Shown here: positions 1 to 64,000 of the stretch, piece by piece
How positions within the stretch are numbered: the first letter of the stretch is position 1
How the letters are laid out: each line of letters opens with the position of its first letter
From: Antitrichia curtipendula
Taxonomy: Eukaryota > Streptophyta > Bryopsida > Hypnales > Leucodontaceae
Assembly (NCBI GenBank): GCA_951230915.1
Contig: OX579639.1
Location: forward strand, 22,444,001-22,508,000
Length of the DNA stretch: 64,000 nucleotides
Direction: 5' to 3'
Translations under genes and position numbers: made by a program
Notes under the pieces: generated by a model
The model's input: only the letters and a program-made list of their open reading frames with translations
The model's database searches: none
Told to the model about the DNA's origin: nothing

Positions 1-291
1 TCCAAAGAGTTACCACCATTTTGGACATTTTTTCATACAAATGTGACCATGTGAAGTCCAGCTGCCCGGTTTTTCGCAGGGACAAAAAAAGGGTTTTTGT
101 CACTTCAAATGCTAATTTCTTGCAATCTACACGGTGGAAATTTCTGAAATTTTTTCCACATCTTCTCAAACTAGTTTACTACAAGATCCTACGGTTACAT
201 GTGTCCAAAAATGTTTTTTTCCAAAATTTCGTACTTGTACTAGAAATGGCAGTTTGGGAGCGTTTTTTTTGTGAAAACATAGTCAAAAACC
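1..291. other. AT-rich sequence, no gene seen
   Basis: T- and A-rich sequence with no recognisable protein, repeat or RNA gene. The short open frames here have no protein-like composition. Confidence 0.5.
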
Positions 292-589
292 TTTAGGGGT
301 TAAGCTTAGAGCCAACCTCCATTGGCCATTGCTGGTTAGACCTCCGATTCTGGAGGGTCCGGCCCGCCTTGCACCCTCCGGTCCGCGTAGAGCGGAATTG
401 CAAGCCTGGAGGATCTGGAGGGGCGTCCGGACCTACCACTTCCAACTAAAAAACAAATGCGAGTTACTGGATGTAGTTCCGACTTCCGACTTCCCAGCAA
501 TTGTGTCTGCCTCCGATTTGAGGTCTAGGCCCCCTCCATTGATTGGAGGTCCAGCCAGTAATGGAGGGTGGCTCTTAGCTGCCCTAAAA
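292..589. mobile_element. MITE-like element, about 300 bp
   Basis: Two ends are inverted copies of each other: the motif GCTTAGAGCCAACCTCCATT starts at 304, and its reverse complement with two mismatches ends near 580. Outside this, TTTAGGGG on the left mirrors GCCCTAAAA on the right. The interior is GC-rich, non-coding and itself carries further inverted CCTCCATT/GGAGG fragments. Size and ends fit a non-autonomous DNA element. No clear target-site duplication was identified, so the superfamily is open. Confidence 0.55.
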
Positions 590-629
590 TGAAGTCATGA
601 TGCTGTCTAACAGAACGGGATTTGCGGTG

Positions 630-642
630 TTGTAATTGGCAG
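630..642. repeat. Left copy of 13-bp LINE target-site duplication
   Basis: TTGTAATTGGCAG here is repeated exactly at 7678-7690. It lies directly outside the poly-T tract (poly-A of the minus-strand LINE), as expected for target-primed reverse transcription. Confidence 0.85.
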
Positions 643-834
643 GTTTTTTTTTTTTTGACACAAGTAAAGGTTCCCTTTACTGCAAGAAAATAAAATACAA
701 AGCCCAGCCGAGAACGGCCTGGGAAAAGACACGACAACAACAAAAAGAAAGAGAAAAAAGAAAGAAAAGGAAACAACAACTAAAGCCGCGCTTGCGCAGC
801 AAGGCGGGAACCGCCCGACCGGAGCACTCTGAAC

Positions 835-3800
835 CTAATGGGGTTGAAATACGAAGCCGGCCCTAGAACCAGCAAGTCTCCAACGTGGTGCCTCATCAAC
901 AATCATGGCACAAACTTCATTCTGACCCCAGCGAGTAATGAACTTGCCCCTCGCAACCTGCCACCTTTCCGAATGCTTCGCTTTGAGGTTGCAAACCACG
1001 GCCCATTCCGAACGACCGTAATCCACGAGACCAAGCCAAATCCGTTGTAGCAGTTTAACCGGGTGCCATTTGATATCGTTAAAAACTGCATCATTCCTCT
1101 CAATCCATAAGGACCACATAATGACAGTCTTTAGAGCCGCCCAAAGAAATCTCACCCCATCAAACTTACGTGGAATTCGGTCAGAAAAAATTCCTTTTTT
1201 CCAAGTAAGCGGCCTCCAAGGTCCTTGAGCGTCTCTATGACTAACAAAGACATTCATGATGTGAATACCCCACTGCCAGGCACGTTGTGCGGAAGGACAT
1301 TCCCAGAAGCGGTGAAGAACAGATTCATGAGTCTGACGTGGGCAAACCGGACAACCCGTAGCAATACCTTGGTTAATGCAACCTCTCCATTCATTAACTA
1401 CCACGGCACGATGCCATACTAACCAGAGTAAACCTGCTTCTTTAGGTGTGCGGAGTTTGGTCCAAACCGTAGTCCATCGAAGACGTTGTGAGATAGGTAA
1501 GATACCTTGCCATTTGCGTTCCACCACATTTGGTACAACGTGGTCTGACCTTAACAGGTCACGGCCCAGCCTAGAACTGTATTCCAGAAACGGGATAAGG
1601 CCTCGATTTCCATCCCAAGCCAATCTTTTGGGATCCCACTTCAAATGATCAATCCTCCCATAATACAGTAGGGATTCCAACTTTCTCTGGCCTTGAGCCA
1701 CTCCAACAACTCGTACTCTATAAAAGATTCCCGTGCTAATGAATGAAAGGCTATGGGCAACCAACTGTGTGTCTTGAGGATGCCACCCCACCAAAGTTCC
1801 AGATGCTTCCTTTACTTCCATCAGTCACTCAGTTCAAGCCAATTCCCATTGCCTAATAGATCCTCTAATTAAAATATCAGCACTAGGGCGAACTTGTAAC
1901 ACGAATTGGGGATGCATCTCAACATTGGATTCAAAACATCCTACCCATTCGCCTGCAATTGGTGGAGGCAAAACATCCGTAAGCAGCGATCTCCAAATCC
2001 TGCCAAGTGAGCGGGTAGCAGCATCCCATGCCCCAGACTCCTCGGGTTGAAGACCAAATTGGGTGGAAGCCTCCACACTAGTAAGGAATCTGTTCCCTAT
2101 CTGTGCGTCTCCCACCGTTCGTAAACCCGCTTGATGCAATTCGGATGCACGTACCCTAGCGAAGCCGGGCCCAATTTGAGAGGAAAATTCAGACCACCAA
2201 AAGGACTCAATCATGAGTTCTTCTGGTAGGGCTGGGGGCACCGCAGTAACATGTCGTACCATTTTTCTCCAAGCTTCACAAGCCCTATTCCAGGTCTTGG
2301 ACCCTTGTTTGATTTGAAATTTAAGAACAGTGAAAAATTCCAAACTGGGTGACCACCGCCCACCGCTATACGGTTGAAAGCTTGACAGTTTAAATTTCAA
2401 TAAAGCGTGGAGGTTAGAAGTGTTTGGTTCACATGCTTTGAGTATCCACTTGGACATCAAAGATATGAGTGCATCCACTGGATTGACCAATCCTAGTCCA
2501 CCCCTGTCTTTACTCTGACAACATTGTATCCATGATACATTGGCTCGCGATCTGTGCATAGTCCCAGACCACATAAACATCATCACCACACTCTTACATT
2601 TGTCCACTCCAGCAACTGTGCTTGCCCAATTGGATATAAAGAAGTAAAGAGATGAAAGTAACACATGATTCACAATGATGACTCTCCCAGTAGAATTAAT
2701 CTTGGCAGTGCACCAAAATGCTAGCTTCTTGTGAATCTTATCCACTAAGAAGGAATCCACCTCCCCTGAACTTAGGGATAGTCCGAATATCGAACCTAAT
2801 AGTTTACATACATCTCCATCAACAGCCCATCTTAATCGTAACTGATCCGTCCAGGGGGGCACCCTTGTGTACCTGGAGAACGCCAATAACCGCAGGATTT
2901 GTCACAATTGAGGATCAACCCAGAAGCTAAACAAAAGGTGTTCAAGGCATCTATCATCACTAGCACAGGGCCTTCCTCATCTAATAATGTGAGAGAAGTA
3001 TCATCCGCATATTGAGCCATGACTTGCTAACGATCCTCCACAAATAACGTAATCCCCTTAATCACACCATGTGAGACACCTCCTTTGACCATGGAATTTA
3101 AAACTTCCGTGACAATGAGAAACAAATAGGAAGCAAGAGGACAACCTTGGCGTACCCCCCTTTGAATGGGACGGCCCGTGACTGAACTCCGTTAAGTTTT
3201 ACCACCGCCTCTGCGTCCTGAAACAAAAGCATAGTCATGGCCACAAATTTCGTAGGGAAACCCATTGCGAGCATGGCTCTAGAAAGGAAACCTTGATCCA
3301 CCATGTCATACGCTTTGCTAAAGTCTAGCTTTAGAAATAGGAGTGGCTGTTTTGAATGAGTTGCCCAGTCCAGTGTCTCATGGGTAAGTAAAATATTATC
3401 TAGAATAAATCGCCTTGGTAAGAACGCGGATTGGTCCGGTGATATAATCTCCATCAACACCGGCTGGAGGCACATCTGTAGAGCTTTGGCGTATATTTTG
3501 TAAGCCACATTTAAGAGAGTGATGGGTCTCTACTTGGTTAGTTTACTTCTCTCTCCCCCTTTGTGCAAGAGTGCAATAACACCATGCGTGATACCAGGAG
3601 GCATAGAATCTTCTTGAATTGCTTTGGTAATCATCTTTAATGATATCCCAAAAGCACTTAAAGAAACCAGTAATCACCCCATCTGGCCCTGGAGCTTTTC
3701 CAGGGTCCATTTTTTTTAGGGCGCCTTCCAGCTTAGCAAGACAAATGGGAGCCATAAGAGAAGTCTTCATTGACTAAGATAATCGATTAGACACACTACG

Positions 3801-5135
3801 AAAGCACATTCCCTCAGCAGCAATACGTTCTGGTGACTGGGGAGTGGCCGTATAGAGCTTGGAATAATACTCGATGCAGATACTCTCGATCTCCGCTTGT
3901 CCGGATAGAATGCGTCCATTAGAGTCCTCAAGCTCAGAAATGTTGGCACCGTTACCTCTATCCTTGTGAGCCTGGAAGAACTCTTTTGAGCAAGCGTCTC
4001 CTACACGCTTCCATCGAATCCTATTACGTACTTTGAGTCCTTCGATATGTTGCTTTTCAACTACTCCTAGTTGCTCCCCAATATCGCTGAGGCGCCTTTG
4101 GTTCAATAAATTCCCAGGTTCTGCTTGTAAAACCTCCATTGCCTCCATTAACTGCACCCTTAAGTGGGCTTCAATCTCACGCTGGGTCTTTGCTTTTCTC
4201 AGACAATATTCTTTATAGAACTTCACCGCCTTTCGAAGTTTTTGAAAGAAACCTCCTGACGCACTAGATGCCCATATGATAGAAATACGATGTCGCATGG
4301 CTGCATCATCTAGATAGCGGGCACTCATTTTATATGCCGACTTTCGAGGAGGTGTTGTCTTAAGTAAAAATTTGCCCCAGACAGGTAAATGGTCAGAATG
4401 GTTACTATCTCCTTTAATAAAGTACTCTGTAGCTGGGTTAGGATTACCTCCAGTAGTTTGGAATGAGTATATTCTATCTAGCCTAGCTAATATCCTCAAA
4501 CCATCACATCTTCGGTTGTCCCAGGTAAATTTAATGGGACTAGTACTTGGGAAACGCTCTTCTAAATTAAGGGACCCTACCAGAATATTAAAAGCTTGTC
4601 GTTCACTATGCGAGATAAGTTTGCCACACATGCTAGATTTATCAGAGGGATGCTCGACAAAATTTCAGTCTCCACATAGTAACCATCTACAGTCCTTAGC
4701 TAAACTTGCCACGAGTTCGGCCCATAACTCTGTTTGCTCACTTGTCGAGGTAGATGCATAAACATTGAGAATCGATACATCTCCCCCCGGAGTACCTGAT
4801 AATCTTATCCATTGAGCTCTACCACACCTGGAAAAATCAGAGGAAGAAACCATACTTTTGATGTTTGGGGACACCCACATACACACTCCACCTTTGCCTG
4901 CCTCCACTTCCCCCACATTGTGACCATAACCAAGAGATGCTTCTCTACAAAAGAACTGGGCTCTTGGCCAGATGGTCTTACCAAAGGCCAATAATCGTTC
5001 ACCTCTGAGCCGGTGTTCTTGGAAACAGAGCACCTCCACACTTGCCTTCAATGTCCAATAATAATTCTTCACCACATCAACCTTCGAAGGGCAATTTACT
5101 CCCTGAAGGTTTTGAGAAAGTATTGTGATCTTCAT
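835..5135 (-). pseudogene. LINE ORF2: endonuclease + reverse transcriptase, broken
   Basis: Starts at ATG 5135 with the APE-type endonuclease (SQNLQGVN, then FQEHRLRG with the catalytic Glu; DSNHSDHLPVW holds the C-terminal SDH motif near 4370). Reverse transcriptase follows: KAPGPDG near 3690, FLKLDFSKAYDMVD near 3330, and the YADD catalytic box (AQYADDTSL) at about 3018-2990. The tail (1821-835) has a CPVC...H...C zinc-finger pattern (zf-RVT type) near 1350-1290. Breaks: TGA at 4665-4667 inside GD(W)N, TAG at 3774-3776, TGA at 1834-1836 and 1825-1827, and frameshifts between 3543 and 2832. The 4665 stop most likely replaced a Trp (TGG to TGA). Non-functional. Confidence 0.85.
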
Positions 5136-5868
5136 AATAGGGGATCGGTAGATGACGGTACCTGCAAGGGATCCCTGATCAATTCTCTCTCAGGCGAGCT
5201 CCTAATATCACTAGAACTGATCTCACCTACTCGTCTTGGGGAATTTTGATCGCTCTGGATAGAAGAAATACGCAGCCTCTTCGAATTTCTATTAAACTCC
5301 ATCCTTCTTGGAATTTGCAGTCCTAACATCCTCCTTGGTTGCGGCGTCAAAAAGCCACCGTTAGCTGCATTCCCATGGGTGGCTCAATACCATTCAATAA
5401 ATTCAGCCTTAAGGTTCTCAGATATTGAATCCAACGACCGTTGAGTAAAGGCTGGGGAACAAGGATACGATAAGTTGGGTTGAAATTGAATTGGTTCCAC
5501 CAGACCAGTGCGAATTCTGATTCTACTCGGACCATCAGGTCGACTGCCGCAGATATTCAAAATGTGGGCTCAACCCGACGACTCTTGGGCGTCACCATTC
5601 AAATCCAATAAAGGCCAAACCTCTAACTGCCTCCTGTATGCACATCCCACTGGTCCCTCAGTACATAACTGCTGATCGTTGCTAATCGCAATCACTCCTC
5701 CCAGGTCTTGCATTTGCTGATCCGTCGGTTCTTGTTGAGGACATACCTCGACCATGACAAGGTCACAGGTAGGGGCCGCTGTAGTCTATACTTCTTCAGC
5801 AAATTCGAGGTTATCTGATATCGACATGTTTGATGTAACTCCCTTCTCATGTGGGATTTGCCTATGTG

Positions 5869-7445
5869 TTAATCCACCACTCTTCGATGGCCTGATATCT
5901 CGGTTGTCAAATGCAAGCCGCTCCTTGCCACCTGCGGTGATCGGAGTGCCCCTTCCCGCAAGTTTATTTCCAGCAGATGTGGTAGCCTGCCTTTCCCTTT
6001 GGCTTTCCGATTGAGATTGGAAGATGGCGGGCAGGGTCCTAAAGAAACTTCGGAGGAGTCTCCACCACGAGCTTGGAAAATCATTGGCACCACTAGCATG
6101 AGCCTGGTCTCTTCTGCGATTGCGGCCCTGACTTGAATTTGAGCCGTTGTCATGAGGTGCTGGGGCCCTCTTGATTTAGGCCCACGGTGGACTTTCTCCC
6201 AGCCATTCCACTCATACTCCGGAGTTTCTCTAGATTGTGCATCGCCCCCACCAGTTTCAGATGCAACAGAGTCCCGACCGTGAGGGGCCACTATTGCATT
6301 TTCAGTACTGGGTTGCTGGGATGGAACTGCCGTCCCTGAGGCCTTCACCGAACCCACTCTGGACTCCCTGCGATGCTTGAGCTGTGATCGGATACTGCTT
6401 GCACGCTGACTAGCGCTGACAGAGCTCGATGTAGTTCTTTTGGTTGGACTCGGTGTAGGTGCTACTGGTGGTGACTCCGGCAACGATTCTCCTGCTGCCG
6501 GTTGCTCATCTTGCGGTGACACTGCTGCCGAAGTACTTGGGCCACCCCGAACTGCTTTCCTGCCCGAAGCGCTCTCGCTAGCTCGATGATATCTCCCGAT
6601 GCAGTCTTTGACTAAATGCTCGGTGGAGAGACAAGCTCTGCACTGAATGGGCAAGTGACAGTAGTCGACCATAATTTTGATCATGCCGCATGTACTCTTA
6701 TTCGCAACCAGGATATGAGTTTGCCACCCCGACCCTGACGCAATGCCGATGCAGAATCACTGGTCTGTGGTAGATTTGTTGCAATTATCCACTCCCAATA
6801 TTATCCCAAGGCCTTTCGCTAAATCAGTAGACGCTGCTAGATATTCCAAGGGTACATCCTTGAGTGTTATCCACGTTGGAACACAGAGACCCGACGGTTT
6901 GTGAGCATTGAAACCGGGTGTCCATGTTTGCAGGATGCAGGTTCCCCATCTCGAATGATGAGGAGTTAGCATCAAAAGTTATTGTGTCACCGTTTGATGT
7001 TTACTTACAATCTAAAAAAACCCACGTCCAAGATCTCTTCCTAGTCCAACCCAGTCACCCAAAGCCACCTGAATACTACAAATCCACAACGCAAGAGCCT
7101 CTTGCGGCGGCTTAGAACCAACAAAGTAGGCCACAATAGCATGTTTCTGCAAATGCTCAGTCTCTTTCCTCACCAGTTCTTGATCAATTTGTACCTCTAG
7201 TGGGTTGTTGTTGAGTAAGAACCCTGTATAGCTCCTCGAGAATCCAGGGGGCAACACTTCGCCCGGGGTCGCCATGGTGGGATGAAACTTGTCGAATCTG
7301 CCCATATTTGCCACCGCCGCCACCAATTTGGGCTCGACTCTTCCTTCATTTCGTACGGCTGCCGCTCTCTCTCTTGAGCTTGCTCAATCACCGATGGTAC
7401 GACCGGTGCGTGCGCCAGCCTAACTGTGTCAACATACGATGCCAT
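5869..7445 (-). pseudogene. LINE ORF1 (CCHC RNA-binding protein), nonsense-mutated
   Basis: ORF1 of plant L1 elements binds the element RNA. A start at 7445 (MASYVDTVRLAHAP) opens a Met-containing segment. After a frame change near 7320, one frame runs to 5869 interrupted by stops at 7012-7014 (TAG), 6979-6981 (TAA) and 6757-6759 (TGA). A CCHC knuckle (C-X2-C-X4-H-X4-C) lies in CRACLSTEHLVKDC near 6640-6600. It is followed by a Ser/Pro/Arg-rich low-complexity region typical of ORF1 C-termini. Each of the three stops is one C-to-T change from Gln or Arg. The protein-like sequence continues through each stop, which identifies them as mutations rather than ends. Confidence 0.75.
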
Positions 7446-7677
7446 GAAAACACTTTCCTAGTTAAACCCTAACCCTAAAATATGTGGCTCCACCTCCTCC
7501 CCACTCCAGCAGCTCTCACGTGAGTGTTACAGAATGCAATGTAAGTCAAAATCTTACAACAGAAGTTGATTAAGCACAATTTAGACCCTAAGCGCCATGG
7601 ACCTTGATCCGCACGCTGCAACGATCGCTCCTCTCCGAGTAGCGGCGCAGGCGCTTCATGGTCGCTCTTTCTTTCTC

Positions 7678-7690
7678 TTGTAATTGGCAG
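7678..7690. repeat. Right copy of 13-bp LINE target-site duplication
   Basis: Exact match to 630-642. Marks the 5' end of the LINE and shows what the pre-insertion site looked like. Confidence 0.85.
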
Positions 7691-8114
7691 TTTGGCACTG
7701 AGGTTTACGGATAAGGGTTTTTCTGGAGGTGGTTGTGCACGTGATACTTCGGGTTTGATTTGTGCGGGAATAATCAAGCTTCTATCTGGAGTTCGTGTTC
7801 GTAGGAGATTTTTGATAATCTGGTTTGGTATGATAACTCTAGAGTTGCATGTAAGGATCGGTGGCATTGCTGATTTTGTTTGAGGATCTGTCTCTGGTAG
7901 GATTCAGTGTGTGAATTTTCTGTCCTTTTTCGAGTGTAGATTCAAAGTTAACAAGTTGTTGCTTTTACTTTAGACATTCCCTATTATTTATGTAATGAGA
8001 TTTGCATTCCTACATACTTTTTGGACCTAATTGTTTTGATTCTCTCTTACTTCTCGTTACTTAATTCTTTGATGCAATTGCGATTTTTTTTAGTATCATG
8101 CCATATTTAACTAC

Positions 8115-8138
8115 TTCTGGACTTTGCAAAGTCCAGAA
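8115..8138. repeat. 24-bp perfect palindrome
   Basis: TTCTGGACTTTG is followed immediately by its exact reverse complement with no loop. Confidence 0.8.
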
Positions 8139-8361
8139 ATAAAGAAGTGCTGAAATCCCATGATGTTTTCCTATGTACCTGGATAACTAGAAGTGTTGAT
8201 ATCCCATGATGTTTTCCTATGTATCTAGATATCTACCGATATATTATTGTTTTGCGTGCAAATATTTTGGAGGCGTTTACAGTATAAGCAGTGCTTCATG
8301 TGCTATAATGTCAAGGAATTCTATGGCAATTGTTCCATCCTTCTTGGTGGTCTTATACGGA

Positions 8362-8385
8362 AGCCGTCTTATAGATAAGACGGCT
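8362..8385. repeat. 9-bp stem, 6-base loop hairpin
   Basis: AGCCGTCTT, ATAGAT, AAGACGGCT. It is a perfect short stem in AT-rich non-coding DNA, with no following T-run. Confidence 0.6.
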
Positions 8386-8814
8386 AAGGCTGGTTCGCGT
8401 TTATCAAGAGATCACATGATGAATAAATGCTTGAAGCAAACAAGCCTCTAACAACCAAGTAGACAAACTATAAGTGTCTTTAATACCTATGTATACTATT
8501 TCAACTAAAATTCCATCACAACTGAGAAAAAAGATGAAGTCTGCACTCCATCGACATTGAGAAGACTATATTCTAATTTCCATGCACATGTAAACGACAT
8601 CTACTGTAATAACAAAGAAAACAGAACCCTATATTCAACTATGGGGCGCGTAGTGATTTAATACCATGAACATACATATTCATCATGATATCATATGCTA
8701 TTTCATGTCACAAACAACATCATTGAAGAAGATTGATGTACATCAGCCTAACCTGCATAGACAACTTTTCCATAGAATTGAAGTTGTCACATCAATTATT
8801 GATTGGACAATGCG

Positions 8815-8830
8815 TCGTGAGATCTCACGA
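8815..8830. repeat. 16-bp perfect copy of the recurring palindrome
   Basis: TCGTGAGATCTCACGA, perfectly self-complementary, lies 31 bp past the 3' end of the DUF7869 pseudogene. It is a clean version of the ATCGTGAG/TCCCACGAT motif found in arrays at 12.8-13.1 and 27.8-28.4 kb. Confidence 0.8.
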
Positions 8831-8860
8831 TGATCGAGAAGGCCTCGATATAGTACTCTA

Positions 8861-11800
8861 TCAAGGATCCACCTCGTTGGACCTGTTAAGATTTGCTAGA
8901 GCTGCCTCCCTACTAATCTTAGGAATCTTCCGTGACTTTGGATCCACTATCTTGGACCAATTAGAATACACTACACAGCTAGCGTCCACCCACGTGGGGG
9001 CAGTGTTCTCAACAACCCATTTACCGTACCAACAATTCCAATATCGCAATTCCAATGTGCTTTCGGAGTTATCTGGTTGCCAATATTGGATCATGAACTT
9101 ACCGTTATTAACATCTCCTTCCACTCTGCATACGGTGGACAATGCTCTTCCTTGCCACACAGCACAAATGGCGGGATCCTCAGGTCTCAAAAGTACCCAT
9201 GAGCCCGGTCGTATATCAAGCCACGGATTGAAGCATTCCTTAGGTGCTTCATTAGCGGGACCACAGTAAGGTTCAAGGATCTCTTCTTCCGGAACCACAT
9301 CCAAGGGATTGACTCTGGACCCATGGCGATGAACTTCATCATGCATGACCCTCTAATCATGCTGAGGCCAAAAGCCTTCCACCAATTCCGGGGGACAATC
9401 GGGTAGAGGTTCCTTCAGCACATCCACCACATGCTTCCAATAATCCACATATGGACCAAATGCTGATGCAAAACCCTCACATTTTGACATTCCGTTTTCC
9501 CAGTACTGAATGTATTTCTCAAGCCCTACCATAATGAAACCTTTGTTCAGTGTAGCTTTCTGCGCCGTAGCTCGAGCTTTCTCTTGATTCCCAGCCAAAA
9601 TGGGAACCTCACTACCCCACAATGGCTTAAATGGAACGGGTTTCGGACACCTAGAAGGGAGCATCAGATGACCATTTCTGTCAATCTTCCAAAGTTGTTG
9701 AGAAGGTTTATGAGATGGCAACCACTGTGAATCAACTGCAGACTTCTTATATTTCATGACAGGAACCCCATCAGTATCCACGTAGAACTTGAAAAGATGC
9801 ATCTCGCCCAATCCAATCAATCTAGCCCCGCCACTACTTTGATAACCTTTCACAAAAGACTTGAAGTCCGCAACCTCTTGTATAAATTCCGGCATGAATG
9901 ACAGTTCCTGGGATTGCATGAAGGCTTTCATAAGGTCCGCAACAACAAAAGTATTCTTACTTTTCAAGGCCTTAGAGAGATGGCTGAAATATGCATCGAT
10001 GTCTTCATGAGTGTGTCCAACTAGAAGGAAACCAACCTGAATTTCCTTAAACACACCTCGTGCAGTGAGCAATGACAAGAATGCCATAAGATACTGGTTC
10101 TTGTTATCTTTTGCAGAGTTGTCTAGCTGAAGGTACAACTTCTCAGGAAGGGGTCCGGACTCAAGACGAGCTGTTGGTTCATTCAAGTTCAAGCTTTCTA
10201 TACACCTAGATTTCCCTCGAAGTAGTGCCTCAAATATAGGATTTGCTGGTGGATAAGGAAAAAGATCACCTGTATCTCGAATCGGTGGACCCTCCAGTCG
10301 ACGAAATAATTTGGCCAAGGAAGAAATTGTAAAGTTCAAGTCCGCTGGCCAGAACGCTGGGGCGTAATGTGCATAAGCACCGTCGCCATGACCATGAGCT
10401 ACCATTCCAGTGACACTCAGGGGAAGCTGCCCCAAACCTGCCGTGGCCTTTGTTGTGACACGCATTCTTGGTAGGGCTGTCTTGGATGTATCCATCTTGT
10501 CATGAATTATACAAAGAATGTCCCGAGGATTTCACTTAGACTCCTCACACCACGACGCATATAATCTACGGCACGAACCCTGGTGATTCAGATGTTCACT
10601 TCGTTGCTTCATAAACTCAACGAACTGGGGGCTCCCCTTGGGAGACTTCAGAAGAAACTGCTGAAGCTGATCGCAAAGAGTGCACTTCGCAAATGAACTA
10701 CCAACATGCTTAATGTAGACATTGTTGAAATGCTCCTTCTTGATTCTACTAACAGTTGATTGGCTCACAGGTGGAAGTCCGTAGTCCGCATTTAACTGCA
10801 AAACCAACACTATGGGTGATGAGGACGGGTCAATCAGGCAGAAGAAGGAATTTATGAATCGCAGTTACACAATAAACAACGTGGGAACCCACGATGAATT
10901 ACCACACCGTGGAACCTCTTCATGAATTACTGCACGGTGGAGGAATGAAAGGTAGTACCTCATTTGCATCAGCTTGGACACGTTTCTAATTATTCCCAGC
11001 AGGAAGATATTTCAAAGTGTCAACTCGACCATTACCCATGCCACGCATTTGATGGGGCATTTGGTCGGCATTCTCATCGATGATGGCCTTCATTGTTCCG
11101 GTCACTTGCACAGTCTGAATCCTTGGACGCTTAACTCCCGTATTTCCATGCGTCTCCGAAACCACGCCGATGATATATTTATCGATATAACTGTGGAATG
11201 TCGATTTTGGAATACCGTGAATTTTGTACCAAGCACATGCACACACTTCTGCTCCTTCTAGTGTGATGAATTTTTGCTTCCGGTCCCCGGCCACACTGTG
11301 TAGTTGACCTCCGACAGCAATCCCATATTCCCGACGATCTTCGAAGGACTTCAAATAAAATTTCTGCCTAACCAACAAAGTCTGTTCCTGTTTGAAAAGT
11401 TGGCAACAACGATTGCCGCAGCACCTCTCCGAGCTGACCTTCCGAATCTCATCCTCTTGAGTTTTCCGATCGTACATTGATTCCTTCAATTCTAGAGAAG
11501 GCTTACGGACTACAAAACGATAGGGCGTTTTCTCTCTTCCACCTAGATATGCTCGAGGATCTTCATGGGCGGGACTGGCGGCAAAATGGTCTGCTGTCTC
11601 TTTCAACGACCAACCATTAGGAAACCAGCAGGCGCTAATTGGCCACCAAACATGCGTCATAATAGTGTCCTTGTTCCCAACAAAAACATCCAAAACGTCA
11701 CGCCGACAAAGCCATCACCAAGGGTTCCATCTTGAAAAAAATCATCTGATTTGTAGCAATTTATACGACCTGCCGACAGAACCAATCCAAGTGAATCCTG

Positions 11801-12300
11801 AAGATGCACCTCCAGCCCAAACCAGACTTCAAGAAGGATAAAAGGCCTTGGATCCATAGTGGGAATATCAGATACTTTCACTACGTCGACGGATCTCCAC
11901 AGCACTGTCCGATCCATAACATCCTTCAATATCAAGAAACCCCTATGGCAGGGATTGACAGGTAGGTTTTGAGCTTCAGGATTCACAAAATGAGGTCGAA
12001 CTAAAACAAAAACCCACGGCACCAAAGGAACGACCACACCTAGCCATTGACCCTGTGGACGAACCTCTACAGCATATCCTTCACCAACTTCACCATATCC
12101 AGGAATAGAGAGTTTGACAAAATCACCGTTGCTGAGAGGAACAGACCCGCCATCGGACTCCTGTGATACAATGCCCATACAAGTTCCACCGCTGAACGGG
12201 ATGATTGCATCTGCCACTGAATTATCACATACTAAATCCATTGTACCGAATAGCTGTATGCCACTACTATACTGTGGGAGTGGAGGATGATTGGTTAACC
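8861..12300 (-). pseudogene. DUF7869-type (RNase H-like, transposase-related) gene, decayed
   Basis: Family seen mainly in mobile-element-like eukaryotic genes; role inferred, not proven. Segments 5' to 3': 12298-11657 (unrecognised N-terminal part), 11693-10980 (Cys-rich CCGNRCCQLF region, then a VCACAWYKIHGI motif), an intron at about 10960-10799 (GTACTACC...TTTTGCAG), then 10798-8861. The last part has a CTLCDQLQQFL region, the first acidic motif LQLDNSAKDNKN (near 10,115), and VGHTHEDIDAYFS (near 10,000), the family signature. A C-terminal SH3/BAH-like domain lies in 9346-8861. Breaks: TAG at 10986-10988, TGA at 10532-10534, TAG at 9353-9355, and a frame change near 11,690. Reading on through each stop preserves family-like sequence. 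Normal end is TGA at 8861. Confidence 0.7.
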
Positions 12301-12359
12301 TGTGAAAAATATCCACAAAAACATAAGTAAGAAAAGAAGCAATCTGGAACCCCAAGCAA

Positions 12360-12845
12360 TGACCATGGACCTACATAAGGATCCACAGCACAAAGAGTAA
12401 AAAAGAACCTACTTCATCCAGTTAGAGGATACAATATATTGCTAATAATAGAAGTGATTCACAGGGAAAGGAAATGGACCAAAACCTACACAAATCCATG
12501 AGTTCACACAAACACTCATGAGGAAAATGGGGTTGCCACCCCAGGTGAGGCAAACAACTGTATCGTGAGAACTCATGATGTTTGCTATCTAGGATAATTA
12601 GGAGATCTGTGAATACAGGGTCATAACAACTAGGTCAATCATAACTAGGATGATTATTGTTGTGAAATGATCTAATCTCGTGCTGTCCAGTAAACCAGAA
12701 AATATATCAAGGAAACACAGTTTTACGGAAGGATCAAACGCAAACTCTTGCATTTCCCGTCAACTGGCCACTTCCCATCGTGAGATCCCATGATACAGGA
12801 ACCCCATAATCTCAGGATATAATATATGAGAGTTCTTATGATACA
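12360..12845. other. Non-coding flank with scattered palindrome copies
   Basis: No gene seen. Imperfect copies of the GTGAG-TCCCA palindrome lie near 12,568 and 12,778. This is upstream of the DUF7869 pseudogene and leads into the 77-bp array. Confidence 0.45.
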
Positions 12846-13110
12846 CCACCGTGAGGTCCCAGGATACACACATCGTGAGATCCCACGGTACTCATATATG
12901 TTGTGAGTTCCCCACACGAAGCACATCGTGAGCTCCTACGATACACACATCGTGAGATCCCATGGTACTCATATATGTTGTGAGTTCCCCACACGAAGCA
13001 CATCGTGAGTTCCCACGATACATACATCATGAGATCCCACGGTACTCATATATGTTGTGAGTTCCCCACACGAAACACATCGTGAGTTCCCACGATACAT
13101 ACGTAGTGAG
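12846..13110. repeat. 77-bp tandem array, about 3.4 units, three palindromes per unit
   Basis: Units begin at about 12,846, 12,922, 12,999 and 13,076 (spacing 76-77). Each holds three variants of the GTGAG-N-TCCCAC near-palindrome separated by ACACAC and TACTCATATATG spacers. The last unit is partial. It lies upstream of the minus-strand DUF7869 pseudogene, in the position a promoter or subterminal array would take. Confidence 0.85.
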
Positions 13111-14890
13111 AGAGTTTAAAACACACATTTCGTGAAATCCCAGTATGTCTCCACCGTGGTATCCCGGATACTATTATAATGAAATCCATTAAGTACTTCC
13201 TGTAGTACGTTGACTTTGTATCGTAATTAGACTTTGTACATGTATGCTTCTGGAATACTGTATCGTAGTTCTCCTCGCGAATTAATCTCCACCGTATTGG
13301 AATGGTGACCTTACGAATTCCTTGCAGGGCCATTCTTTCTCGCAAATTAGATTCGGCTGCCTGTCAATGACATGAGATCTATGACCTTCTTTGTTGAAAT
13401 ATACAACCCCTGCGACTGGGATACCAAAGCATTCTGTAATCATCTACGATTGCTAATTCCGATAACTGTTTCTACTTCAATTGATGGATCGAATGAACCC
13501 CTCCACTAAGTACACAAGAAGGATTCAAGTATCATTTGGCCCATTCTTCAAATCGACCTCACAACATGGGTCTAAAGCAGGCCCCTTCTCTCTAATATTA
13601 GTTCACTCAAAATTTTGAAGGTACTTGCCGAGAAAATGAAACCCCCGGCCACTGAAGATACGTGGAACTCTAAACGGAAAAGCAGTTGGAGGTGAAGATT
13701 TCAACCCGTTCTTCTGGGTCTGCTCATGGATCCCATACCTCTGCAAATGAAATGCACTGTTGCCGACCAAGTTCTCCACGCCAGAGTTGCCAACAGTACA
13801 CCAAACAAACCACGGCGCACACGAAAAGCAAGACAGCAAGAACTCCGACGCCTCCAATGCTCCATGACTGCACATGCACAAAAGAGAATGCGCTTCTTTG
13901 TTTGTAGGTATGACAAGGTCTGGGCGTGGTTCGGGACATCAGTTTCCCGCCAGAATTTTCGGAGAGACAGGTAGTATTCCTTCTCAATGATTCACTGAAT
14001 TCTTGGAATTTGTGCCTCACTGACTACAAGGAAGGGATACGTGCGGTTCTTCAGTGCCTAGGTTGATTGCATTCTAGTGATTCTGCTGAGCAGATTGAAG
14101 GCGTGCGTGTGGCTGTTTAATTCGAATCCTTACTATATTCCATTGTTTAGTATCTTGACTGAAATATGGGACCGTTGAATGAGACAGTCTCCAAGGCTTC
14201 TTCAAATAGTTAATGCTGGTATGAGCGTAGCGAATCAACCATAATGGTCTAAGTTACCCAACACTCCAAATACTCTGAATTGCAATGTCACTGTAGCAGC
14301 GTACATCTGTGAATTTCATGAGGTGGGGAATTGTAGGCAGTGCGTGACCGCGTCCATGGGGGGAAAATTTAAATTCAAAACATGGACAAAATCATCGGGA
14401 AGAAAAATAACCGATCATTTATTACCATAAACCAATACCAGATTTCCCACTTTGGAATCTCTGAACGCATACCATTATTGCAGTGACAGTCAGTAGTATC
14501 ACCAACCCCCAACGGACTCACAAACTGACAATCGCCGTTTGGAAATTTGTTTCTCCGGTGTTCTGAAACAAATGAATTTCAATTTTCTTGTTTTGAATTT
14601 CTTCATTTCATTTTATTTTTTTAAACAAATGGAAAGGAATTTCATTGCAACTTAATGCGATACATTTGATATTTTCTAAATTCTCTCTTTGCTAAGATTT
14701 TGATACTAAAGCCTTCAATTGACAAAAACATTGTATTCTAGTTCCTCCTACCTTGGAATACTAAAATCATAAAAGTTTACAAGTAGGCTTACTAAAAATT
14801 ACCTACAGGTGTGAAACCCTCAAATAATTAAAATTTACAACTGATAGCACATTTAAATTACGATAGCATGCTAAATAATCATTTCATAAC
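13111..14890. other. Non-coding, one doubtful small ORF
   Basis: No supported gene. A minus-strand frame at 14,020-13,724 (98 codons) contains one strongly hydrophobic stretch (VGVLAVLLFVCAVVCLVYC) that would span a membrane. The same DNA is open in four other frames, so this is probably chance or a relic. From 14,340 on, the sequence is AT-rich. Confidence 0.35.
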
Positions 14891-15049
14891 ACCATAAACT
14901 GATTTGTACGGCTGAAGATGACGAGGTCGGGTTCAGGGTCCCGCACAATGTCATGTTTTCTCGTGAGTTTCTGTATTTGTTAGTTTCAGCCATTCTTTTT
15001 CTAAAATGACAGTGAATCCTAAGTTTTTAGGGTTCATGGCATCACAGGA

Positions 15050-15600
15050 CTAGGGCATACGGTTCAATTCAAGGTGCAATACTAGATTGTAGGGTTGTGA
15101 AGATCCTAGGGTTCAGGGTCCATAATATTAGGTTTTAGGGTCATCATTTTAAGGTACAGGGTACACGATATCAGGGTAAAAGGTATTAGGACTCAAGATT
15201 GACGGTGGCAGGGCTAAGAATCCATGGTCTTAGGGTTTAGGGTCCACGGTTAAAGGGTTTAAAGTGCACGGTCTTAGGGTCTACGGTTCAGGGTTTAGGA
15301 TTTCAGGGTTTAGGGTCCACGATTTCAGGGTTTAAGGATCCATGCTTTCAAGATTTAGGATCCATGGTCTTAGAGTTTAAGGTCCACGGTTTCAGGGCCC
15401 ATGTTCCACGGTCTTAGGGATCAGGGTGCACGGTTTTAGGTTTTACAATCCACGGACTTAGGGTTTAGGGTCCACAGTTTTAGGATTTAAGGTCCACGGA
15501 CTTAGGGTTCGGGGGGCACGATTTCAAGGTTTATGATCCACGTTCTTAGGGTTTAGGGTCGCAATTTCAAAATTTAGGATTTGCGGTTTCAGGGTTCGGT
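15050..15600. repeat. Degenerate TTTAGGG-derived tandem repeat
   Basis: Dozens of variants of TTTAGGGTCCACGGTTTCAG with about 20-22-bp spacing, mixing the plant telomere heptamer (AGGGTTT) with a TCCACGGT block. It is interstitial and diverged, so it is a telomere-like satellite rather than a chromosome end. No coding potential. Confidence 0.75.
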
Positions 15601-16543
15601 TTGGATTCTACATTTTATGCATTAGTCCTTGTAATTTTAGAGTTTGAAATTCACCCTTAACCCCCAAAGGACTTGATCCATTCTAAAATGGTCAAACTTC
15701 ATGCCTGAACTAAATTTAGCCTTTTAAATTGTGTTAAAAAAAATCTTATATTGTTAATACTTGAAAATCTGAATTATATATCACTAGTAGAAGTTTCAAT
15801 TTGTTTTATGAAAAATTGCAATTTTTATCATTTTTATTGTAAAAATTGAATATAAATAAGTAAAAATAGCAAAAAAAATCCAAAAGACTTGAAATTCTTA
15901 CAAGAGGTACAACTAGAAATGGAGATTACTGTCAAAAAATTTCAGTTGGTTATTTTATTATTAACATCCAAAACAACCACAACATAGACCTTGAAGTCAA
16001 ATTTGACTATTAAACCAAATTTATCTTTTTTTTTATTAATAGATGTGTAAAATTTTGATATTTTGTGCTAGTGTCAAAATTTATTTTCTATTTAAATTTA
16101 TTTTTTTCTTAAATTCAATGGACAAATCAAATTATTGTGATTTTTTAAAACTAAAGGTGGAAATCAAATTATATCAATTAGAATATATATTAGAGTAAAT
16201 AATCCGTAACTTTAATCATAAATTATGAGTAGAATGAGAAACATGATTTTATAATTTAAGTTTAAAATGAAGTCAAAAAAAAGAAAATATGAATGAAAAA
16301 CACACCATACTGTGTTATTTGGATTCTAAAACATGAAGCTTTCAATTGCAATAACTCTTTCAAATTTAGGCATTTTTGAAAATTTTAAAAGGGAATAAAA
16401 ACAACAACTTGTCCAGCTTCATTTTCTTAGTTTAAATCAAAATAATTCCAAATCAAAATAATTTTAAAAGTTACAATCATAGTTGACCAAGGCGCATCCA
16501 CTTTTTGGACGAGTGGACTTTTAAGGTCTGGTTAATATGTTAA
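15601..16543. other. Very AT-rich spacer, no gene seen
   Basis: Long A/T runs and stop codons in all frames. Nothing recognisable. Confidence 0.6.
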
Positions 16544-17604
16544 GAGCATCGCCACCCGTTCACGGCCAAGCTCCCAGCCTGGCAGTTGGGCGGGGTTGGC
16601 GAAGAAAAGGTGGGCCACCGCAAGCCCGGGGAAAGACAAAAGGTGACCCGTCACAGCACAAATGCCTCTGCAAACAGCAGTTCCATGTCCCCGGAAGTTG
16701 TTGACTTTGTATGCTTACTGTCTTCCCAAGGAGATGTCAGACTTTAAATTTTGTCCAATTGCCAAGGTAATAAAAGGGAGTAACAAGGTTTCCTTGGTTG
16801 CTGTGAATTGTTTGTTTTTTGTTTGTTTTTTGAAACAGGGATTTCATTGCAAAAGAAAGTCAGGGAACAACATCCCCCCGCCACCCATATATTGTTTTTG
16901 ATATCAATGGAAATTGTCCATATATTTCAAGGAAAAAAAAAAGGTAAGATAGAATATAATGAAGTACAAAGTTATTAGCAATGCTGGTCTCTTTGAAATG
17001 GAATTTATTTCACTTGCTTCCAAAAAAGAAAAAGAAAAATGGCAAGGAAGACTTGTAATTATAAAGAACTATAATTGACATTTCCTTGGAATAAATAAAA
17101 AATGACATTAGCTTGAAATGACTTTTTCATTTTTTTATAAAAGATTTCAGTTTAAGATTTTGTATTAAACCAAGATAATGTAAGTAGTAAAAATGTGCTC
17201 TAGGTTTGCTTGTGGTAGACCTTGAGGTAGACCTCAAGCACATATCAAGAACACCTCAAGCATTTTTTGTTATTTTAAAAAAAAATTGAGAATAGTTTCT
17301 TAATTTTCTAAATTTTTTACCATTCCGGGGCAATAAAAATAGTGGAAATGTATTCTAAGTGTGCTTGAGGTCTACTTTATGTATACTTAAAGCAATTTAT
17401 GATTTTTATTTATTTATTTAATAAAAGATTTCAGTTCAAGATTTTGTTCTAAATCAAGGTAATGTAAGTAGACAGTGGAAATGTACTCGAGGTGTGCTTG
17501 AGGTCTACCTCAAGCACACCTCAAGAACAATTCTACAATTGTTTAATTTCAAAAAAAAAAATATATATATATCAAACAAATCATATTAAAAGTAAAACTT
17601 AAAA

Positions 17605-18607
17605 GTGCTCATAGTGTGCTTCAGGTGTGCTTGAGGTAGACCTCAAGCACACCTCAAGCACAAATCTACAATTGTTTAATTTCAAAAAAATAAAAATAAA
17701 TATATCAAACAAATCATATTAAAAGTAAAAATTAAAAGTGCTCATAGTGTGCTTCAGGTGTGCTTGAGGTAGACCTCAAGCACACCTCAAGCACAATTCT
17801 ACAATTGTTTAATTTCAAAAAAATATATATATATATATCAAAGAAATCATATTAAAAGTAAAAACTAAAAGTGCTCATAGTGTGCTTGAGGTGTGCTTGA
17901 GTTCTACCTCAAGCACACCTCAAGCACAAATCTACAATTGTTTAATTTCAAAAAAATAAAAATAAATATATCAAACAAATCATATTAAAAGTAAAAATTA
18001 AAAGTGCTCATAGTGTGCTTCAGGTGTGCTTGAGGTAGACCTCAAGCACACCTCAAGCACAATTCTACAATTGTTTAATTTCAAAAAAATATATATATAT
18101 ATATCAAAGAAATCATATTAAAAGTAAAAACTAAAAGTGCTCATAGTGTGCTTGAGGTGTGCTTGAGTTCTACCTCAAGCACACCTCAAGCACAATTCTA
18201 CAATTGTTTAATTTCAAAAAAATAAAAAAAAATATATCAAACAAATCATATTAAAAGTAAAAATTAAAAGTGCTCATAGTATGCTTCAGGTGTGCTTGAG
18301 GTAGACCTCAAGCACACCTCAAGCACAATTCTACAATTGTTTAATTTCAAAAAAATAAAAAAAAATATATCAAACAAATCATATTAAAAGTAAAACTTAA
18401 AAGTGCTCATAGTGTGCTCGAGGTGTGCTTGGGGTCTACCTCAAGCACACCTCAAGCACAATTCTACAATTGTTTAATTTCAAAAAAATAAAAATAAATA
18501 TATCAAAGAAATCATATTAAAAGTAAAACTTAAAAGTGCTCATAGTGTGCTTCAGGTGTGCTTGACGGAGACCTCAAGCACACCTCAAGCACACTATGAG
18601 CACTTTA
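17605..18607. repeat. 133-bp tandem repeat, 8 units, each with an inverted core
   Basis: GTGCTCATAGTGTGCTT recurs at 17,605, 17,738, 17,871, 18,004, 18,137, 18,270, 18,403 and 18,536, always 133 bp apart. Each unit has a core reading GTGCTTGAGG...CCTCAAGCAC, able to fold on itself, plus an AT-rich spacer. Two core variants (TTCAGG...GGTAGACC and TTGAGG...GTTCTACC) alternate between 17,738 and 18,269, making a 266-bp higher-order unit. Older, diverged units lie at about 17,195, 17,345 and 17,480. Confidence 0.92.
18532..18607. repeat. 76-bp near-perfect hairpin closing the satellite
   Basis: AAAGTGCTCATAGTGTGCTT at the left is mirrored by AAGCACACTATGAGCACTTT at the right, with the usual CTTGA/TCAAG core between. 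The array therefore ends in a complete inverted repeat. Confidence 0.85.
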
Positions 18608-18880
18608 CATTTTCTTGAAATTAGAGAATTTTTTTGTTTAGAAATTCAATTTGCCAAATTTTGAAACTTTTTCAAATTCCTAAAATCTTTTACCTTTCAT
18701 GTAAAGTCTGCCAACTCGCAGCTAACTTGTGAGATTGACTTTGACCATGAACTTCGGCCGTGAACTTTGGCCGTGAATTAGTTGAGGGCATCCCCAGCCA
18801 AATGGAACCAGGGAGGAGCCGGGCTTGGGCCATCCCATTCCCCATGCCATTTGGGGGAATAATGGGTGGCGATGCTGTAA

Positions 18881-19530
18881 TGGTTTACGCTCAAAGATCC
18901 ATCAATTTTTGGTAGTCTGGGAGGCAATCCATGCGTAATTACCGCCCTATTCTGGTAGTTTAGGATGGAGTACTTCTGATTCAGAGGTGACTAGTAGCCA
19001 TTAATTATAGCATTGTCCCCAATGCAATTTTAGACCCTTCTAAGTGGCCACAAGTTATTTAATACCCTTGGTGGATTTTGCAAGTACCCTTTGGTCGGAA
19101 ACAAGAAGGTCTATATGATTGATCATTCAACATGGATGGAACATAATTAATTTTGTTGCTCTAAAATTCGTTGTAACTATGTTTTGAGTGATCAAGTTTT
19201 GAAAAATAATAGAAACCTCATAATAAATTCTATTTGTGCACATGAAAAATTTTCCCACTACTAAAATCTCTCTTGTAAATACATGTATTTTCTTCAATAG
19301 TTAAAAATGGGTTGCCTCCTTTAGTGTATCTTTGATGGCTTTACATCATGGTCCGTAGCTTGAAGGTTTAGGATTCTAGGTTTCAAGGATATTAACTATT
19401 GCAGTTACAAAGGGGCTCATTTTACATTTTGTAGGGTTTAGGGTTGAAGGGTTTTTATGGTTGACGTTCTTAAGGAATTCAACTTATTTTCAGCAAATAA
19501 TTATGGTAGGGTTATAGGTGAGTTCAAAAG
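18881..19530. other. AT-rich spacer, no gene seen
   Basis: Nothing recognisable beyond a few TTTAGGG-like heptamers near 19,365-19,450. Confidence 0.5.
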
Positions 19531-19532
19531 TT

Positions 19533-19676
19533 GTGAATGGAATGCTACAACTACGCAAAAAAACTTATATATATGAAGCTGTGAATGGAGTGCTACAACT
19601 ACGCAAAAAAACTTATATATATGAAGCTGTGAATGGAGTGCTACAACTACGCACAAAAACTTATATATATATATAC
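19533..19676. repeat. 48-bp tandem repeat, three units
   Basis: GTGAATGGAGTGCTACAACT recurs at 19,533, 19,581 and 19,629, exactly 48 bp apart, ending in TATATA/CATATA runs. The period is a multiple of three, which keeps frames open on both strands; I do not call a gene. Confidence 0.9.
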
Positions 19677-19719
19677 ATATATATACATATATATATAGCA
19701 GCATTATTTTGTAGCTTTT

Positions 19720-20800
19720 GTATGATTGTACAATTGATCATAAATATGAATTAATTTCTATTGTAAGTCCATATAATTTGATTGGAGGTACTTATTAAGG
19801 GTCTTTGTAAACAAAGACAAGTATGTTTATCTGAATATAATTACAATTATGATGTATATACTTATTCGTATTTTCAGTGTTTTATTTTCAAACTTGGGCA
19901 CTGAATATATATTTGTCAATTAAGCAGCCACCCTATGAAGTATTCAATCAATCATTTCTTAAAATTAGATTTGGAAATTCCTAACTTTAATATCCACCTT
20001 AGAGGTATTTGTATATCGAAGAGTTAGTATTTACTAAAAAACTGGTGAGTACTAAGATATGGCATAATTATACGAAATCCTATAATTACTAAAAAAAAAA
20101 TCATAATAATTTTGTTAACTTTTTTATAGTTGGAGGCCGCCAACATTATAGCATCAATGATTTCAAGGCTTTGATATGAGACTAATGCACTTCACGATCA
20201 ACTTATTGACAATATGTTGTTTTAGTTTATGGAAAATAGGAGTTTAAATAAGTACATATAGTAGAGGTTGACAAAAGATGTTAGTACTAACTCACTTCTT
20301 CCATTATTATGTCAAAAAAATGATATTTGGTTGAAAAGGTCTAAATGAAGTGCACCAATGATGCAAGAGAAATTGCCTCATTTATTTAGTGTTTGTAATT
20401 AATAATAATAAAGTGTTAGTAGAATTGAATGGACTATGAAGTGTAAGAATTAACCCCCAAGTTTTATCTAATAAATTACTTTGATATGAATTATAGATAT
20501 TAATATTTTTTTGAATTATATATTAATTCACTGATTAGGTGATTTTTTTGTCAAGTTTTTATATTAAAGTAACTATTCAGTCATTATTTATTTTTTCAGC
20601 TCTGAATAATTCAATATAAATTACGCAAGAAATTCACCTAGATAAGAAATTAATTATTAACACAATCATTCTTTTTTCCTTCATACAAATTATTTTCTTA
20701 AAATAATTATAGAATAAAATATGTTGTCTGAATATTATTTAGAATTTTAAATTCTCTTTTTTCTCCTTTACTTTTTAGTTCTTTTGGTTATAATTTTTAT
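19720..20800. other. AT-rich spacer, no gene seen
   Basis: Strongly AT-rich, frequent stops in all frames, no repeats of note. Confidence 0.55.
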
Positions 20801-20810
20801 GGGCCCCGTT

Positions 20811-20852
20811 GGAAACGCAGACGCTCCCAACATTGGGAACGTCGGCGTTTCC
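20811..20852. repeat. Imperfect GC-rich hairpin, 18-bp arms
   Basis: GGAAACGCAGACGCTCCC and GGGAACGTCGGCGTTTCC are inverted with two mismatches around a 6-base centre. It stands out in AT-rich DNA and follows GGGCCCCGTT; it may be one end of an unrecognised foldback element. Confidence 0.6.
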
Positions 20853-20874
20853 ATCAGGGAACGCCCGGATCAGG

Positions 20875-21190
20875 GAACTTGTGGACTTACTTAGTAACCT
20901 TAAGTTCATTCTTGGTTTTTTAAATTCAAGCTGACTTGAAACTGAATCCCGATCGCAGCGAACCTGTGGACTTTCCTACTTGTTGTATGTTCGTTCTTGA
21001 TTTGCTAGATTCAAGGTGACATAAAACCGAATTTGAGTTGCATCGAACCTTGGGACTTGCTAAGTAATCGTATGCTTGTTCATGGCTTGCTGGTTTCAAG
21101 TTCACTTGCGACTGAATCCTTGTTGCAAGGAACCTTCAAACTTGCTCCGTAATCTCATGTTCATGGTTTGGAAAAAGCATCTGCTGGAGC
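20875..21190. repeat. 85-bp tandem repeat, about 3.6 diverged units
   Basis: GAACCTTGGGACTTGCT-like starts at 20,875, 20,960, 21,045 and 21,131, each unit containing TTCAAG-TGAC and TGAATCC blocks. The units are about 70-80 percent alike by eye, so the array is old. Confidence 0.75.
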
Positions 21191-23100
21191 ACGAGGAGCA
21201 CCACTGCAGACGATCAATTGTTGAGATCGGAGAACAAAATTGCCGTGTGATCACAATCGATCCTCGAGTAACTACACTCGGTGCCAATCTGAAAAGGATG
21301 ATTCAAGGTTCAAATGCATATATGAAGTCAGTAATTATCTGCAACTATAGTGTAACAATAAATTTTCGTTGAGTTCGGTAATGAATCTAACAATTTAAAC
21401 ACAAATTAGGCGAGGAATTAAATGAGGAACTGTTCACAGGAAAGCGCACTGTTGCATCCTAGACACGGACTTGAAACAGAGCAAATAGCTAAACAAAAAA
21501 ATGTGTCTTAAACATGGACTGATGTATGGACGTGGGGCAAGGTTAATTCCTAGCAATATGTTGTCGATCTTTGCTGTGATGTTGAGCCTCGGCTCAAAAC
21601 AAAACTCCCGCAGATTTTCCCTCAAATCCGGTCCCAGTGGAAAGCAAAGCTCCATATCTCCGCAGCTGTATTGAACACCAGCAACTTGGTGGCAAAGAGC
21701 TTGAAGATGAAGTCGCCCAGGTCATAGCTGTCGAAGTTGTAGAGCATCACATTAACGTGCTCCGGCACCATGACCAGCTCCAAAGAGCCACGAGGAAGAA
21801 GTGAATGCTCTTGCACTCCGAGTCAGCGTCCAAGGCCTTCTTGATACTTGAGGATCTGCACAAGAGAAAATTCAAAATTTTCATCAATAGGATTTGAAGA
21901 ATTTTATAGTTAATGTCCAATGACGATATGATAAGGTAATCAGGAATGGAATTTGGACACACAAGGAAATTTGACCAATATCCATAGACACAAACAAAAA
22001 TTTGTCCAATTTCATCTCTACTTTCAGTAGAATTTTGCAAAGATTCTATTAGACAATCGGGTGTCCAGATTGTGTTTCAAGAATGGAGGTGGTTTGGGCA
22101 TTGCAATTAGAAGACTCAAAATCGCACAGGGCCAGATTTAAAAACAAACAACAAAATTGTACAGTTTCAATCGCAACCCGTGACAATCCTTATTGGCAAG
22201 CTTTCTGATGGTTGCATGATAAAACCGTCACTGCAGCACGTTTTGCGTAACAATGTTTTCAGATTTATTAGGGTTTCAATTTTCATCGTCATGTTTGCTT
22301 TCACGCTCCAGTGCTGCTCTTTCGTTGCAAGTACGTCTGAAAGAAACAAAAGAGGAGTTGGAAGAACGTCTTCGTGAGAAGGATGCTTCTTTAACCAAAA
22401 AGGTGAAAAGAAATATGAAGCACCTCTGCTTTTCAATAGTTTAGTTTGGTTCAGCCTTTGCATCCTGTAAGATACAGATTCATTTGAATAGAACAATTCA
22501 TTAATGGTGTTGTTTATGAATGATTATTTGCTATTGGGCGAGTTCAAGCTGTCAGAGAAACAAGAAGGTTTGACTTGTGTTGTTTAATTACTTTTTGATT
22601 CAATGGAGTGGGAACTTTCTCCCTTGCTTGTGAGTGAAAAAGAGGGTAATTCTAGTATCATTCTTCTAATGTATCGTGAACTCACCATTATCATCTCCAT
22701 TGTACACAAAGGAGACAAGAAGATGACGTGAGGCTCAAGACCGAAAGGAACTTATTCCCACTCTAAGGTATGATGTCACATTTCTCTGATGCAAAATGAA
22801 GTGTCAACTACATACTTTCAAAATTCAAGGAAATTTTATCATTTTTACAAGGAACTTTATCTTTGTCAATTTTGTGCATTGCAGGGACTTTTCCAAGGAA
22901 GAATATCTTTAAAAGAGGGAAGCCATGAAATTGTAGGAGCTGGAGTAAGTGATTTAAGACCTTTTCTGCTTTCGATTTAGGGTGTAGGGTTTTAGACTTT
23001 CAATTTGAGTTTTATGGTTTGACAAGTTTGATTTTGTAGGTGAACCATCCAAAGATGGCAGGAAGCCCCCTCAGTTGAAGTGAGATGAACAAAAAATAAC
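21191..23100. other. Mostly non-coding; exon-like scraps on both strands
   Basis: Two segments look more protein-like than their surroundings. Minus strand, about 21,855-21,600: a GC-richer block after a TTCTCTTGTGCAG acceptor, reading ELVMVPEHVNVMLYNFDSYD in one frame and KKALDADSECKSIHFF in another. Plus strand, 22,310-22,401: a charged coiled-coil-like piece (KETKEELEERLREKDASL) ending at an AAG|GTGA donor, then a possible small exon at 22,885-22,943 flanked by GCAG and GTAAGT. I recognise none of them. They could be captured or decayed gene fragments. Confidence 0.3.
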
Positions 23101-25000
23101 GCTTTGGAACATATGATAAGTCATTTGAAGATGAGCTAGACATAGTGACACTAGAGGAATGTATCACTGATTTTACAACACTCATAGTATTGTCAACAAG
23201 TGGCTAGGGCATCCCACGCTTGACTCTATATTCCCAGATTTGACTCTCTTTGCAACATTTCAAAGCTTCTTCTATATGTGGAATCTTCTATCAACATTTT
23301 TATTAGGGTTTGAAGGTTGGGGTGGAGGATGATACAAGTTCCCAATAGGTTGTGTCAAAGCTCTCAACTTCTATTGCAAGATTTCTCTACTTTCTTGTAG
23401 TTTGGACCTTGTACAATTCTGAACCTCAGAAATTCTACCGCTTAGGTTTTTTTCTACCTATCAACATCTCCATGTGCAAGAAGCAAGAATGAAAGACGAG
23501 CCTGTGAAGGCAACACATGAAACTGGTACGTGGATTTGTTTGTTAACTCTTCATGTGGTTGCCATCATTTGAAGATATAAATTGAATCAAGATATTTTGC
23601 AGATGGCGTGGTTGCGTTGGGTCTTTGGTTCTTATGGTCTATTGTATTGGGCTTAAAAATTATGAACAATGACGGTTATAGAGTCTAGCTGCCCAAGTAT
23701 GTGTCTGAATTTAGAACTTGCGTCCAAAAAGTAGAAGGATTATGGATTGGAGGTTGTTAGCAAGACATTCTCGGTATTGGAATCCACCACCAAATTTCTT
23801 TCTATTTTCATTCAATCTTTGCCTTCTTACTTGAAGATTCTTATTCTAATACCACGACCTTGAAGGCTTTGCAAGTTAGTAGAAAGTGGATGCAGGTGTC
23901 CAACAAGGAGAGATTTGCTTGGTATACTAAAAATTGATTTTCTTACAAATTAGAGCAATTGCATGCTTTGAGCAGGAATCGATTACAATGGCTATTCAAG
24001 AGGCTACCCAGATAACCGTCTCCCATGGGCCAAGGTGTTGCTACTTCTATGCGGTAGCTTTATTGTTTCTTGCCATCACTAAAGACCCTCTGTTGGGTTC
24101 GCAAATTCTTAATGTCAAGTCAATAGACAATAGGCTCATACAGTCCTCATGTCGAGTGACTGTTAAGCTCGTGCTACTTGATGCTAACTTACTGTCAGTT
24201 GTATGTCACTGTCCGTGACATTCAATTGATATTGTATTGGCAACTTATTAAATGAACATCAATAGAATAATAACTTGACACTAACTAGCAAATCCTCTTG
24301 ATCTTTTCAGAAATAGATCTGTTACAAACCAAATATGCGTGAGCTGCCCATTGCCAACTTTCTCTTGTTCTTAAATAGTTTTGAGAACTCATCTCGTGTT
24401 CTTGCTTGTAATTCTTTGCTTGAAATTTCATGATGTGCAAGAAACGTCATTTCATTCTTGGCAGGTGCATTTGCCATGCAGAAGTAAATGGCATCTTGAA
24501 CAAGAATCGAGCAGCAGTACGCTTCCAAGCTCTGCCATGGATTTTGGGCCTATGTATCAACCTCAAAATGAAATAGTTTTAGTTAATGAAGAGTTTACTT
24601 TAGAGGAAAATCTTTAGGACTCTTGACTTTTGTTTCAAAGCGAACTTGTGGATTGTGGCCGACAGGCTATACATAACTCTCTTTCTATGCAACGAATGCG
24701 CCAAGATTATTATCCAGGTATGTAGAGTTGCTTGTTGGACGAGACGGCAATGCAATTATTGTTAATCTAGATTCTCTGAATTAATTTATATTATTGTGCG
24801 GGGGACCTGTGCACTTCCTATATATGGTGTTTGATTATCTGCTCCTTACTAACAATAAACAAAAGTAGTAATTTAGTAGATGATTGTTTGACAATCAACT
24901 CAAGTTTAGTTCTTCATTCTTTTCTTTTTGTAATATCTCTACATATTGACCATTTCGGAGTCTATGAATAATGAAGGTGATTCCCTCGGGCCCACATGTC
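23101..25000. other. No gene recognised
   Basis: Moderately AT-rich. Short open frames at 23,934-24,218 (+) and 24,322-24,617 (both strands) show no recognisable domain. No repeats of note. Confidence 0.4.
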
Positions 25001-25024
25001 TTGTTATTCACTTAAAGAACATTC

Positions 25025-25350
25025 AATTGGTTTTCTATTTTTTTTTTTCCTTAATTTTCTAATGAATCATTTTTTTACGGAGTAATTCTATCTTAATTCA
25101 CTACCCTATCAATTGATTTTTTTTTTTTTTCCTTTTCTAATGAATTATTTTTTTTATAGAATGCTATCTTAATTAACTTGAATGAATATTAACAAAATAA
25201 TGAATTGATTTCCCTTTTTTTTTCCTTTTTTTATGAATTCCTTTTTAATGGAATTCTATCTTGGTTAACTTTGTGAATTTACTTGAATATTAACAATTGA
25301 TTTCCCATTTTTTATCCTTTCAATTATGAAGTTTTTAATTTTTTTCGGAA
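25025..25350. repeat. Degenerate AT-rich tandem repeat, about 4 units of 80-100 bp
   Basis: Repeating blocks: TCAATTGATTT, T-run, CCTTTTCTAATGAATTATTTTT, then GGAATTCTATCTTAATT. Spacing is irregular because the T-runs vary. Confidence 0.6.
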
Positions 25351-25499
25351 TTGTGACGATCTTAGTTCACTAGAATAGGCAGTCTTCTTATTCAGGAGCA
25401 ATTAATCTACTTACTACAGTAATCTTTTTCACTTAGTATAGTAAAAAAGTGAAGGGCATGGTAATTACTGCCCGCAACCCAACACTTGTCATCAACAAA

Positions 25500-26590
25500 A
25501 TTTTATTAATCATCACTACGGCTTGCTTGAATGCTTTCTACTGTACATTCGCCGTCTCTCCCCAAAACGCATGATACCCCGCCTTCCTCCTCTCCTCTCG
25601 CTCCTTCCATCGTACGTGTATTTGCTGTAGTTGCTGGAGGCGCATTTTTGCAATTGTTCACAGGTGCGTGCGCGTCGTGGACGGACTAAACTCCACCGGG
25701 GAAGGAAGCGCTTGTGTCTACGATTAGGGGTCGCTTTCAGTGATTTGGTGGTGCCGGAGCCAAGCTTCAGTGCGGCTGTGTGAGTCGTGGTTGAATCGGC
25801 GGATTGTGCTTCCAAAAAGCAGCGTCGTATGTGTGATTGCCCTCCGCCGGTGATGGAAGAGCTTGCGCCTGTCAATGGAGCCAGCCAATTTTCAGTCGAT
25901 GGTGCTTGGAGCTTGGAAGCTTCAGTGTAGTAGGCAGAAGGTGAGAGCAGGTCTACGTGGGACGAGTTGTGCGCTGGAAGGAGGTCGCAGTAGTACAAGT
26001 TGTGCGCCCGGAGGAGCTAGGTCGTAATAGGCTACGGGTTTTGCGGCGGGACGAGTTCTGCTTTTCTACGACTGAGTGACTGTGCGGCCGCAGTCTGAAT
26101 TTCAGGACAGGTGCGTGCGTGACAGACTGAAACATTGCACTATCCACTGTTTTCTGGATACTTTGTGAGATGTGTTGAGGAACTATCACTGGTTTATTTG
26201 AGCCCAGCTATTGCGTTTGTCAAGTAGTTCGTGTGTGCTTAGTTCGACGTGTGTGCTCAGTTGATTTCAGTGTCTGTCAAGTAGACAATTCGTGTGTGCT
26301 TAGTTTGTGTGACTGTGCTTAGTTGAATGATTTCTATGTAGGCTTCTAGTTAGAATGATTGAGTGTTAACTTTGGAGAGTGAACCTTACCTAGACTGAGT
26401 TGTGATTTAGGGTACTATTAGTGCCAACTGGTTGTATTGAATCGTCTGACTTCTCTGAATGATACCATCGTGGGATAGTTTCCCCTGGCCAACTTCTGTT
26501 GGCAATATCGATGTAGGTTGTAGAATGATCTTGGTGAATGATTACTTTCTGAGTTTTATTTGAACTATTTGGTGACTGCCTTGTTTTTGT
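25500..26590 (+). other. Probable 5' leader region of the ParB-like gene
   Basis: GC-richer than its flanks and without a convincing protein. Around 26,215-26,335 a GTGTGCTTAGTT block is repeated about five times. A good acceptor (CTTGTTTTTGTAG, ending at 26,592) lies just before the coding start at 26,640, so an upstream untranslated exon and promoter are likely here. No TATA box can be singled out. Confidence 0.35.
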
Positions 26591-27594
26591 AGCTAAGGAA
26601 TTCTGTGGCGTGTACTTCTTTCTGCTGGAAAGGCGTACGATGGCCGGAGAGTGTTTGGGAGCGGCAGAACCTGGCATAAGCCCATGGGATGACCCGTAAG
26701 TACAAATTCCTTGTCTTTGGGATTTATACTGCATCGTTATAGTTACTGGCTTGTCATGGTTTTTAGTAGAGTACAGGAATAGCGGAACGCTCACGGTATG
26801 AGGCACCACAAATCCGCTAAACCCCAAAAGACGAGCCTCACTATCCATCACTGACTTTCCTACCATTGAGGAACTAAATATGTATGAAATTTGTTATACT
26901 TATTTTTCAGAGCTGAAATTACATGTCTTCTTTAATTCAAAGAAAATTACGGAGTTTTTGATGAAAACTGTTTTTTATGAGAATTTTTGAAGATAAAGTG
27001 AAGGAAAATCACATGAAATGAAAAATTAGTCCAAAAATTCTGAAAATTTCACCATGTGTGTACATTATTGTGAAAAACATCATGGTATAAACTCAATTTC
27101 CGTTTCATTCTATAATTAGAATGCAAAAGACATTGAAAATACTTCCAAAGTTCAAATTGCCATAAAATAATTAATTAAATATTTAATATTTAGAATTTAT
27201 TCAAAATTCCAGTTGGAATAGAAACCAAAGTACATAACATTCATTTTGTTAGATGAGCTCCAACTCAGAAAACATTGTTCTTGTGTAGAAATTTGAGATT
27301 TAGAGAAGGAGCAAGAACTCCACTAAATGCACTGAAATGGCATATTTTGTAAACCATTTTTTTTACTTCCTTCTGAATTACGTGAAAACAAACACTAAGT
27401 TAGTTAGACTGTCTAGAAACTCAATTGAATACTATTTGTAAGTCAACGTGAAAGGTGGCTAGAAAAATGAAGATAAAAAAACTATTTAGAATTTCTCTTG
27501 AGATCCCTGGACTTTTAGCCAAACGCAGAATGACGTTGGCGGTTTAGCCACACATTAAATCGTGGAGAAGGCCACGGTAATGGGTGCCAGATTC

Positions 27595-27705
27595 TATGAC
27601 TGCGGACCTGGATACCCATGACCGTGGACCCAGAACCCTATGACCGTGGAACTAAATCGTAAGTCCGTGGACCTATACCCTATAACCGCGGAATCGGATA
27701 CCTCA
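27595..27705. repeat. Short array of a 22-bp CCGTGGA unit, about 5 copies
   Basis: CTATGACCGTGGACCC-like units follow one another every 20-23 bp (near 27,595, 27,616, 27,638, 27,661, 27,681), directly before the 54-bp palindrome array and in the same intron. Confidence 0.7.
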
Positions 27706-27766
27706 CGATATTCCGGGTGAATTGGAATGCCCATGATGGTTATATTTTACGATTAGTTTGCTGGGG

Positions 27767-28380
27767 CAGTTACGTAGTGAAATCTCACGATACAACTGAT
27801 TTCCTATTAGCTTCTTGGGGCAGTTACGTAATGAGATCCCACGATACAAACAATTTTCGATCAGCTGTTTTGGGCTCTTACATCGTGAGTTCCCACGATG
27901 CAAACAATTTCCGATTTGCTTTCAAGAGCTAATACATCGTGAGTTCCCACGATACAATCGATTCCCAGTCAAAGGCTGGGGTCAATTACATCGTCATTTT
28001 CCTCGCCACTAGCGACTTCCGATTTTCTTCTTGGGTCTGCTACATCATGTGATCCCACGATACAATAAATTTCCAATGAGCTTTTAGGGGCTGTTACATC
28101 GTGAGTTCCCACGATATTGTCGACTTTTGATTGCTCCTAGGATGTATTCCATCGTGATTTCCCACGATATATATGATTTCGGTGTCGCTGTAGGCGGCTG
28201 TTATATCTTGAGATCCCAAAATACAGACGATTGTTGATCAGCAGCTAGGGGCTGTAACATCGTGAGATCACACGATAAGGACGATTCTCGGATAGCTTTT
28301 AGGGGCTGCTACATCATGAGTTCCCACGATACCACCTATTTTTGATTACCAATGGGTTATCGAGGGTTCCCATGATATTC
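27767..28380. repeat. 54-bp tandem array of palindromes, 11 units plus a partial
   Basis: The TTACATCGTGAG start recurs near 27,771, 27,825, 27,879, 27,933, 27,987, 28,041, 28,095, 28,148, 28,202, 28,256 and 28,310; every step is 54 bp except one of 53. Each unit has a near-palindrome (best form ATCGTGAGTTCCCACGAT), then ACAA-ATTTCCGATT and a GCTTTTAGGGGCT spacer. The palindrome is better conserved than the spacer in most units, suggesting constraint. It sits inside intron 1 of the ParB-like gene, ending about 70 bp before exon 2. Not a CRISPR: spacers are not unique. Confidence 0.93.
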
Positions 28381-31300
28381 ATTTTTGAGGACACGTTTCT
28401 CTGTAGCTGTTTACAGATACTAATTGGATCCTCCATTGTCCCTGTAGTGAAATGCAGATTAAGGAGGGCCCAGAGGACTTCACTCCGCGGAAGCTGGCTC
28501 CTTTTGTTGACAACTGGATTTATGATTTCAAGTATACGGGAGACCATCACCCCGGAGCTGTTTATCGCTGCCAGAAGAAACTTACGACATGGGGTCTGGA
28601 ATGGAAGAAAGGCGAGGATGGGATTGCTGTCATCATTCCAAAACTGAAGGACGGGGAAAGGGTGCACCAAACAGTTGGGCTGAACGTCCTCGACATGCAA
28701 GGACTAGATATGCAAGCCGCGCTTCTAATTGTGGATGAGAAGTTACCGAAGTCGGGTCGCAACATGACATACGGGCTAGTTCTTGATCTCAACAAGCTGG
28801 ACATGAATATGTGTAGAACATTGACAAAGATAGGATTAATGTACCAGTCGGACGAGAATGATGCGTGGACACCGCGAACATTGCATTCTCAATGGGAGTT
28901 CATTGAGGAGGCTCGCATTGACACTATCCCAGACACTCATTCTACACCCGCTGGAGATGCAATCATCATCGCCCCTTCGCCATCACCGTCGAAGAGGAGG
29001 GGAGTCAAGAGGAAGGCCATATCCGGAGCACCGGGAGATGTCGAGGAGAAGGAAGGGGCTGCTAGTGGTTCTGCTAAGAAAAAGGCGCCTCTTCAGATTC
29101 ACCAGTGCGTGAAAATGGAAGAGGCGGAAATCAACAAGTTGGATAAGAGTCAGTTGAAGGCTATGAAGGCATTATATCATAACACCTTCAATCCCATGTA
29201 CAAGTGGGGGAAAACGCCCATTCTCGACGCTAGCGGAGAAGCCATACGGGTGCACTTCGACTACTTGCACAAGAGTCCACCTGGTCGACTCGTGTACAAA
29301 GGCATTGAAGAAGCTCGGCTCCACGGAATAATGAACAAGCTTCGTGTGGATGTTGATTTTGTAATTGACAACAGATACATCACCGTCCTTCCATTGAAGC
29401 AGGGGCCATATGGTCCGGATAAGAAGTTACCTCGATGCATGCCCCAAGAAGGATATTTTCATGGAGAAAACACACTACTTCATAATCGGGGGTCAGCACA
29501 CCGTGGAGGCCTACAGGACGTTAATATCCACTGGAGAAATCGCCGAATCTGAGAAGGCCAAAGCTTCAACCTTCGAAATTATACCTATCTGGGCACAATC
29601 TAAGGACTTCGACAATGTTATGCACTTGTCACGTGCTCTCAACCAGAATATTGCTGGATCGTAGAAGGAGCAGAGATTTCTGCAGCAATTTCAGAATGCC
29701 AGAATCAAATGGAGGGATATGAGAAGCCCTCAGCCTGCGACCATGGGCAGGACCCACTCGCCAGAGTACCTAGTATGTCTTTGACCCTATATTTCATTTG
29801 TACATTTAGTTCATGTAGTATGGACCATCATTGGTTACTGGGATGGTATTACCCTGCAATGATAGATTACTGCAACCTTTCCACTGTGCTGGCATTGTGG
29901 GTTCCCACGATAGATCATTGGATGCAACCAATTTCACAACTCCCAAATTTTCGTCTTCATCTGACTCTATTTTACTCCCTGTGTAGAGATTTTACCCTAT
30001 AATGTCGACCATATTCACGAGTATGAAGGGGCAAGAAACTCAGGAGCCTAAGATTCCTCTAATCTTCCTCGAAGACGACGCGGATGTGATGTTGTGGACC
30101 GACATTGAAATGAAGTTCTTGAAGGAAGAGCTTCCGGATCATTCGGGGATAGGAGGCGGTAAAAGAGCGAGTATAAAGCGGAAGCCACTTACCCAAAGTG
30201 ACTTCAAGACGCTTTATGGACTCCATGCTGAGGACATCAGATTCCTCGCGAACTTAGTTCTTGATGGAAAGCTTTGCGTGAAGAGCACGAAGTTGAAATC
30301 AAGCATTGTCTCTCTGTCTGCTGCCGGGGCCCGAATGAGGTTTCTTAGGGTGATGAAGAATGAATTGATGAACCACTATATGAAATTCCCTTTGCCTAGC
30401 AAGAAGCCTGAGTACATCCCCTATACTCTACAAGAATGGGATGATTTCGCTAGTGAAAGGAATATTGGGCTTTCTCAGATAGAGCTTTGGGTGGACAAGG
30501 CGATTTCCAGTACAGTGGGGAAGAAGTGGTTGGACGAACGCACAAAGGGCCTGAACAAGACGTTCGATCCTGACGACTGCCCTGCTTTTGTCAAGGAGCT
30601 CTGGGAGTCTTACCTCAATACCACATCCGGGCTTGCAGTGTCCCAGGCCATGTCAAAAGTTTTTTCTGAAAATTACCAATGCAAAATCATGGACAAGACG
30701 TTGTGGAATATCAGTTCAGTTCTTATGCTTCCTGATGTAATCCAGTGGCGCGGCGAGAAGAAATCGCACATTTACTTCTGGTTCCTTTTCAATACTACAT
30801 CCACTAGAACGCGCGCAAAGATTCTTGAAGATCGCAAGCTGAGGAGGCTCTTTGATGCCCTCGAAACACACGATTTCGCTGCCAAAACTGTTGTTGCCCG
30901 GTCTCCAGCTGTTCTTCTGACGGATGCCCAGGGGTTTAACATGATTGCTTGTCACCTGGAACAACGAAGGATGGAGGCAAAGCTGAGAGTTTGGGATTAT
31001 CATGTCCTGAACTATATTGCTGGTATTGAAGACGGATTTCCTTCCTCTGTTGCCGGAGGATACAATGTCTTCGTTGTATTTTGCTTCGGCCATGACGCAT
31101 GTGACAACAGACAGGGCTCCTTCGACTTCTTCTTTCGTGGATCCAAAACGCTCCAGGCTTCATACAAGTCGGAGGACATGGGGGACGATTATTCGTACTG
31201 GAGCCGTAGTCATTTGCCGCGTCTGAAGATAAGCACGGCTCTTGGCATTTTTGGTGGGCTTATCGATGATGAGATGGTTGTGGTCAATGTGAATGGCGGC

Positions 31301-32312
31301 CCTGAGTTCACATTTTTGGGAATGGTACGTTGTTGATGTTCATCTTTTGTGTATTCTTATTGAAGTTTATTTTTATTCCTTTTTCTAGTGTTTCGTCTAA
31401 CATAGTAGCACACTAACAATTTTCTTGTCAAGACCCGAAGTGGGGAGGCGTTAAAGTTTTGGAGATCGTTAATTCTAGGGAGGCTTTGGAAGAAGCTGAA
31501 GTGCTGGCCAGACAGATCTGGGATCACTACCATCCTCACCCTAGAGTCCTTTTAGACGAGGAAGTAGGGGAGGACCCAATCGGGAACCGTGCTTTGGAGG
31601 TAGATAATGCTGTTGAAGATGTATCATCTGATTCTGAGAGGACAGACACAGATTCCAATCCATCTCTGAGTTCCCTCAGCATGAAGACCAAGTCCCAGCG
31701 TCAGCATAGAGAGGTTCTTCCTGTTCCCATTTTTCCACAGCATGAGATCCCATGATGCTGGGCTAGGGATAATGTCTTCGTGACCAGTATTCAGGAAACA
31801 ATTTGAGTACCGGTTTTTCCTTCTTATCTTATATTGAACTCGTTATTGAAGAGTCCACTCCGGTTATTTCTGTATTCTCTACTGGAAAAAGAGATTTTAT
31901 AGATTTATTCACGGGATTTTTGGCAATAATTTCAAATTATAAACAGGTTATCTCCTGAATGAATCATGTAACTTTTAATTAGTGCAGTTTATTCCGACCA
32001 TTGTTCGTGTGAGGGAAATCAATTCTGAGTACTGTTTGTGTTGTTTTGAAGCAGGAGTGTTTGCCTTTACTTGAATTGCCGCCAAAGAAATTGAAGGATC
32101 CATTCCCAGAAGCACTTACCGTTTCAAAAGTGCCAGTGGAGAAGAGCCATGAGAAGGGAGGATTGCCAATCCGCAACAGCATCTTGTCCGTTGTAGGAAA
32201 GGGTTCGAAGAAGGGAAGAGGATCGATGGAGAGATATAAGAAGACAAAGACGAAAGGGAGACCCAAGACCATTACGAATAACCCATTGGAGAGCCTACAT
32301 GAGCTAATATGA

Positions 32313-32428
32313 GCCACTTGCGACATGGAGAGGGTGCTTAACGGAGTCCTTTATGTGCAAGTGTGTTGATGACTGCCGTTTCTGACAAGCCTTGCTGGAC
32401 TTCCACCTGGGCGCGCGATTTTGAAATG
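32313..32428 (+). other. 3' flank of the ParB-like gene, cut by the CACTA insertion
   Basis: A short stretch between the TGA of the ParB-like gene and the left end of the CACTA element. Before insertion it joined the sequence now at 47,598 onward. Confidence 0.5.
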
Positions 32429-32460
32429 CACTACAAAAAATAGGGGGGTATAAATGACTG
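32429..32460. repeat. CACTA left terminal inverted repeat
   Basis: CACTACAAAAAAT, a G-run, then TATAAATGACT, matching the reverse complement of 47,567-47,597. The first subterminal TGACTG motifs follow at once. Confidence 0.93.
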
Positions 32461-33535
32461 CAAAAAATGACAGGAAAATAGTCATTCCGGACATAAATGA
32501 CTGGAAAACGACTTCGGGTTCTGCAGTCATTGTGGACAAGTCATTCTTTAAATGACTGCTGGTGTATTATCACCATCCACTTCGTACTTGGATGAATATT
32601 GGATGAGGGGGTCTTCATAGAACATGGAAAGAAGAGAAAATTTCATGGAAAGGTCGGGTAGCTTCAAAAATCCTTTTAATTTTTGCTGACATGGCCGTCC
32701 ACGTCACAAATTCCGGAGTCATTTGGCAGTTGAGATTCAGTCCAAGAATAGCTGACGTGGACGGCCATGTCAGCAAAATTCAAAGTCATTTTGCAGTCGT
32801 CATTCAGTTCGGGTGGAGTTCCCGAGGAAAAACACGTGGCAGGTCCGTCCAATACATGCGACGCAGTCATTGTTGGGTCGGACATGGTGACTGAATTCAG
32901 TCATTTCTTAGTTATTTATAAGTTACAGTGTAGTTGGCAAGTGCTGATGTCAGACCCAATTTTGAAGCCACATGTCATTTTGAAGTTCTATCCAATTTAT
33001 TGTCCAGTTACACCAAAGTTGACAAGTATAACTTCTACAGTGAGTAGTGGCTGTGGACTCTCCAGACAGAGGGGTCTGTGTTGCGTAATAGTTTTGAGTT
33101 ACACGAATATAGGCCAACAATCCAGATCTATCACTACGGCGTATCTAAGACATGACTACAAATTCAGTCACCACGTAAGGACGTGCCGCGAGCGCCAGTT
33201 GTATATCCACTGAGGAAGGAGCACTTATGATTTCACATGAGATTACCAGCCTACATGAAGTACACTCTCTTGCAGCACAACTACACACTCTTCAATTGCG
33301 CTAACATGCTCCTCAATGTCATCCAACCTAATTCCTTCTAGGCCATGGCAAAATGGATTCCCAACTTCACACAATTAGAGAACAGACAACGGAAAATGAA
33401 AGTGGCTCCTGAGATAGGATAAGCCATCACTGCAGCTCAGCATGAATATTTACAATACTATTGTTTCCATGGAGTTGTCCCCCAATGCCATAAGTCCGTT
33501 GGGCAAAGTACTTGCTAACTCTCCCGGTGGCCACC
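32461..33535. other. CACTA left subterminal region, non-coding
   Basis: Many copies of AGTCATT/AATGACT and GACTG in both orientations. An internal inverted repeat stands near 32,690-32,775 (GCTGACATGGCCGTCCACGT and its reverse). In characterised CACTA elements such short motifs bind the TNPA-type protein. No gene. Confidence 0.6.
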
Positions 33536-36500
33536 TCAAACCTTAACTTTTAGGTACTTCTGATCCCATATTGTGCTAGTCCCCTCCACATCTTTCAGCT
33601 GCGTTTGCTCATCCGCTTCATGAGGGAACATCAGCGCCACCCATGGCTGCAAAACTTCCTTGATGTCTATCTTAAACCAAGTCTCCGGAATCTCTTGGAA
33701 ATGGAACTTATGTTTGCCTGGGATACCGCTAATCCTCCCCACCGCCACTTCCTGCCTTCTTGACCGCGGGTTGAAGAGAAGAACTTCGTCTTCGAGCCAA
33801 TACTGCAGGTAAGGGCTAACATTAGCTTCAATTCTTAAAACCAAAATGTCCTAAACATATTCAACAAAAAATAGGCATCCTACCCACTTTTCCATCACCT
33901 GCATATGACTAACTTGTGACAGGCCTTTCACTAGTTAATGACTTCAATGCACTTCGCCACTAATTCTTCACTTCCCCGCGACTATGTCTACAGCTGTGCC
34001 CCAATTCATGTACAAAACTATGGCTGCACTAAATTGTTAGCACACAAGAACTACAAGGACCTCGTACATTACATCGTATAAGAAAAACTTTCACATGCAG
34101 ATCCAACAACGCTATGGAAGGCTAACGTCAATAGAGAAGCCCCTTCCCATAATAAACTTCAAAATGCTCTCAATGGTTTATTCGTTGAGAATGACTAGTA
34201 ACTTCTAGCAAAAGCTGGCTGTTGATTGAACAAGTCCTCGTTGTGGAATATATTCATTTCAGTCCCTACATTACTAGAATGGAAACGTCCAATGCATAAG
34301 CCCACCCTTGCAAGCTATGACGACAACTTCAGACGCACCGATTTCAAATGCAGACTCCAAGATGAACCTGACTTCTTAACAACTACACCACAACATGTAA
34401 ATCATTGAATGCAACTGTGCTACACCAGTCTTTCTCTGTGTGATCACTTAACCATCACTAGACAATGACTTCCTATTGCACGTAAGGCGAAACTGTCACA
34501 ACATTCTCAACTGAACGCACCTTCTTCGTGGAGGGTGCGACACCTTTCTTTTCCAACGCTGACGCTGCGGTTGCCCTCGTCTCCCGCGTCTGGAGCTTGA
34601 CCTACACACACGGGTCAATTCTTAGATATAAAGATGAAGGGAAGGTGAGGGGACGCTAGGGCGTGTGCAATCCCATGCTATGCGTGTCCCCTCACCTTCA
34701 ACAATGTCCAGAAACTCATATGCATGTCCGCTTCGGCGTCTTTGCAGCATTTGTGACATGGATTCGTTGACAATATTGGGGAATTTGGATCGAAAGGTAG
34801 GAACATCGGAGCATTCGAGTAAAGTCTCCAACAGCGGCCACAGGTACCGTTTCAGGTGTTCCTTGTCATCTGCCAAGGCGCACATCCACTTCACATAGAA
34901 AGGCGTGCTGAGGATGACGTTAGCGTCCGGGTTGCACTCAACCCTACTCTGCTTACTATCTACAATCACTGTATTAGTTGCACAGAAATGAGGCCAAGTT
35001 GCAAAAACTAACTCTAACTGTTTACTCCAATCGGTTGTGCTGCCATCTGCAACATGGTCTCGAACACCATGTTTGCCTGACCACGCAAACAGTGGGGCGT
35101 GCGTGACACCCTTTACCCCCCCAAGCATTGCAGGCAACACGTCCTTCATTTGTTCCCCGTTGTCGCTGCCCCAGAATGCAACTTCAAAGCTACTGAAGCA
35201 TTGATTAAGGAATGTTTTCAACCAAGGACGGAAGACTACTCTCCTGAACTCAGTTTTAGTGGTACTACGAATTCGAGGATTGGGGTTTGGCTTCCACAAC
35301 ACACTGGAGTCCAACAATGTGCCATGCACATTGAAAATAACTAATATGGGTTGACCACGTTCACGTAATGCGGTGAAGACCCAAGGAGCACCAGAATCAT
35401 GAGGTCTCACCTCACTCGACGTACGTTGATGAACGCCGGGCGGGGAAAATACCTTCACTGGTGTCTTCGGTGGTTTTCTGGACTTCTTCTGAGCCGGCTC
35501 CAGTGCGGCTGGTGCAACCTCCAACGACTTCGACGTCTCCGGCACCACATCCACAACCTGCTGTGACGCTGAAGACTTCTTTGCCAAAGACACTTCAGCC
35601 ACTCCATCTTCCTTCTTCTTGTCGGGGTTGCCTTCCTTCTCGTCGGGGCTGCCTTCGCCATCACTACTTACCGGTGAGGGACCACCGCTACTTCTCGTGG
35701 CCGGGCGATCCTCTTCTCCAGGAACTTCAGCCTCCATAGTATCGTCACATGCCGGCTCTGTGTCGGCTACCGTTGAGGGATCCAGTGCCACAATGTTTTT
35801 TGAGGGCTCCCCGATTTCATGATTAGGGGTGACAATTGCTTCAACCTGAATGGCTTTTTGGAGGTCCACCACCTCCTTATTTGACTTTGGAAACGCATTA
35901 GGCTGCGATGACACTCCCACCTCCTGCAATGTCTCTTTTACAGGGTTTGTCCCGTTTTTGGGTACATTTCGCTCAGACACTTTCCACTCCTTTGTTATCG
36001 GCGCTGAAACGGGGTCTGCAGTCTCAAGGGGAACAAGGTCAGACTCAGAAGACAACGAAGTCAACTCCTTGGGGTTTACCTGCACCTGGGCTTCACCTTT
36101 TTGTTGGCTTGCATGCCCAGGACCTCGCTTCTCCTTTGTGGAAGGAGCGCCGGGCCCCCGCCTATCCTTTGTGGAAGGATTGCCTTTCTCCGTCGCTGTT
36201 GGGACTTTCTTCTTAGAGTTTCCCATGAAACAGGTGCCTTCTGCTTGTGGCAAGTCTCGTGATTCGCGGTTCTCCAACGCTGATTGACCGATGGAGGGGC
36301 TGCCTTCATCACGTGGCTTCGACTTTCCCATGAAGCTCTGGAACATTGAACGCAAGTCGTCAATTGCCGCGGCTTGGGCACCGGAGTTGGCCAGGAAATG
36401 TCCCATCTTGTGGTCCACATCCGTCTTCCACGATTGCATCAATTCCCAGTGAGGGCTGTCACCTGCTCCCGCCTTCTAATCACAAACAAACATGCAACAA

Positions 36501-38876
36501 AATCACCTCAGTTGATTTGAAGTTCAGAAACGAGTCCCGAAAGTTCACTCCCACGCACTCCTACAATTCATGTATGACTAACAAGCCATTGGCTACATAC
36601 TGGAGTCGTACATGAGGATAAAGCGGATGTCCTCCACATATGCATATGTCTAACATGAAGGTGCCACACGTTCAAACTTACCCAATGCATTGTCACGGCT
36701 GTCTAATCCCTAGAAACCACTACAATACAGCATGGACCGGAGTTTGTCACGAGACATGCAATGTTGGCCTCAAGGAGGAATACATTCATGTAGTCGGGTC
36801 ACAAAACGCGACAATACCACATGCACGTCTGTGAAGAAAGCGTGGAATTCTGGGCTTGCCACAGTACAAATAGTCATGCTGCAAGGCACATGCACGTTCT
36901 ACCAAAGTGTGAAAGAAAAGACACTGCCATTGGACCAAAGAGTAACTAAAGTTTGACTGAATCGCAACTACAGTTCTACTGAACCGCAACTAAAACTTGA
37001 CTACACAGTGACTGAATCTCAACTGCAGCACAACTGTGTTTCGACTGGGAGCAGCTGAAATGGCACTTCAGTACGACTAGAATTTGGTGGAGCGGAAGTG
37101 TAATTACAACACAGCAGGAGTGTGCAGTGGCCCAGCTCTTGTGACTAAGAACACGGCGACAGTTCCAGTAATTCAAAGACAGTCCCTATCAGAGCACCAA
37201 ATGACCAAATGACCAAAGATGCATTTCCTGGCGTAGAACCGCCCTTATTGACCTCCCTTCCGGTATCATAGTCAAAATGCAATGCCTGTGGACGTCATAG
37301 GCACACTACAGAAATACAAAATACAAGCCTGAACCCATCTAATGAAACCAACAAAATTAAGTACTAACAGGGCTCGCATATTGCTTCTGCCCCTATTCTA
37401 AATACGTTTAACAGAACTAGACAGCTACGGACAAAAGGAACCGGCTTCTCAAGGGAACTTACATTTCCTGACAGCTCATGATTCGCACTTGCACGCCTGG
37501 CCTCCGCAAGGTCCGTAATTCCTGCACTTGTTTCCCCTGCCTCCCTCTGTTACAGTTTAGCATGCAAACATCAGGTACACAAAGGAACTTGCTCATTATA
37601 CCAAACATGTGGCTTTTTGCTCTGTACAATCAGCCAAAAACAAACTAATATGGGCAGAACCGAAGACTGTGGAAATGAGGACTTACCGACCCAGCTTCCT
37701 TCCCTACCTTCCCTCTACGGCCTACTAGAGCATAATTCTTCACGTTCTTACGTGCCTTGGCCATGGTCTGTGCCTTCACTTTCTGCACATCAGTATTCCA
37801 GTAGTCTTTCAGACGATCCCACTCTGGTTTGTCAACGTGAAGAGGAGGAGTGTCAATGCCTTTCAAATAACGGGACTTCAAATGACATCTCTCGGACTTC
37901 AAAAATCTCGTCACTGCCGTTCGAAAACCAACCATGCTCAACGGATTCCCGAGGTACTCGAATTCGTTGTCCAAGGAAGCTCTCAATTTTACAAGCGTAT
38001 GCTGTGGGTGCTTCTTCCAGGAGACCATACTCATGTCAAGGCATTTGGGAACCAAATCCCGGAGCGCTTCGTCCCAGGCATTTTTTCCTTCGCAACTAGC
38101 GTCCACCTCCCCGCCCTCCATCACATACACACGGTTCGGCTTCACTCCTGATGTGGCTCGTTGGCGACTAGCTAGATCATACTCGTTCTTTCTCTTTCGC
38201 CTTGAGAATCTCTCCTCAGTGTCTGGACAACCTAAAGCACCGGATGCGGAAGTACTTGATATCCCAAATGGGATGGAAGCATGCACCGGCCACGCATTTG
38301 ATAACGGTGGTGCAGGGCACGTGGAACACGGCATTGGTGCTTGAGATTGACTGGGAATGTAGTGGCCTGGGATCCAATGGTATGAGTGTTGCTCGTATGC
38401 AGCAGCTTCTGGAGGAGGATGCACCGACGTTGGTGCTGCAACCTTCGATGGAAATGCCTCCGCTGCACTTGTCTTCTTACGCTTGGTCCGCCGGTCTACT
38501 AGTCTTTCTTCATTTTCCAGGGACACGTCCTCATCAGAAGAATCAAACAGACGAATCTCCAAATCTGCACACCCAACATTGCAACCACAGAGGGATTGAG
38601 CTGGTAGATGTCTGTTTTCTGTAATTGAGGCACGTTATGCTTGAGATCACACACTGAAATGTAACTATGAAAGGGAATTCATGTCCACAGCGTGGAACCC
38701 TATACCCTAATCTGAAGGTGAAGGGAGCGTCATGCTAATTTACCTGCGGGAGGTGCCCCCAACGTGGATTGCCGCGCAACATGAGAACAAGCAATTGCGA
38801 GATTCATCATACCTGTGGCGATGGCCTCGTCATTGGACTTGGTCGCCTCCGACGACGAATCGCGTGCGCTTGACAT
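33536..38876 (-). CDS. CACTA second gene: TNPA-like protein with FCP1-like and DUF8039-like domains
   Basis: Exons by splice site and phase: 38876-38813, 38564-37687, 37546-37463, 36475-34696, 34601-34521; a last exon near 33850-33536 has acceptors but its phase to the previous exon is unsettled. Exon 2 is Ser/Pro-rich, then basic, with a WDRLKDYWNTDVQKVKAQT stretch like plant Ptta/En/Spm-type transposon proteins. Exon 4 has a long low-complexity linker, then an FCP1/NIF-type HAD region at about 35,345-34,880: VIFNVHGTLLD where active enzymes have DxDGT, later FRPWLKTFL, FEVAFWGSDN and VIVDSKQSR. Both catalytic Asp of motif I are replaced (N and H), so it should be catalytically dead. The last exon (RRQEVAVGRISG...TSTIWDQKYLKV) resembles DUF8039, common in plant transposon proteins. 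No in-frame stop in the exons listed. Confidence 0.6.
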
Positions 38877-40980
38877 GTCACGCTTCTCTCCTTGTTTGTC
38901 TTGGCAGTCTTTTTCGCCTCGCCTCTGCCTTGCAATGTGTCCTCGAAGACCCCGCCGTCAGGAACTCCGACGCAGCGGACCGGAGACCTTCTTCGCGGGA
39001 TCGGAGGACTTTGACTGCTTCTCCTCTGCTATTTTCTTGTCTCTGCGCCACCACAGCACACGCAAGACCTCAATCAAAGCCCTGAGAAAAGATGAAGAAG
39101 GCGGACCGCGTGCAACTTTGGTACAAAAGCCTTGACAGAAAGTGAAAATGGCAATGGCGGACCCCAAGCACAACTAAAGCCGAAAACTAGGGTTTGCCAC
39201 ATAGAGAGTGGTGGTCTTGCACAGGCATCTGACGTGGTGTGTGGTGATTACAAGAAGTTCATGATCCGCCACTTGAACGCCACTAATATTTGACTTCTAT
39301 GTGACTAACTACTGACTTGAAAGAAGTCGCTCTACAGATTTCAGTCATTCACTATGACTTCTTTGTAACTAAAGAACGTCTCCAGAAAGCAGAGGCGACA
39401 TGGGATATGGATGTTTGTGCACTAAAACCCTAGGCAAGCGCCGCCTCTGCGCCTTGGGATAAGCGCCTTTCTTAATTCATTTTCATAACGGTCAAGCCCT
39501 GCAGGGAGACAACGGGAAATTTGTGTGCCATGGTTTGAGGACCATAGTACACCGACAGAACTGTTGCACCTCCTCCACACATAATTTCTCAAGTTTTAGC
39601 TGCATGCATGAGTTTTTGAAAGCAGTGGCAAGGCATGAGAACTGCAGCCGAACACGTCAAGAAGTACAAGAATCCGGAACTCACAGGAGTGACCGCGCCG
39701 CCAAAGCTGGCTCTAGTCGCTTCTGCACCTCCGCCACGTTCCGGTCCCTGGCAAGCTCATACGCAGATTTCTGAGGGGGTGGACTCTCCATCGCTTCCTC
39801 CATTCTGCTCTCATAAGCCCCTCCTGTCCTTACAATCTTCTGTCTGTGGAGGTCCACAGCAGAGCGCTACTGCTTACCGAGGATAGTGTCCGTCGTTCAA
39901 GGAAACTAGGCTGCGTGCAATGGCGTGAACTTCAGAAACTCGAGTCCTTGCAGCGCCGATGAAGTGTTCTAGTCCGCCGCCCTCTGCAAACCAGTGGAGC
40001 AGGTCTGTGACATGAAGAACTTGGCCAGGGAAACTTCCTTGTTGGCATGATGGCGGCGGGAGCGGATGTTGGCGGCTCATAATGAAGTGCTGTAGATTGC
40101 AATTATTGCTGCAAATCCGCCGGAGTAGACAACATGTGCTAGGCCCGATCTTCTCTTGAATTTCTAGTTGAGTTCAAGTATCTTGCCCCAAATGATTGCC
40201 ATCTCTAGAATTAATGAGTGTTCACGTACCTCACTGAACCCAAGCACATCAATCACAGCGCTAAAGTCCTCGTGCATTGCAGTTTTCGCGACTATCGTGA
40301 AATTTTGCAGCTGTCCTTGCCCTCTGCCATACAGATCTCTGTAGTTGTAGTCATTCCCCAGTCGGAATTCTTCGGAAATGACAGTTTTCCCTCAAAAAGA
40401 GTCATTTACTAGTCAATACAACTATGAAATGACTTCTTTGTAACTCTCGTGAGTGACCTAGAAGTCCGTCATCTATATCGGACTAGTGAATGCGGTTCCA
40501 AAAAGCGCGCCTTCAGTCTTTGTTATGTGAGAACTGTAAAGGTGAAACTAATGAATAATTCCTTGCGGAAAAGTATGGTTTGCATAGGACCTGTGTATTT
40601 CTGCGTACTGCATTGAACTTTAAAGGGAATTGAAGACGTCACAGCTCTGAGGCCCTCCATTCCATTTTTTTGGTGGGCTCACATCTCCGAGGAAATGTGC
40701 AGCAGTCATACCTGGGCCTAAAACGCTTATAGAACACCAATGTTAAGTCCTATTTGTTTTGGAAAGGCTCGTCCATTATACACAGTCACGCTTTCCTATG
40801 CGTGGATTCAAATTCATGGTTACAGGTTTGTCAGCATTTAGGTTTGTCACTGAATTTTGTAGAAGAACATCCATGTGAAAGTGCATGTTCACCACAAACC
40901 CAGAAGCTCCATTGTTGTGGGCTTTGAGGAGCAGGGCGATGTGGAAGATGAATTATATATATAGTTATATAGTTATATAC
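38877..40980. other. CACTA interior between the divergent genes, no supported gene
   Basis: Contains the likely promoter side of the minus gene, several AGTCATT/TGACTT motif clusters (about 39,290-39,380 and 40,330-40,470), and short open frames that overlap on both strands near 39,520-40,080 without a recognisable domain. Confidence 0.45.
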
Positions 40981-40985
40981 TGAAA

Positions 40986-41400
40986 CGCTTTGAGCAGAAA
41001 ATGCATATGGAAACAATTTGCAATGTACGGAATGACATTCCTTTTGGGGGGGCGCTTTGAGAACGAAGCGCATGTGCAACAGTGCAGCCCATGCATAAGG
41101 GAGTTCATGGCATTCCCTTTTTTTTTTTCGCGCTTTGATGTCAAAGTGCGTGTGCACACAATGTACAAGGTAATTCATTGCATTTCCTTTTTTTTTTGCG
41201 TTTTGACCTCAAAGCGCGTGTGCCTTCCATGTACAAGGTAATTCATTGCATTTCCTTTTTTTTTTTGCGCTTTGACCTCAAAGCGCGTGTGCCTTCCATG
41301 TACAAGGTAATTCATTGCATTTCCTTTTTTTTTTTTGCGCTTTGACCTCAAAGCGCGTGTGCACACCATCTGCAAGGTAGTTCATGGCATTCCCTTCTTG
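40986..41400. repeat. 69-bp tandem repeat with a GCGCTTTGA palindrome, about 6 units
   Basis: Units start near 40,986, 41,051, 41,129, 41,198, 41,267 and 41,337 (69-70 bp for the last four). The core GCGCTTTGACCTCAAAGCGC is an inverted repeat. It is followed by GTGTGCCTTCCATGTACAAG, GTAATTCATTGCATTTCC and a T-run. The first two units are diverged. Inside the CACTA element. Confidence 0.88.
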
Positions 41401-41871
41401 GTTTAACACTTTGTCAGGGTATTGGAATTGCAGTTGTACACCATGTACAAGTACTGCGGCCTCCTTGCTTTGGGACACTTCTTGTACTTTTTTTCTCTTG
41501 GACTGCTGTTCAATGTGTCCCTCTTCTCCTTCCTGATTTGCTGTGAAAGTGCAGGAATGCAATGTAGTTGTTAGATTCATATTCAGGGAACATCCAGAAT
41601 GCACACTTGTGCAATATGTCATCGTTGTCTTCTACGTAAGACCACCCCAAGTAGTTTGCGACAGAGAAGTTGTGAAGAATGACTGGAAGTTCAAAATGAC
41701 TGAGAAATGACTATTTCTAAGTAATGAGAAGTTGCAAAAAATGACTACGTCCGTCATTCCAACGAACTCTTTTACCCTTACGAAGTGCCAAACGTCGCTG
41801 AGATTTGAGAATTCAGTTGCAGGATTTTGGCTTGTAAAGTAAGCGTAAGTGTATAGGATTCTTAAATTTCA

Positions 41872-42300
41872 TTACATTTTTGTTGTGCCATCCAGGTTTT
41901 CTTCCAAGAACATGTTCATGCGGCGTTTGGTTTTTCTTGGGTGCACATGAGAACTACTTTCTACTAAAACAGACTTTGGTGAGGAGAGAAGTGAACAGAT
42001 GTCATTGCAAAGCAGGTCTGATCTCATGTGTCCATCTACGTAAACAAGGTTGAATTCATAAATGTTTAGTGTTTTGGAAAGTGAGGCCACTTTATACATT
42101 TCCCCACTGTTTGCCATCTGAAGTTGGAGTTTCCTGACATTGACCTCCATGGCTGTGGCATGTGTAGGTCTTGCGGAAGCAAATCCAATGCATTCGCAAA
42201 TCAGGTACAAGTAGTTAGAGGAGGAGTCCTACAAAGTGCCGTTGATTTTTTGTATGTGAAGGACAAATACTGAAGTACTTCTCTTCTGAATCTGTGGAGA
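41872..42300 (-). pseudogene. Unrecognised CACTA passenger gene fragment
   Basis: On the minus strand a protein-like frame reads through a TAG at 42229-42231: TSVFVLHIQKINGTL, stop, then NYLYLICECIGFASARPTHA and onward to about 41,872. A second frame just upstream (42,416-42,201: MAQHIDDWNVGMWLANSS) also looks protein-like. Composition and position suggest a further CACTA-carried gene. A decayed Ulp1-type protease is possible because CACTA elements often carry one, but I see no catalytic motif. Not recognised. Confidence 0.35.
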
Positions 42301-42599
42301 TTGACATTAAATTTGGCAATCATGCGCGTGCCTTGCGTCCATTGTGTGTACGATGAGGTGTAGGATGAGTTTGCCAGCCACATGCCCACATTCCAGTCAT
42401 CGATGTGTTGAGCCATTGGACATTGCAGTGACTCGCTTTCACAGAAGTCATTTTAAAGTCAAGAGACAGTGACAGGAGACGTTTATCAGTCGCGGACTGC
42501 TTTCAATCAGTGACATTATAGCAGGGACTACGTCACGGGACCACAAAATTTCTAAGATAGCGGATTCCTACGCCCAAAGAAGTCTGTTCTTACAAAGAC

Positions 42600-45500
42600 A
42601 TGATACCAACTAGACTCCCTCTCTCTGACAATCAAAGGCAGCGTCTTCGAGATGATCGCCTGTGGATTAGAAAGTTGCAAAGGGCCACACAATTAAATGT
42701 TCAGAAATTGCATTGCCCTTGCAACCACTGTCGGGGGCGAAAGAAGCTCTTCTTACGGAATGTGAAGGAGCACCTCATCCGCCACGGGAGGCACCAAGAC
42801 TGCAGGATGTGGAGAGGTCCGGGTGAAAAAGACTCCTCCGATGAAGAGTGGGAGCAGCAATTTTGGGGGCCGAATGCAGAAGAACCACATGAAGTGGATG
42901 CCGCAGTGGATACTCGTGGAATGGTTGACCAAGCGCTACGCCCAAATGAATTTTCTACATATTCAGGTGAGAGGCTTGGCGAGGAAGTGCGAGATGCTTT
43001 TGCTACAGCAGATAGTATCCATGAACAGTTCATGGAAGTGGGCGATGCTGACGGTGCACAGGAGTTTGAATGTCGAGATGAGCAGCATCCCACCGACATG
43101 GGCACACGCGAAAGCAATGGAGATCCCAATTTTGATGCGAGGGTGTTGGAGGAGTCCTTGGAGCATTTGTACAATGGGGCTCGTTCAAGCAAACTTGCTG
43201 CTACGGTATTATTGATGAACTTGTGCACCGTGCACGGTGTTAGCAACCAATGTGCAAACGAACTATTCAGCATATTGCATTCCCATCTGTTGCCCGAGAA
43301 CAACACTTTGCCAAGAACCCACCATGCGGCAAAGTCCCTTACCGCAAAGTTGGGTTTGACGTATAACACCATCCATGCATGTGAGCACGGTTGTGTGCTT
43401 TTTCGTGGACCCCATGCAGATGCCCTACACTGTCCTAAGTGTGGTGGTCGTAGATACAGAGATGAAGAGAGGCATTGCTTTCCGGTGAAGGTGCTTCGCC
43501 ATTTCCCATCATTCCACGGCTGCAGCGGATGTTCATGAGTCCAAGTATCTCAAAGTTGATGGTGTGGCATGCAGAGAACCGGAGCAACAAAGAGGGAGGG
43601 GATGGACTTGTGAGACATCCGTGCGACTCCAAAGCATGGCAACATTTTGAGGACAATGTGGATCCTTCATTTGCAAGTGATCCACGAAATGCTCACTTTG
43701 CCTTGGCAGCAGATGGAGTAAATCCTTTCAAGCAGAATCGGTCCTCTTGGTCAACGTGGCCCGTTGTATTGTTGAATTACAACTTACCCCCATGGTTGAG
43801 TACAAAGAAGTTTTTCATTATGTTGGCTCTCTTGATTCCCGGGAGGGAATCCGTCACAAGCGATGTATTTGACGTGTATTTAGAGCCTCTTGTGGAGGAG
43901 TTGTTGGAGCTGTGGGATGGGGTTCCAGCATATGATGTATCTAAAGATAGTGGGAGTAGGTCTTTTCAGTTGCGGGCCATGTTGTTGTGGACTATCCACG
44001 ACTTTCCCGGCTATGGCACCGTAGGAGGTTTTTCCCATCAAGGGTATGCAGCATGTCCATGGTGTGGCGAGGATTTAGGGGCTGAGCATTCTACAGAGTT
44101 GGGTAAGCAAACTTATGGAGGGACTCGTCGTTGGCTCCCTGATGATCATCCCTTCCGGTCCCCAGAAATGAAAGACCATTTCAACGGCTTCATGGAAAAC
44201 CGCCCCAGACCACGCGAAGTGTCAGTAGAGGAGCAAATACGGCATGCACTGCAGTGCAAGGCGTGGAAAGCAGCTGGAAATAGAGACGGTGCTGCAGGTG
44301 ACCCCTCCAAAATCTACGGCTTGAAACGCCTAAGCAGTCTTTATCGCTTGCCGTATTGGAAGGTGAGTGTTGTCTTCCCTGGATATAGTTGTGTAAAATG
44401 ACTTTCTTAAGACTTGACGGTGACCCCCAGTCACCTTGAAGTCATTGTGAAGTAATAATGTAGACAAAGATGACAAAAGTCATTAAAAATGACTTTTAAG
44501 TGACTATTATATGACACGTTGAAGAGAAGTGATTTACTAATGTCACTTCTCATTTTCTGTATTGACAGTATCTTCTCATTCGTTATACGCTGGACGTCAT
44601 GCACTGCGAACTTAACCTGGCTAAGAACTTCATGAAAACTATAACAGGCAAGAAGGACACAGTAAAAGTCAGAAGAGACTTGCAAAGGCGGAACATTAGG
44701 CAACATTTGTGGCTAACTCCACATCCACGGAAGCCAGGGAAGATGGTCAAGCCTCGCGCATCCTATGTGTTGACGGATGAAGAGTTTGAGAAGTTTGCCA
44801 AGTGCATTGAGTCCCTTAATACGCCCAGTGGATATTCCTCGGACCTTGGCAAGTCCATTCGCAAGAAAAACTTTGGGGGACTGAAATCCCATGATTACCA
44901 TGTTCTAATGCAACAGGTGATGCCTCTAGCTCTCCGTGGGCTGATGCAACCTGGACCTCGTATGGCTGTGATGAGAATGTGCAAGGTATTTCGTCGCCTA
45001 TGCACAAAGGTGTACAATCCGGCAGACTTTCCTTCACTTGAAGCAGATGTGGCAGAAAGCATGGCCTTGATGGAGATTGAATTTCCGCCATCTTTTTTTG
45101 ACGTAATGACGCATCTTCCCTACCATCTTGCAAAGGAACTTGACTTGTGTGGACCGGTTAGCGCAAGGTGGATGTACCCGGTGGAACGCTACATGAAAGT
45201 GTTGAAAAATTATGTTCGAAACATGGCGCGACCGGAGGCTTGTATGGCAGAGGGATACTTGAGAGATGAGTGCATTGGATTCATTACAGAGTACCTCCAT
45301 GGATTTGAGGCCACTCAGAGACGGGTCTGGGATGAAGATGAAGAGTACGGTGATGCCGAGGAGGTTTTGCAAGAGGCGGGGCGGTCATATGTTATGAGTG
45401 TTGAGCTCAGAGACGTAGCCCACCAATATGTGCTTTCCAATTCATCCACTATGCAGGACCTATATACGTAAGTTCACTGCCAAAATTTCGTGCGTGTGAA

Positions 45501-46514
45501 CCCTGACCTGCAAAATTTGGCGGTAGTCAGAACGCCTCACTCTCTAACCTGCACATCAATAGTGACTGCTTTCTAGTAGAGCAGAAGTTGTCATGAAGTC
45601 ATTTTTGAGTCATGTCGATGGCGACTGATTGAAGAATGACTCAGAGGTTATGAGGTGAAGTGACCAAGCAGTCACGCAGTTCATTTTTTTTCAGAAGGTT
45701 TTGAGGGCTTTGACTGTGGTAACGGTATGATGTCCAGAATTTGCCTCGCGTGCTTCTCATCTAAGTATGTCAGTTGCGTTTGTAGGAAGTGGAAGGCGGA
45801 ATCGGAAGCCAATTCGAGTACTCCTGCATTAGTAGATTAGATTCAGAGAACTGTGGCGAACTCGGAGTTGGATTTGACGAACCCGGGGCACATGGATCTG
45901 TTTTTGTTAAGCAAGAAGCCGGCACAAAGAGCCACTCGCTACGCATGCATGACTGCTTTCGGTAATCACTTTCGAGTGGAAGACGAGAGTAGTAGGCACT
46001 TGGTGAGCTACAATAGTGGTGTGGCTTCCGTTTTCCAGGAGCCAACGGATGGAGCTGAAGAATTGTCAGTGAACTATGTGGGAGTCTTGAAGGACGTGTT
46101 GGAGCTAGACTACGGTGATGTCAATACAAGAATCATTCTATTGCGCTGCGAGTGGGCAAAAAGGCAAGATAATCGAGGTAATGCAACATATATTCGGGAT
46201 GAGTCCGGGTTCCTTGTGGTGAACTTCCGGCACACATTGCCGCGCTTGGCAGAGCCATTCATTTTTCCAAGCCAGGCAACCCAAGTATTCTTCTCGGATG
46301 TCACCGAGAGACTTGGTTGGAAAGTGGTGTTACACAAAGAAGCCAGAGCAAGACGAGAAGTTGTTGACCCAATGGACGCGTTTATTAGCACTACACTAGA
46401 GAGCACAGGCCTAAGAGCTCCTCAGAGGTTGCCAATTCGAGCACAGACGGCAAATGTAGTCGGAGCCATAGAATTGTCAGAGGAAGAGAACTTACTAGCT
46501 CGGGAGGGCTACTG
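42600..46514 (+). pseudogene. CACTA transposase (TNP2 type), frameshifted
   Basis: Catalyses CACTA excision and insertion in the family. Start ATG 42,600. Domains in order: transposase-associated N-terminus (LHCPCNHCRGRKKLF...HLIRHG, about residues 35-70), TNP2 (WHAENRSNKEGGDG, ADGVNPFKQNRS, FPGYGTVGGFSHQGYAACPWC), then DUF4218 (LMQQVMPLALRGL, MTHLPYHLAKEL, WMYPVERYMKVLK), and DUF4216 (YVGVLKDVLELDYG, ILLRCEW). Introns: 44363-44568 (AAG|GTGAGT ... GACAG) and 45468-45785 (GTAAGT ... TTTGTAG), both keeping frame. Defects: a one-base loss near 43,506 in the motif HFP(I)IPRLQRM, and TAG at 45838-45840. Ends in TGA at 46,512. This copy cannot make the full transposase. Confidence 0.92.
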
Positions 46515-47566
46515 ACATGCAATATTGCAATTGCTTCGCACATGCACCCGCGAAGTGTGCTGGCACTTTGAATAAGAAGATCTGACGCATTTGTGGCAAG
46601 TCAGGCTGTATGTAAATAGGAACTAGGTGGATGCAGACTCAGCTAAACCTTCAAATTATGTTGCATTTGTGGATTGTTGAAATCAGGATCCCCCACCCCC
46701 GGTCTAACGCAGTCATTGCACGGTTCCATTGAAGTCACCACGTAGTCTCACGCACTCAGTGTACAGTGCCATTGCAGTCACCACGTAGTCACTTTGTTTA
46801 TATGTACGAAACAGCAGCATTGAACACACTTCACACGTCAGCTCTTCCCTTCACATGCACAAGTACTTTACACTTGAAGTCGGTGACATCTTGCAGATGT
46901 AGAGAACTATATCCCAAAAGGAAGCATAGGTGGTCCAATACTCCTATGTACTTGGATTTTTTGGGGGGTCTCACTCATGGGTGGTATTATTGGTATGTAG
47001 CCCAATTCCTGAAGGTTCATACCAATATGCCTACGAATTAAATATTGAACGCGGTCTCATTGTCTCAGAAGTTATATGCGAGTGATGGTGGAGTCAATTC
47101 ATGGTGGCCCCGTAGTGAAACCAGCCGCAAAATCACCTTGGTTTGTGACTCGTCTATGACTATGTCGCAGAGCGCACTCACAGCCCAGTAGCGTCGGAAT
47201 GTCTGTCCTGCCCGTCAGTTGCCTGCCCTGCCCGTTTTTTTCCCTCACTTTCAAATTCCGGCATCTTCATGGCTTCTTAGTGATTTCCTAGTTGCAAACT
47301 AGTCACATGAAGTCGCATTTCATGACTAGAACGTAATCATTCATGATTGGGGAGTCCATGTTGGATTTTGCACCTCCCCCTATACTACTGTGGACGATAA
47401 GGTGAACAGAAAAGTGTAGACGCACCTCGCCATCCGTCATGTCTTCATCCAACAGTCGCACTAGTAACTGTGAAACGACTGGAACTCTGGAAATCCCGCT
47501 GGGCTGGTGCAATTACAGAGGTCGCAGTCATTTTGTAGTGAAACCGGACAAACAGTCATTCTTCCC
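46515..47566. other. CACTA right subterminal region, non-coding
   Basis: Repeats of GCAGTCATT, GAAGTCACCACGTAGTC and AGTCATTT in both orientations, mirroring the left end. No gene seen. Confidence 0.55.
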
Positions 47567-47597
47567 TAGTCATTTATACCCCCAATTTTTTGTAGTG
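47567..47597. repeat. CACTA right terminal inverted repeat
   Basis: AGTCATTTATACCCCC, A, then ATTTTTTGTAGTG is the reverse complement of the left terminus. Directly followed by ATG, the duplicated target. Confidence 0.93.
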
Positions 47598-49819
47598 ATG
47601 GCGCTCCCGCTTTCGTTCCTCGCAATGGAATCGGACTCCCGTTTTCTCTCTCCTCTCGACGTTACGGTTGACGAGGTGCTGTCAGGCCAGTTTTTTTGAG
47701 GTTTCATTTTCTCTTGTGTGGAAAAAGGGAGGAGTTACGGAGCTCGCACCTTGGAGTTTATGGTTTGAGGTCGCAACTTAGGGGTTTACGGAGCTCGCAG
47801 CTTGGGGTTCAGGATTAGTTACGGGCTTACATTCACTGCGTTTAGGGGGGGTTCATGGATTCATCACTTGTACGTGGAGAGTCCGCACGTCTTGTGAAAC
47901 AGAGGAGGACCTCATTGGAGAGGAAGCCGCGACCAGTGAAAGTTGGCGCTAGTGTTCCAGAGCTCTTAACGGAGCTAGCGAACTTGAAGGCTCAGACTCA
48001 TGAGTTTTTTGCGACTGACAGAGGCTTGTGTGGAGAAGGATTAAACCCTAAACTCGCTAGCGATATGGCTGTGGTGACACAAGAGAAGATAGAGGAGGTT
48101 TGGGGGAAATGTACAACCTACAAGACTACCAATAGTGCATTGCTGCCAGAGAGGAGGAGAGAACTCATCGAGTTGTACGCAAAAATTTATGGGAAAACGG
48201 AGGTCACAAACAACGAGTTCATGGCATGGGTAGTTAAGGGAAACATTGCAGAACAAATGGGACTAAAGGTCGACTGGGCCTCTACGGCTTCGTCCACTTC
48301 GTTTACACTTGCAAGCCGTGTAGAGGGAGATTTGGTACGACGTGATCTTACATCTGAGCAGCTAGCTCGGTTGCAGGTTCTGGCCCCCCATGTAGCACCA
48401 AGAACTGCCGGATCAGGTAGAAAAGGAGCAATAGGGACATCTGAGCAAGATTTGAAACCTGAGAGGTCTCTTTCTGCCATTGGTCACGTTTCAGACGCAG
48501 ATCTTGCAACTATTGAGGAGGTGCTGCGAGTGGAAGAGGAATTCCTGGTGGGCAGCCAAAATAAGTAGCAAATTCTCTTGGCAGCAAAGAAGACCATGGA
48601 GGAGAAGATAGTTATGTACAAGTTCAGAGTGGACGATCGATTGGCCGATGCAAAGGAAGCTGCTGAAAATGTGACAGCGGCAGAGGAGGCTTTGGCAAAG
48701 ATCGATCTGCAGATTGCTAATGTCTTGGCCTCGGTAATACTTCCTGATTCTCTTTCCATCCTCTACTGCTGTGAGCCATGGCTTGTCAAGCTTCAACTCT
48801 AGGTTTGTTGGTGATTAGGTGAAGGGTTTCAGGGTTTAGGGCGTCTACCTGAATGGTGGATGCTTATTTTACAGGGTCAAATTTGCAGTGATGTGCACTT
48901 CACGAGTTTTGAATTTTCAACTTCTTATCACTCGTGTGATTCATGGTTCTCCAAGTTTTAGGGTTCAGCATTCACGGCAAAGCTTTGGGGCTGCCCAATC
49001 AAGCTCTACGTTTATTAGATTAAAGGAGTCAAAATTTGACTTGGTTGGGCCCAAATATGCTTTTTGATTTTCAGATTATTCATGCTCTGGTTTTCATTGG
49101 CTTCTGAAATCTTAGGGTTTGAGGTTTGGAGATGCTGAGTACTTCTCCTCTGTCATTGCCCTTATGAAGGTCCAGGGTTACAGGGACAGACTTGACGAGG
49201 GGAATGACGGATTCACTCTGGGACTGAAGAAATTAGATGAACTGAAGTGGGATAGAGACGTATTGGCACGCAAGCTAGACTTTGCTATTTTTGGCTCTGA
49301 CGATGCTGCGAGGAAGTCCAAAAAAGCACAAGCCCTATACGAAGATGTATGTCTGGAATTGAGGAACTCAGAATTGGACATGCAAGCTGTTTGCGAAGAA
49401 ATCTTGGAGTTTAGGAGGCACAAAGAAGCAGTGGCTGATGAAATTGAGAAGCTGAAGGCTGGTGCAGGTGTGCATTGCTGTCCGAAACCTTGTTTGCACC
49501 CTCACGAAGTTGAAGAGGCTGTAGGTCCTTTTATGCTTGAGCCTTGTGCTGTTTGCAATCGTTGGTATAACTCGTATGACGTAGTCATGGCGAGCTGCCG
49601 ACACTTTTACCACCCTTTCTGCATTACAAAATTGGTAGAAAGAGTAAACAATTGTGTAACTTGCAATGAGGTATTTGCCCCTAGTTGGTGGGCATCATTT
49701 GGATTCCAGAAGATGCAACCGGGAGAGGATGCTACAAGGCTTCGGTTGGACAAATCAGTGTGTGAGCTGAGCGACACAATGAAGTGCAGTTTTGGAATTC
49801 GGAGTCTAATGTGTAAGTG

Positions 49820-51072
49820 GCCTCATTCCGTTCTCTGCTACTGGATTAGGGTTTGATTGAAAACAACCTTCTTCACCTCTGAATGTGCAACGTTGCTTGG
49901 AAATAAACCTCTGTCATTGATCAAAATTTGAAAGCTTCCTTCATAATCTGCTCCTCTACTTGAATATGTACACTGTTGATTTATAAGTTTGCTAGGATCC
50001 TTCTATGCTTGCTGTGTTCCTATAAGTTCTGAGTTCTTGCTTGAAATTCTGCTTTTTGGCTAGAAAATGTGCGTGGTTGGTACTATGTTGGTTGTGTTGC
50101 TTAAAATGTAGCCAATCACTTGTTAGAATATGTGCTTGGGTGCTACTACCTTTTATTTGTTGCTAGAAATTCTACTTACTTCCTAGAATTTGTGCTTGTG
50201 TGCTAGTATGTTTCTAGATGACTGCTTTGATGCAAGAATTTATCCTTTGTTGCTGGAATATGTGCTTGGATGCTACCATCTCTACTTTCTTCCTAGAAAT
50301 GCTACTTCCTTCCTAGTGTATGTGCTTGGGTGCTACTGTATATGCTTGGGTGCTACTGTATGTGCTTGGGTGCTACTGTATGTGCTAGGGTGCTAAATTA
50401 TGTACTTGGTTGCTACTGTATGTGCTTGGGTGCTACCGTATGTGCTTGGTTGCTACCGTATGTGCTTGGTTGCTACTGTATGTGCTTGGTTGCTACTGTA
50501 TGTGCTAGGGTGCTATTGTATGTGCTAGGGTGCTATTGTATGTGCTAGAGTGCTACTGTATGTGCTAGGGTGCTACCTGATATGCTGTGTTGCTAGAATT
50601 TTGGCTTTGATACTCAAATTTATGCTTTCTTGCTGGAGTGTGTGCCTGGTTGCTACTATCTTTGCGTTCTTGCTCGAAATTGTACGTCCTTCGTAAGGCA
50701 TGTGCTTGGGTGATACCAGCTTTGCTTCCTTGATAGAATCTTTGCTACCTTGCTAGGAACTTTGCTTTCTTGCCTGATTATGTGCTTTGTTCCTTGAAGG
50801 CATGCTTTACAATTTCAATGGTTGCTTTCTTGCTAAAATGTTTTATTCTTGCTATGATTTCTGATTTGTTGCCACATTATGTGTTGAAATGCTGAAATGA
50901 GATTGCAAAGTCTTCTCTTATTGGTATTAGCTGATCTCTTCTATTCTACTCTGTATATTGGAGTTTCAGATCTTACATCTTTGAAAATGTGCTCTCCTAT
51001 TGGTGGCTGGCCAGCCATCATCCCTGCTCTTGTACTTAGAGATTTAGCCTCTTTTCTTGTATTTTGCAGTAT
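49820..51072 (+). repeat. Left arm of a kilobase-scale inverted repeat (in intron 2)
   Basis: From CCTCATTCCGTTCTCT (49,821) to ATTTTGCA (51,068) the sequence matches the reverse complement of about 58,705-59,790. Clear blocks: GATTAGGGTTTGATTGAAAAC, GTGCAACGTTGCTTGGAAAT, and the stretch at 50,930-51,055 at roughly 85 percent. The middle is the 20-bp array, which varies in copy number between arms. Confidence 0.9.
50318..50580 (+). repeat. 20-bp tandem repeat, about 13 units
   Basis: GTATGTGCTTGGGTGCTACT and close variants repeat every 20 bp; looser copies extend from about 50,060 to 50,800. The reverse-complement array lies at about 58,870-59,240 in the facing gene. Confidence 0.93.
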
Positions 51073-52349
51073 CACAGTCGAAAGGGAAGCACTCAGATTG
51101 GGGATCCACCGGGTCCATCCAACAAGTGCATTCTTTGCTACCATGCACGTCTGGCAGCAAGCTTGTTCCTGGGTCCTTTGTAAGTGGAGGATGTCAAACT
51201 CAGGATGAAGCGACAGAAACAGGAAATGACGATTCACAATAGGTGGTTGACTCGCCAGTAAAACAGCCCTATGCTGCTCGGCTGCACCAGTCCGGGGTCA
51301 CGCAGGCTCTCTCAAGTGCTGTAGTACCGCTGGATAGTAATGCCCTGCGAGTGGTGGAAGCCACAGCTGGTAAGAGCCTGTGCATACATGTGTGTTCATT
51401 TGATTTTGGGATGCCCTTGCTTACTTTAGTAGTCTTCTAGTGTAGAGCGAAGTAGGCTTGGGGTAGTAGTACATCGTTTACTGGGTTCTTGCAAGAAACG
51501 TGCAAGCTTCAATGACGAGTTGGAATGCCGTATGTTTTGCTGAGGTACAGTCTACATGTGCCCGTTCGCCACAAATCCTAATAATCGTGAACTCACGTGT
51601 TTCCACTTGCATTCATGGTGTCGATCTTCTGAGTCACACTTCACTTGTGCCTCCTTTCCGATGCATTCAGTTCGTTTTTGGAGGTGATTACCAATTTGTA
51701 TAGTTCAGCAGGGATCGTGCATGGAAAACTTGCTGCATATAATGTGGTAGAGGACAAAAGTGACGATGACAATGGAGCTGAGAAAGGGATTGAACAGGAC
51801 GCACATGAAAATGAAAGTGGGAAGGGGATGCACGGGAGTGGAGAGGGGCGTTATTCTATCACCGGTAAAAGAGCCCACATTCTTGCCTTGGAAGAGCAGG
51901 GGCTTCGAAAAAAGGTTAGTGTATCAAGTTTGGGGAAATCGAGTGGAGAACTGGAAAAGGCAGGTAAAGCTCAAGTGCCAGCCCCTACAATGCGTCACAC
52001 TCGCCATTCTCTTGCCAAACAGGTTGAGGCCGAGGCAGCAGAGAAACCCAAGAAGAGCGGTAGGGGTAGGCATAAGAACAAGTGATCGTTTTCTTTGGGT
52101 TGAAAATATGTATCCCAGAGGTCTATTGCATCTTCCCAACCACAACGTCATACATTCTGTATAGGTGGATGCTACAGGCCGCATGCAGGTATTTGTGGTT
52201 TTGTTTTGATCGAGAATTGGGACTGGGTTATTATTTTGATGAGAATGGAGTCTGCACAGACAACAACTTGCTGAAGGTTTACTGGATGGAGATCAAGCAA
52301 CAGAGGAAGCTCGATTGGCAGACTAGCACTCCCACTTTTGTGTAAACCT

Positions 52350-55300
52350 GGTCTGCATGCTATACTTCTCTGAGCTAGTAGACACTGGGTGTCATCTCTT
52401 TCAGACCAGCATAGATGGAGAGGAATTTGTACTTCACAGATGTACTGCCTAAGCAACTATATCAGGAATTTTCGTTTCATTCATTTACTTGTAGTTGACG
52501 TGTGAAACGGATGTGGTGTAGGAGATGCTGACTAAGTATATCTCTTTGCAGGTGGCCTGTGCAGTGAGACCAACAGGGGACACCGGTCCAAAAAAATGCC
52601 CTGATTGACAATAGCAAGTTGCCAACTTTATTTGCACCTAGATTTGTAGCAACAAGTTCACTCTATTGATTGCATGAGTGCCCACATCACGAGCTTGCAA
52701 AAACAGCTTATACAATAAAATTCATTGAATCATCATGCTATATGTTTGTGCCCTGCTTTCAATTTTTGGTTATAATGCTAACTTTGAGTACTGGATTTGC
52801 CTTATTTGCGATGCAGATCTACTACTTATTTATTACTTAGTGATTGCTACACATTCTGTAGTGCCAAACTAGTTTGCTTTGGGCTTAGTTCTTGTTATGG
52901 CCTTAGAACAAGTTATTGTGCACACTTTTTGTTGTAAATATCAGAGTGCACTAATCATTTACTGCTTTGAAAATGACTACATTTATATTCTAGAAGGGAG
53001 TGAAAAGTTTAGTATACACTAAACTTGTCTTTAAAATTGTCTTCAAAATTGTCTTCAAAATTATTGGTTTGCCAAGTCTCATTGTCTCATTGTGCCATAG
53101 TGTCCACAATATTTAATCCCTAAATGCTCTAGGCCTTTATTGAGCTTCTAGGAATTTGCTCCAAATTGAACAAAAAGACAACATTTGGATAAGTTATATC
53201 AATTTTTTGTAAATGTAACCATACATAATCAAACTAGACACATTAGAGATCACATAGGATAAAAAATCACAACAATAATGTTTATGAATTGAAAGAATGT
53301 AATGTTTAATCATAAGGATGCTAAAATTGTAAATGTGATTTGAAGTCTTTTAATCCTTTTTTCACAAGTCAAATCTAAAATGTGGTCACCCAAAAAATGA
53401 GCTTTAAGGGCCTAACATACATAACCGGAATCAAATTATCACTTTCCAAAAACTACTCAACAGTTTTCTAATGGGATTCCAATGGCTAAAAAGGAATTTC
53501 TAATGGGATTTTTTATCCAAGATCTAGTTTATTTGAGGCTCGTTTCTAAAAGTCCTCAACACTATGGAGAGTAAAGATTGCAATAGACAACCTTGCAAAA
53601 AAACTTAAATAGAAAAATCGTAATCAATTATTATCAAAATCGGATTTATAGTGCTAAAACTAGACTTCAAAAAGAAAATTTTCAAAAATACATACTACTA
53701 AAAATAATTATTTGGTTAAGATTTATTTTAACTTCAAACTATTGTCAAGACTAAGAAGGAAAATACTGCAACAAAGTCACATTGTAAATTGCAACATAAG
53801 CATGTCAACAATTACATCTTCATGTGTTCAAAATACACCTTGTTATTGGAAAGCAATATTTTTCAATATTGCATTTGATGCAAGTTTTTTGTTTGAGTTC
53901 TTTACTACATGGTAAAACTTTTGCCTATAGCACATGTTTGCTCATTTTAGTTGTAACCTTATTATGTATAATATATTATGAAATGCAAAATTTGTCCCTA
54001 ATTCCAAGAGGATGAAGTGTCACCTTAGTCTATAAATGGAAAGTTGGGTATAATTCTATAAACTCTATTTTATGTATGAATTTTTTTTTAATTTATAGAA
54101 AAATAGATTTGTCTTAAGGATTATAGTTTTCATTTCCAATTTCCTATCAATGTGTTATGTGTAAAAGCAAAAGGTATGGCATCCACGCTACAAAATGGAT
54201 TTTGTAGGCAAAAAAAAAAAATGACAATCATTTATTAAAATTTGTTATAGAAATATTCTTGTGTAAATGGAAAGATTTGATACTTTCTATTCGGGTTGCT
54301 AATAAAAAAGTCAAAGAAAGTCTTATGTTGGGAATAACCATAGCATTGTTTTTTTTTAAATAAATGATTGCATTCATTTTTTAATTCAATTTTTATAGTT
54401 TTTTGAAAAAATCAAGTTCAACATGCTTTAATTTCCTCTCTAAACCCAAAATCTCATTATTGGAATTATATTTCATTTATGTATTTTTATCAAATTATTA
54501 TTATTTTTAAAATTACATAATATAAGTATATAGATTTTTGGTTTGAAACAAGGTAGTATCTTCAATTCATTTTGTATTTTTGTAAAACTCTAGGTGAATT
54601 ATTCTTTTATTTTTTGATACAACCAAGGTTGTAATATTCTTTTTCATCTTCCTTTTTTTGAATAAGGCATATTTGGGTTCATTTTGTATTTTTGTATAGA
54701 GTTAGGTTGTTGATTTTTTTTTGATAACAATATAGGTTTTGAAATAGTATTTTTTTTAAGAACAAAATAGGCCTACATTCTTTTCTTATTTTTGTAGTGA
54801 CCATATTCTGTACTTTTCCTTTTCTATTACGAACTAGGTCCATCAATGAGATTTGATTGGAAAATTGAGTAAAAAAGCACAGGTTTCTATACTACAGGGG
54901 CTTCTATAGTGTAGCAGTGGATGGTTCTTCCAGCAAAGTAGAAATTTAGGCAATGTCAGACAATGAGGCTCCACACTCATCCAGAGTCTTTGATTGGTTG
55001 CTAGGTTGTTTTCTTATCTAATTTGTATAATTTTCTTTTTAGTTTGACCTGCTCCATCAGTAGAAAGTTGCACACTAACCGGAAAGTTCTAACTTTTGAA
55101 AATGGCAGGTAAGGTCTGCCATGTCAGTTTTGTACATGGTCATTGTATTGCCAGCATTTCCTTTTGAAAGCGTATTTTTTGCAAGAGCAATGTATTTCTA
55201 GTCTTTAAGAATTATAGCCAACACTTTATGAATTAGCTCATTTGAATTTCAATTGTGCTAAGCCCTTCCAAAGCCAACAAGAAAAGAAAAGAAATTAAAA

Positions 55301-55650
55301 ACTAAAAAATGCAACTTCTAAGCCCTACTGAATGTTGAAATATGGCCAAATACAAGACTTTTAGTCAGTGCACAGTATACAAGGAATTTCCCAAGACATT
55401 AGAATCATTCAAAAAAGCAACAAAAAATTAGTATCACTGGTCAATTGCTACCATGTTCTGTTGTCAAAATCTCATTGAAGGAAACCCTCATGAAGGAAGA
55501 CAAACATTGCTATGTATACAGAAACTTGCACTAAAGCAACCAAATACGTGCGCCATGCTTTGTATCAAACATCCTAAAGGGGTTAAAAAAGCAGTTCAAC
55601 TGATCCACTCCAGCTCTAGTCGAACTGGACGCTGACACACTACAGCTCAT
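52350..55650. other. AT-rich spacer between convergent genes, no gene seen
   Basis: 52,086-52,480 is probably 3' flank of the RING gene. The rest is AT-rich with stops in all frames, long T-runs after 54,060 and no recognisable protein. Confidence 0.5.
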
Positions 55651-55671
55651 TATGCAACAATGCACGGTGCC

Positions 55672-55845
55672 TGGTCATTATGCTGCAGATGCTTCAAGGC
55701 GGGGGGGGGCCTCAGTTGCCGCTTTTTTTTTGGAAAAATTGCTGGTCATTTATGCTGCAGATGCTTTCAAGGCGGGGGGGGCCTCAGTTGCCGGTTCTTA
55801 ATCAAAACAGTGGCTGATCATTATTCAGCTGCAGATGGTTGGTCA
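55672..55845. repeat. 71-bp tandem repeat, two units plus a partial
   Basis: TGGTCATTATGCTGCAGATG ... GCGGGGGGGGGCCTCAGTTGC recurs at 55,672 and 55,743 with a G-run of differing length. A third, weaker CTGCAGATG copy follows near 55,830. Confidence 0.8.
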
Positions 55846-55999
55846 CTGCTTTTTAATAAGGAAAATCCCTTGCTCCAGTTCAGTTCCCTTTTAACAAGGA
55901 GGGTATTTGTTTAGTGCAAATTCTTGAGTTAGTGATCATTTTAAGGATACAAGGACAAGTTTGCCTATAACACGAGTCCAAATTATTTCCCAAAACGTG

Positions 56000-56263
56000 A
56001 AATGCGAGTGCAAGCCCCACGCACATGACATTCACACAACTGATACACCCCAAGCCAGTCACGTGAAATGCGAGTGCAAGCCCCACGCACATGACATTCA
56101 CACAACTGATACACCCCAAGCCAGTCACATGAAATGCGAGTGCAAGCCCCACGCACATGACATTCACACAACTGATACACCCCAAGCCAGTCACGTGAAA
56201 TGCGAGTGCAAGCCCCACGCACATGACATTCACACAACTGATACACCACAAGCCAGTCACAGC
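56000..56263. repeat. 66-bp tandem repeat, four nearly identical units
   Basis: AAATGCGAGTGCAAGCCCCA recurs at 56,000, 56,066, 56,132 and 56,198, exactly 66 bp apart with one or two base differences, so the array is young. Because 66 is 22 codons, frames stay open on both strands and produce apparent repeat proteins. It lies just downstream of the last exon of the DDE gene. Confidence 0.93.
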
Positions 56264-56471
56264 AGTTTAAGAATGCTATCGGAAAATCTGGCAGCAAGAT
56301 GTGCAAGTTCACATGGCATACGAAGTGCAAGGCAACGATTTCCTGTAAGTTCATTGAAATGAATTCGTATTAAATAAAATACGGTTACAAAAGGCATAGA
56401 TCGCACCAACAAACAATGTGTCCACACATAATGTACAATCTCCTCTTCCAAGACCACAGATTCCTCCACTG

Positions 56472-59400
56472 CTAATCTAACAATGCTGCGGCATGGGCAG
56501 CCTCATCGATAATCTCCTTCACATCAAGCTTCAACTCAAACCCCGCAAATCGACTCTTCACAGGGTGCGAGATAGGAGGCAAGCTGAATTTTGAAGTCAA
56601 CAGCAAATGGCTATAAACCGAACTTGGTTCCTTATCGTTTCTCAACAAATAAGTACGACTACCTTCTTTAAGACGCTTGTACCAGAAACCTGAGAAAATA
56701 ACGTCCCCAGGGCCATACCCATTCCCTTCTGGGTCTATAAAGCTGTCTTGAAGCGTGCGTGTTGCAGTATGCACTAGCATCAGCCAATATGGCTCCTCCT
56801 GAAGTGGTGAACGCACAGCAACATTATCTCCAATGCAAAGCCCGTCGGCGATCCACTCACGGTCAGGACCAGCTTCCACCTCCTCGTCGTTGTTGTACAA
56901 TTGGCGAGCTTGGCTTGGTCGCTTTGGAGTCAACCTTTCCATTGCACATCCAATTACAGATGACAACAACATTCACTCAATCAGTAATGCCTCCAATAAA
57001 TCAAGGCAGGATACCACGTAAGTCAGAACATCATGTAGCTGTTTGCCAAAATACCCAACATAAACCAATACAACAGCATTCAAGAAAGAGTCTGTTTGCC
57101 AAAATACCCACCCTCAACCAATACAGCAGCATTCAAGAAAGAGTCTGGCAAAGTCAGCTACAAAGGGAGAACTCCCACCTGTGCAAGATGAAGCTAGGAG
57201 CATGATCTGATTGGTAACAAGGACTCTCATAGTCATAACCAAGACAAGCATGACAGAGGCAGCTCAATTGCCGATATTGTATCAACGTCGGGTCTCTGGC
57301 GGACACTGACCGGCACTGGTGATTTCCCATGCTGCCTGGCACCGTTTCAGCCTGAAGAGGGTCGGTTCTGTCCACCGAACCAGGTCCAGAGACTGGAATC
57401 TCCCAAAAAAATTTACTTGTAGTACATCGTGCACCCCGTGGCCCTGCATGTGCTTTCCTGGATTCTTCTTTCAAGAATGCCACGATTTCTGCAGCATTCT
57501 GGAGCTTGCGCCCATCCACCTTCATTTGTTCCTTTCGTATCTCTCTTTTTAGAAGAGCACCTGCACCATCCACTTCCCCCTTCCCATGCCCACTTCCAAA
57601 ATAATTCCAACACATTTGGCACCCACAATTTAAACTCACACCACTAGTGAGATTAGGATACCTACTAATGAAATACCAAGCACGTGAAGACTTAAACTGA
57701 CCACTACATCCATCAGACCAGACAATGTGATTAGAAGGTGAGAAACCTTGATTGCGCACATGCTCCCAGTTCAACATGAAGCACTTTTGCACATACAAAG
57801 AGTCGTGGGTTTTGTCATCAGAAATGTAATAATGAATTTCTTTCAGAAGCAGTGGCTCTTCGTTTTCAGCTCTCCATGCAGGATTAGGTCTGTAGGTTAT
57901 ATGCACTAGAATGGTTATCTGGTCATTATACCAATGCATTGATTGGATTTCGTTTTGAACCTTGAGAGTATAATTTTCAGAGAAATCCACACAAGATATG
58001 AGAGTGTCTGCAGGAACAGACCCAAACAGCTCCCGGAATTGGAAATCCTGCCAAGTTGCAATGTAATTATGAAGTACAAAAGCTTGTAGTTTGGGTTTGA
58101 GATAAGCGATTAACTCACGCGGTGGTGACTCTCGATACTCCATCGTCACCACTTTCTTTGGATTTCCATCTGCAGTTGTTCCCACTACTTTGTATCCAAT
58201 GCTTTTCCACTTCACGAGCTGGTCAGTGCTTTCTTCAAGTGGACAAACCATAAGCAGCTGTAAGCCACAATCTGGACACTCTCCTAGTAAACAAGCCCGA
58301 CGATGCCAAGCAGAGAACTCAACTTTCTCACATAAAATGGATGACCACAAGTTTGTTAGTCGTTCATATACTTCACGATGAGCATTGCAGAAGCGGCCAG
58401 CATTTGCAAAATCCAAACCACCACAGACAAATTCACAGTCACAATTGCAACTACTGTGAACTCCAAGCTTATCTACACGCATGGTGTCAAGAGCTCTGAG
58501 TAGCTCTAGCAGCTCCTGATGATACTTACAACAGCATGTATTCCATAGCCGTAAACGCCTAACCCACCACAGTTTCATGCTCTCGAAAGAAGTCAAGCTA
58601 CAGAGCAAGTTAGGATACATGGTCTTGAAGCTCGTGTAGAACTCGAGCTGCACAACCGTAGCTGCCGTTAGAAATAAAACAGAGGAAGATACTAAACATT
58701 CACAGATATTGCAAAATGAGAGCAAGGAGGCTAAATCTATAAGTATAGGAGCAAGGTGATGGCTGGCTAGCCACCAATAGGACAGCACATTCTCAAAGAT
58801 GTAAGATCTAAAACTCCAATAGAAAGAGTAGAATAGAAGAGATCAACTGATACTAAAGCATGAATTCTAGCAACACAGCATATCCAGTAGTATCCTAGCC
58901 CATACAGTAGCACTGAAGCAAATACATTAGCATCCAATCACATACATTAGCACTGAAGCAAATACATTAGCACCCAATCACATACAGTAGCACTGAAGCA
59001 CATACAGTACCACCCTAGCACATACAGTAGCAATCAAGCACATACAGTAGCACCCAAGCACATACGGTAGCAACCAAGCACATACAGTAGCACCCTAGCA
59101 CATACACTAGCACCCAAGATACAATAGCACCCTAGCACATACAGTAGCATCCAAGCACATACAGTAACAACCAAGCACATAATTTAGCACCCTAGTACAT
59201 ACATTAGCACCCAAGCACATACATTAGGAAGGAAGTAGCATTTCTAGGAAGAAAGTAGAGATGGTAGCATCCAATCACATATTCCAGCAACAAAGGATAA
59301 ATTCTTGCATCAAAGCAGTCATCTAGAAACATACTAGCACACAAGCACAAATTCTAGGAAGTAAGTAGAATTTCTAGCAACAAATAAAAGGTAGTAGCAC

Positions 59401-60697
59401 CCAAGCACATATTCTAGCAAGTGATTGGCTACATTTTTAGCAACACAACCAATATAGTATCAACCACGCACATTTTCTAGCCAGAAAGCAGAATTTCAAG
59501 CAAGAACTCAGAACTTATAGCAACACAGCAAGCACAAAAGGATCCTAGCAAACTTTGAAGCAATAGAGCCAATATTCAAGCAAGAGAAGAAGTATCGTAT
59601 AAAAACAACATGTTATAAATCAGCGATGCACATATTTAAGCAGAGGCGCACATTCTGAAGGCATGAAACAAATTCTGAGCATTGATTGAGGTTTATTTCC
59701 AAGCAACGTTGCACCTTCAGAGGTGAAGAAGGTCGTTTTCAATCAAACCCTAATCCATTAGCACAGTTGAAGGAGAGAACGGAATGAGGCTACAGGAAGA
59801 TACCAAACATTCAGAGGATTGCAAGCAACGTGGAAGTGTAAAGGAACTATATTTTTACAATACCTGAGATACTTGTAGGAAATGGGTAGCATGGGAGACC
59901 CATTGCCGTGGACCTTCGTGGAAAGTCACAACATCTTTGCTGTTTGGGGACACTGTCGTCTCTTCCGCCCACCACTGCTCAACCAGAGTCTTCACATTTT
60001 CAGCGAGGGAGTCGCTCCGAGTCTTTCTCCGATGGTGCAGCCAAAATGCATCTTGAGCAGAGTCTAGTAGTACTCGTCTTCCTTGCGCCTTTGAGATATT
60101 ACGCCTGTCCACCCCTAACAACCCAGCAATTCCTCTTCCACTGCCAACATTTCCTTTAGAAGCGAATGTACACAAAATATCCTTTGCCATTATAATTTTA
60201 GAAGTTTTCTGACCCACCAAGTGCTCTCGCATGCCTTCTCGCACACTGCTAAGAACGGAATGTCCCAACTTCACAGATTCTAAGTTACTCAAGTACGCTG
60301 GAGTGATGTCAGCCATACAAGTGTGTCCCAAGAGTTTCTCAACAGTGAGAGCTCGTATGTTCCTATCATATTGTTGAAGACGCTGTGCTGTAAACGCAGC
60401 AATTTCCTTCGCTACATGCGCACTAATTCTATTCACCCTAGATGCACACAAATCAGAAGTACCCGGCGATTCACAAGATGGATTGGAATCAATCGGGACT
60501 TCCCTGTTGGCGCCAGCTGCCTTCCTTGCCCTACAACGTCGTGTTCGCTCCCGACTATCTCTTTTGCGCTTTTCAGCATACCATGCTTGGTGTGCCTCTT
60601 CTAGTCCACCTTGTGCCTCTCCTAATCCAGGTGGGGCACATTCTAATGCTTCAGCAGAAGCCATTTCTTCTGCCATTTCAGGAATGAGTGGCCTCAC
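56472..60697 (-). CDS. DDE-type transposase-like gene, three exons, apparently intact
   Basis: Exons: 60697-59864 (ATG most likely at 60676; the 60697 edge is a TTTTTCTAG acceptor, so a leader exon may precede), 58647-57179, 56934-56472. Junctions CAG|GTATTG to GTGCAG|CTC and CAG|GTGGGA to AAAG|GTTG keep frame, giving about 914 residues with no internal stop. N-terminus basic (KRKRDSRERTRRCRARK), then an HTH-like GIAGLLGVDRRNISKAQ. Exon 2: Cys-rich region (CNCDCEFVCGGL; CLLGECPDCG), then the catalytic-looking series CVDFSENYT (near 57,985), WSDGCSGQFK (near 57,710) and GSGHGKGEVDGAG (near 57,580), the D...D...D/E pattern of a eukaryotic RNase H-fold family. Exon 3 is an SH3/BAH-like tail. The second copy of an intron segment links it to the RING gene. 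Exact superfamily not assigned. Confidence 0.75.
57041..57146. repeat. 53-bp direct repeat, two units, in intron
   Basis: GTTTGCCAAAATACCCA starts at 57,041 and again at 57,094; the units end in CATTCAAGAAAGAGTCT. They lie in the last intron of the DDE gene. Confidence 0.88.
58705..59790 (-). repeat. Right arm of the kilobase-scale inverted repeat (in intron 1 of the DDE gene)
   Basis: Reverse-complement partner of 49,820-51,072, including a 20-bp array (AGCACATACAGTAGCACCCT-type, about 58,870-59,240). It is bounded by two similar direct repeats of about 38 bp: GAAGATACTAAACATTCACA near 58,684 and GAAGATACCAAACATTCAGA near 59,796, which could mark how the segment was duplicated or inserted. 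Confidence 0.88.
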
Positions 60698-60699
60698 CT

Positions 60700-61985
60700 A
60701 GAAAAAGAAGGTGCATACAGTAAAAAAGTCTAATTTTCCAGGTTGATCAGGCTCTTATCCCCTACACCCTAATTCACCAGTGATCCCTTTGGTGAGAAGA
60801 AATTGTTCATCAGCTAGTCTTCATGCCTTTTGTTGGGTATACTTCACACTGCTAGCAGGACGCTTACACTGTGAAGAATACCCATTGCAACCACACTCCC
60901 CACACAAAACCCACCTCCGCAAACGCCATGTATTCTTTCCACGGCAAGCACTCATCAAACCCTCTCAAAACAAAAACAACGCAAACAATACTCCGTCAAA
61001 CAACATCTTAACGTCAAAAAACCTACCCAAAACAGCCTCATTCGCGCATCACACACGTTCTCACCCTGAACCCTAATTCTTTGTGGATGCATGGGTCCTG
61101 TCGCGCAAAATCGATGACAACAAGAAGTAAACCCTAAAGCAATATAACTGCAAGCTTGCAATGAGGTAGAACTTACCAAACCACTTATTGAACGTAACTT
61201 CCAGAATGCAATGAAACCCTATTTCAATAACCGAAGTTCTGAAGATCACCCAACCTTCCACTCCGCTCCACAGACCCTAAAGTAGCACCCTCCCGCATCG
61301 ATCGTCCTGGTTCTGCATTGTAGATGCAGCTTTGGCTTCTGACAGTTTCCTCACAAACAACAAGAAATGAAATGCACGCATAGCACCTAGAGAGTATGGA
61401 TATCCCATTTGAACACAGTCTTCATCGTGAGAGTGGTGGCGTGAAAGCAAAACCTGTACGTGCAACAAGATCCTACTCTCTGCAAGCCAAAAAATTGTCT
61501 TACAAAAGCAGCGTCTTCAGCGTCATGTGTCCACCAATGCAATGCAGCACTCAAGGTAACTGGTGGCTGAAGCAAAACACGGCAGAAGCAGAAACACAAG
61601 CAGAAGCACTAGGATCCGAAAGAGACGATAGGAACTAAACCCTAAACCGCAGTTGGGTTCATCCGCAAATTGCGCTCATCCAAACACAATCATCCACTGA
61701 CGTAGCTAGCAACCTCGATCTTCTGAAGTCACTTATTCATCTTTCACTCAACAATATTCATCCGTTTAAGGACCTTTCAGCACAAAAAGCACTGGTTACA
61801 TGAATATAAAGTTGCTTTTGGGATCTCAAACAATGACTAAAAGTGGATGGCATTACAAAATAAGATTCTCTAAAGTTTATAAAAAAAGAAAACATAATCT
61901 TCAAACCAAAATTCAATCACACTTTTCACACAACTATCCTAAAGCATTTAAAAAAGGAAGTGTTACGTCCTAAGTGGCTTATATT
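60700..61985. other. Upstream region of the DDE gene, no further gene seen
   Basis: Probable promoter and leader of the minus-strand DDE gene; CCCTAAT/CCCTAAA motifs at about 60,760, 61,070, 61,130 and 61,637. Short open frames at 60,780-61,640 overlap on both strands with no domain. 61,790-61,960 is AT-rich. Confidence 0.4.
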
Positions 61986-61990
61986 AGCTC

Positions 61991-63596
61991 ATGTGTACCC
62001 TGGAGCAGGCTAAGGATTTTTTCAAGGAAACTTCAGAGTCCGACACAACAATTCTTGTGAGTTCTGGGTCTGATGACTCTCCTAAAGAACCCGTTATTCG
62101 CAACCGAAGATGCCGGAAGAAATCAATAGTGTCCTCTCCCAGAGTTCAGACACCTGAAGAGGGTGTTGCTGCGAGGACATTAGTTTCATGTTCATCGGGT
62201 CCGCTATTAGAGGGCATTACAATGCCGCCCAATCCAAGCTGTCCCGAGCTTATGATTGGGGCTCCTGTATGCGAGGTTTTGCCTCCGCAGACTGGAGGCT
62301 CCCCTCGCTTGGTGGATGAGTCAGTACCAACGGACTTGGGCCTCATTGTATCGTGTGATCCCACGATAGCAGTCGTGGATTTGCCGTCACTTCCCCCGCC
62401 GACCATGACTGACGAGATTCGGCAGGATACTCTTACTGATATTTCCCCACTTAGCCCATTGCTAGTTAAGCGAAGGGTGACTTTCGGAGTTCCTGCGGTT
62501 TTAAAACCTCATGTTTGTACTGGAGTACCGGATTCTGTGAATATTGCTACTGATGTTTCGCATGAAGTCATCGGAGTTGCGGAGGTCAATTTTCCGGATT
62601 GGATGAGGGTTCTTTGTCATTTGCCTAGTGTGTGTTTACCTAGCCGGGGTAATCCGGACGATAAAAAATCAAAACATTTCGAAGCAGTTAGGCTTGCGCA
62701 CTGTTTTACTTACAATGACATTTTTGACTGGGTTCAGGGACAGGTTGTGCCGGTGGGGGAGAATGCTGAGTCTGAACTTGGAGTTCCTTCTGATGTGGAG
62801 GCCGTCGAGGGTAAGGGTTTAGGGGCCGTTGAGAGCGGCGCTAATCGTCCTTGAGGTTGCATCCTTGGGTTTCATGGTGCTCGACATCTCGCCGTTCGAA
62901 ATGAATTAGTCTAACTAGATGTTGTCCCCATCTGCAGATCGTTGGGAGCCCCGGGTGCCAACAGCTATGAAATCCAAAAAGGTACCTTGTCGACGGTATA
63001 CAGTGATCCTTGACCTGAATGAAGTTCTTATTTTCAGGTCATTTTCTGGTTATAAACGGTCTTCAAGGTTTAGACCAGGTTGTGTAGACTTCCTTGATTG
63101 GTTGCAATCGAAGGCGGACATTGCTTTCTGGAGCAGTGTTTCACCATCAAATCTGAAGTCCTTATTGGGTTCGCTTCTTGAGTCCACTTCTCTTGGTCCC
63201 GGTGACGTCAGGGCTTTTTCTCAGGATGAGTGCACAATGTCGTCTTATAGGAATCTGGATAACCCAGAGAAGCCCTTTTTCCTGAAGGATTTGTCATATT
63301 TCTCCAGCCTTATGGGATTGGACTCTATCGATAATGTTATTTTAGTCGATGACAGTCCAGAGAAGAATCTATTGAACAATTCCTACAATGCAATCCACCC
63401 GCAATCCTGGGCTGGTGATATGCGGGACTCTTTCCTCCTCAGTGGTCTTAAGCCTTGGCTTCATGGGCTTTTTGCTTCCAACGTACCTGTCGCAGATTAT
63501 GTGAAGGCGAATCCACTTCCCGGTGGTCAATATTCCATGGACCCATTGTCGTCTGTGGGTAATATGATTTTGAAGGGTGTTGCTTTTGAGACTTAG
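61991..63596 (+). CDS. Two-exon gene with FCP1/NIF-type HAD phosphatase-like domain
   Basis: Exons 61991-62810 and 62938-63596, joined GAGG|GTAAGG to CTGCAG|ATC with phase kept (Gly/Asp junction); about 492 residues, ending TAG TAA. The 5' edge is uncertain: ATG 61,991 or a GGAGCAG acceptor at 62,010. The first half is acidic and Ser/Pro-rich (low complexity). The second half is FCP1-like: VILDLNEVLIF (motif I; the nucleophile Asp is kept, the second Asp is Asn), SSRFRPGCVDFLDWL, ADIAFWSSVSP, and NVILVDDSPEKNLL (motif with DDSP). FCP1-type enzymes dephosphorylate phospho-Ser proteins such as the RNA polymerase II tail; activity here is uncertain because of the Asn. Exon 1 contains a palindrome copy (ATCGTGTGATCCCACGAT) at 62,349-62,366. 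Confidence 0.62.
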
Positions 63597-64000
63597 TAAT
63601 CCGTTAGCAGGTGTGGATATCGTGAGTTCTCATGATATTTTTTTGAAAGTGTTCATTTATTTCCGATAGCCACGAGCATTTACTTCCTCTAGTATCCCAG
63701 AACTGTTTGTAAATACTGTAAATCAACTTTATTATTGTAATTATTATGATCATGTACAGGTTACTCTCAGTAATAAAAACACTTTGTAAGCTTGTTTCCT
63801 AATTCCCTTGTCCAATTTCTGTGGAATGGCAAATGTTTAATTGAAATTGAACACATGTTTGATGCTTAATAGTCTCCTCGTCCGGGCATATTTTGGGACC
63901 TCATAATACTTATAATTATTGAATCTAGATTTTCAAAGGTGATTAGTCACTTTCTGACTTAGTAATTGCTATATCTTTCTTCAGTGACCTAAAATTACAC
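63597..64000 (+). other. 3' flank of the FCP1-like gene
   Basis: Contains a palindrome variant (ATATCGTGAGTTCTCATGATAT) near 63,616 and a candidate polyadenylation signal AATAAA at 63,772-63,777. No further gene before the window ends. Confidence 0.4.

What the first reader, a model, noticed from the sequence alone, without database searches (positions are those of the whole stretch)
8815..63640. A recurring 16-18-bp near-palindrome tied to several different genes
The form ATCGTGAG-(T/A)TCCCACGAT and variants appear as single copies and in two arrays: 8,815-8,830 (perfect, just past the DUF7869 pseudogene), 10,880, 12,568, 12,778, the 77-bp array at 12,846-13,110, the 54-bp array at 27,767-28,380, 29,894-29,911 (ATTGTGGGTTCCCACGAT), about 31,738, 62,349-62,366 (inside a coding exon) and about 63,616. 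Copies in unrelated contexts (introns, exon, 3' flanks) all sit in or near the DUF7869, ParB-like and FCP1-like genes, and none is obvious inside the CACTA or the LINE. Within arrays the palindrome is steadier than the spacers. It could be the binding site of a dimeric protein encoded by one element family, or a fast-spreading mini-repeat.
Basis: partly seen in the sequence, partly recalled or inferred. Interest (0 to 1): 0.8.

Follow-up and report, generated by a model that had tools for sequence, protein, structure and literature searches.

The report
Palindromic tag of a giant transposon
The recurring palindrome is a built-in DNA tag of a family of very large jumping genes, clustered in front of their two main genes, and looks like a docking site for a protein with which the element recognises and controls its own copies.

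Summary
In detail: 25 distinct window sites match ATCGTGRGNTCCCACGAT within 3 mismatches (0.11 matches expected). The "several different genes" belong to one mobile element: a TIR transposon starting at 8098, split by two nested insertions, ending 1652 bp past the window, with 4-bp target-site duplications. All 25 sites lie in its segments, none in the insertions or left flank. Its DUF7869 protein models as an integrase/transposase-like RNase H fold; the features fit a giant Sola-type transposon. A second family (X, 21.5 kb) has the same TIR, gene order and motif layout: motifs pile up upstream of the two divergent genes (transposase; gene A, read as ParB-like), avoid coding DNA and are absent from the central spacer. 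Some relatives that lack this palindrome carry a variant changed alike in both halves, ATCGGGAGATCTCCCGAT (0 of 24 gene A loci with the first, 6 of 20 without it). Best reading: the self-recognition or control site of an element-encoded dimeric DNA-binding protein that changes with the family. Binding is inferred, not shown; sibling copies show no extra conservation. Parallels: VANDAL/VANC of Arabidopsis; the Ectocarpus Sola1 giant with an opposite-strand ParB-like gene.

The parts
8098..20800 (+). Left segment of the giant TIR transposon (element continues at 25001; its right end lies at 65652, 1652 bp beyond the window)
   Evidence: Sharp left edge shared with four other genomic copies, about 95-98% identity
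8098..8126 (+). Left terminal inverted repeat, ATGCCATATTTAACTACTTCTGGACTTTG; the right TIR lies outside the window
   Evidence: TATC on both sides of the element (4-bp TSD)
8861..12370 (-). DUF7869 gene (broken in this copy): putative DDE/D transposase, transcribed toward the left end
   Evidence: Pfam PF25273 E 5.4e-44 on 9353-10531; RNase H-like model and integrase/transposase structural neighbours; extent from frames shared with family X
8814..8831 (.). Motif copy just past the 3' end of the DUF7869 gene
10878..10895 (.). Motif copy in a probable intron of the DUF7869 gene; family X has two motifs at the corresponding place
12562..13096 (.). Motif cluster upstream of the DUF7869 gene, including the 77-bp array
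25001..32291 (+). Middle segment of the element
27774..28376 (.). Motif cluster (54-bp array) upstream of gene A
28407..29661 (+). Gene A, divergent from DUF7869; holds the short IIGGQHTVEA stretch behind the ParB-like reading (not confirmed by profile searches)
   Evidence: Conserved with family X (41-53% aa); 108 scored matches in the genome, itself included
29894..29911 (.). Motif copy in a probable intron between genes A and B; family X has three motifs in the same stretch
29987..31333 (+). Gene B, unknown fold, possibly the same transcription unit as gene A
   Evidence: Conserved with family X (49-52% aa); 94 scored matches in the genome, itself included
31739..31756 (.). Motif copy past gene B
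62001..64000 (+). Right segment of the element as far as the window reaches
61988..62851 (+). Gene C open frame, weakly conserved between families (27% aa); only its part from 62001 on lies in the element segment
62350..62367 (.). Motif copy inside the gene C open frame
62919..63593 (+). NIF/FCP1-like phosphatase gene carried by the element
   Evidence: Pfam PF03031 E 3.1e-17; conserved with family X (41% aa)
63619..63636 (.). Motif copy just past the FCP1-like gene

Best explanation
SHOWN: the palindrome (ATCGTGRGATCYCACGAT, AT or TT at the centre) is a cis element of a family of giant TIR DNA transposons whose DUF7869 protein models as a DDE/D-type transposase. It is repeated upstream of the two divergent genes, in probable introns, at 3' ends and near the right end, and it occurs in short non-autonomous derivatives. 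Other members carry a version changed alike in both halves. INFERRED: it is bound by a dimeric DNA-binding protein that the element makes, by which the element recognises its own copies and activates or de-represses its genes, in the way VANC proteins act on VANDAL elements. The likeliest binder is the product of the divergent gene A/B unit (gene A read as ParB-like), which diverges between families as the site does. Marking of non-autonomous copies that carry TIRs plus the motif would follow.
For: One element with sharp ends and 4-bp TSDs. A second family with the same TIR, gene order and motif layout but mostly unalignable non-coding DNA. The 11-mers that occur at least twice in both non-coding sets are the motif, the TIR and poly-A runs (48 of 290 shared words motif-like, against 285 of all 13,328 W words). 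Upstream zones hold 20 of 31 (W) and 15 of 34 (X) motifs against 3.2 and 3.8 expected; coding 1 of 31 and 4 of 34 against 10.5 and 13.4; central spacer 0 of 31 and 0 of 34. In a further set of elements the palindrome lies about 192-198 bp upstream of the gene A match in 22 of the 24 sites listed (the other 2 are second copies), and 3.4-5.4 kb from the low end of the DUF7869 match in 4 loci. DUF7869 and gene A are head to head in 52 of the 53 gene A matches that have a listed DUF7869 match within 30 kb. The both-halves variant lies within 20 kb of 6 of the 20 gene A matches on C1-C4 that lack the first palindrome and of 0 of the 24 that have it (Fisher p 0.005), also as a 48-bp array. Ectocarpus Sola1-1 has an opposite-strand ParB-like gene (passages); VANC motifs lie in introns and upstream regions as tandem repeats and differ between families (passages).
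Against: No binding data. Among sibling copies the motif is not better preserved than its flanks (3.7% vs 3.5% mismatches; other non-coding 2.5%; 1949 of 2000 random sets of 18-mers varied no more than the motifs). In 7 aligned 241-bp MITE copies 4 of 18 motif positions vary against 25 of 223 others. Profile searches do not confirm a ParB domain. 14 of 44 gene A matches on C1-C4 have neither exact palindrome within 20 kb. Families X and the further ones were found through exact motif matches, so their having it is partly by selection. Array copies are not independent events, and the zones were drawn after the positions were known.
Confidence: 0.55

Rival explanations
1. The palindrome is an accessory binding site of the DUF7869 transposase itself, used to assemble or regulate the transpososome, like subterminal repeats of other DNA transposons.
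For: Motifs also lie near the right end (65201, 65407, 65573); each of the 7 MITE copies aligned carries a motif version about 50 bp from one end; a 632-bp non-autonomous element is mostly a 28-bp motif array; DUF7869 is the best-conserved product between families (80-85%), which suits the constancy of the site between W and X.
Against: The outer 700 bp at each end are not clearly enriched: W 4 of 31 (1.8 expected), X 3 of 34 (2.2 expected), while upstream zones are. Motifs also lie in introns and 3' ends. A family-specific version of the palindrome fits a diverging binder better.
Confidence: 0.2
2. The palindrome is a binding site of a host transcription factor that the element uses as its promoter element.
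For: Main clusters lie upstream of the two divergent genes, often at a fixed distance from gene A.
Against: 22 of 24 and 35 of 42 exact-motif clusters lie near genes of these elements or were read as their copies or MITEs, so no host-gene set shows up; copies in introns, 3' ends and MITEs are not promoter places; a family-specific version is not expected for one host factor.
Confidence: 0.1
3. It is a mini-repeat without function, multiplied by tandem duplication and carried along by transposition.
For: Two arrays in the window; no extra conservation among sibling copies or MITE copies; the 77-bp array does not spare the motif.
Against: Same non-coding places in two families that share almost no other recurring non-coding words; avoidance of coding DNA and of the central spacer; motif steadier than spacer in the 54-bp array; a variant changed alike in both halves.
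Confidence: 0.12

Closest known systems
Giant Sola-1 transposons, Sola1-1_Ec32 of the brown alga Ectocarpus (21.5 kb; PMC12477816, passages seen)
   Same: Length class; a transposase gene plus an opposite-strand accessory gene with a ParB-like reading; nested insertions.
   Different: No palindromic motif is mentioned in the passages seen; the Ectocarpus protein also has an N4/N6 methyltransferase domain, which I could not find here; this element carries further genes including an NIF/FCP1-like phosphatase.
VANDAL21 and VANC anti-silencing system of Arabidopsis (PMC5735166, passages seen; PMC10398659, abstract and section list seen)
   Same: A short motif enriched in non-coding parts of one transposon group: introns and upstream of the transposase gene, often as tandem repeats, with other versions in other families.
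   Different: Different transposon (Mutator-like, recalled); the VANC21 motif YAGTATTAY is 9 bp and not palindromic; here the binder is unknown.
ParB with parS palindromes of bacterial chromosomes and plasmids (recalled, not tested)
   Same: A 16-18-bp palindrome in several copies beside a gene read as ParB-like.
   Different: Eukaryotic transposon; ParB domain unconfirmed; motifs lie in promoters and introns rather than at one centromere-like site.
CACTA (En/Spm) subterminal TnpA-binding repeats (recalled)
   Same: Many copies of a short motif inside a transposon that also encodes accessory proteins.
   Different: There the repeats crowd the two ends; here the outer 700 bp are not clearly enriched.

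Membership tests
Sola superfamily (Sola-1-like) | 4-bp target site duplications (review PMC10741241, passage seen) | tested here: met
   9 of 10 copies with both flanks read: three W copies (TATC, CATC, AGAT), two X copies (CCAT, TTGT), four MITEs (ACCA, ACTA, AAAC; CAAT). The tenth, L025, is a second copy of the CAAT insertion and differs by one base on one side. Two W copies lack the right end.
Sola superfamily (Sola-1-like) | DDD-type transposase | tested here: inconclusive
   [not shown]
Sola superfamily (Sola-1-like) | Sequence homology to reference Sola transposases | not testable with these tools
   No Repbase sequences at hand; the paper I tried as the founding one is not held.
Sola superfamily (Sola-1-like) | TIRs of 11-1124 bp; length mostly 2-9 kb, some over 15 kb (PMC10741241 passage) | tested here: met
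   TIR about 28 bp; family X 21,475 bp between and including TIRs; the three W segments add up to about 23.6 kb.
VANC-type anti-silencing system | Motif enriched in introns and upstream regions of the element, as tandem repeats | tested here: met
   introns are inferred from frames, not from transcripts.
VANC-type anti-silencing system | Different element families carry different motif versions | tested here: met
   ATCGGGAGATCTCCCGAT near 6 of 20 gene A matches without the first palindrome, 0 of 24 with it; W and X share one version.
VANC-type anti-silencing system | Element protein binds the motif, removes DNA methylation and co-evolves with it | not testable with these tools
   No binding or methylation data; protein co-evolution was not analysed.
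ParB/parS partition system | ParB-family DNA-binding protein | tested here: inconclusive
   Only a short IIGGQHTVEA stretch; no significant Pfam, PHROGs, NCBIfam or PDB profile match (best DUF6551, E 0.029 in 1 of 6 members).

The most novel reading that the evidence does not exclude
A eukaryotic transposon carries its own parS-like system: its ParB-like accessory protein loads on family-specific palindromes beside the transposase and accessory genes, marks the whole 20-25 kb element as self, and thereby keeps it active and recruits its non-autonomous relatives; site and protein change together as families split.
Probability: 0.18. Interest if true: 0.85.

Novelty: new variant of a known kind. 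Interest (0 to 1): 0.65.

Why it matters
A giant Sola-1 element with a ParB-like accessory gene has been reported, with the proposal that such proteins bind and modify their own transposon; in the passages I saw no target sequence is named. A multi-copy palindrome that keeps its anatomical places in two families, and turns up in a both-halves-changed version in others, is a concrete candidate target, so 'what do these accessory proteins bind and why' becomes a one-step binding test. It would also be a second system, besides VANDAL/VANC, in which a transposon tags itself with a repeated short motif. On the practical side it gives DUF7869, a Pfam family of unknown function, a supported transposase reading.

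Tried and rejected
Viral origin: an exact scan of viral contigs with the motif gave 6 contigs with one hit each, and 0 of 50 pattern-matched viral stretches encoded a DUF7869 relative; not supported. Motif as a property of the CACTA or LINE: 0 at score 13 or more in either nested insertion; rejected. Purifying selection on the motif among sibling copies: tested, not seen. ParB fold by profile search: not confirmed. Methyltransferase in gene B: nothing in Pfam or PDB profiles; a weak winged-helix hit (PF21198, E 0.006, 2 of 21 members) is a lead only. Foldseek alone on the two DUF7869 models gave no significant hit; the first, 661-residue model gave mostly MazF-like barrel rows for its C-terminal domain. 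Literature: 0 papers name DUF7869; 0 hold Sola, transposase, palindromic and subterminal together; only open-licence papers are searchable.

Sample read: of 20 motif loci of 618 bp (5 clusters then unexplained and 15 from the list), 1 matched X, 2 were the 241-bp MITE, 2 were weakly like the 632-bp MITE and 15 matched nothing in my library beyond a 29-bp stretch. Of these 15, 9 and 4 fall into two sequence groups; positions place those groups at the gene A side and the DUF7869 side of further elements, and the remaining two are beside a gene A match on C2.

Not accounted for: of 24 exact-motif clusters on C1-C4 (one search list), 13 lie within 20 kb of gene A/B/NIF matches. Of the other 11, 6 were read and are X or 632-bp MITE copies (L017, L018, L019, L024, L025, L045), 3 unread ones lie 9-24 kb from a DUF7869 match, and 2 are unread and unexplained (C3:40887691, C4:32423438). 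Of 42 clusters of the list, 30 are near those genes, 4 near a TIR match, 1 was read as a MITE (L057), 2 only weakly so (L050, L051), and 5 were not read. Of 32 clusters of the variant palindrome, 9 are near those genes (0.5 at random) and 5 near a TIR match, one of them counted in both; the rest were not examined. With a looser pattern, C1:1557241 and C1:10407695 (gene A) have no palindrome within 20 kb.

Position lists are truncated by the tools (first 100 places; best 94-150 of 389-1613 candidates), so counts are lower bounds or samples. In some searches a cluster counts if any member is near a gene while the random control drops one point per cluster, which favours the observed side somewhat. 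Zones were chosen after seeing positions. L024 and L025 are two copies of one MITE insertion inside another repeat.

Full report
OBSERVATION. A search of the window with ATCGTGRGNTCCCACGAT, up to 3 mismatches, gives 46 strand-wise matches at 25 distinct sites, against 0.11 matches expected. In the whole genome (400 Mb, 303 contigs) the motif with up to one mismatch occurs 812 times forward and 762 times reverse; the control read backwards occurs 0 times.

THE COPIES BELONG TO ONE ELEMENT. Exact-motif places elsewhere had spacings like those in the window, so I fetched three such regions and a fourth on the minus strand. All four match the window from a sharp edge at 8095-8098. The C2 and C3 copies lack both window insertions: about 20801-25000 and 32292-62000 are absent there, and the element resumes at 62001 and ends at 65652, beyond the window. 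The ends are inverted repeats with one difference in the first 19 bases. 4-bp duplications flank the three copies with both ends: TATC, CATC, AGAT; the other two copies lack the right end. All 25 motif sites of the window are in the element; the nested insertions hold none at score 13 of 16 or more.

A SECOND FAMILY. Another set of motif places, about 6.5 kb apart, belongs to a second element, X: 21,475 bp on C1 (TSD CCAT), with another copy with both ends on C3 (TSD TTGT) and the same terminal repeats. At DNA level X matches W over the DUF7869 gene at 73% and over 215 bp near the right end at 71%; a third match concerns DNA of a W insertion. Protein comparison shows the same order of genes: DUF7869 (minus), a long spacer, gene A, gene B, weakly conserved gene C, an NIF/FCP1-like phosphatase and a small right-end frame.

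WHERE THE MOTIF SITS. Counted at score 13 of 16 or more, W has 31 and X has 34 motifs. Zones of 1.2 kb upstream of the two divergent genes, drawn after the positions were known, hold 20 of 31 (3.2 expected) and 15 of 34 (3.8 expected); none of 2000 random placements reached either value. Coding frames hold 1 of 31 (10.5 expected) and 4 of 34 (13.4). The central spacer holds 0 of 31 (12.4) and 0 of 34 (8.6). The outer 700 bp are not clearly enriched: 4 of 31 (1.8) and 3 of 34 (2.2). Copies also lie in corresponding probable introns and 3' flanks of the two families. Array copies are not independent, so these tests overstate the number of events. Of 11-base words from non-coding W and X DNA, 290 are shared (157 expected from a shuffle of dinucleotide pieces), and those present at least twice in both are the motif, the TIR and poly-A runs.

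MORE FAMILIES AND SHORT DERIVATIVES. Protein searches of the genome score 105 DUF7869 matches of this type (of 1521 candidates), 108 for gene A (of 389), 94 for gene B (of 465) and 150 for the FCP1-like gene (of 924). Of 108 gene A matches, 53 have a listed DUF7869 match within 30 kb, and 52 of these 53 pairs are head to head. In a further set of elements, with gene A at 45-49% identity to W, an exact ATCGTGAGATCTCACGAT lies 196-198 bp upstream of the gene A match in 10 plus-strand cases and at the equivalent distance (192-198 bp) in 12 minus-strand cases; the other 2 of the 24 sites listed are second copies. Exact-motif clusters on C1-C4 lie within 20 kb of gene A, B or NIF matches in 13 of 24 cases (random mean 0.32, maximum 4 in 2000 trials); for the TCT-half version, on C1 to C5:22.0 Mb, in 30 of 42 (random mean 1.05, maximum 6). 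What became of the rest is listed under Tried and rejected. A 241-bp MITE with the same TIRs and one motif version has 40 scored copies of 239-241 bp (of 764 candidates); a 632-bp one is mostly a 28-bp motif array. The left-end 35-mer occurs at 242 + 208 places with up to 3 mismatches.

A FAMILY-SPECIFIC VERSION. X and the further elements were found through exact motifs, so I also asked from the gene side. Of 44 gene A matches on C1-C4, 24 have an exact copy of the first palindrome within 20 kb and 20 do not. A looser pattern then showed four copies of ATCGGGAGATCTCCCGAT around one of the 20: the same palindrome with T-to-G in the left half and A-to-C in the right. It occurs at 89 places genome-wide, 0 in the control, and lies within 20 kb of 6 of the 20 and of 0 of the 24 (Fisher p 0.005), at 294 bp upstream of gene A twice, near the 5' side of three others, and as a 48-bp array about 9-10 kb away on the transposase side in one element, with three sites of like spacing in another. 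Of its 32 clusters 9 are near gene A, B or NIF matches (random mean 0.50, maximum 4). 14 of 44 gene A matches have neither version. A change made alike in both halves, going with the family, is what a dimer site whose protein has shifted its taste would show.

RESULTS AGAINST A CONSTRAINED SITE. Among the five W copies the motif is not better preserved than its flanks (3.7% vs 3.5% mismatches; other non-coding 2.5%), and 1949 of 2000 random sets of 18-mers varied no more. In the 241-bp MITE 4 of 18 motif positions vary among 7 copies against 25 of 223 others. The 77-bp array does not spare the motif, the 54-bp array does. Sibling copies decay after insertion whether or not the motif works, so this does not exclude function; the case rests on conservation of place between families and on the both-halves variant.

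MECHANISM. The pattern (upstream of the two main genes, in probable introns and 3' flanks, rare in coding DNA, absent from the spacer, present in MITEs, with versions by family) resembles VANC motifs of VANDAL elements, which lie in introns of VANB21 and VANC21 and upstream of VANA21 as tandem repeats, differ for VANC6, and are bound by an element-encoded anti-silencing protein (PMC5735166, passages seen). The gene layout resembles the 21.5-kb Sola1-1 element of Ectocarpus, whose opposite-strand gene has ParB-like and DNA methyltransferase domains; its authors suggest that such proteins may bind and modify their own transposon (PMC12477816, passages seen). I therefore take the palindrome as the site at which an element-encoded dimer recognises its own element. 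That the gene A/B product is the binder is the least certain step: its ParB reading rests on a short stretch and was not confirmed by profile searches. The transposase or a host factor remain open.

NOVELTY. Giant Sola elements and a ParB-like accessory gene are known, and motif-tagged transposons are known. I found no report that joins a multi-copy palindrome to this group (searches; open-licence papers only). New variant of a known kind.

Noticed in passing
8115-8138: Just inside the left end lies a 24-bp perfect palindrome TTCTGGACTTTGCAAAGTCCAGAA that overlaps the inner part of the TIR; it differs from the motif under study.
   Followed up: no
17490-18593: 133-bp tandem array in the central spacer, 8.3 copies here, over about 4 kb in the C2 copy and much shorter in others.
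   Followed up: no
15215-15560: Array of TTTAGGG-like units mixed with TCCACGGT, resembling degenerate plant telomere repeats, inside the element.
   Followed up: no
34622-36475: A second NIF/FCP1-like domain (617-aa open frame, PF03031 E 5.4e-10) lies in the nested insertion, which holds no palindrome copy at score 13 or more; possibly from another giant element.
   Followed up: no
32292-62000: The large insertion sits within a few bases of the place of a 5-kb insertion in the C1:55 Mb copy: shared ancestry or an insertion hot spot.
   Followed up: no
49833-50678 and 58755-59766: Long inverted arms built of 20-bp tandem units in the nested insertion, perhaps the ends of the CACTA element.
   Followed up: no
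[not shown]
   Followed up: no
C2:1715899-1716204 and C3:14710746-14710907 of the genome: Copies of the variant palindrome in 48-bp steps (seven in a row on C2), about 9-10 kb from gene A matches.
   Followed up: partly
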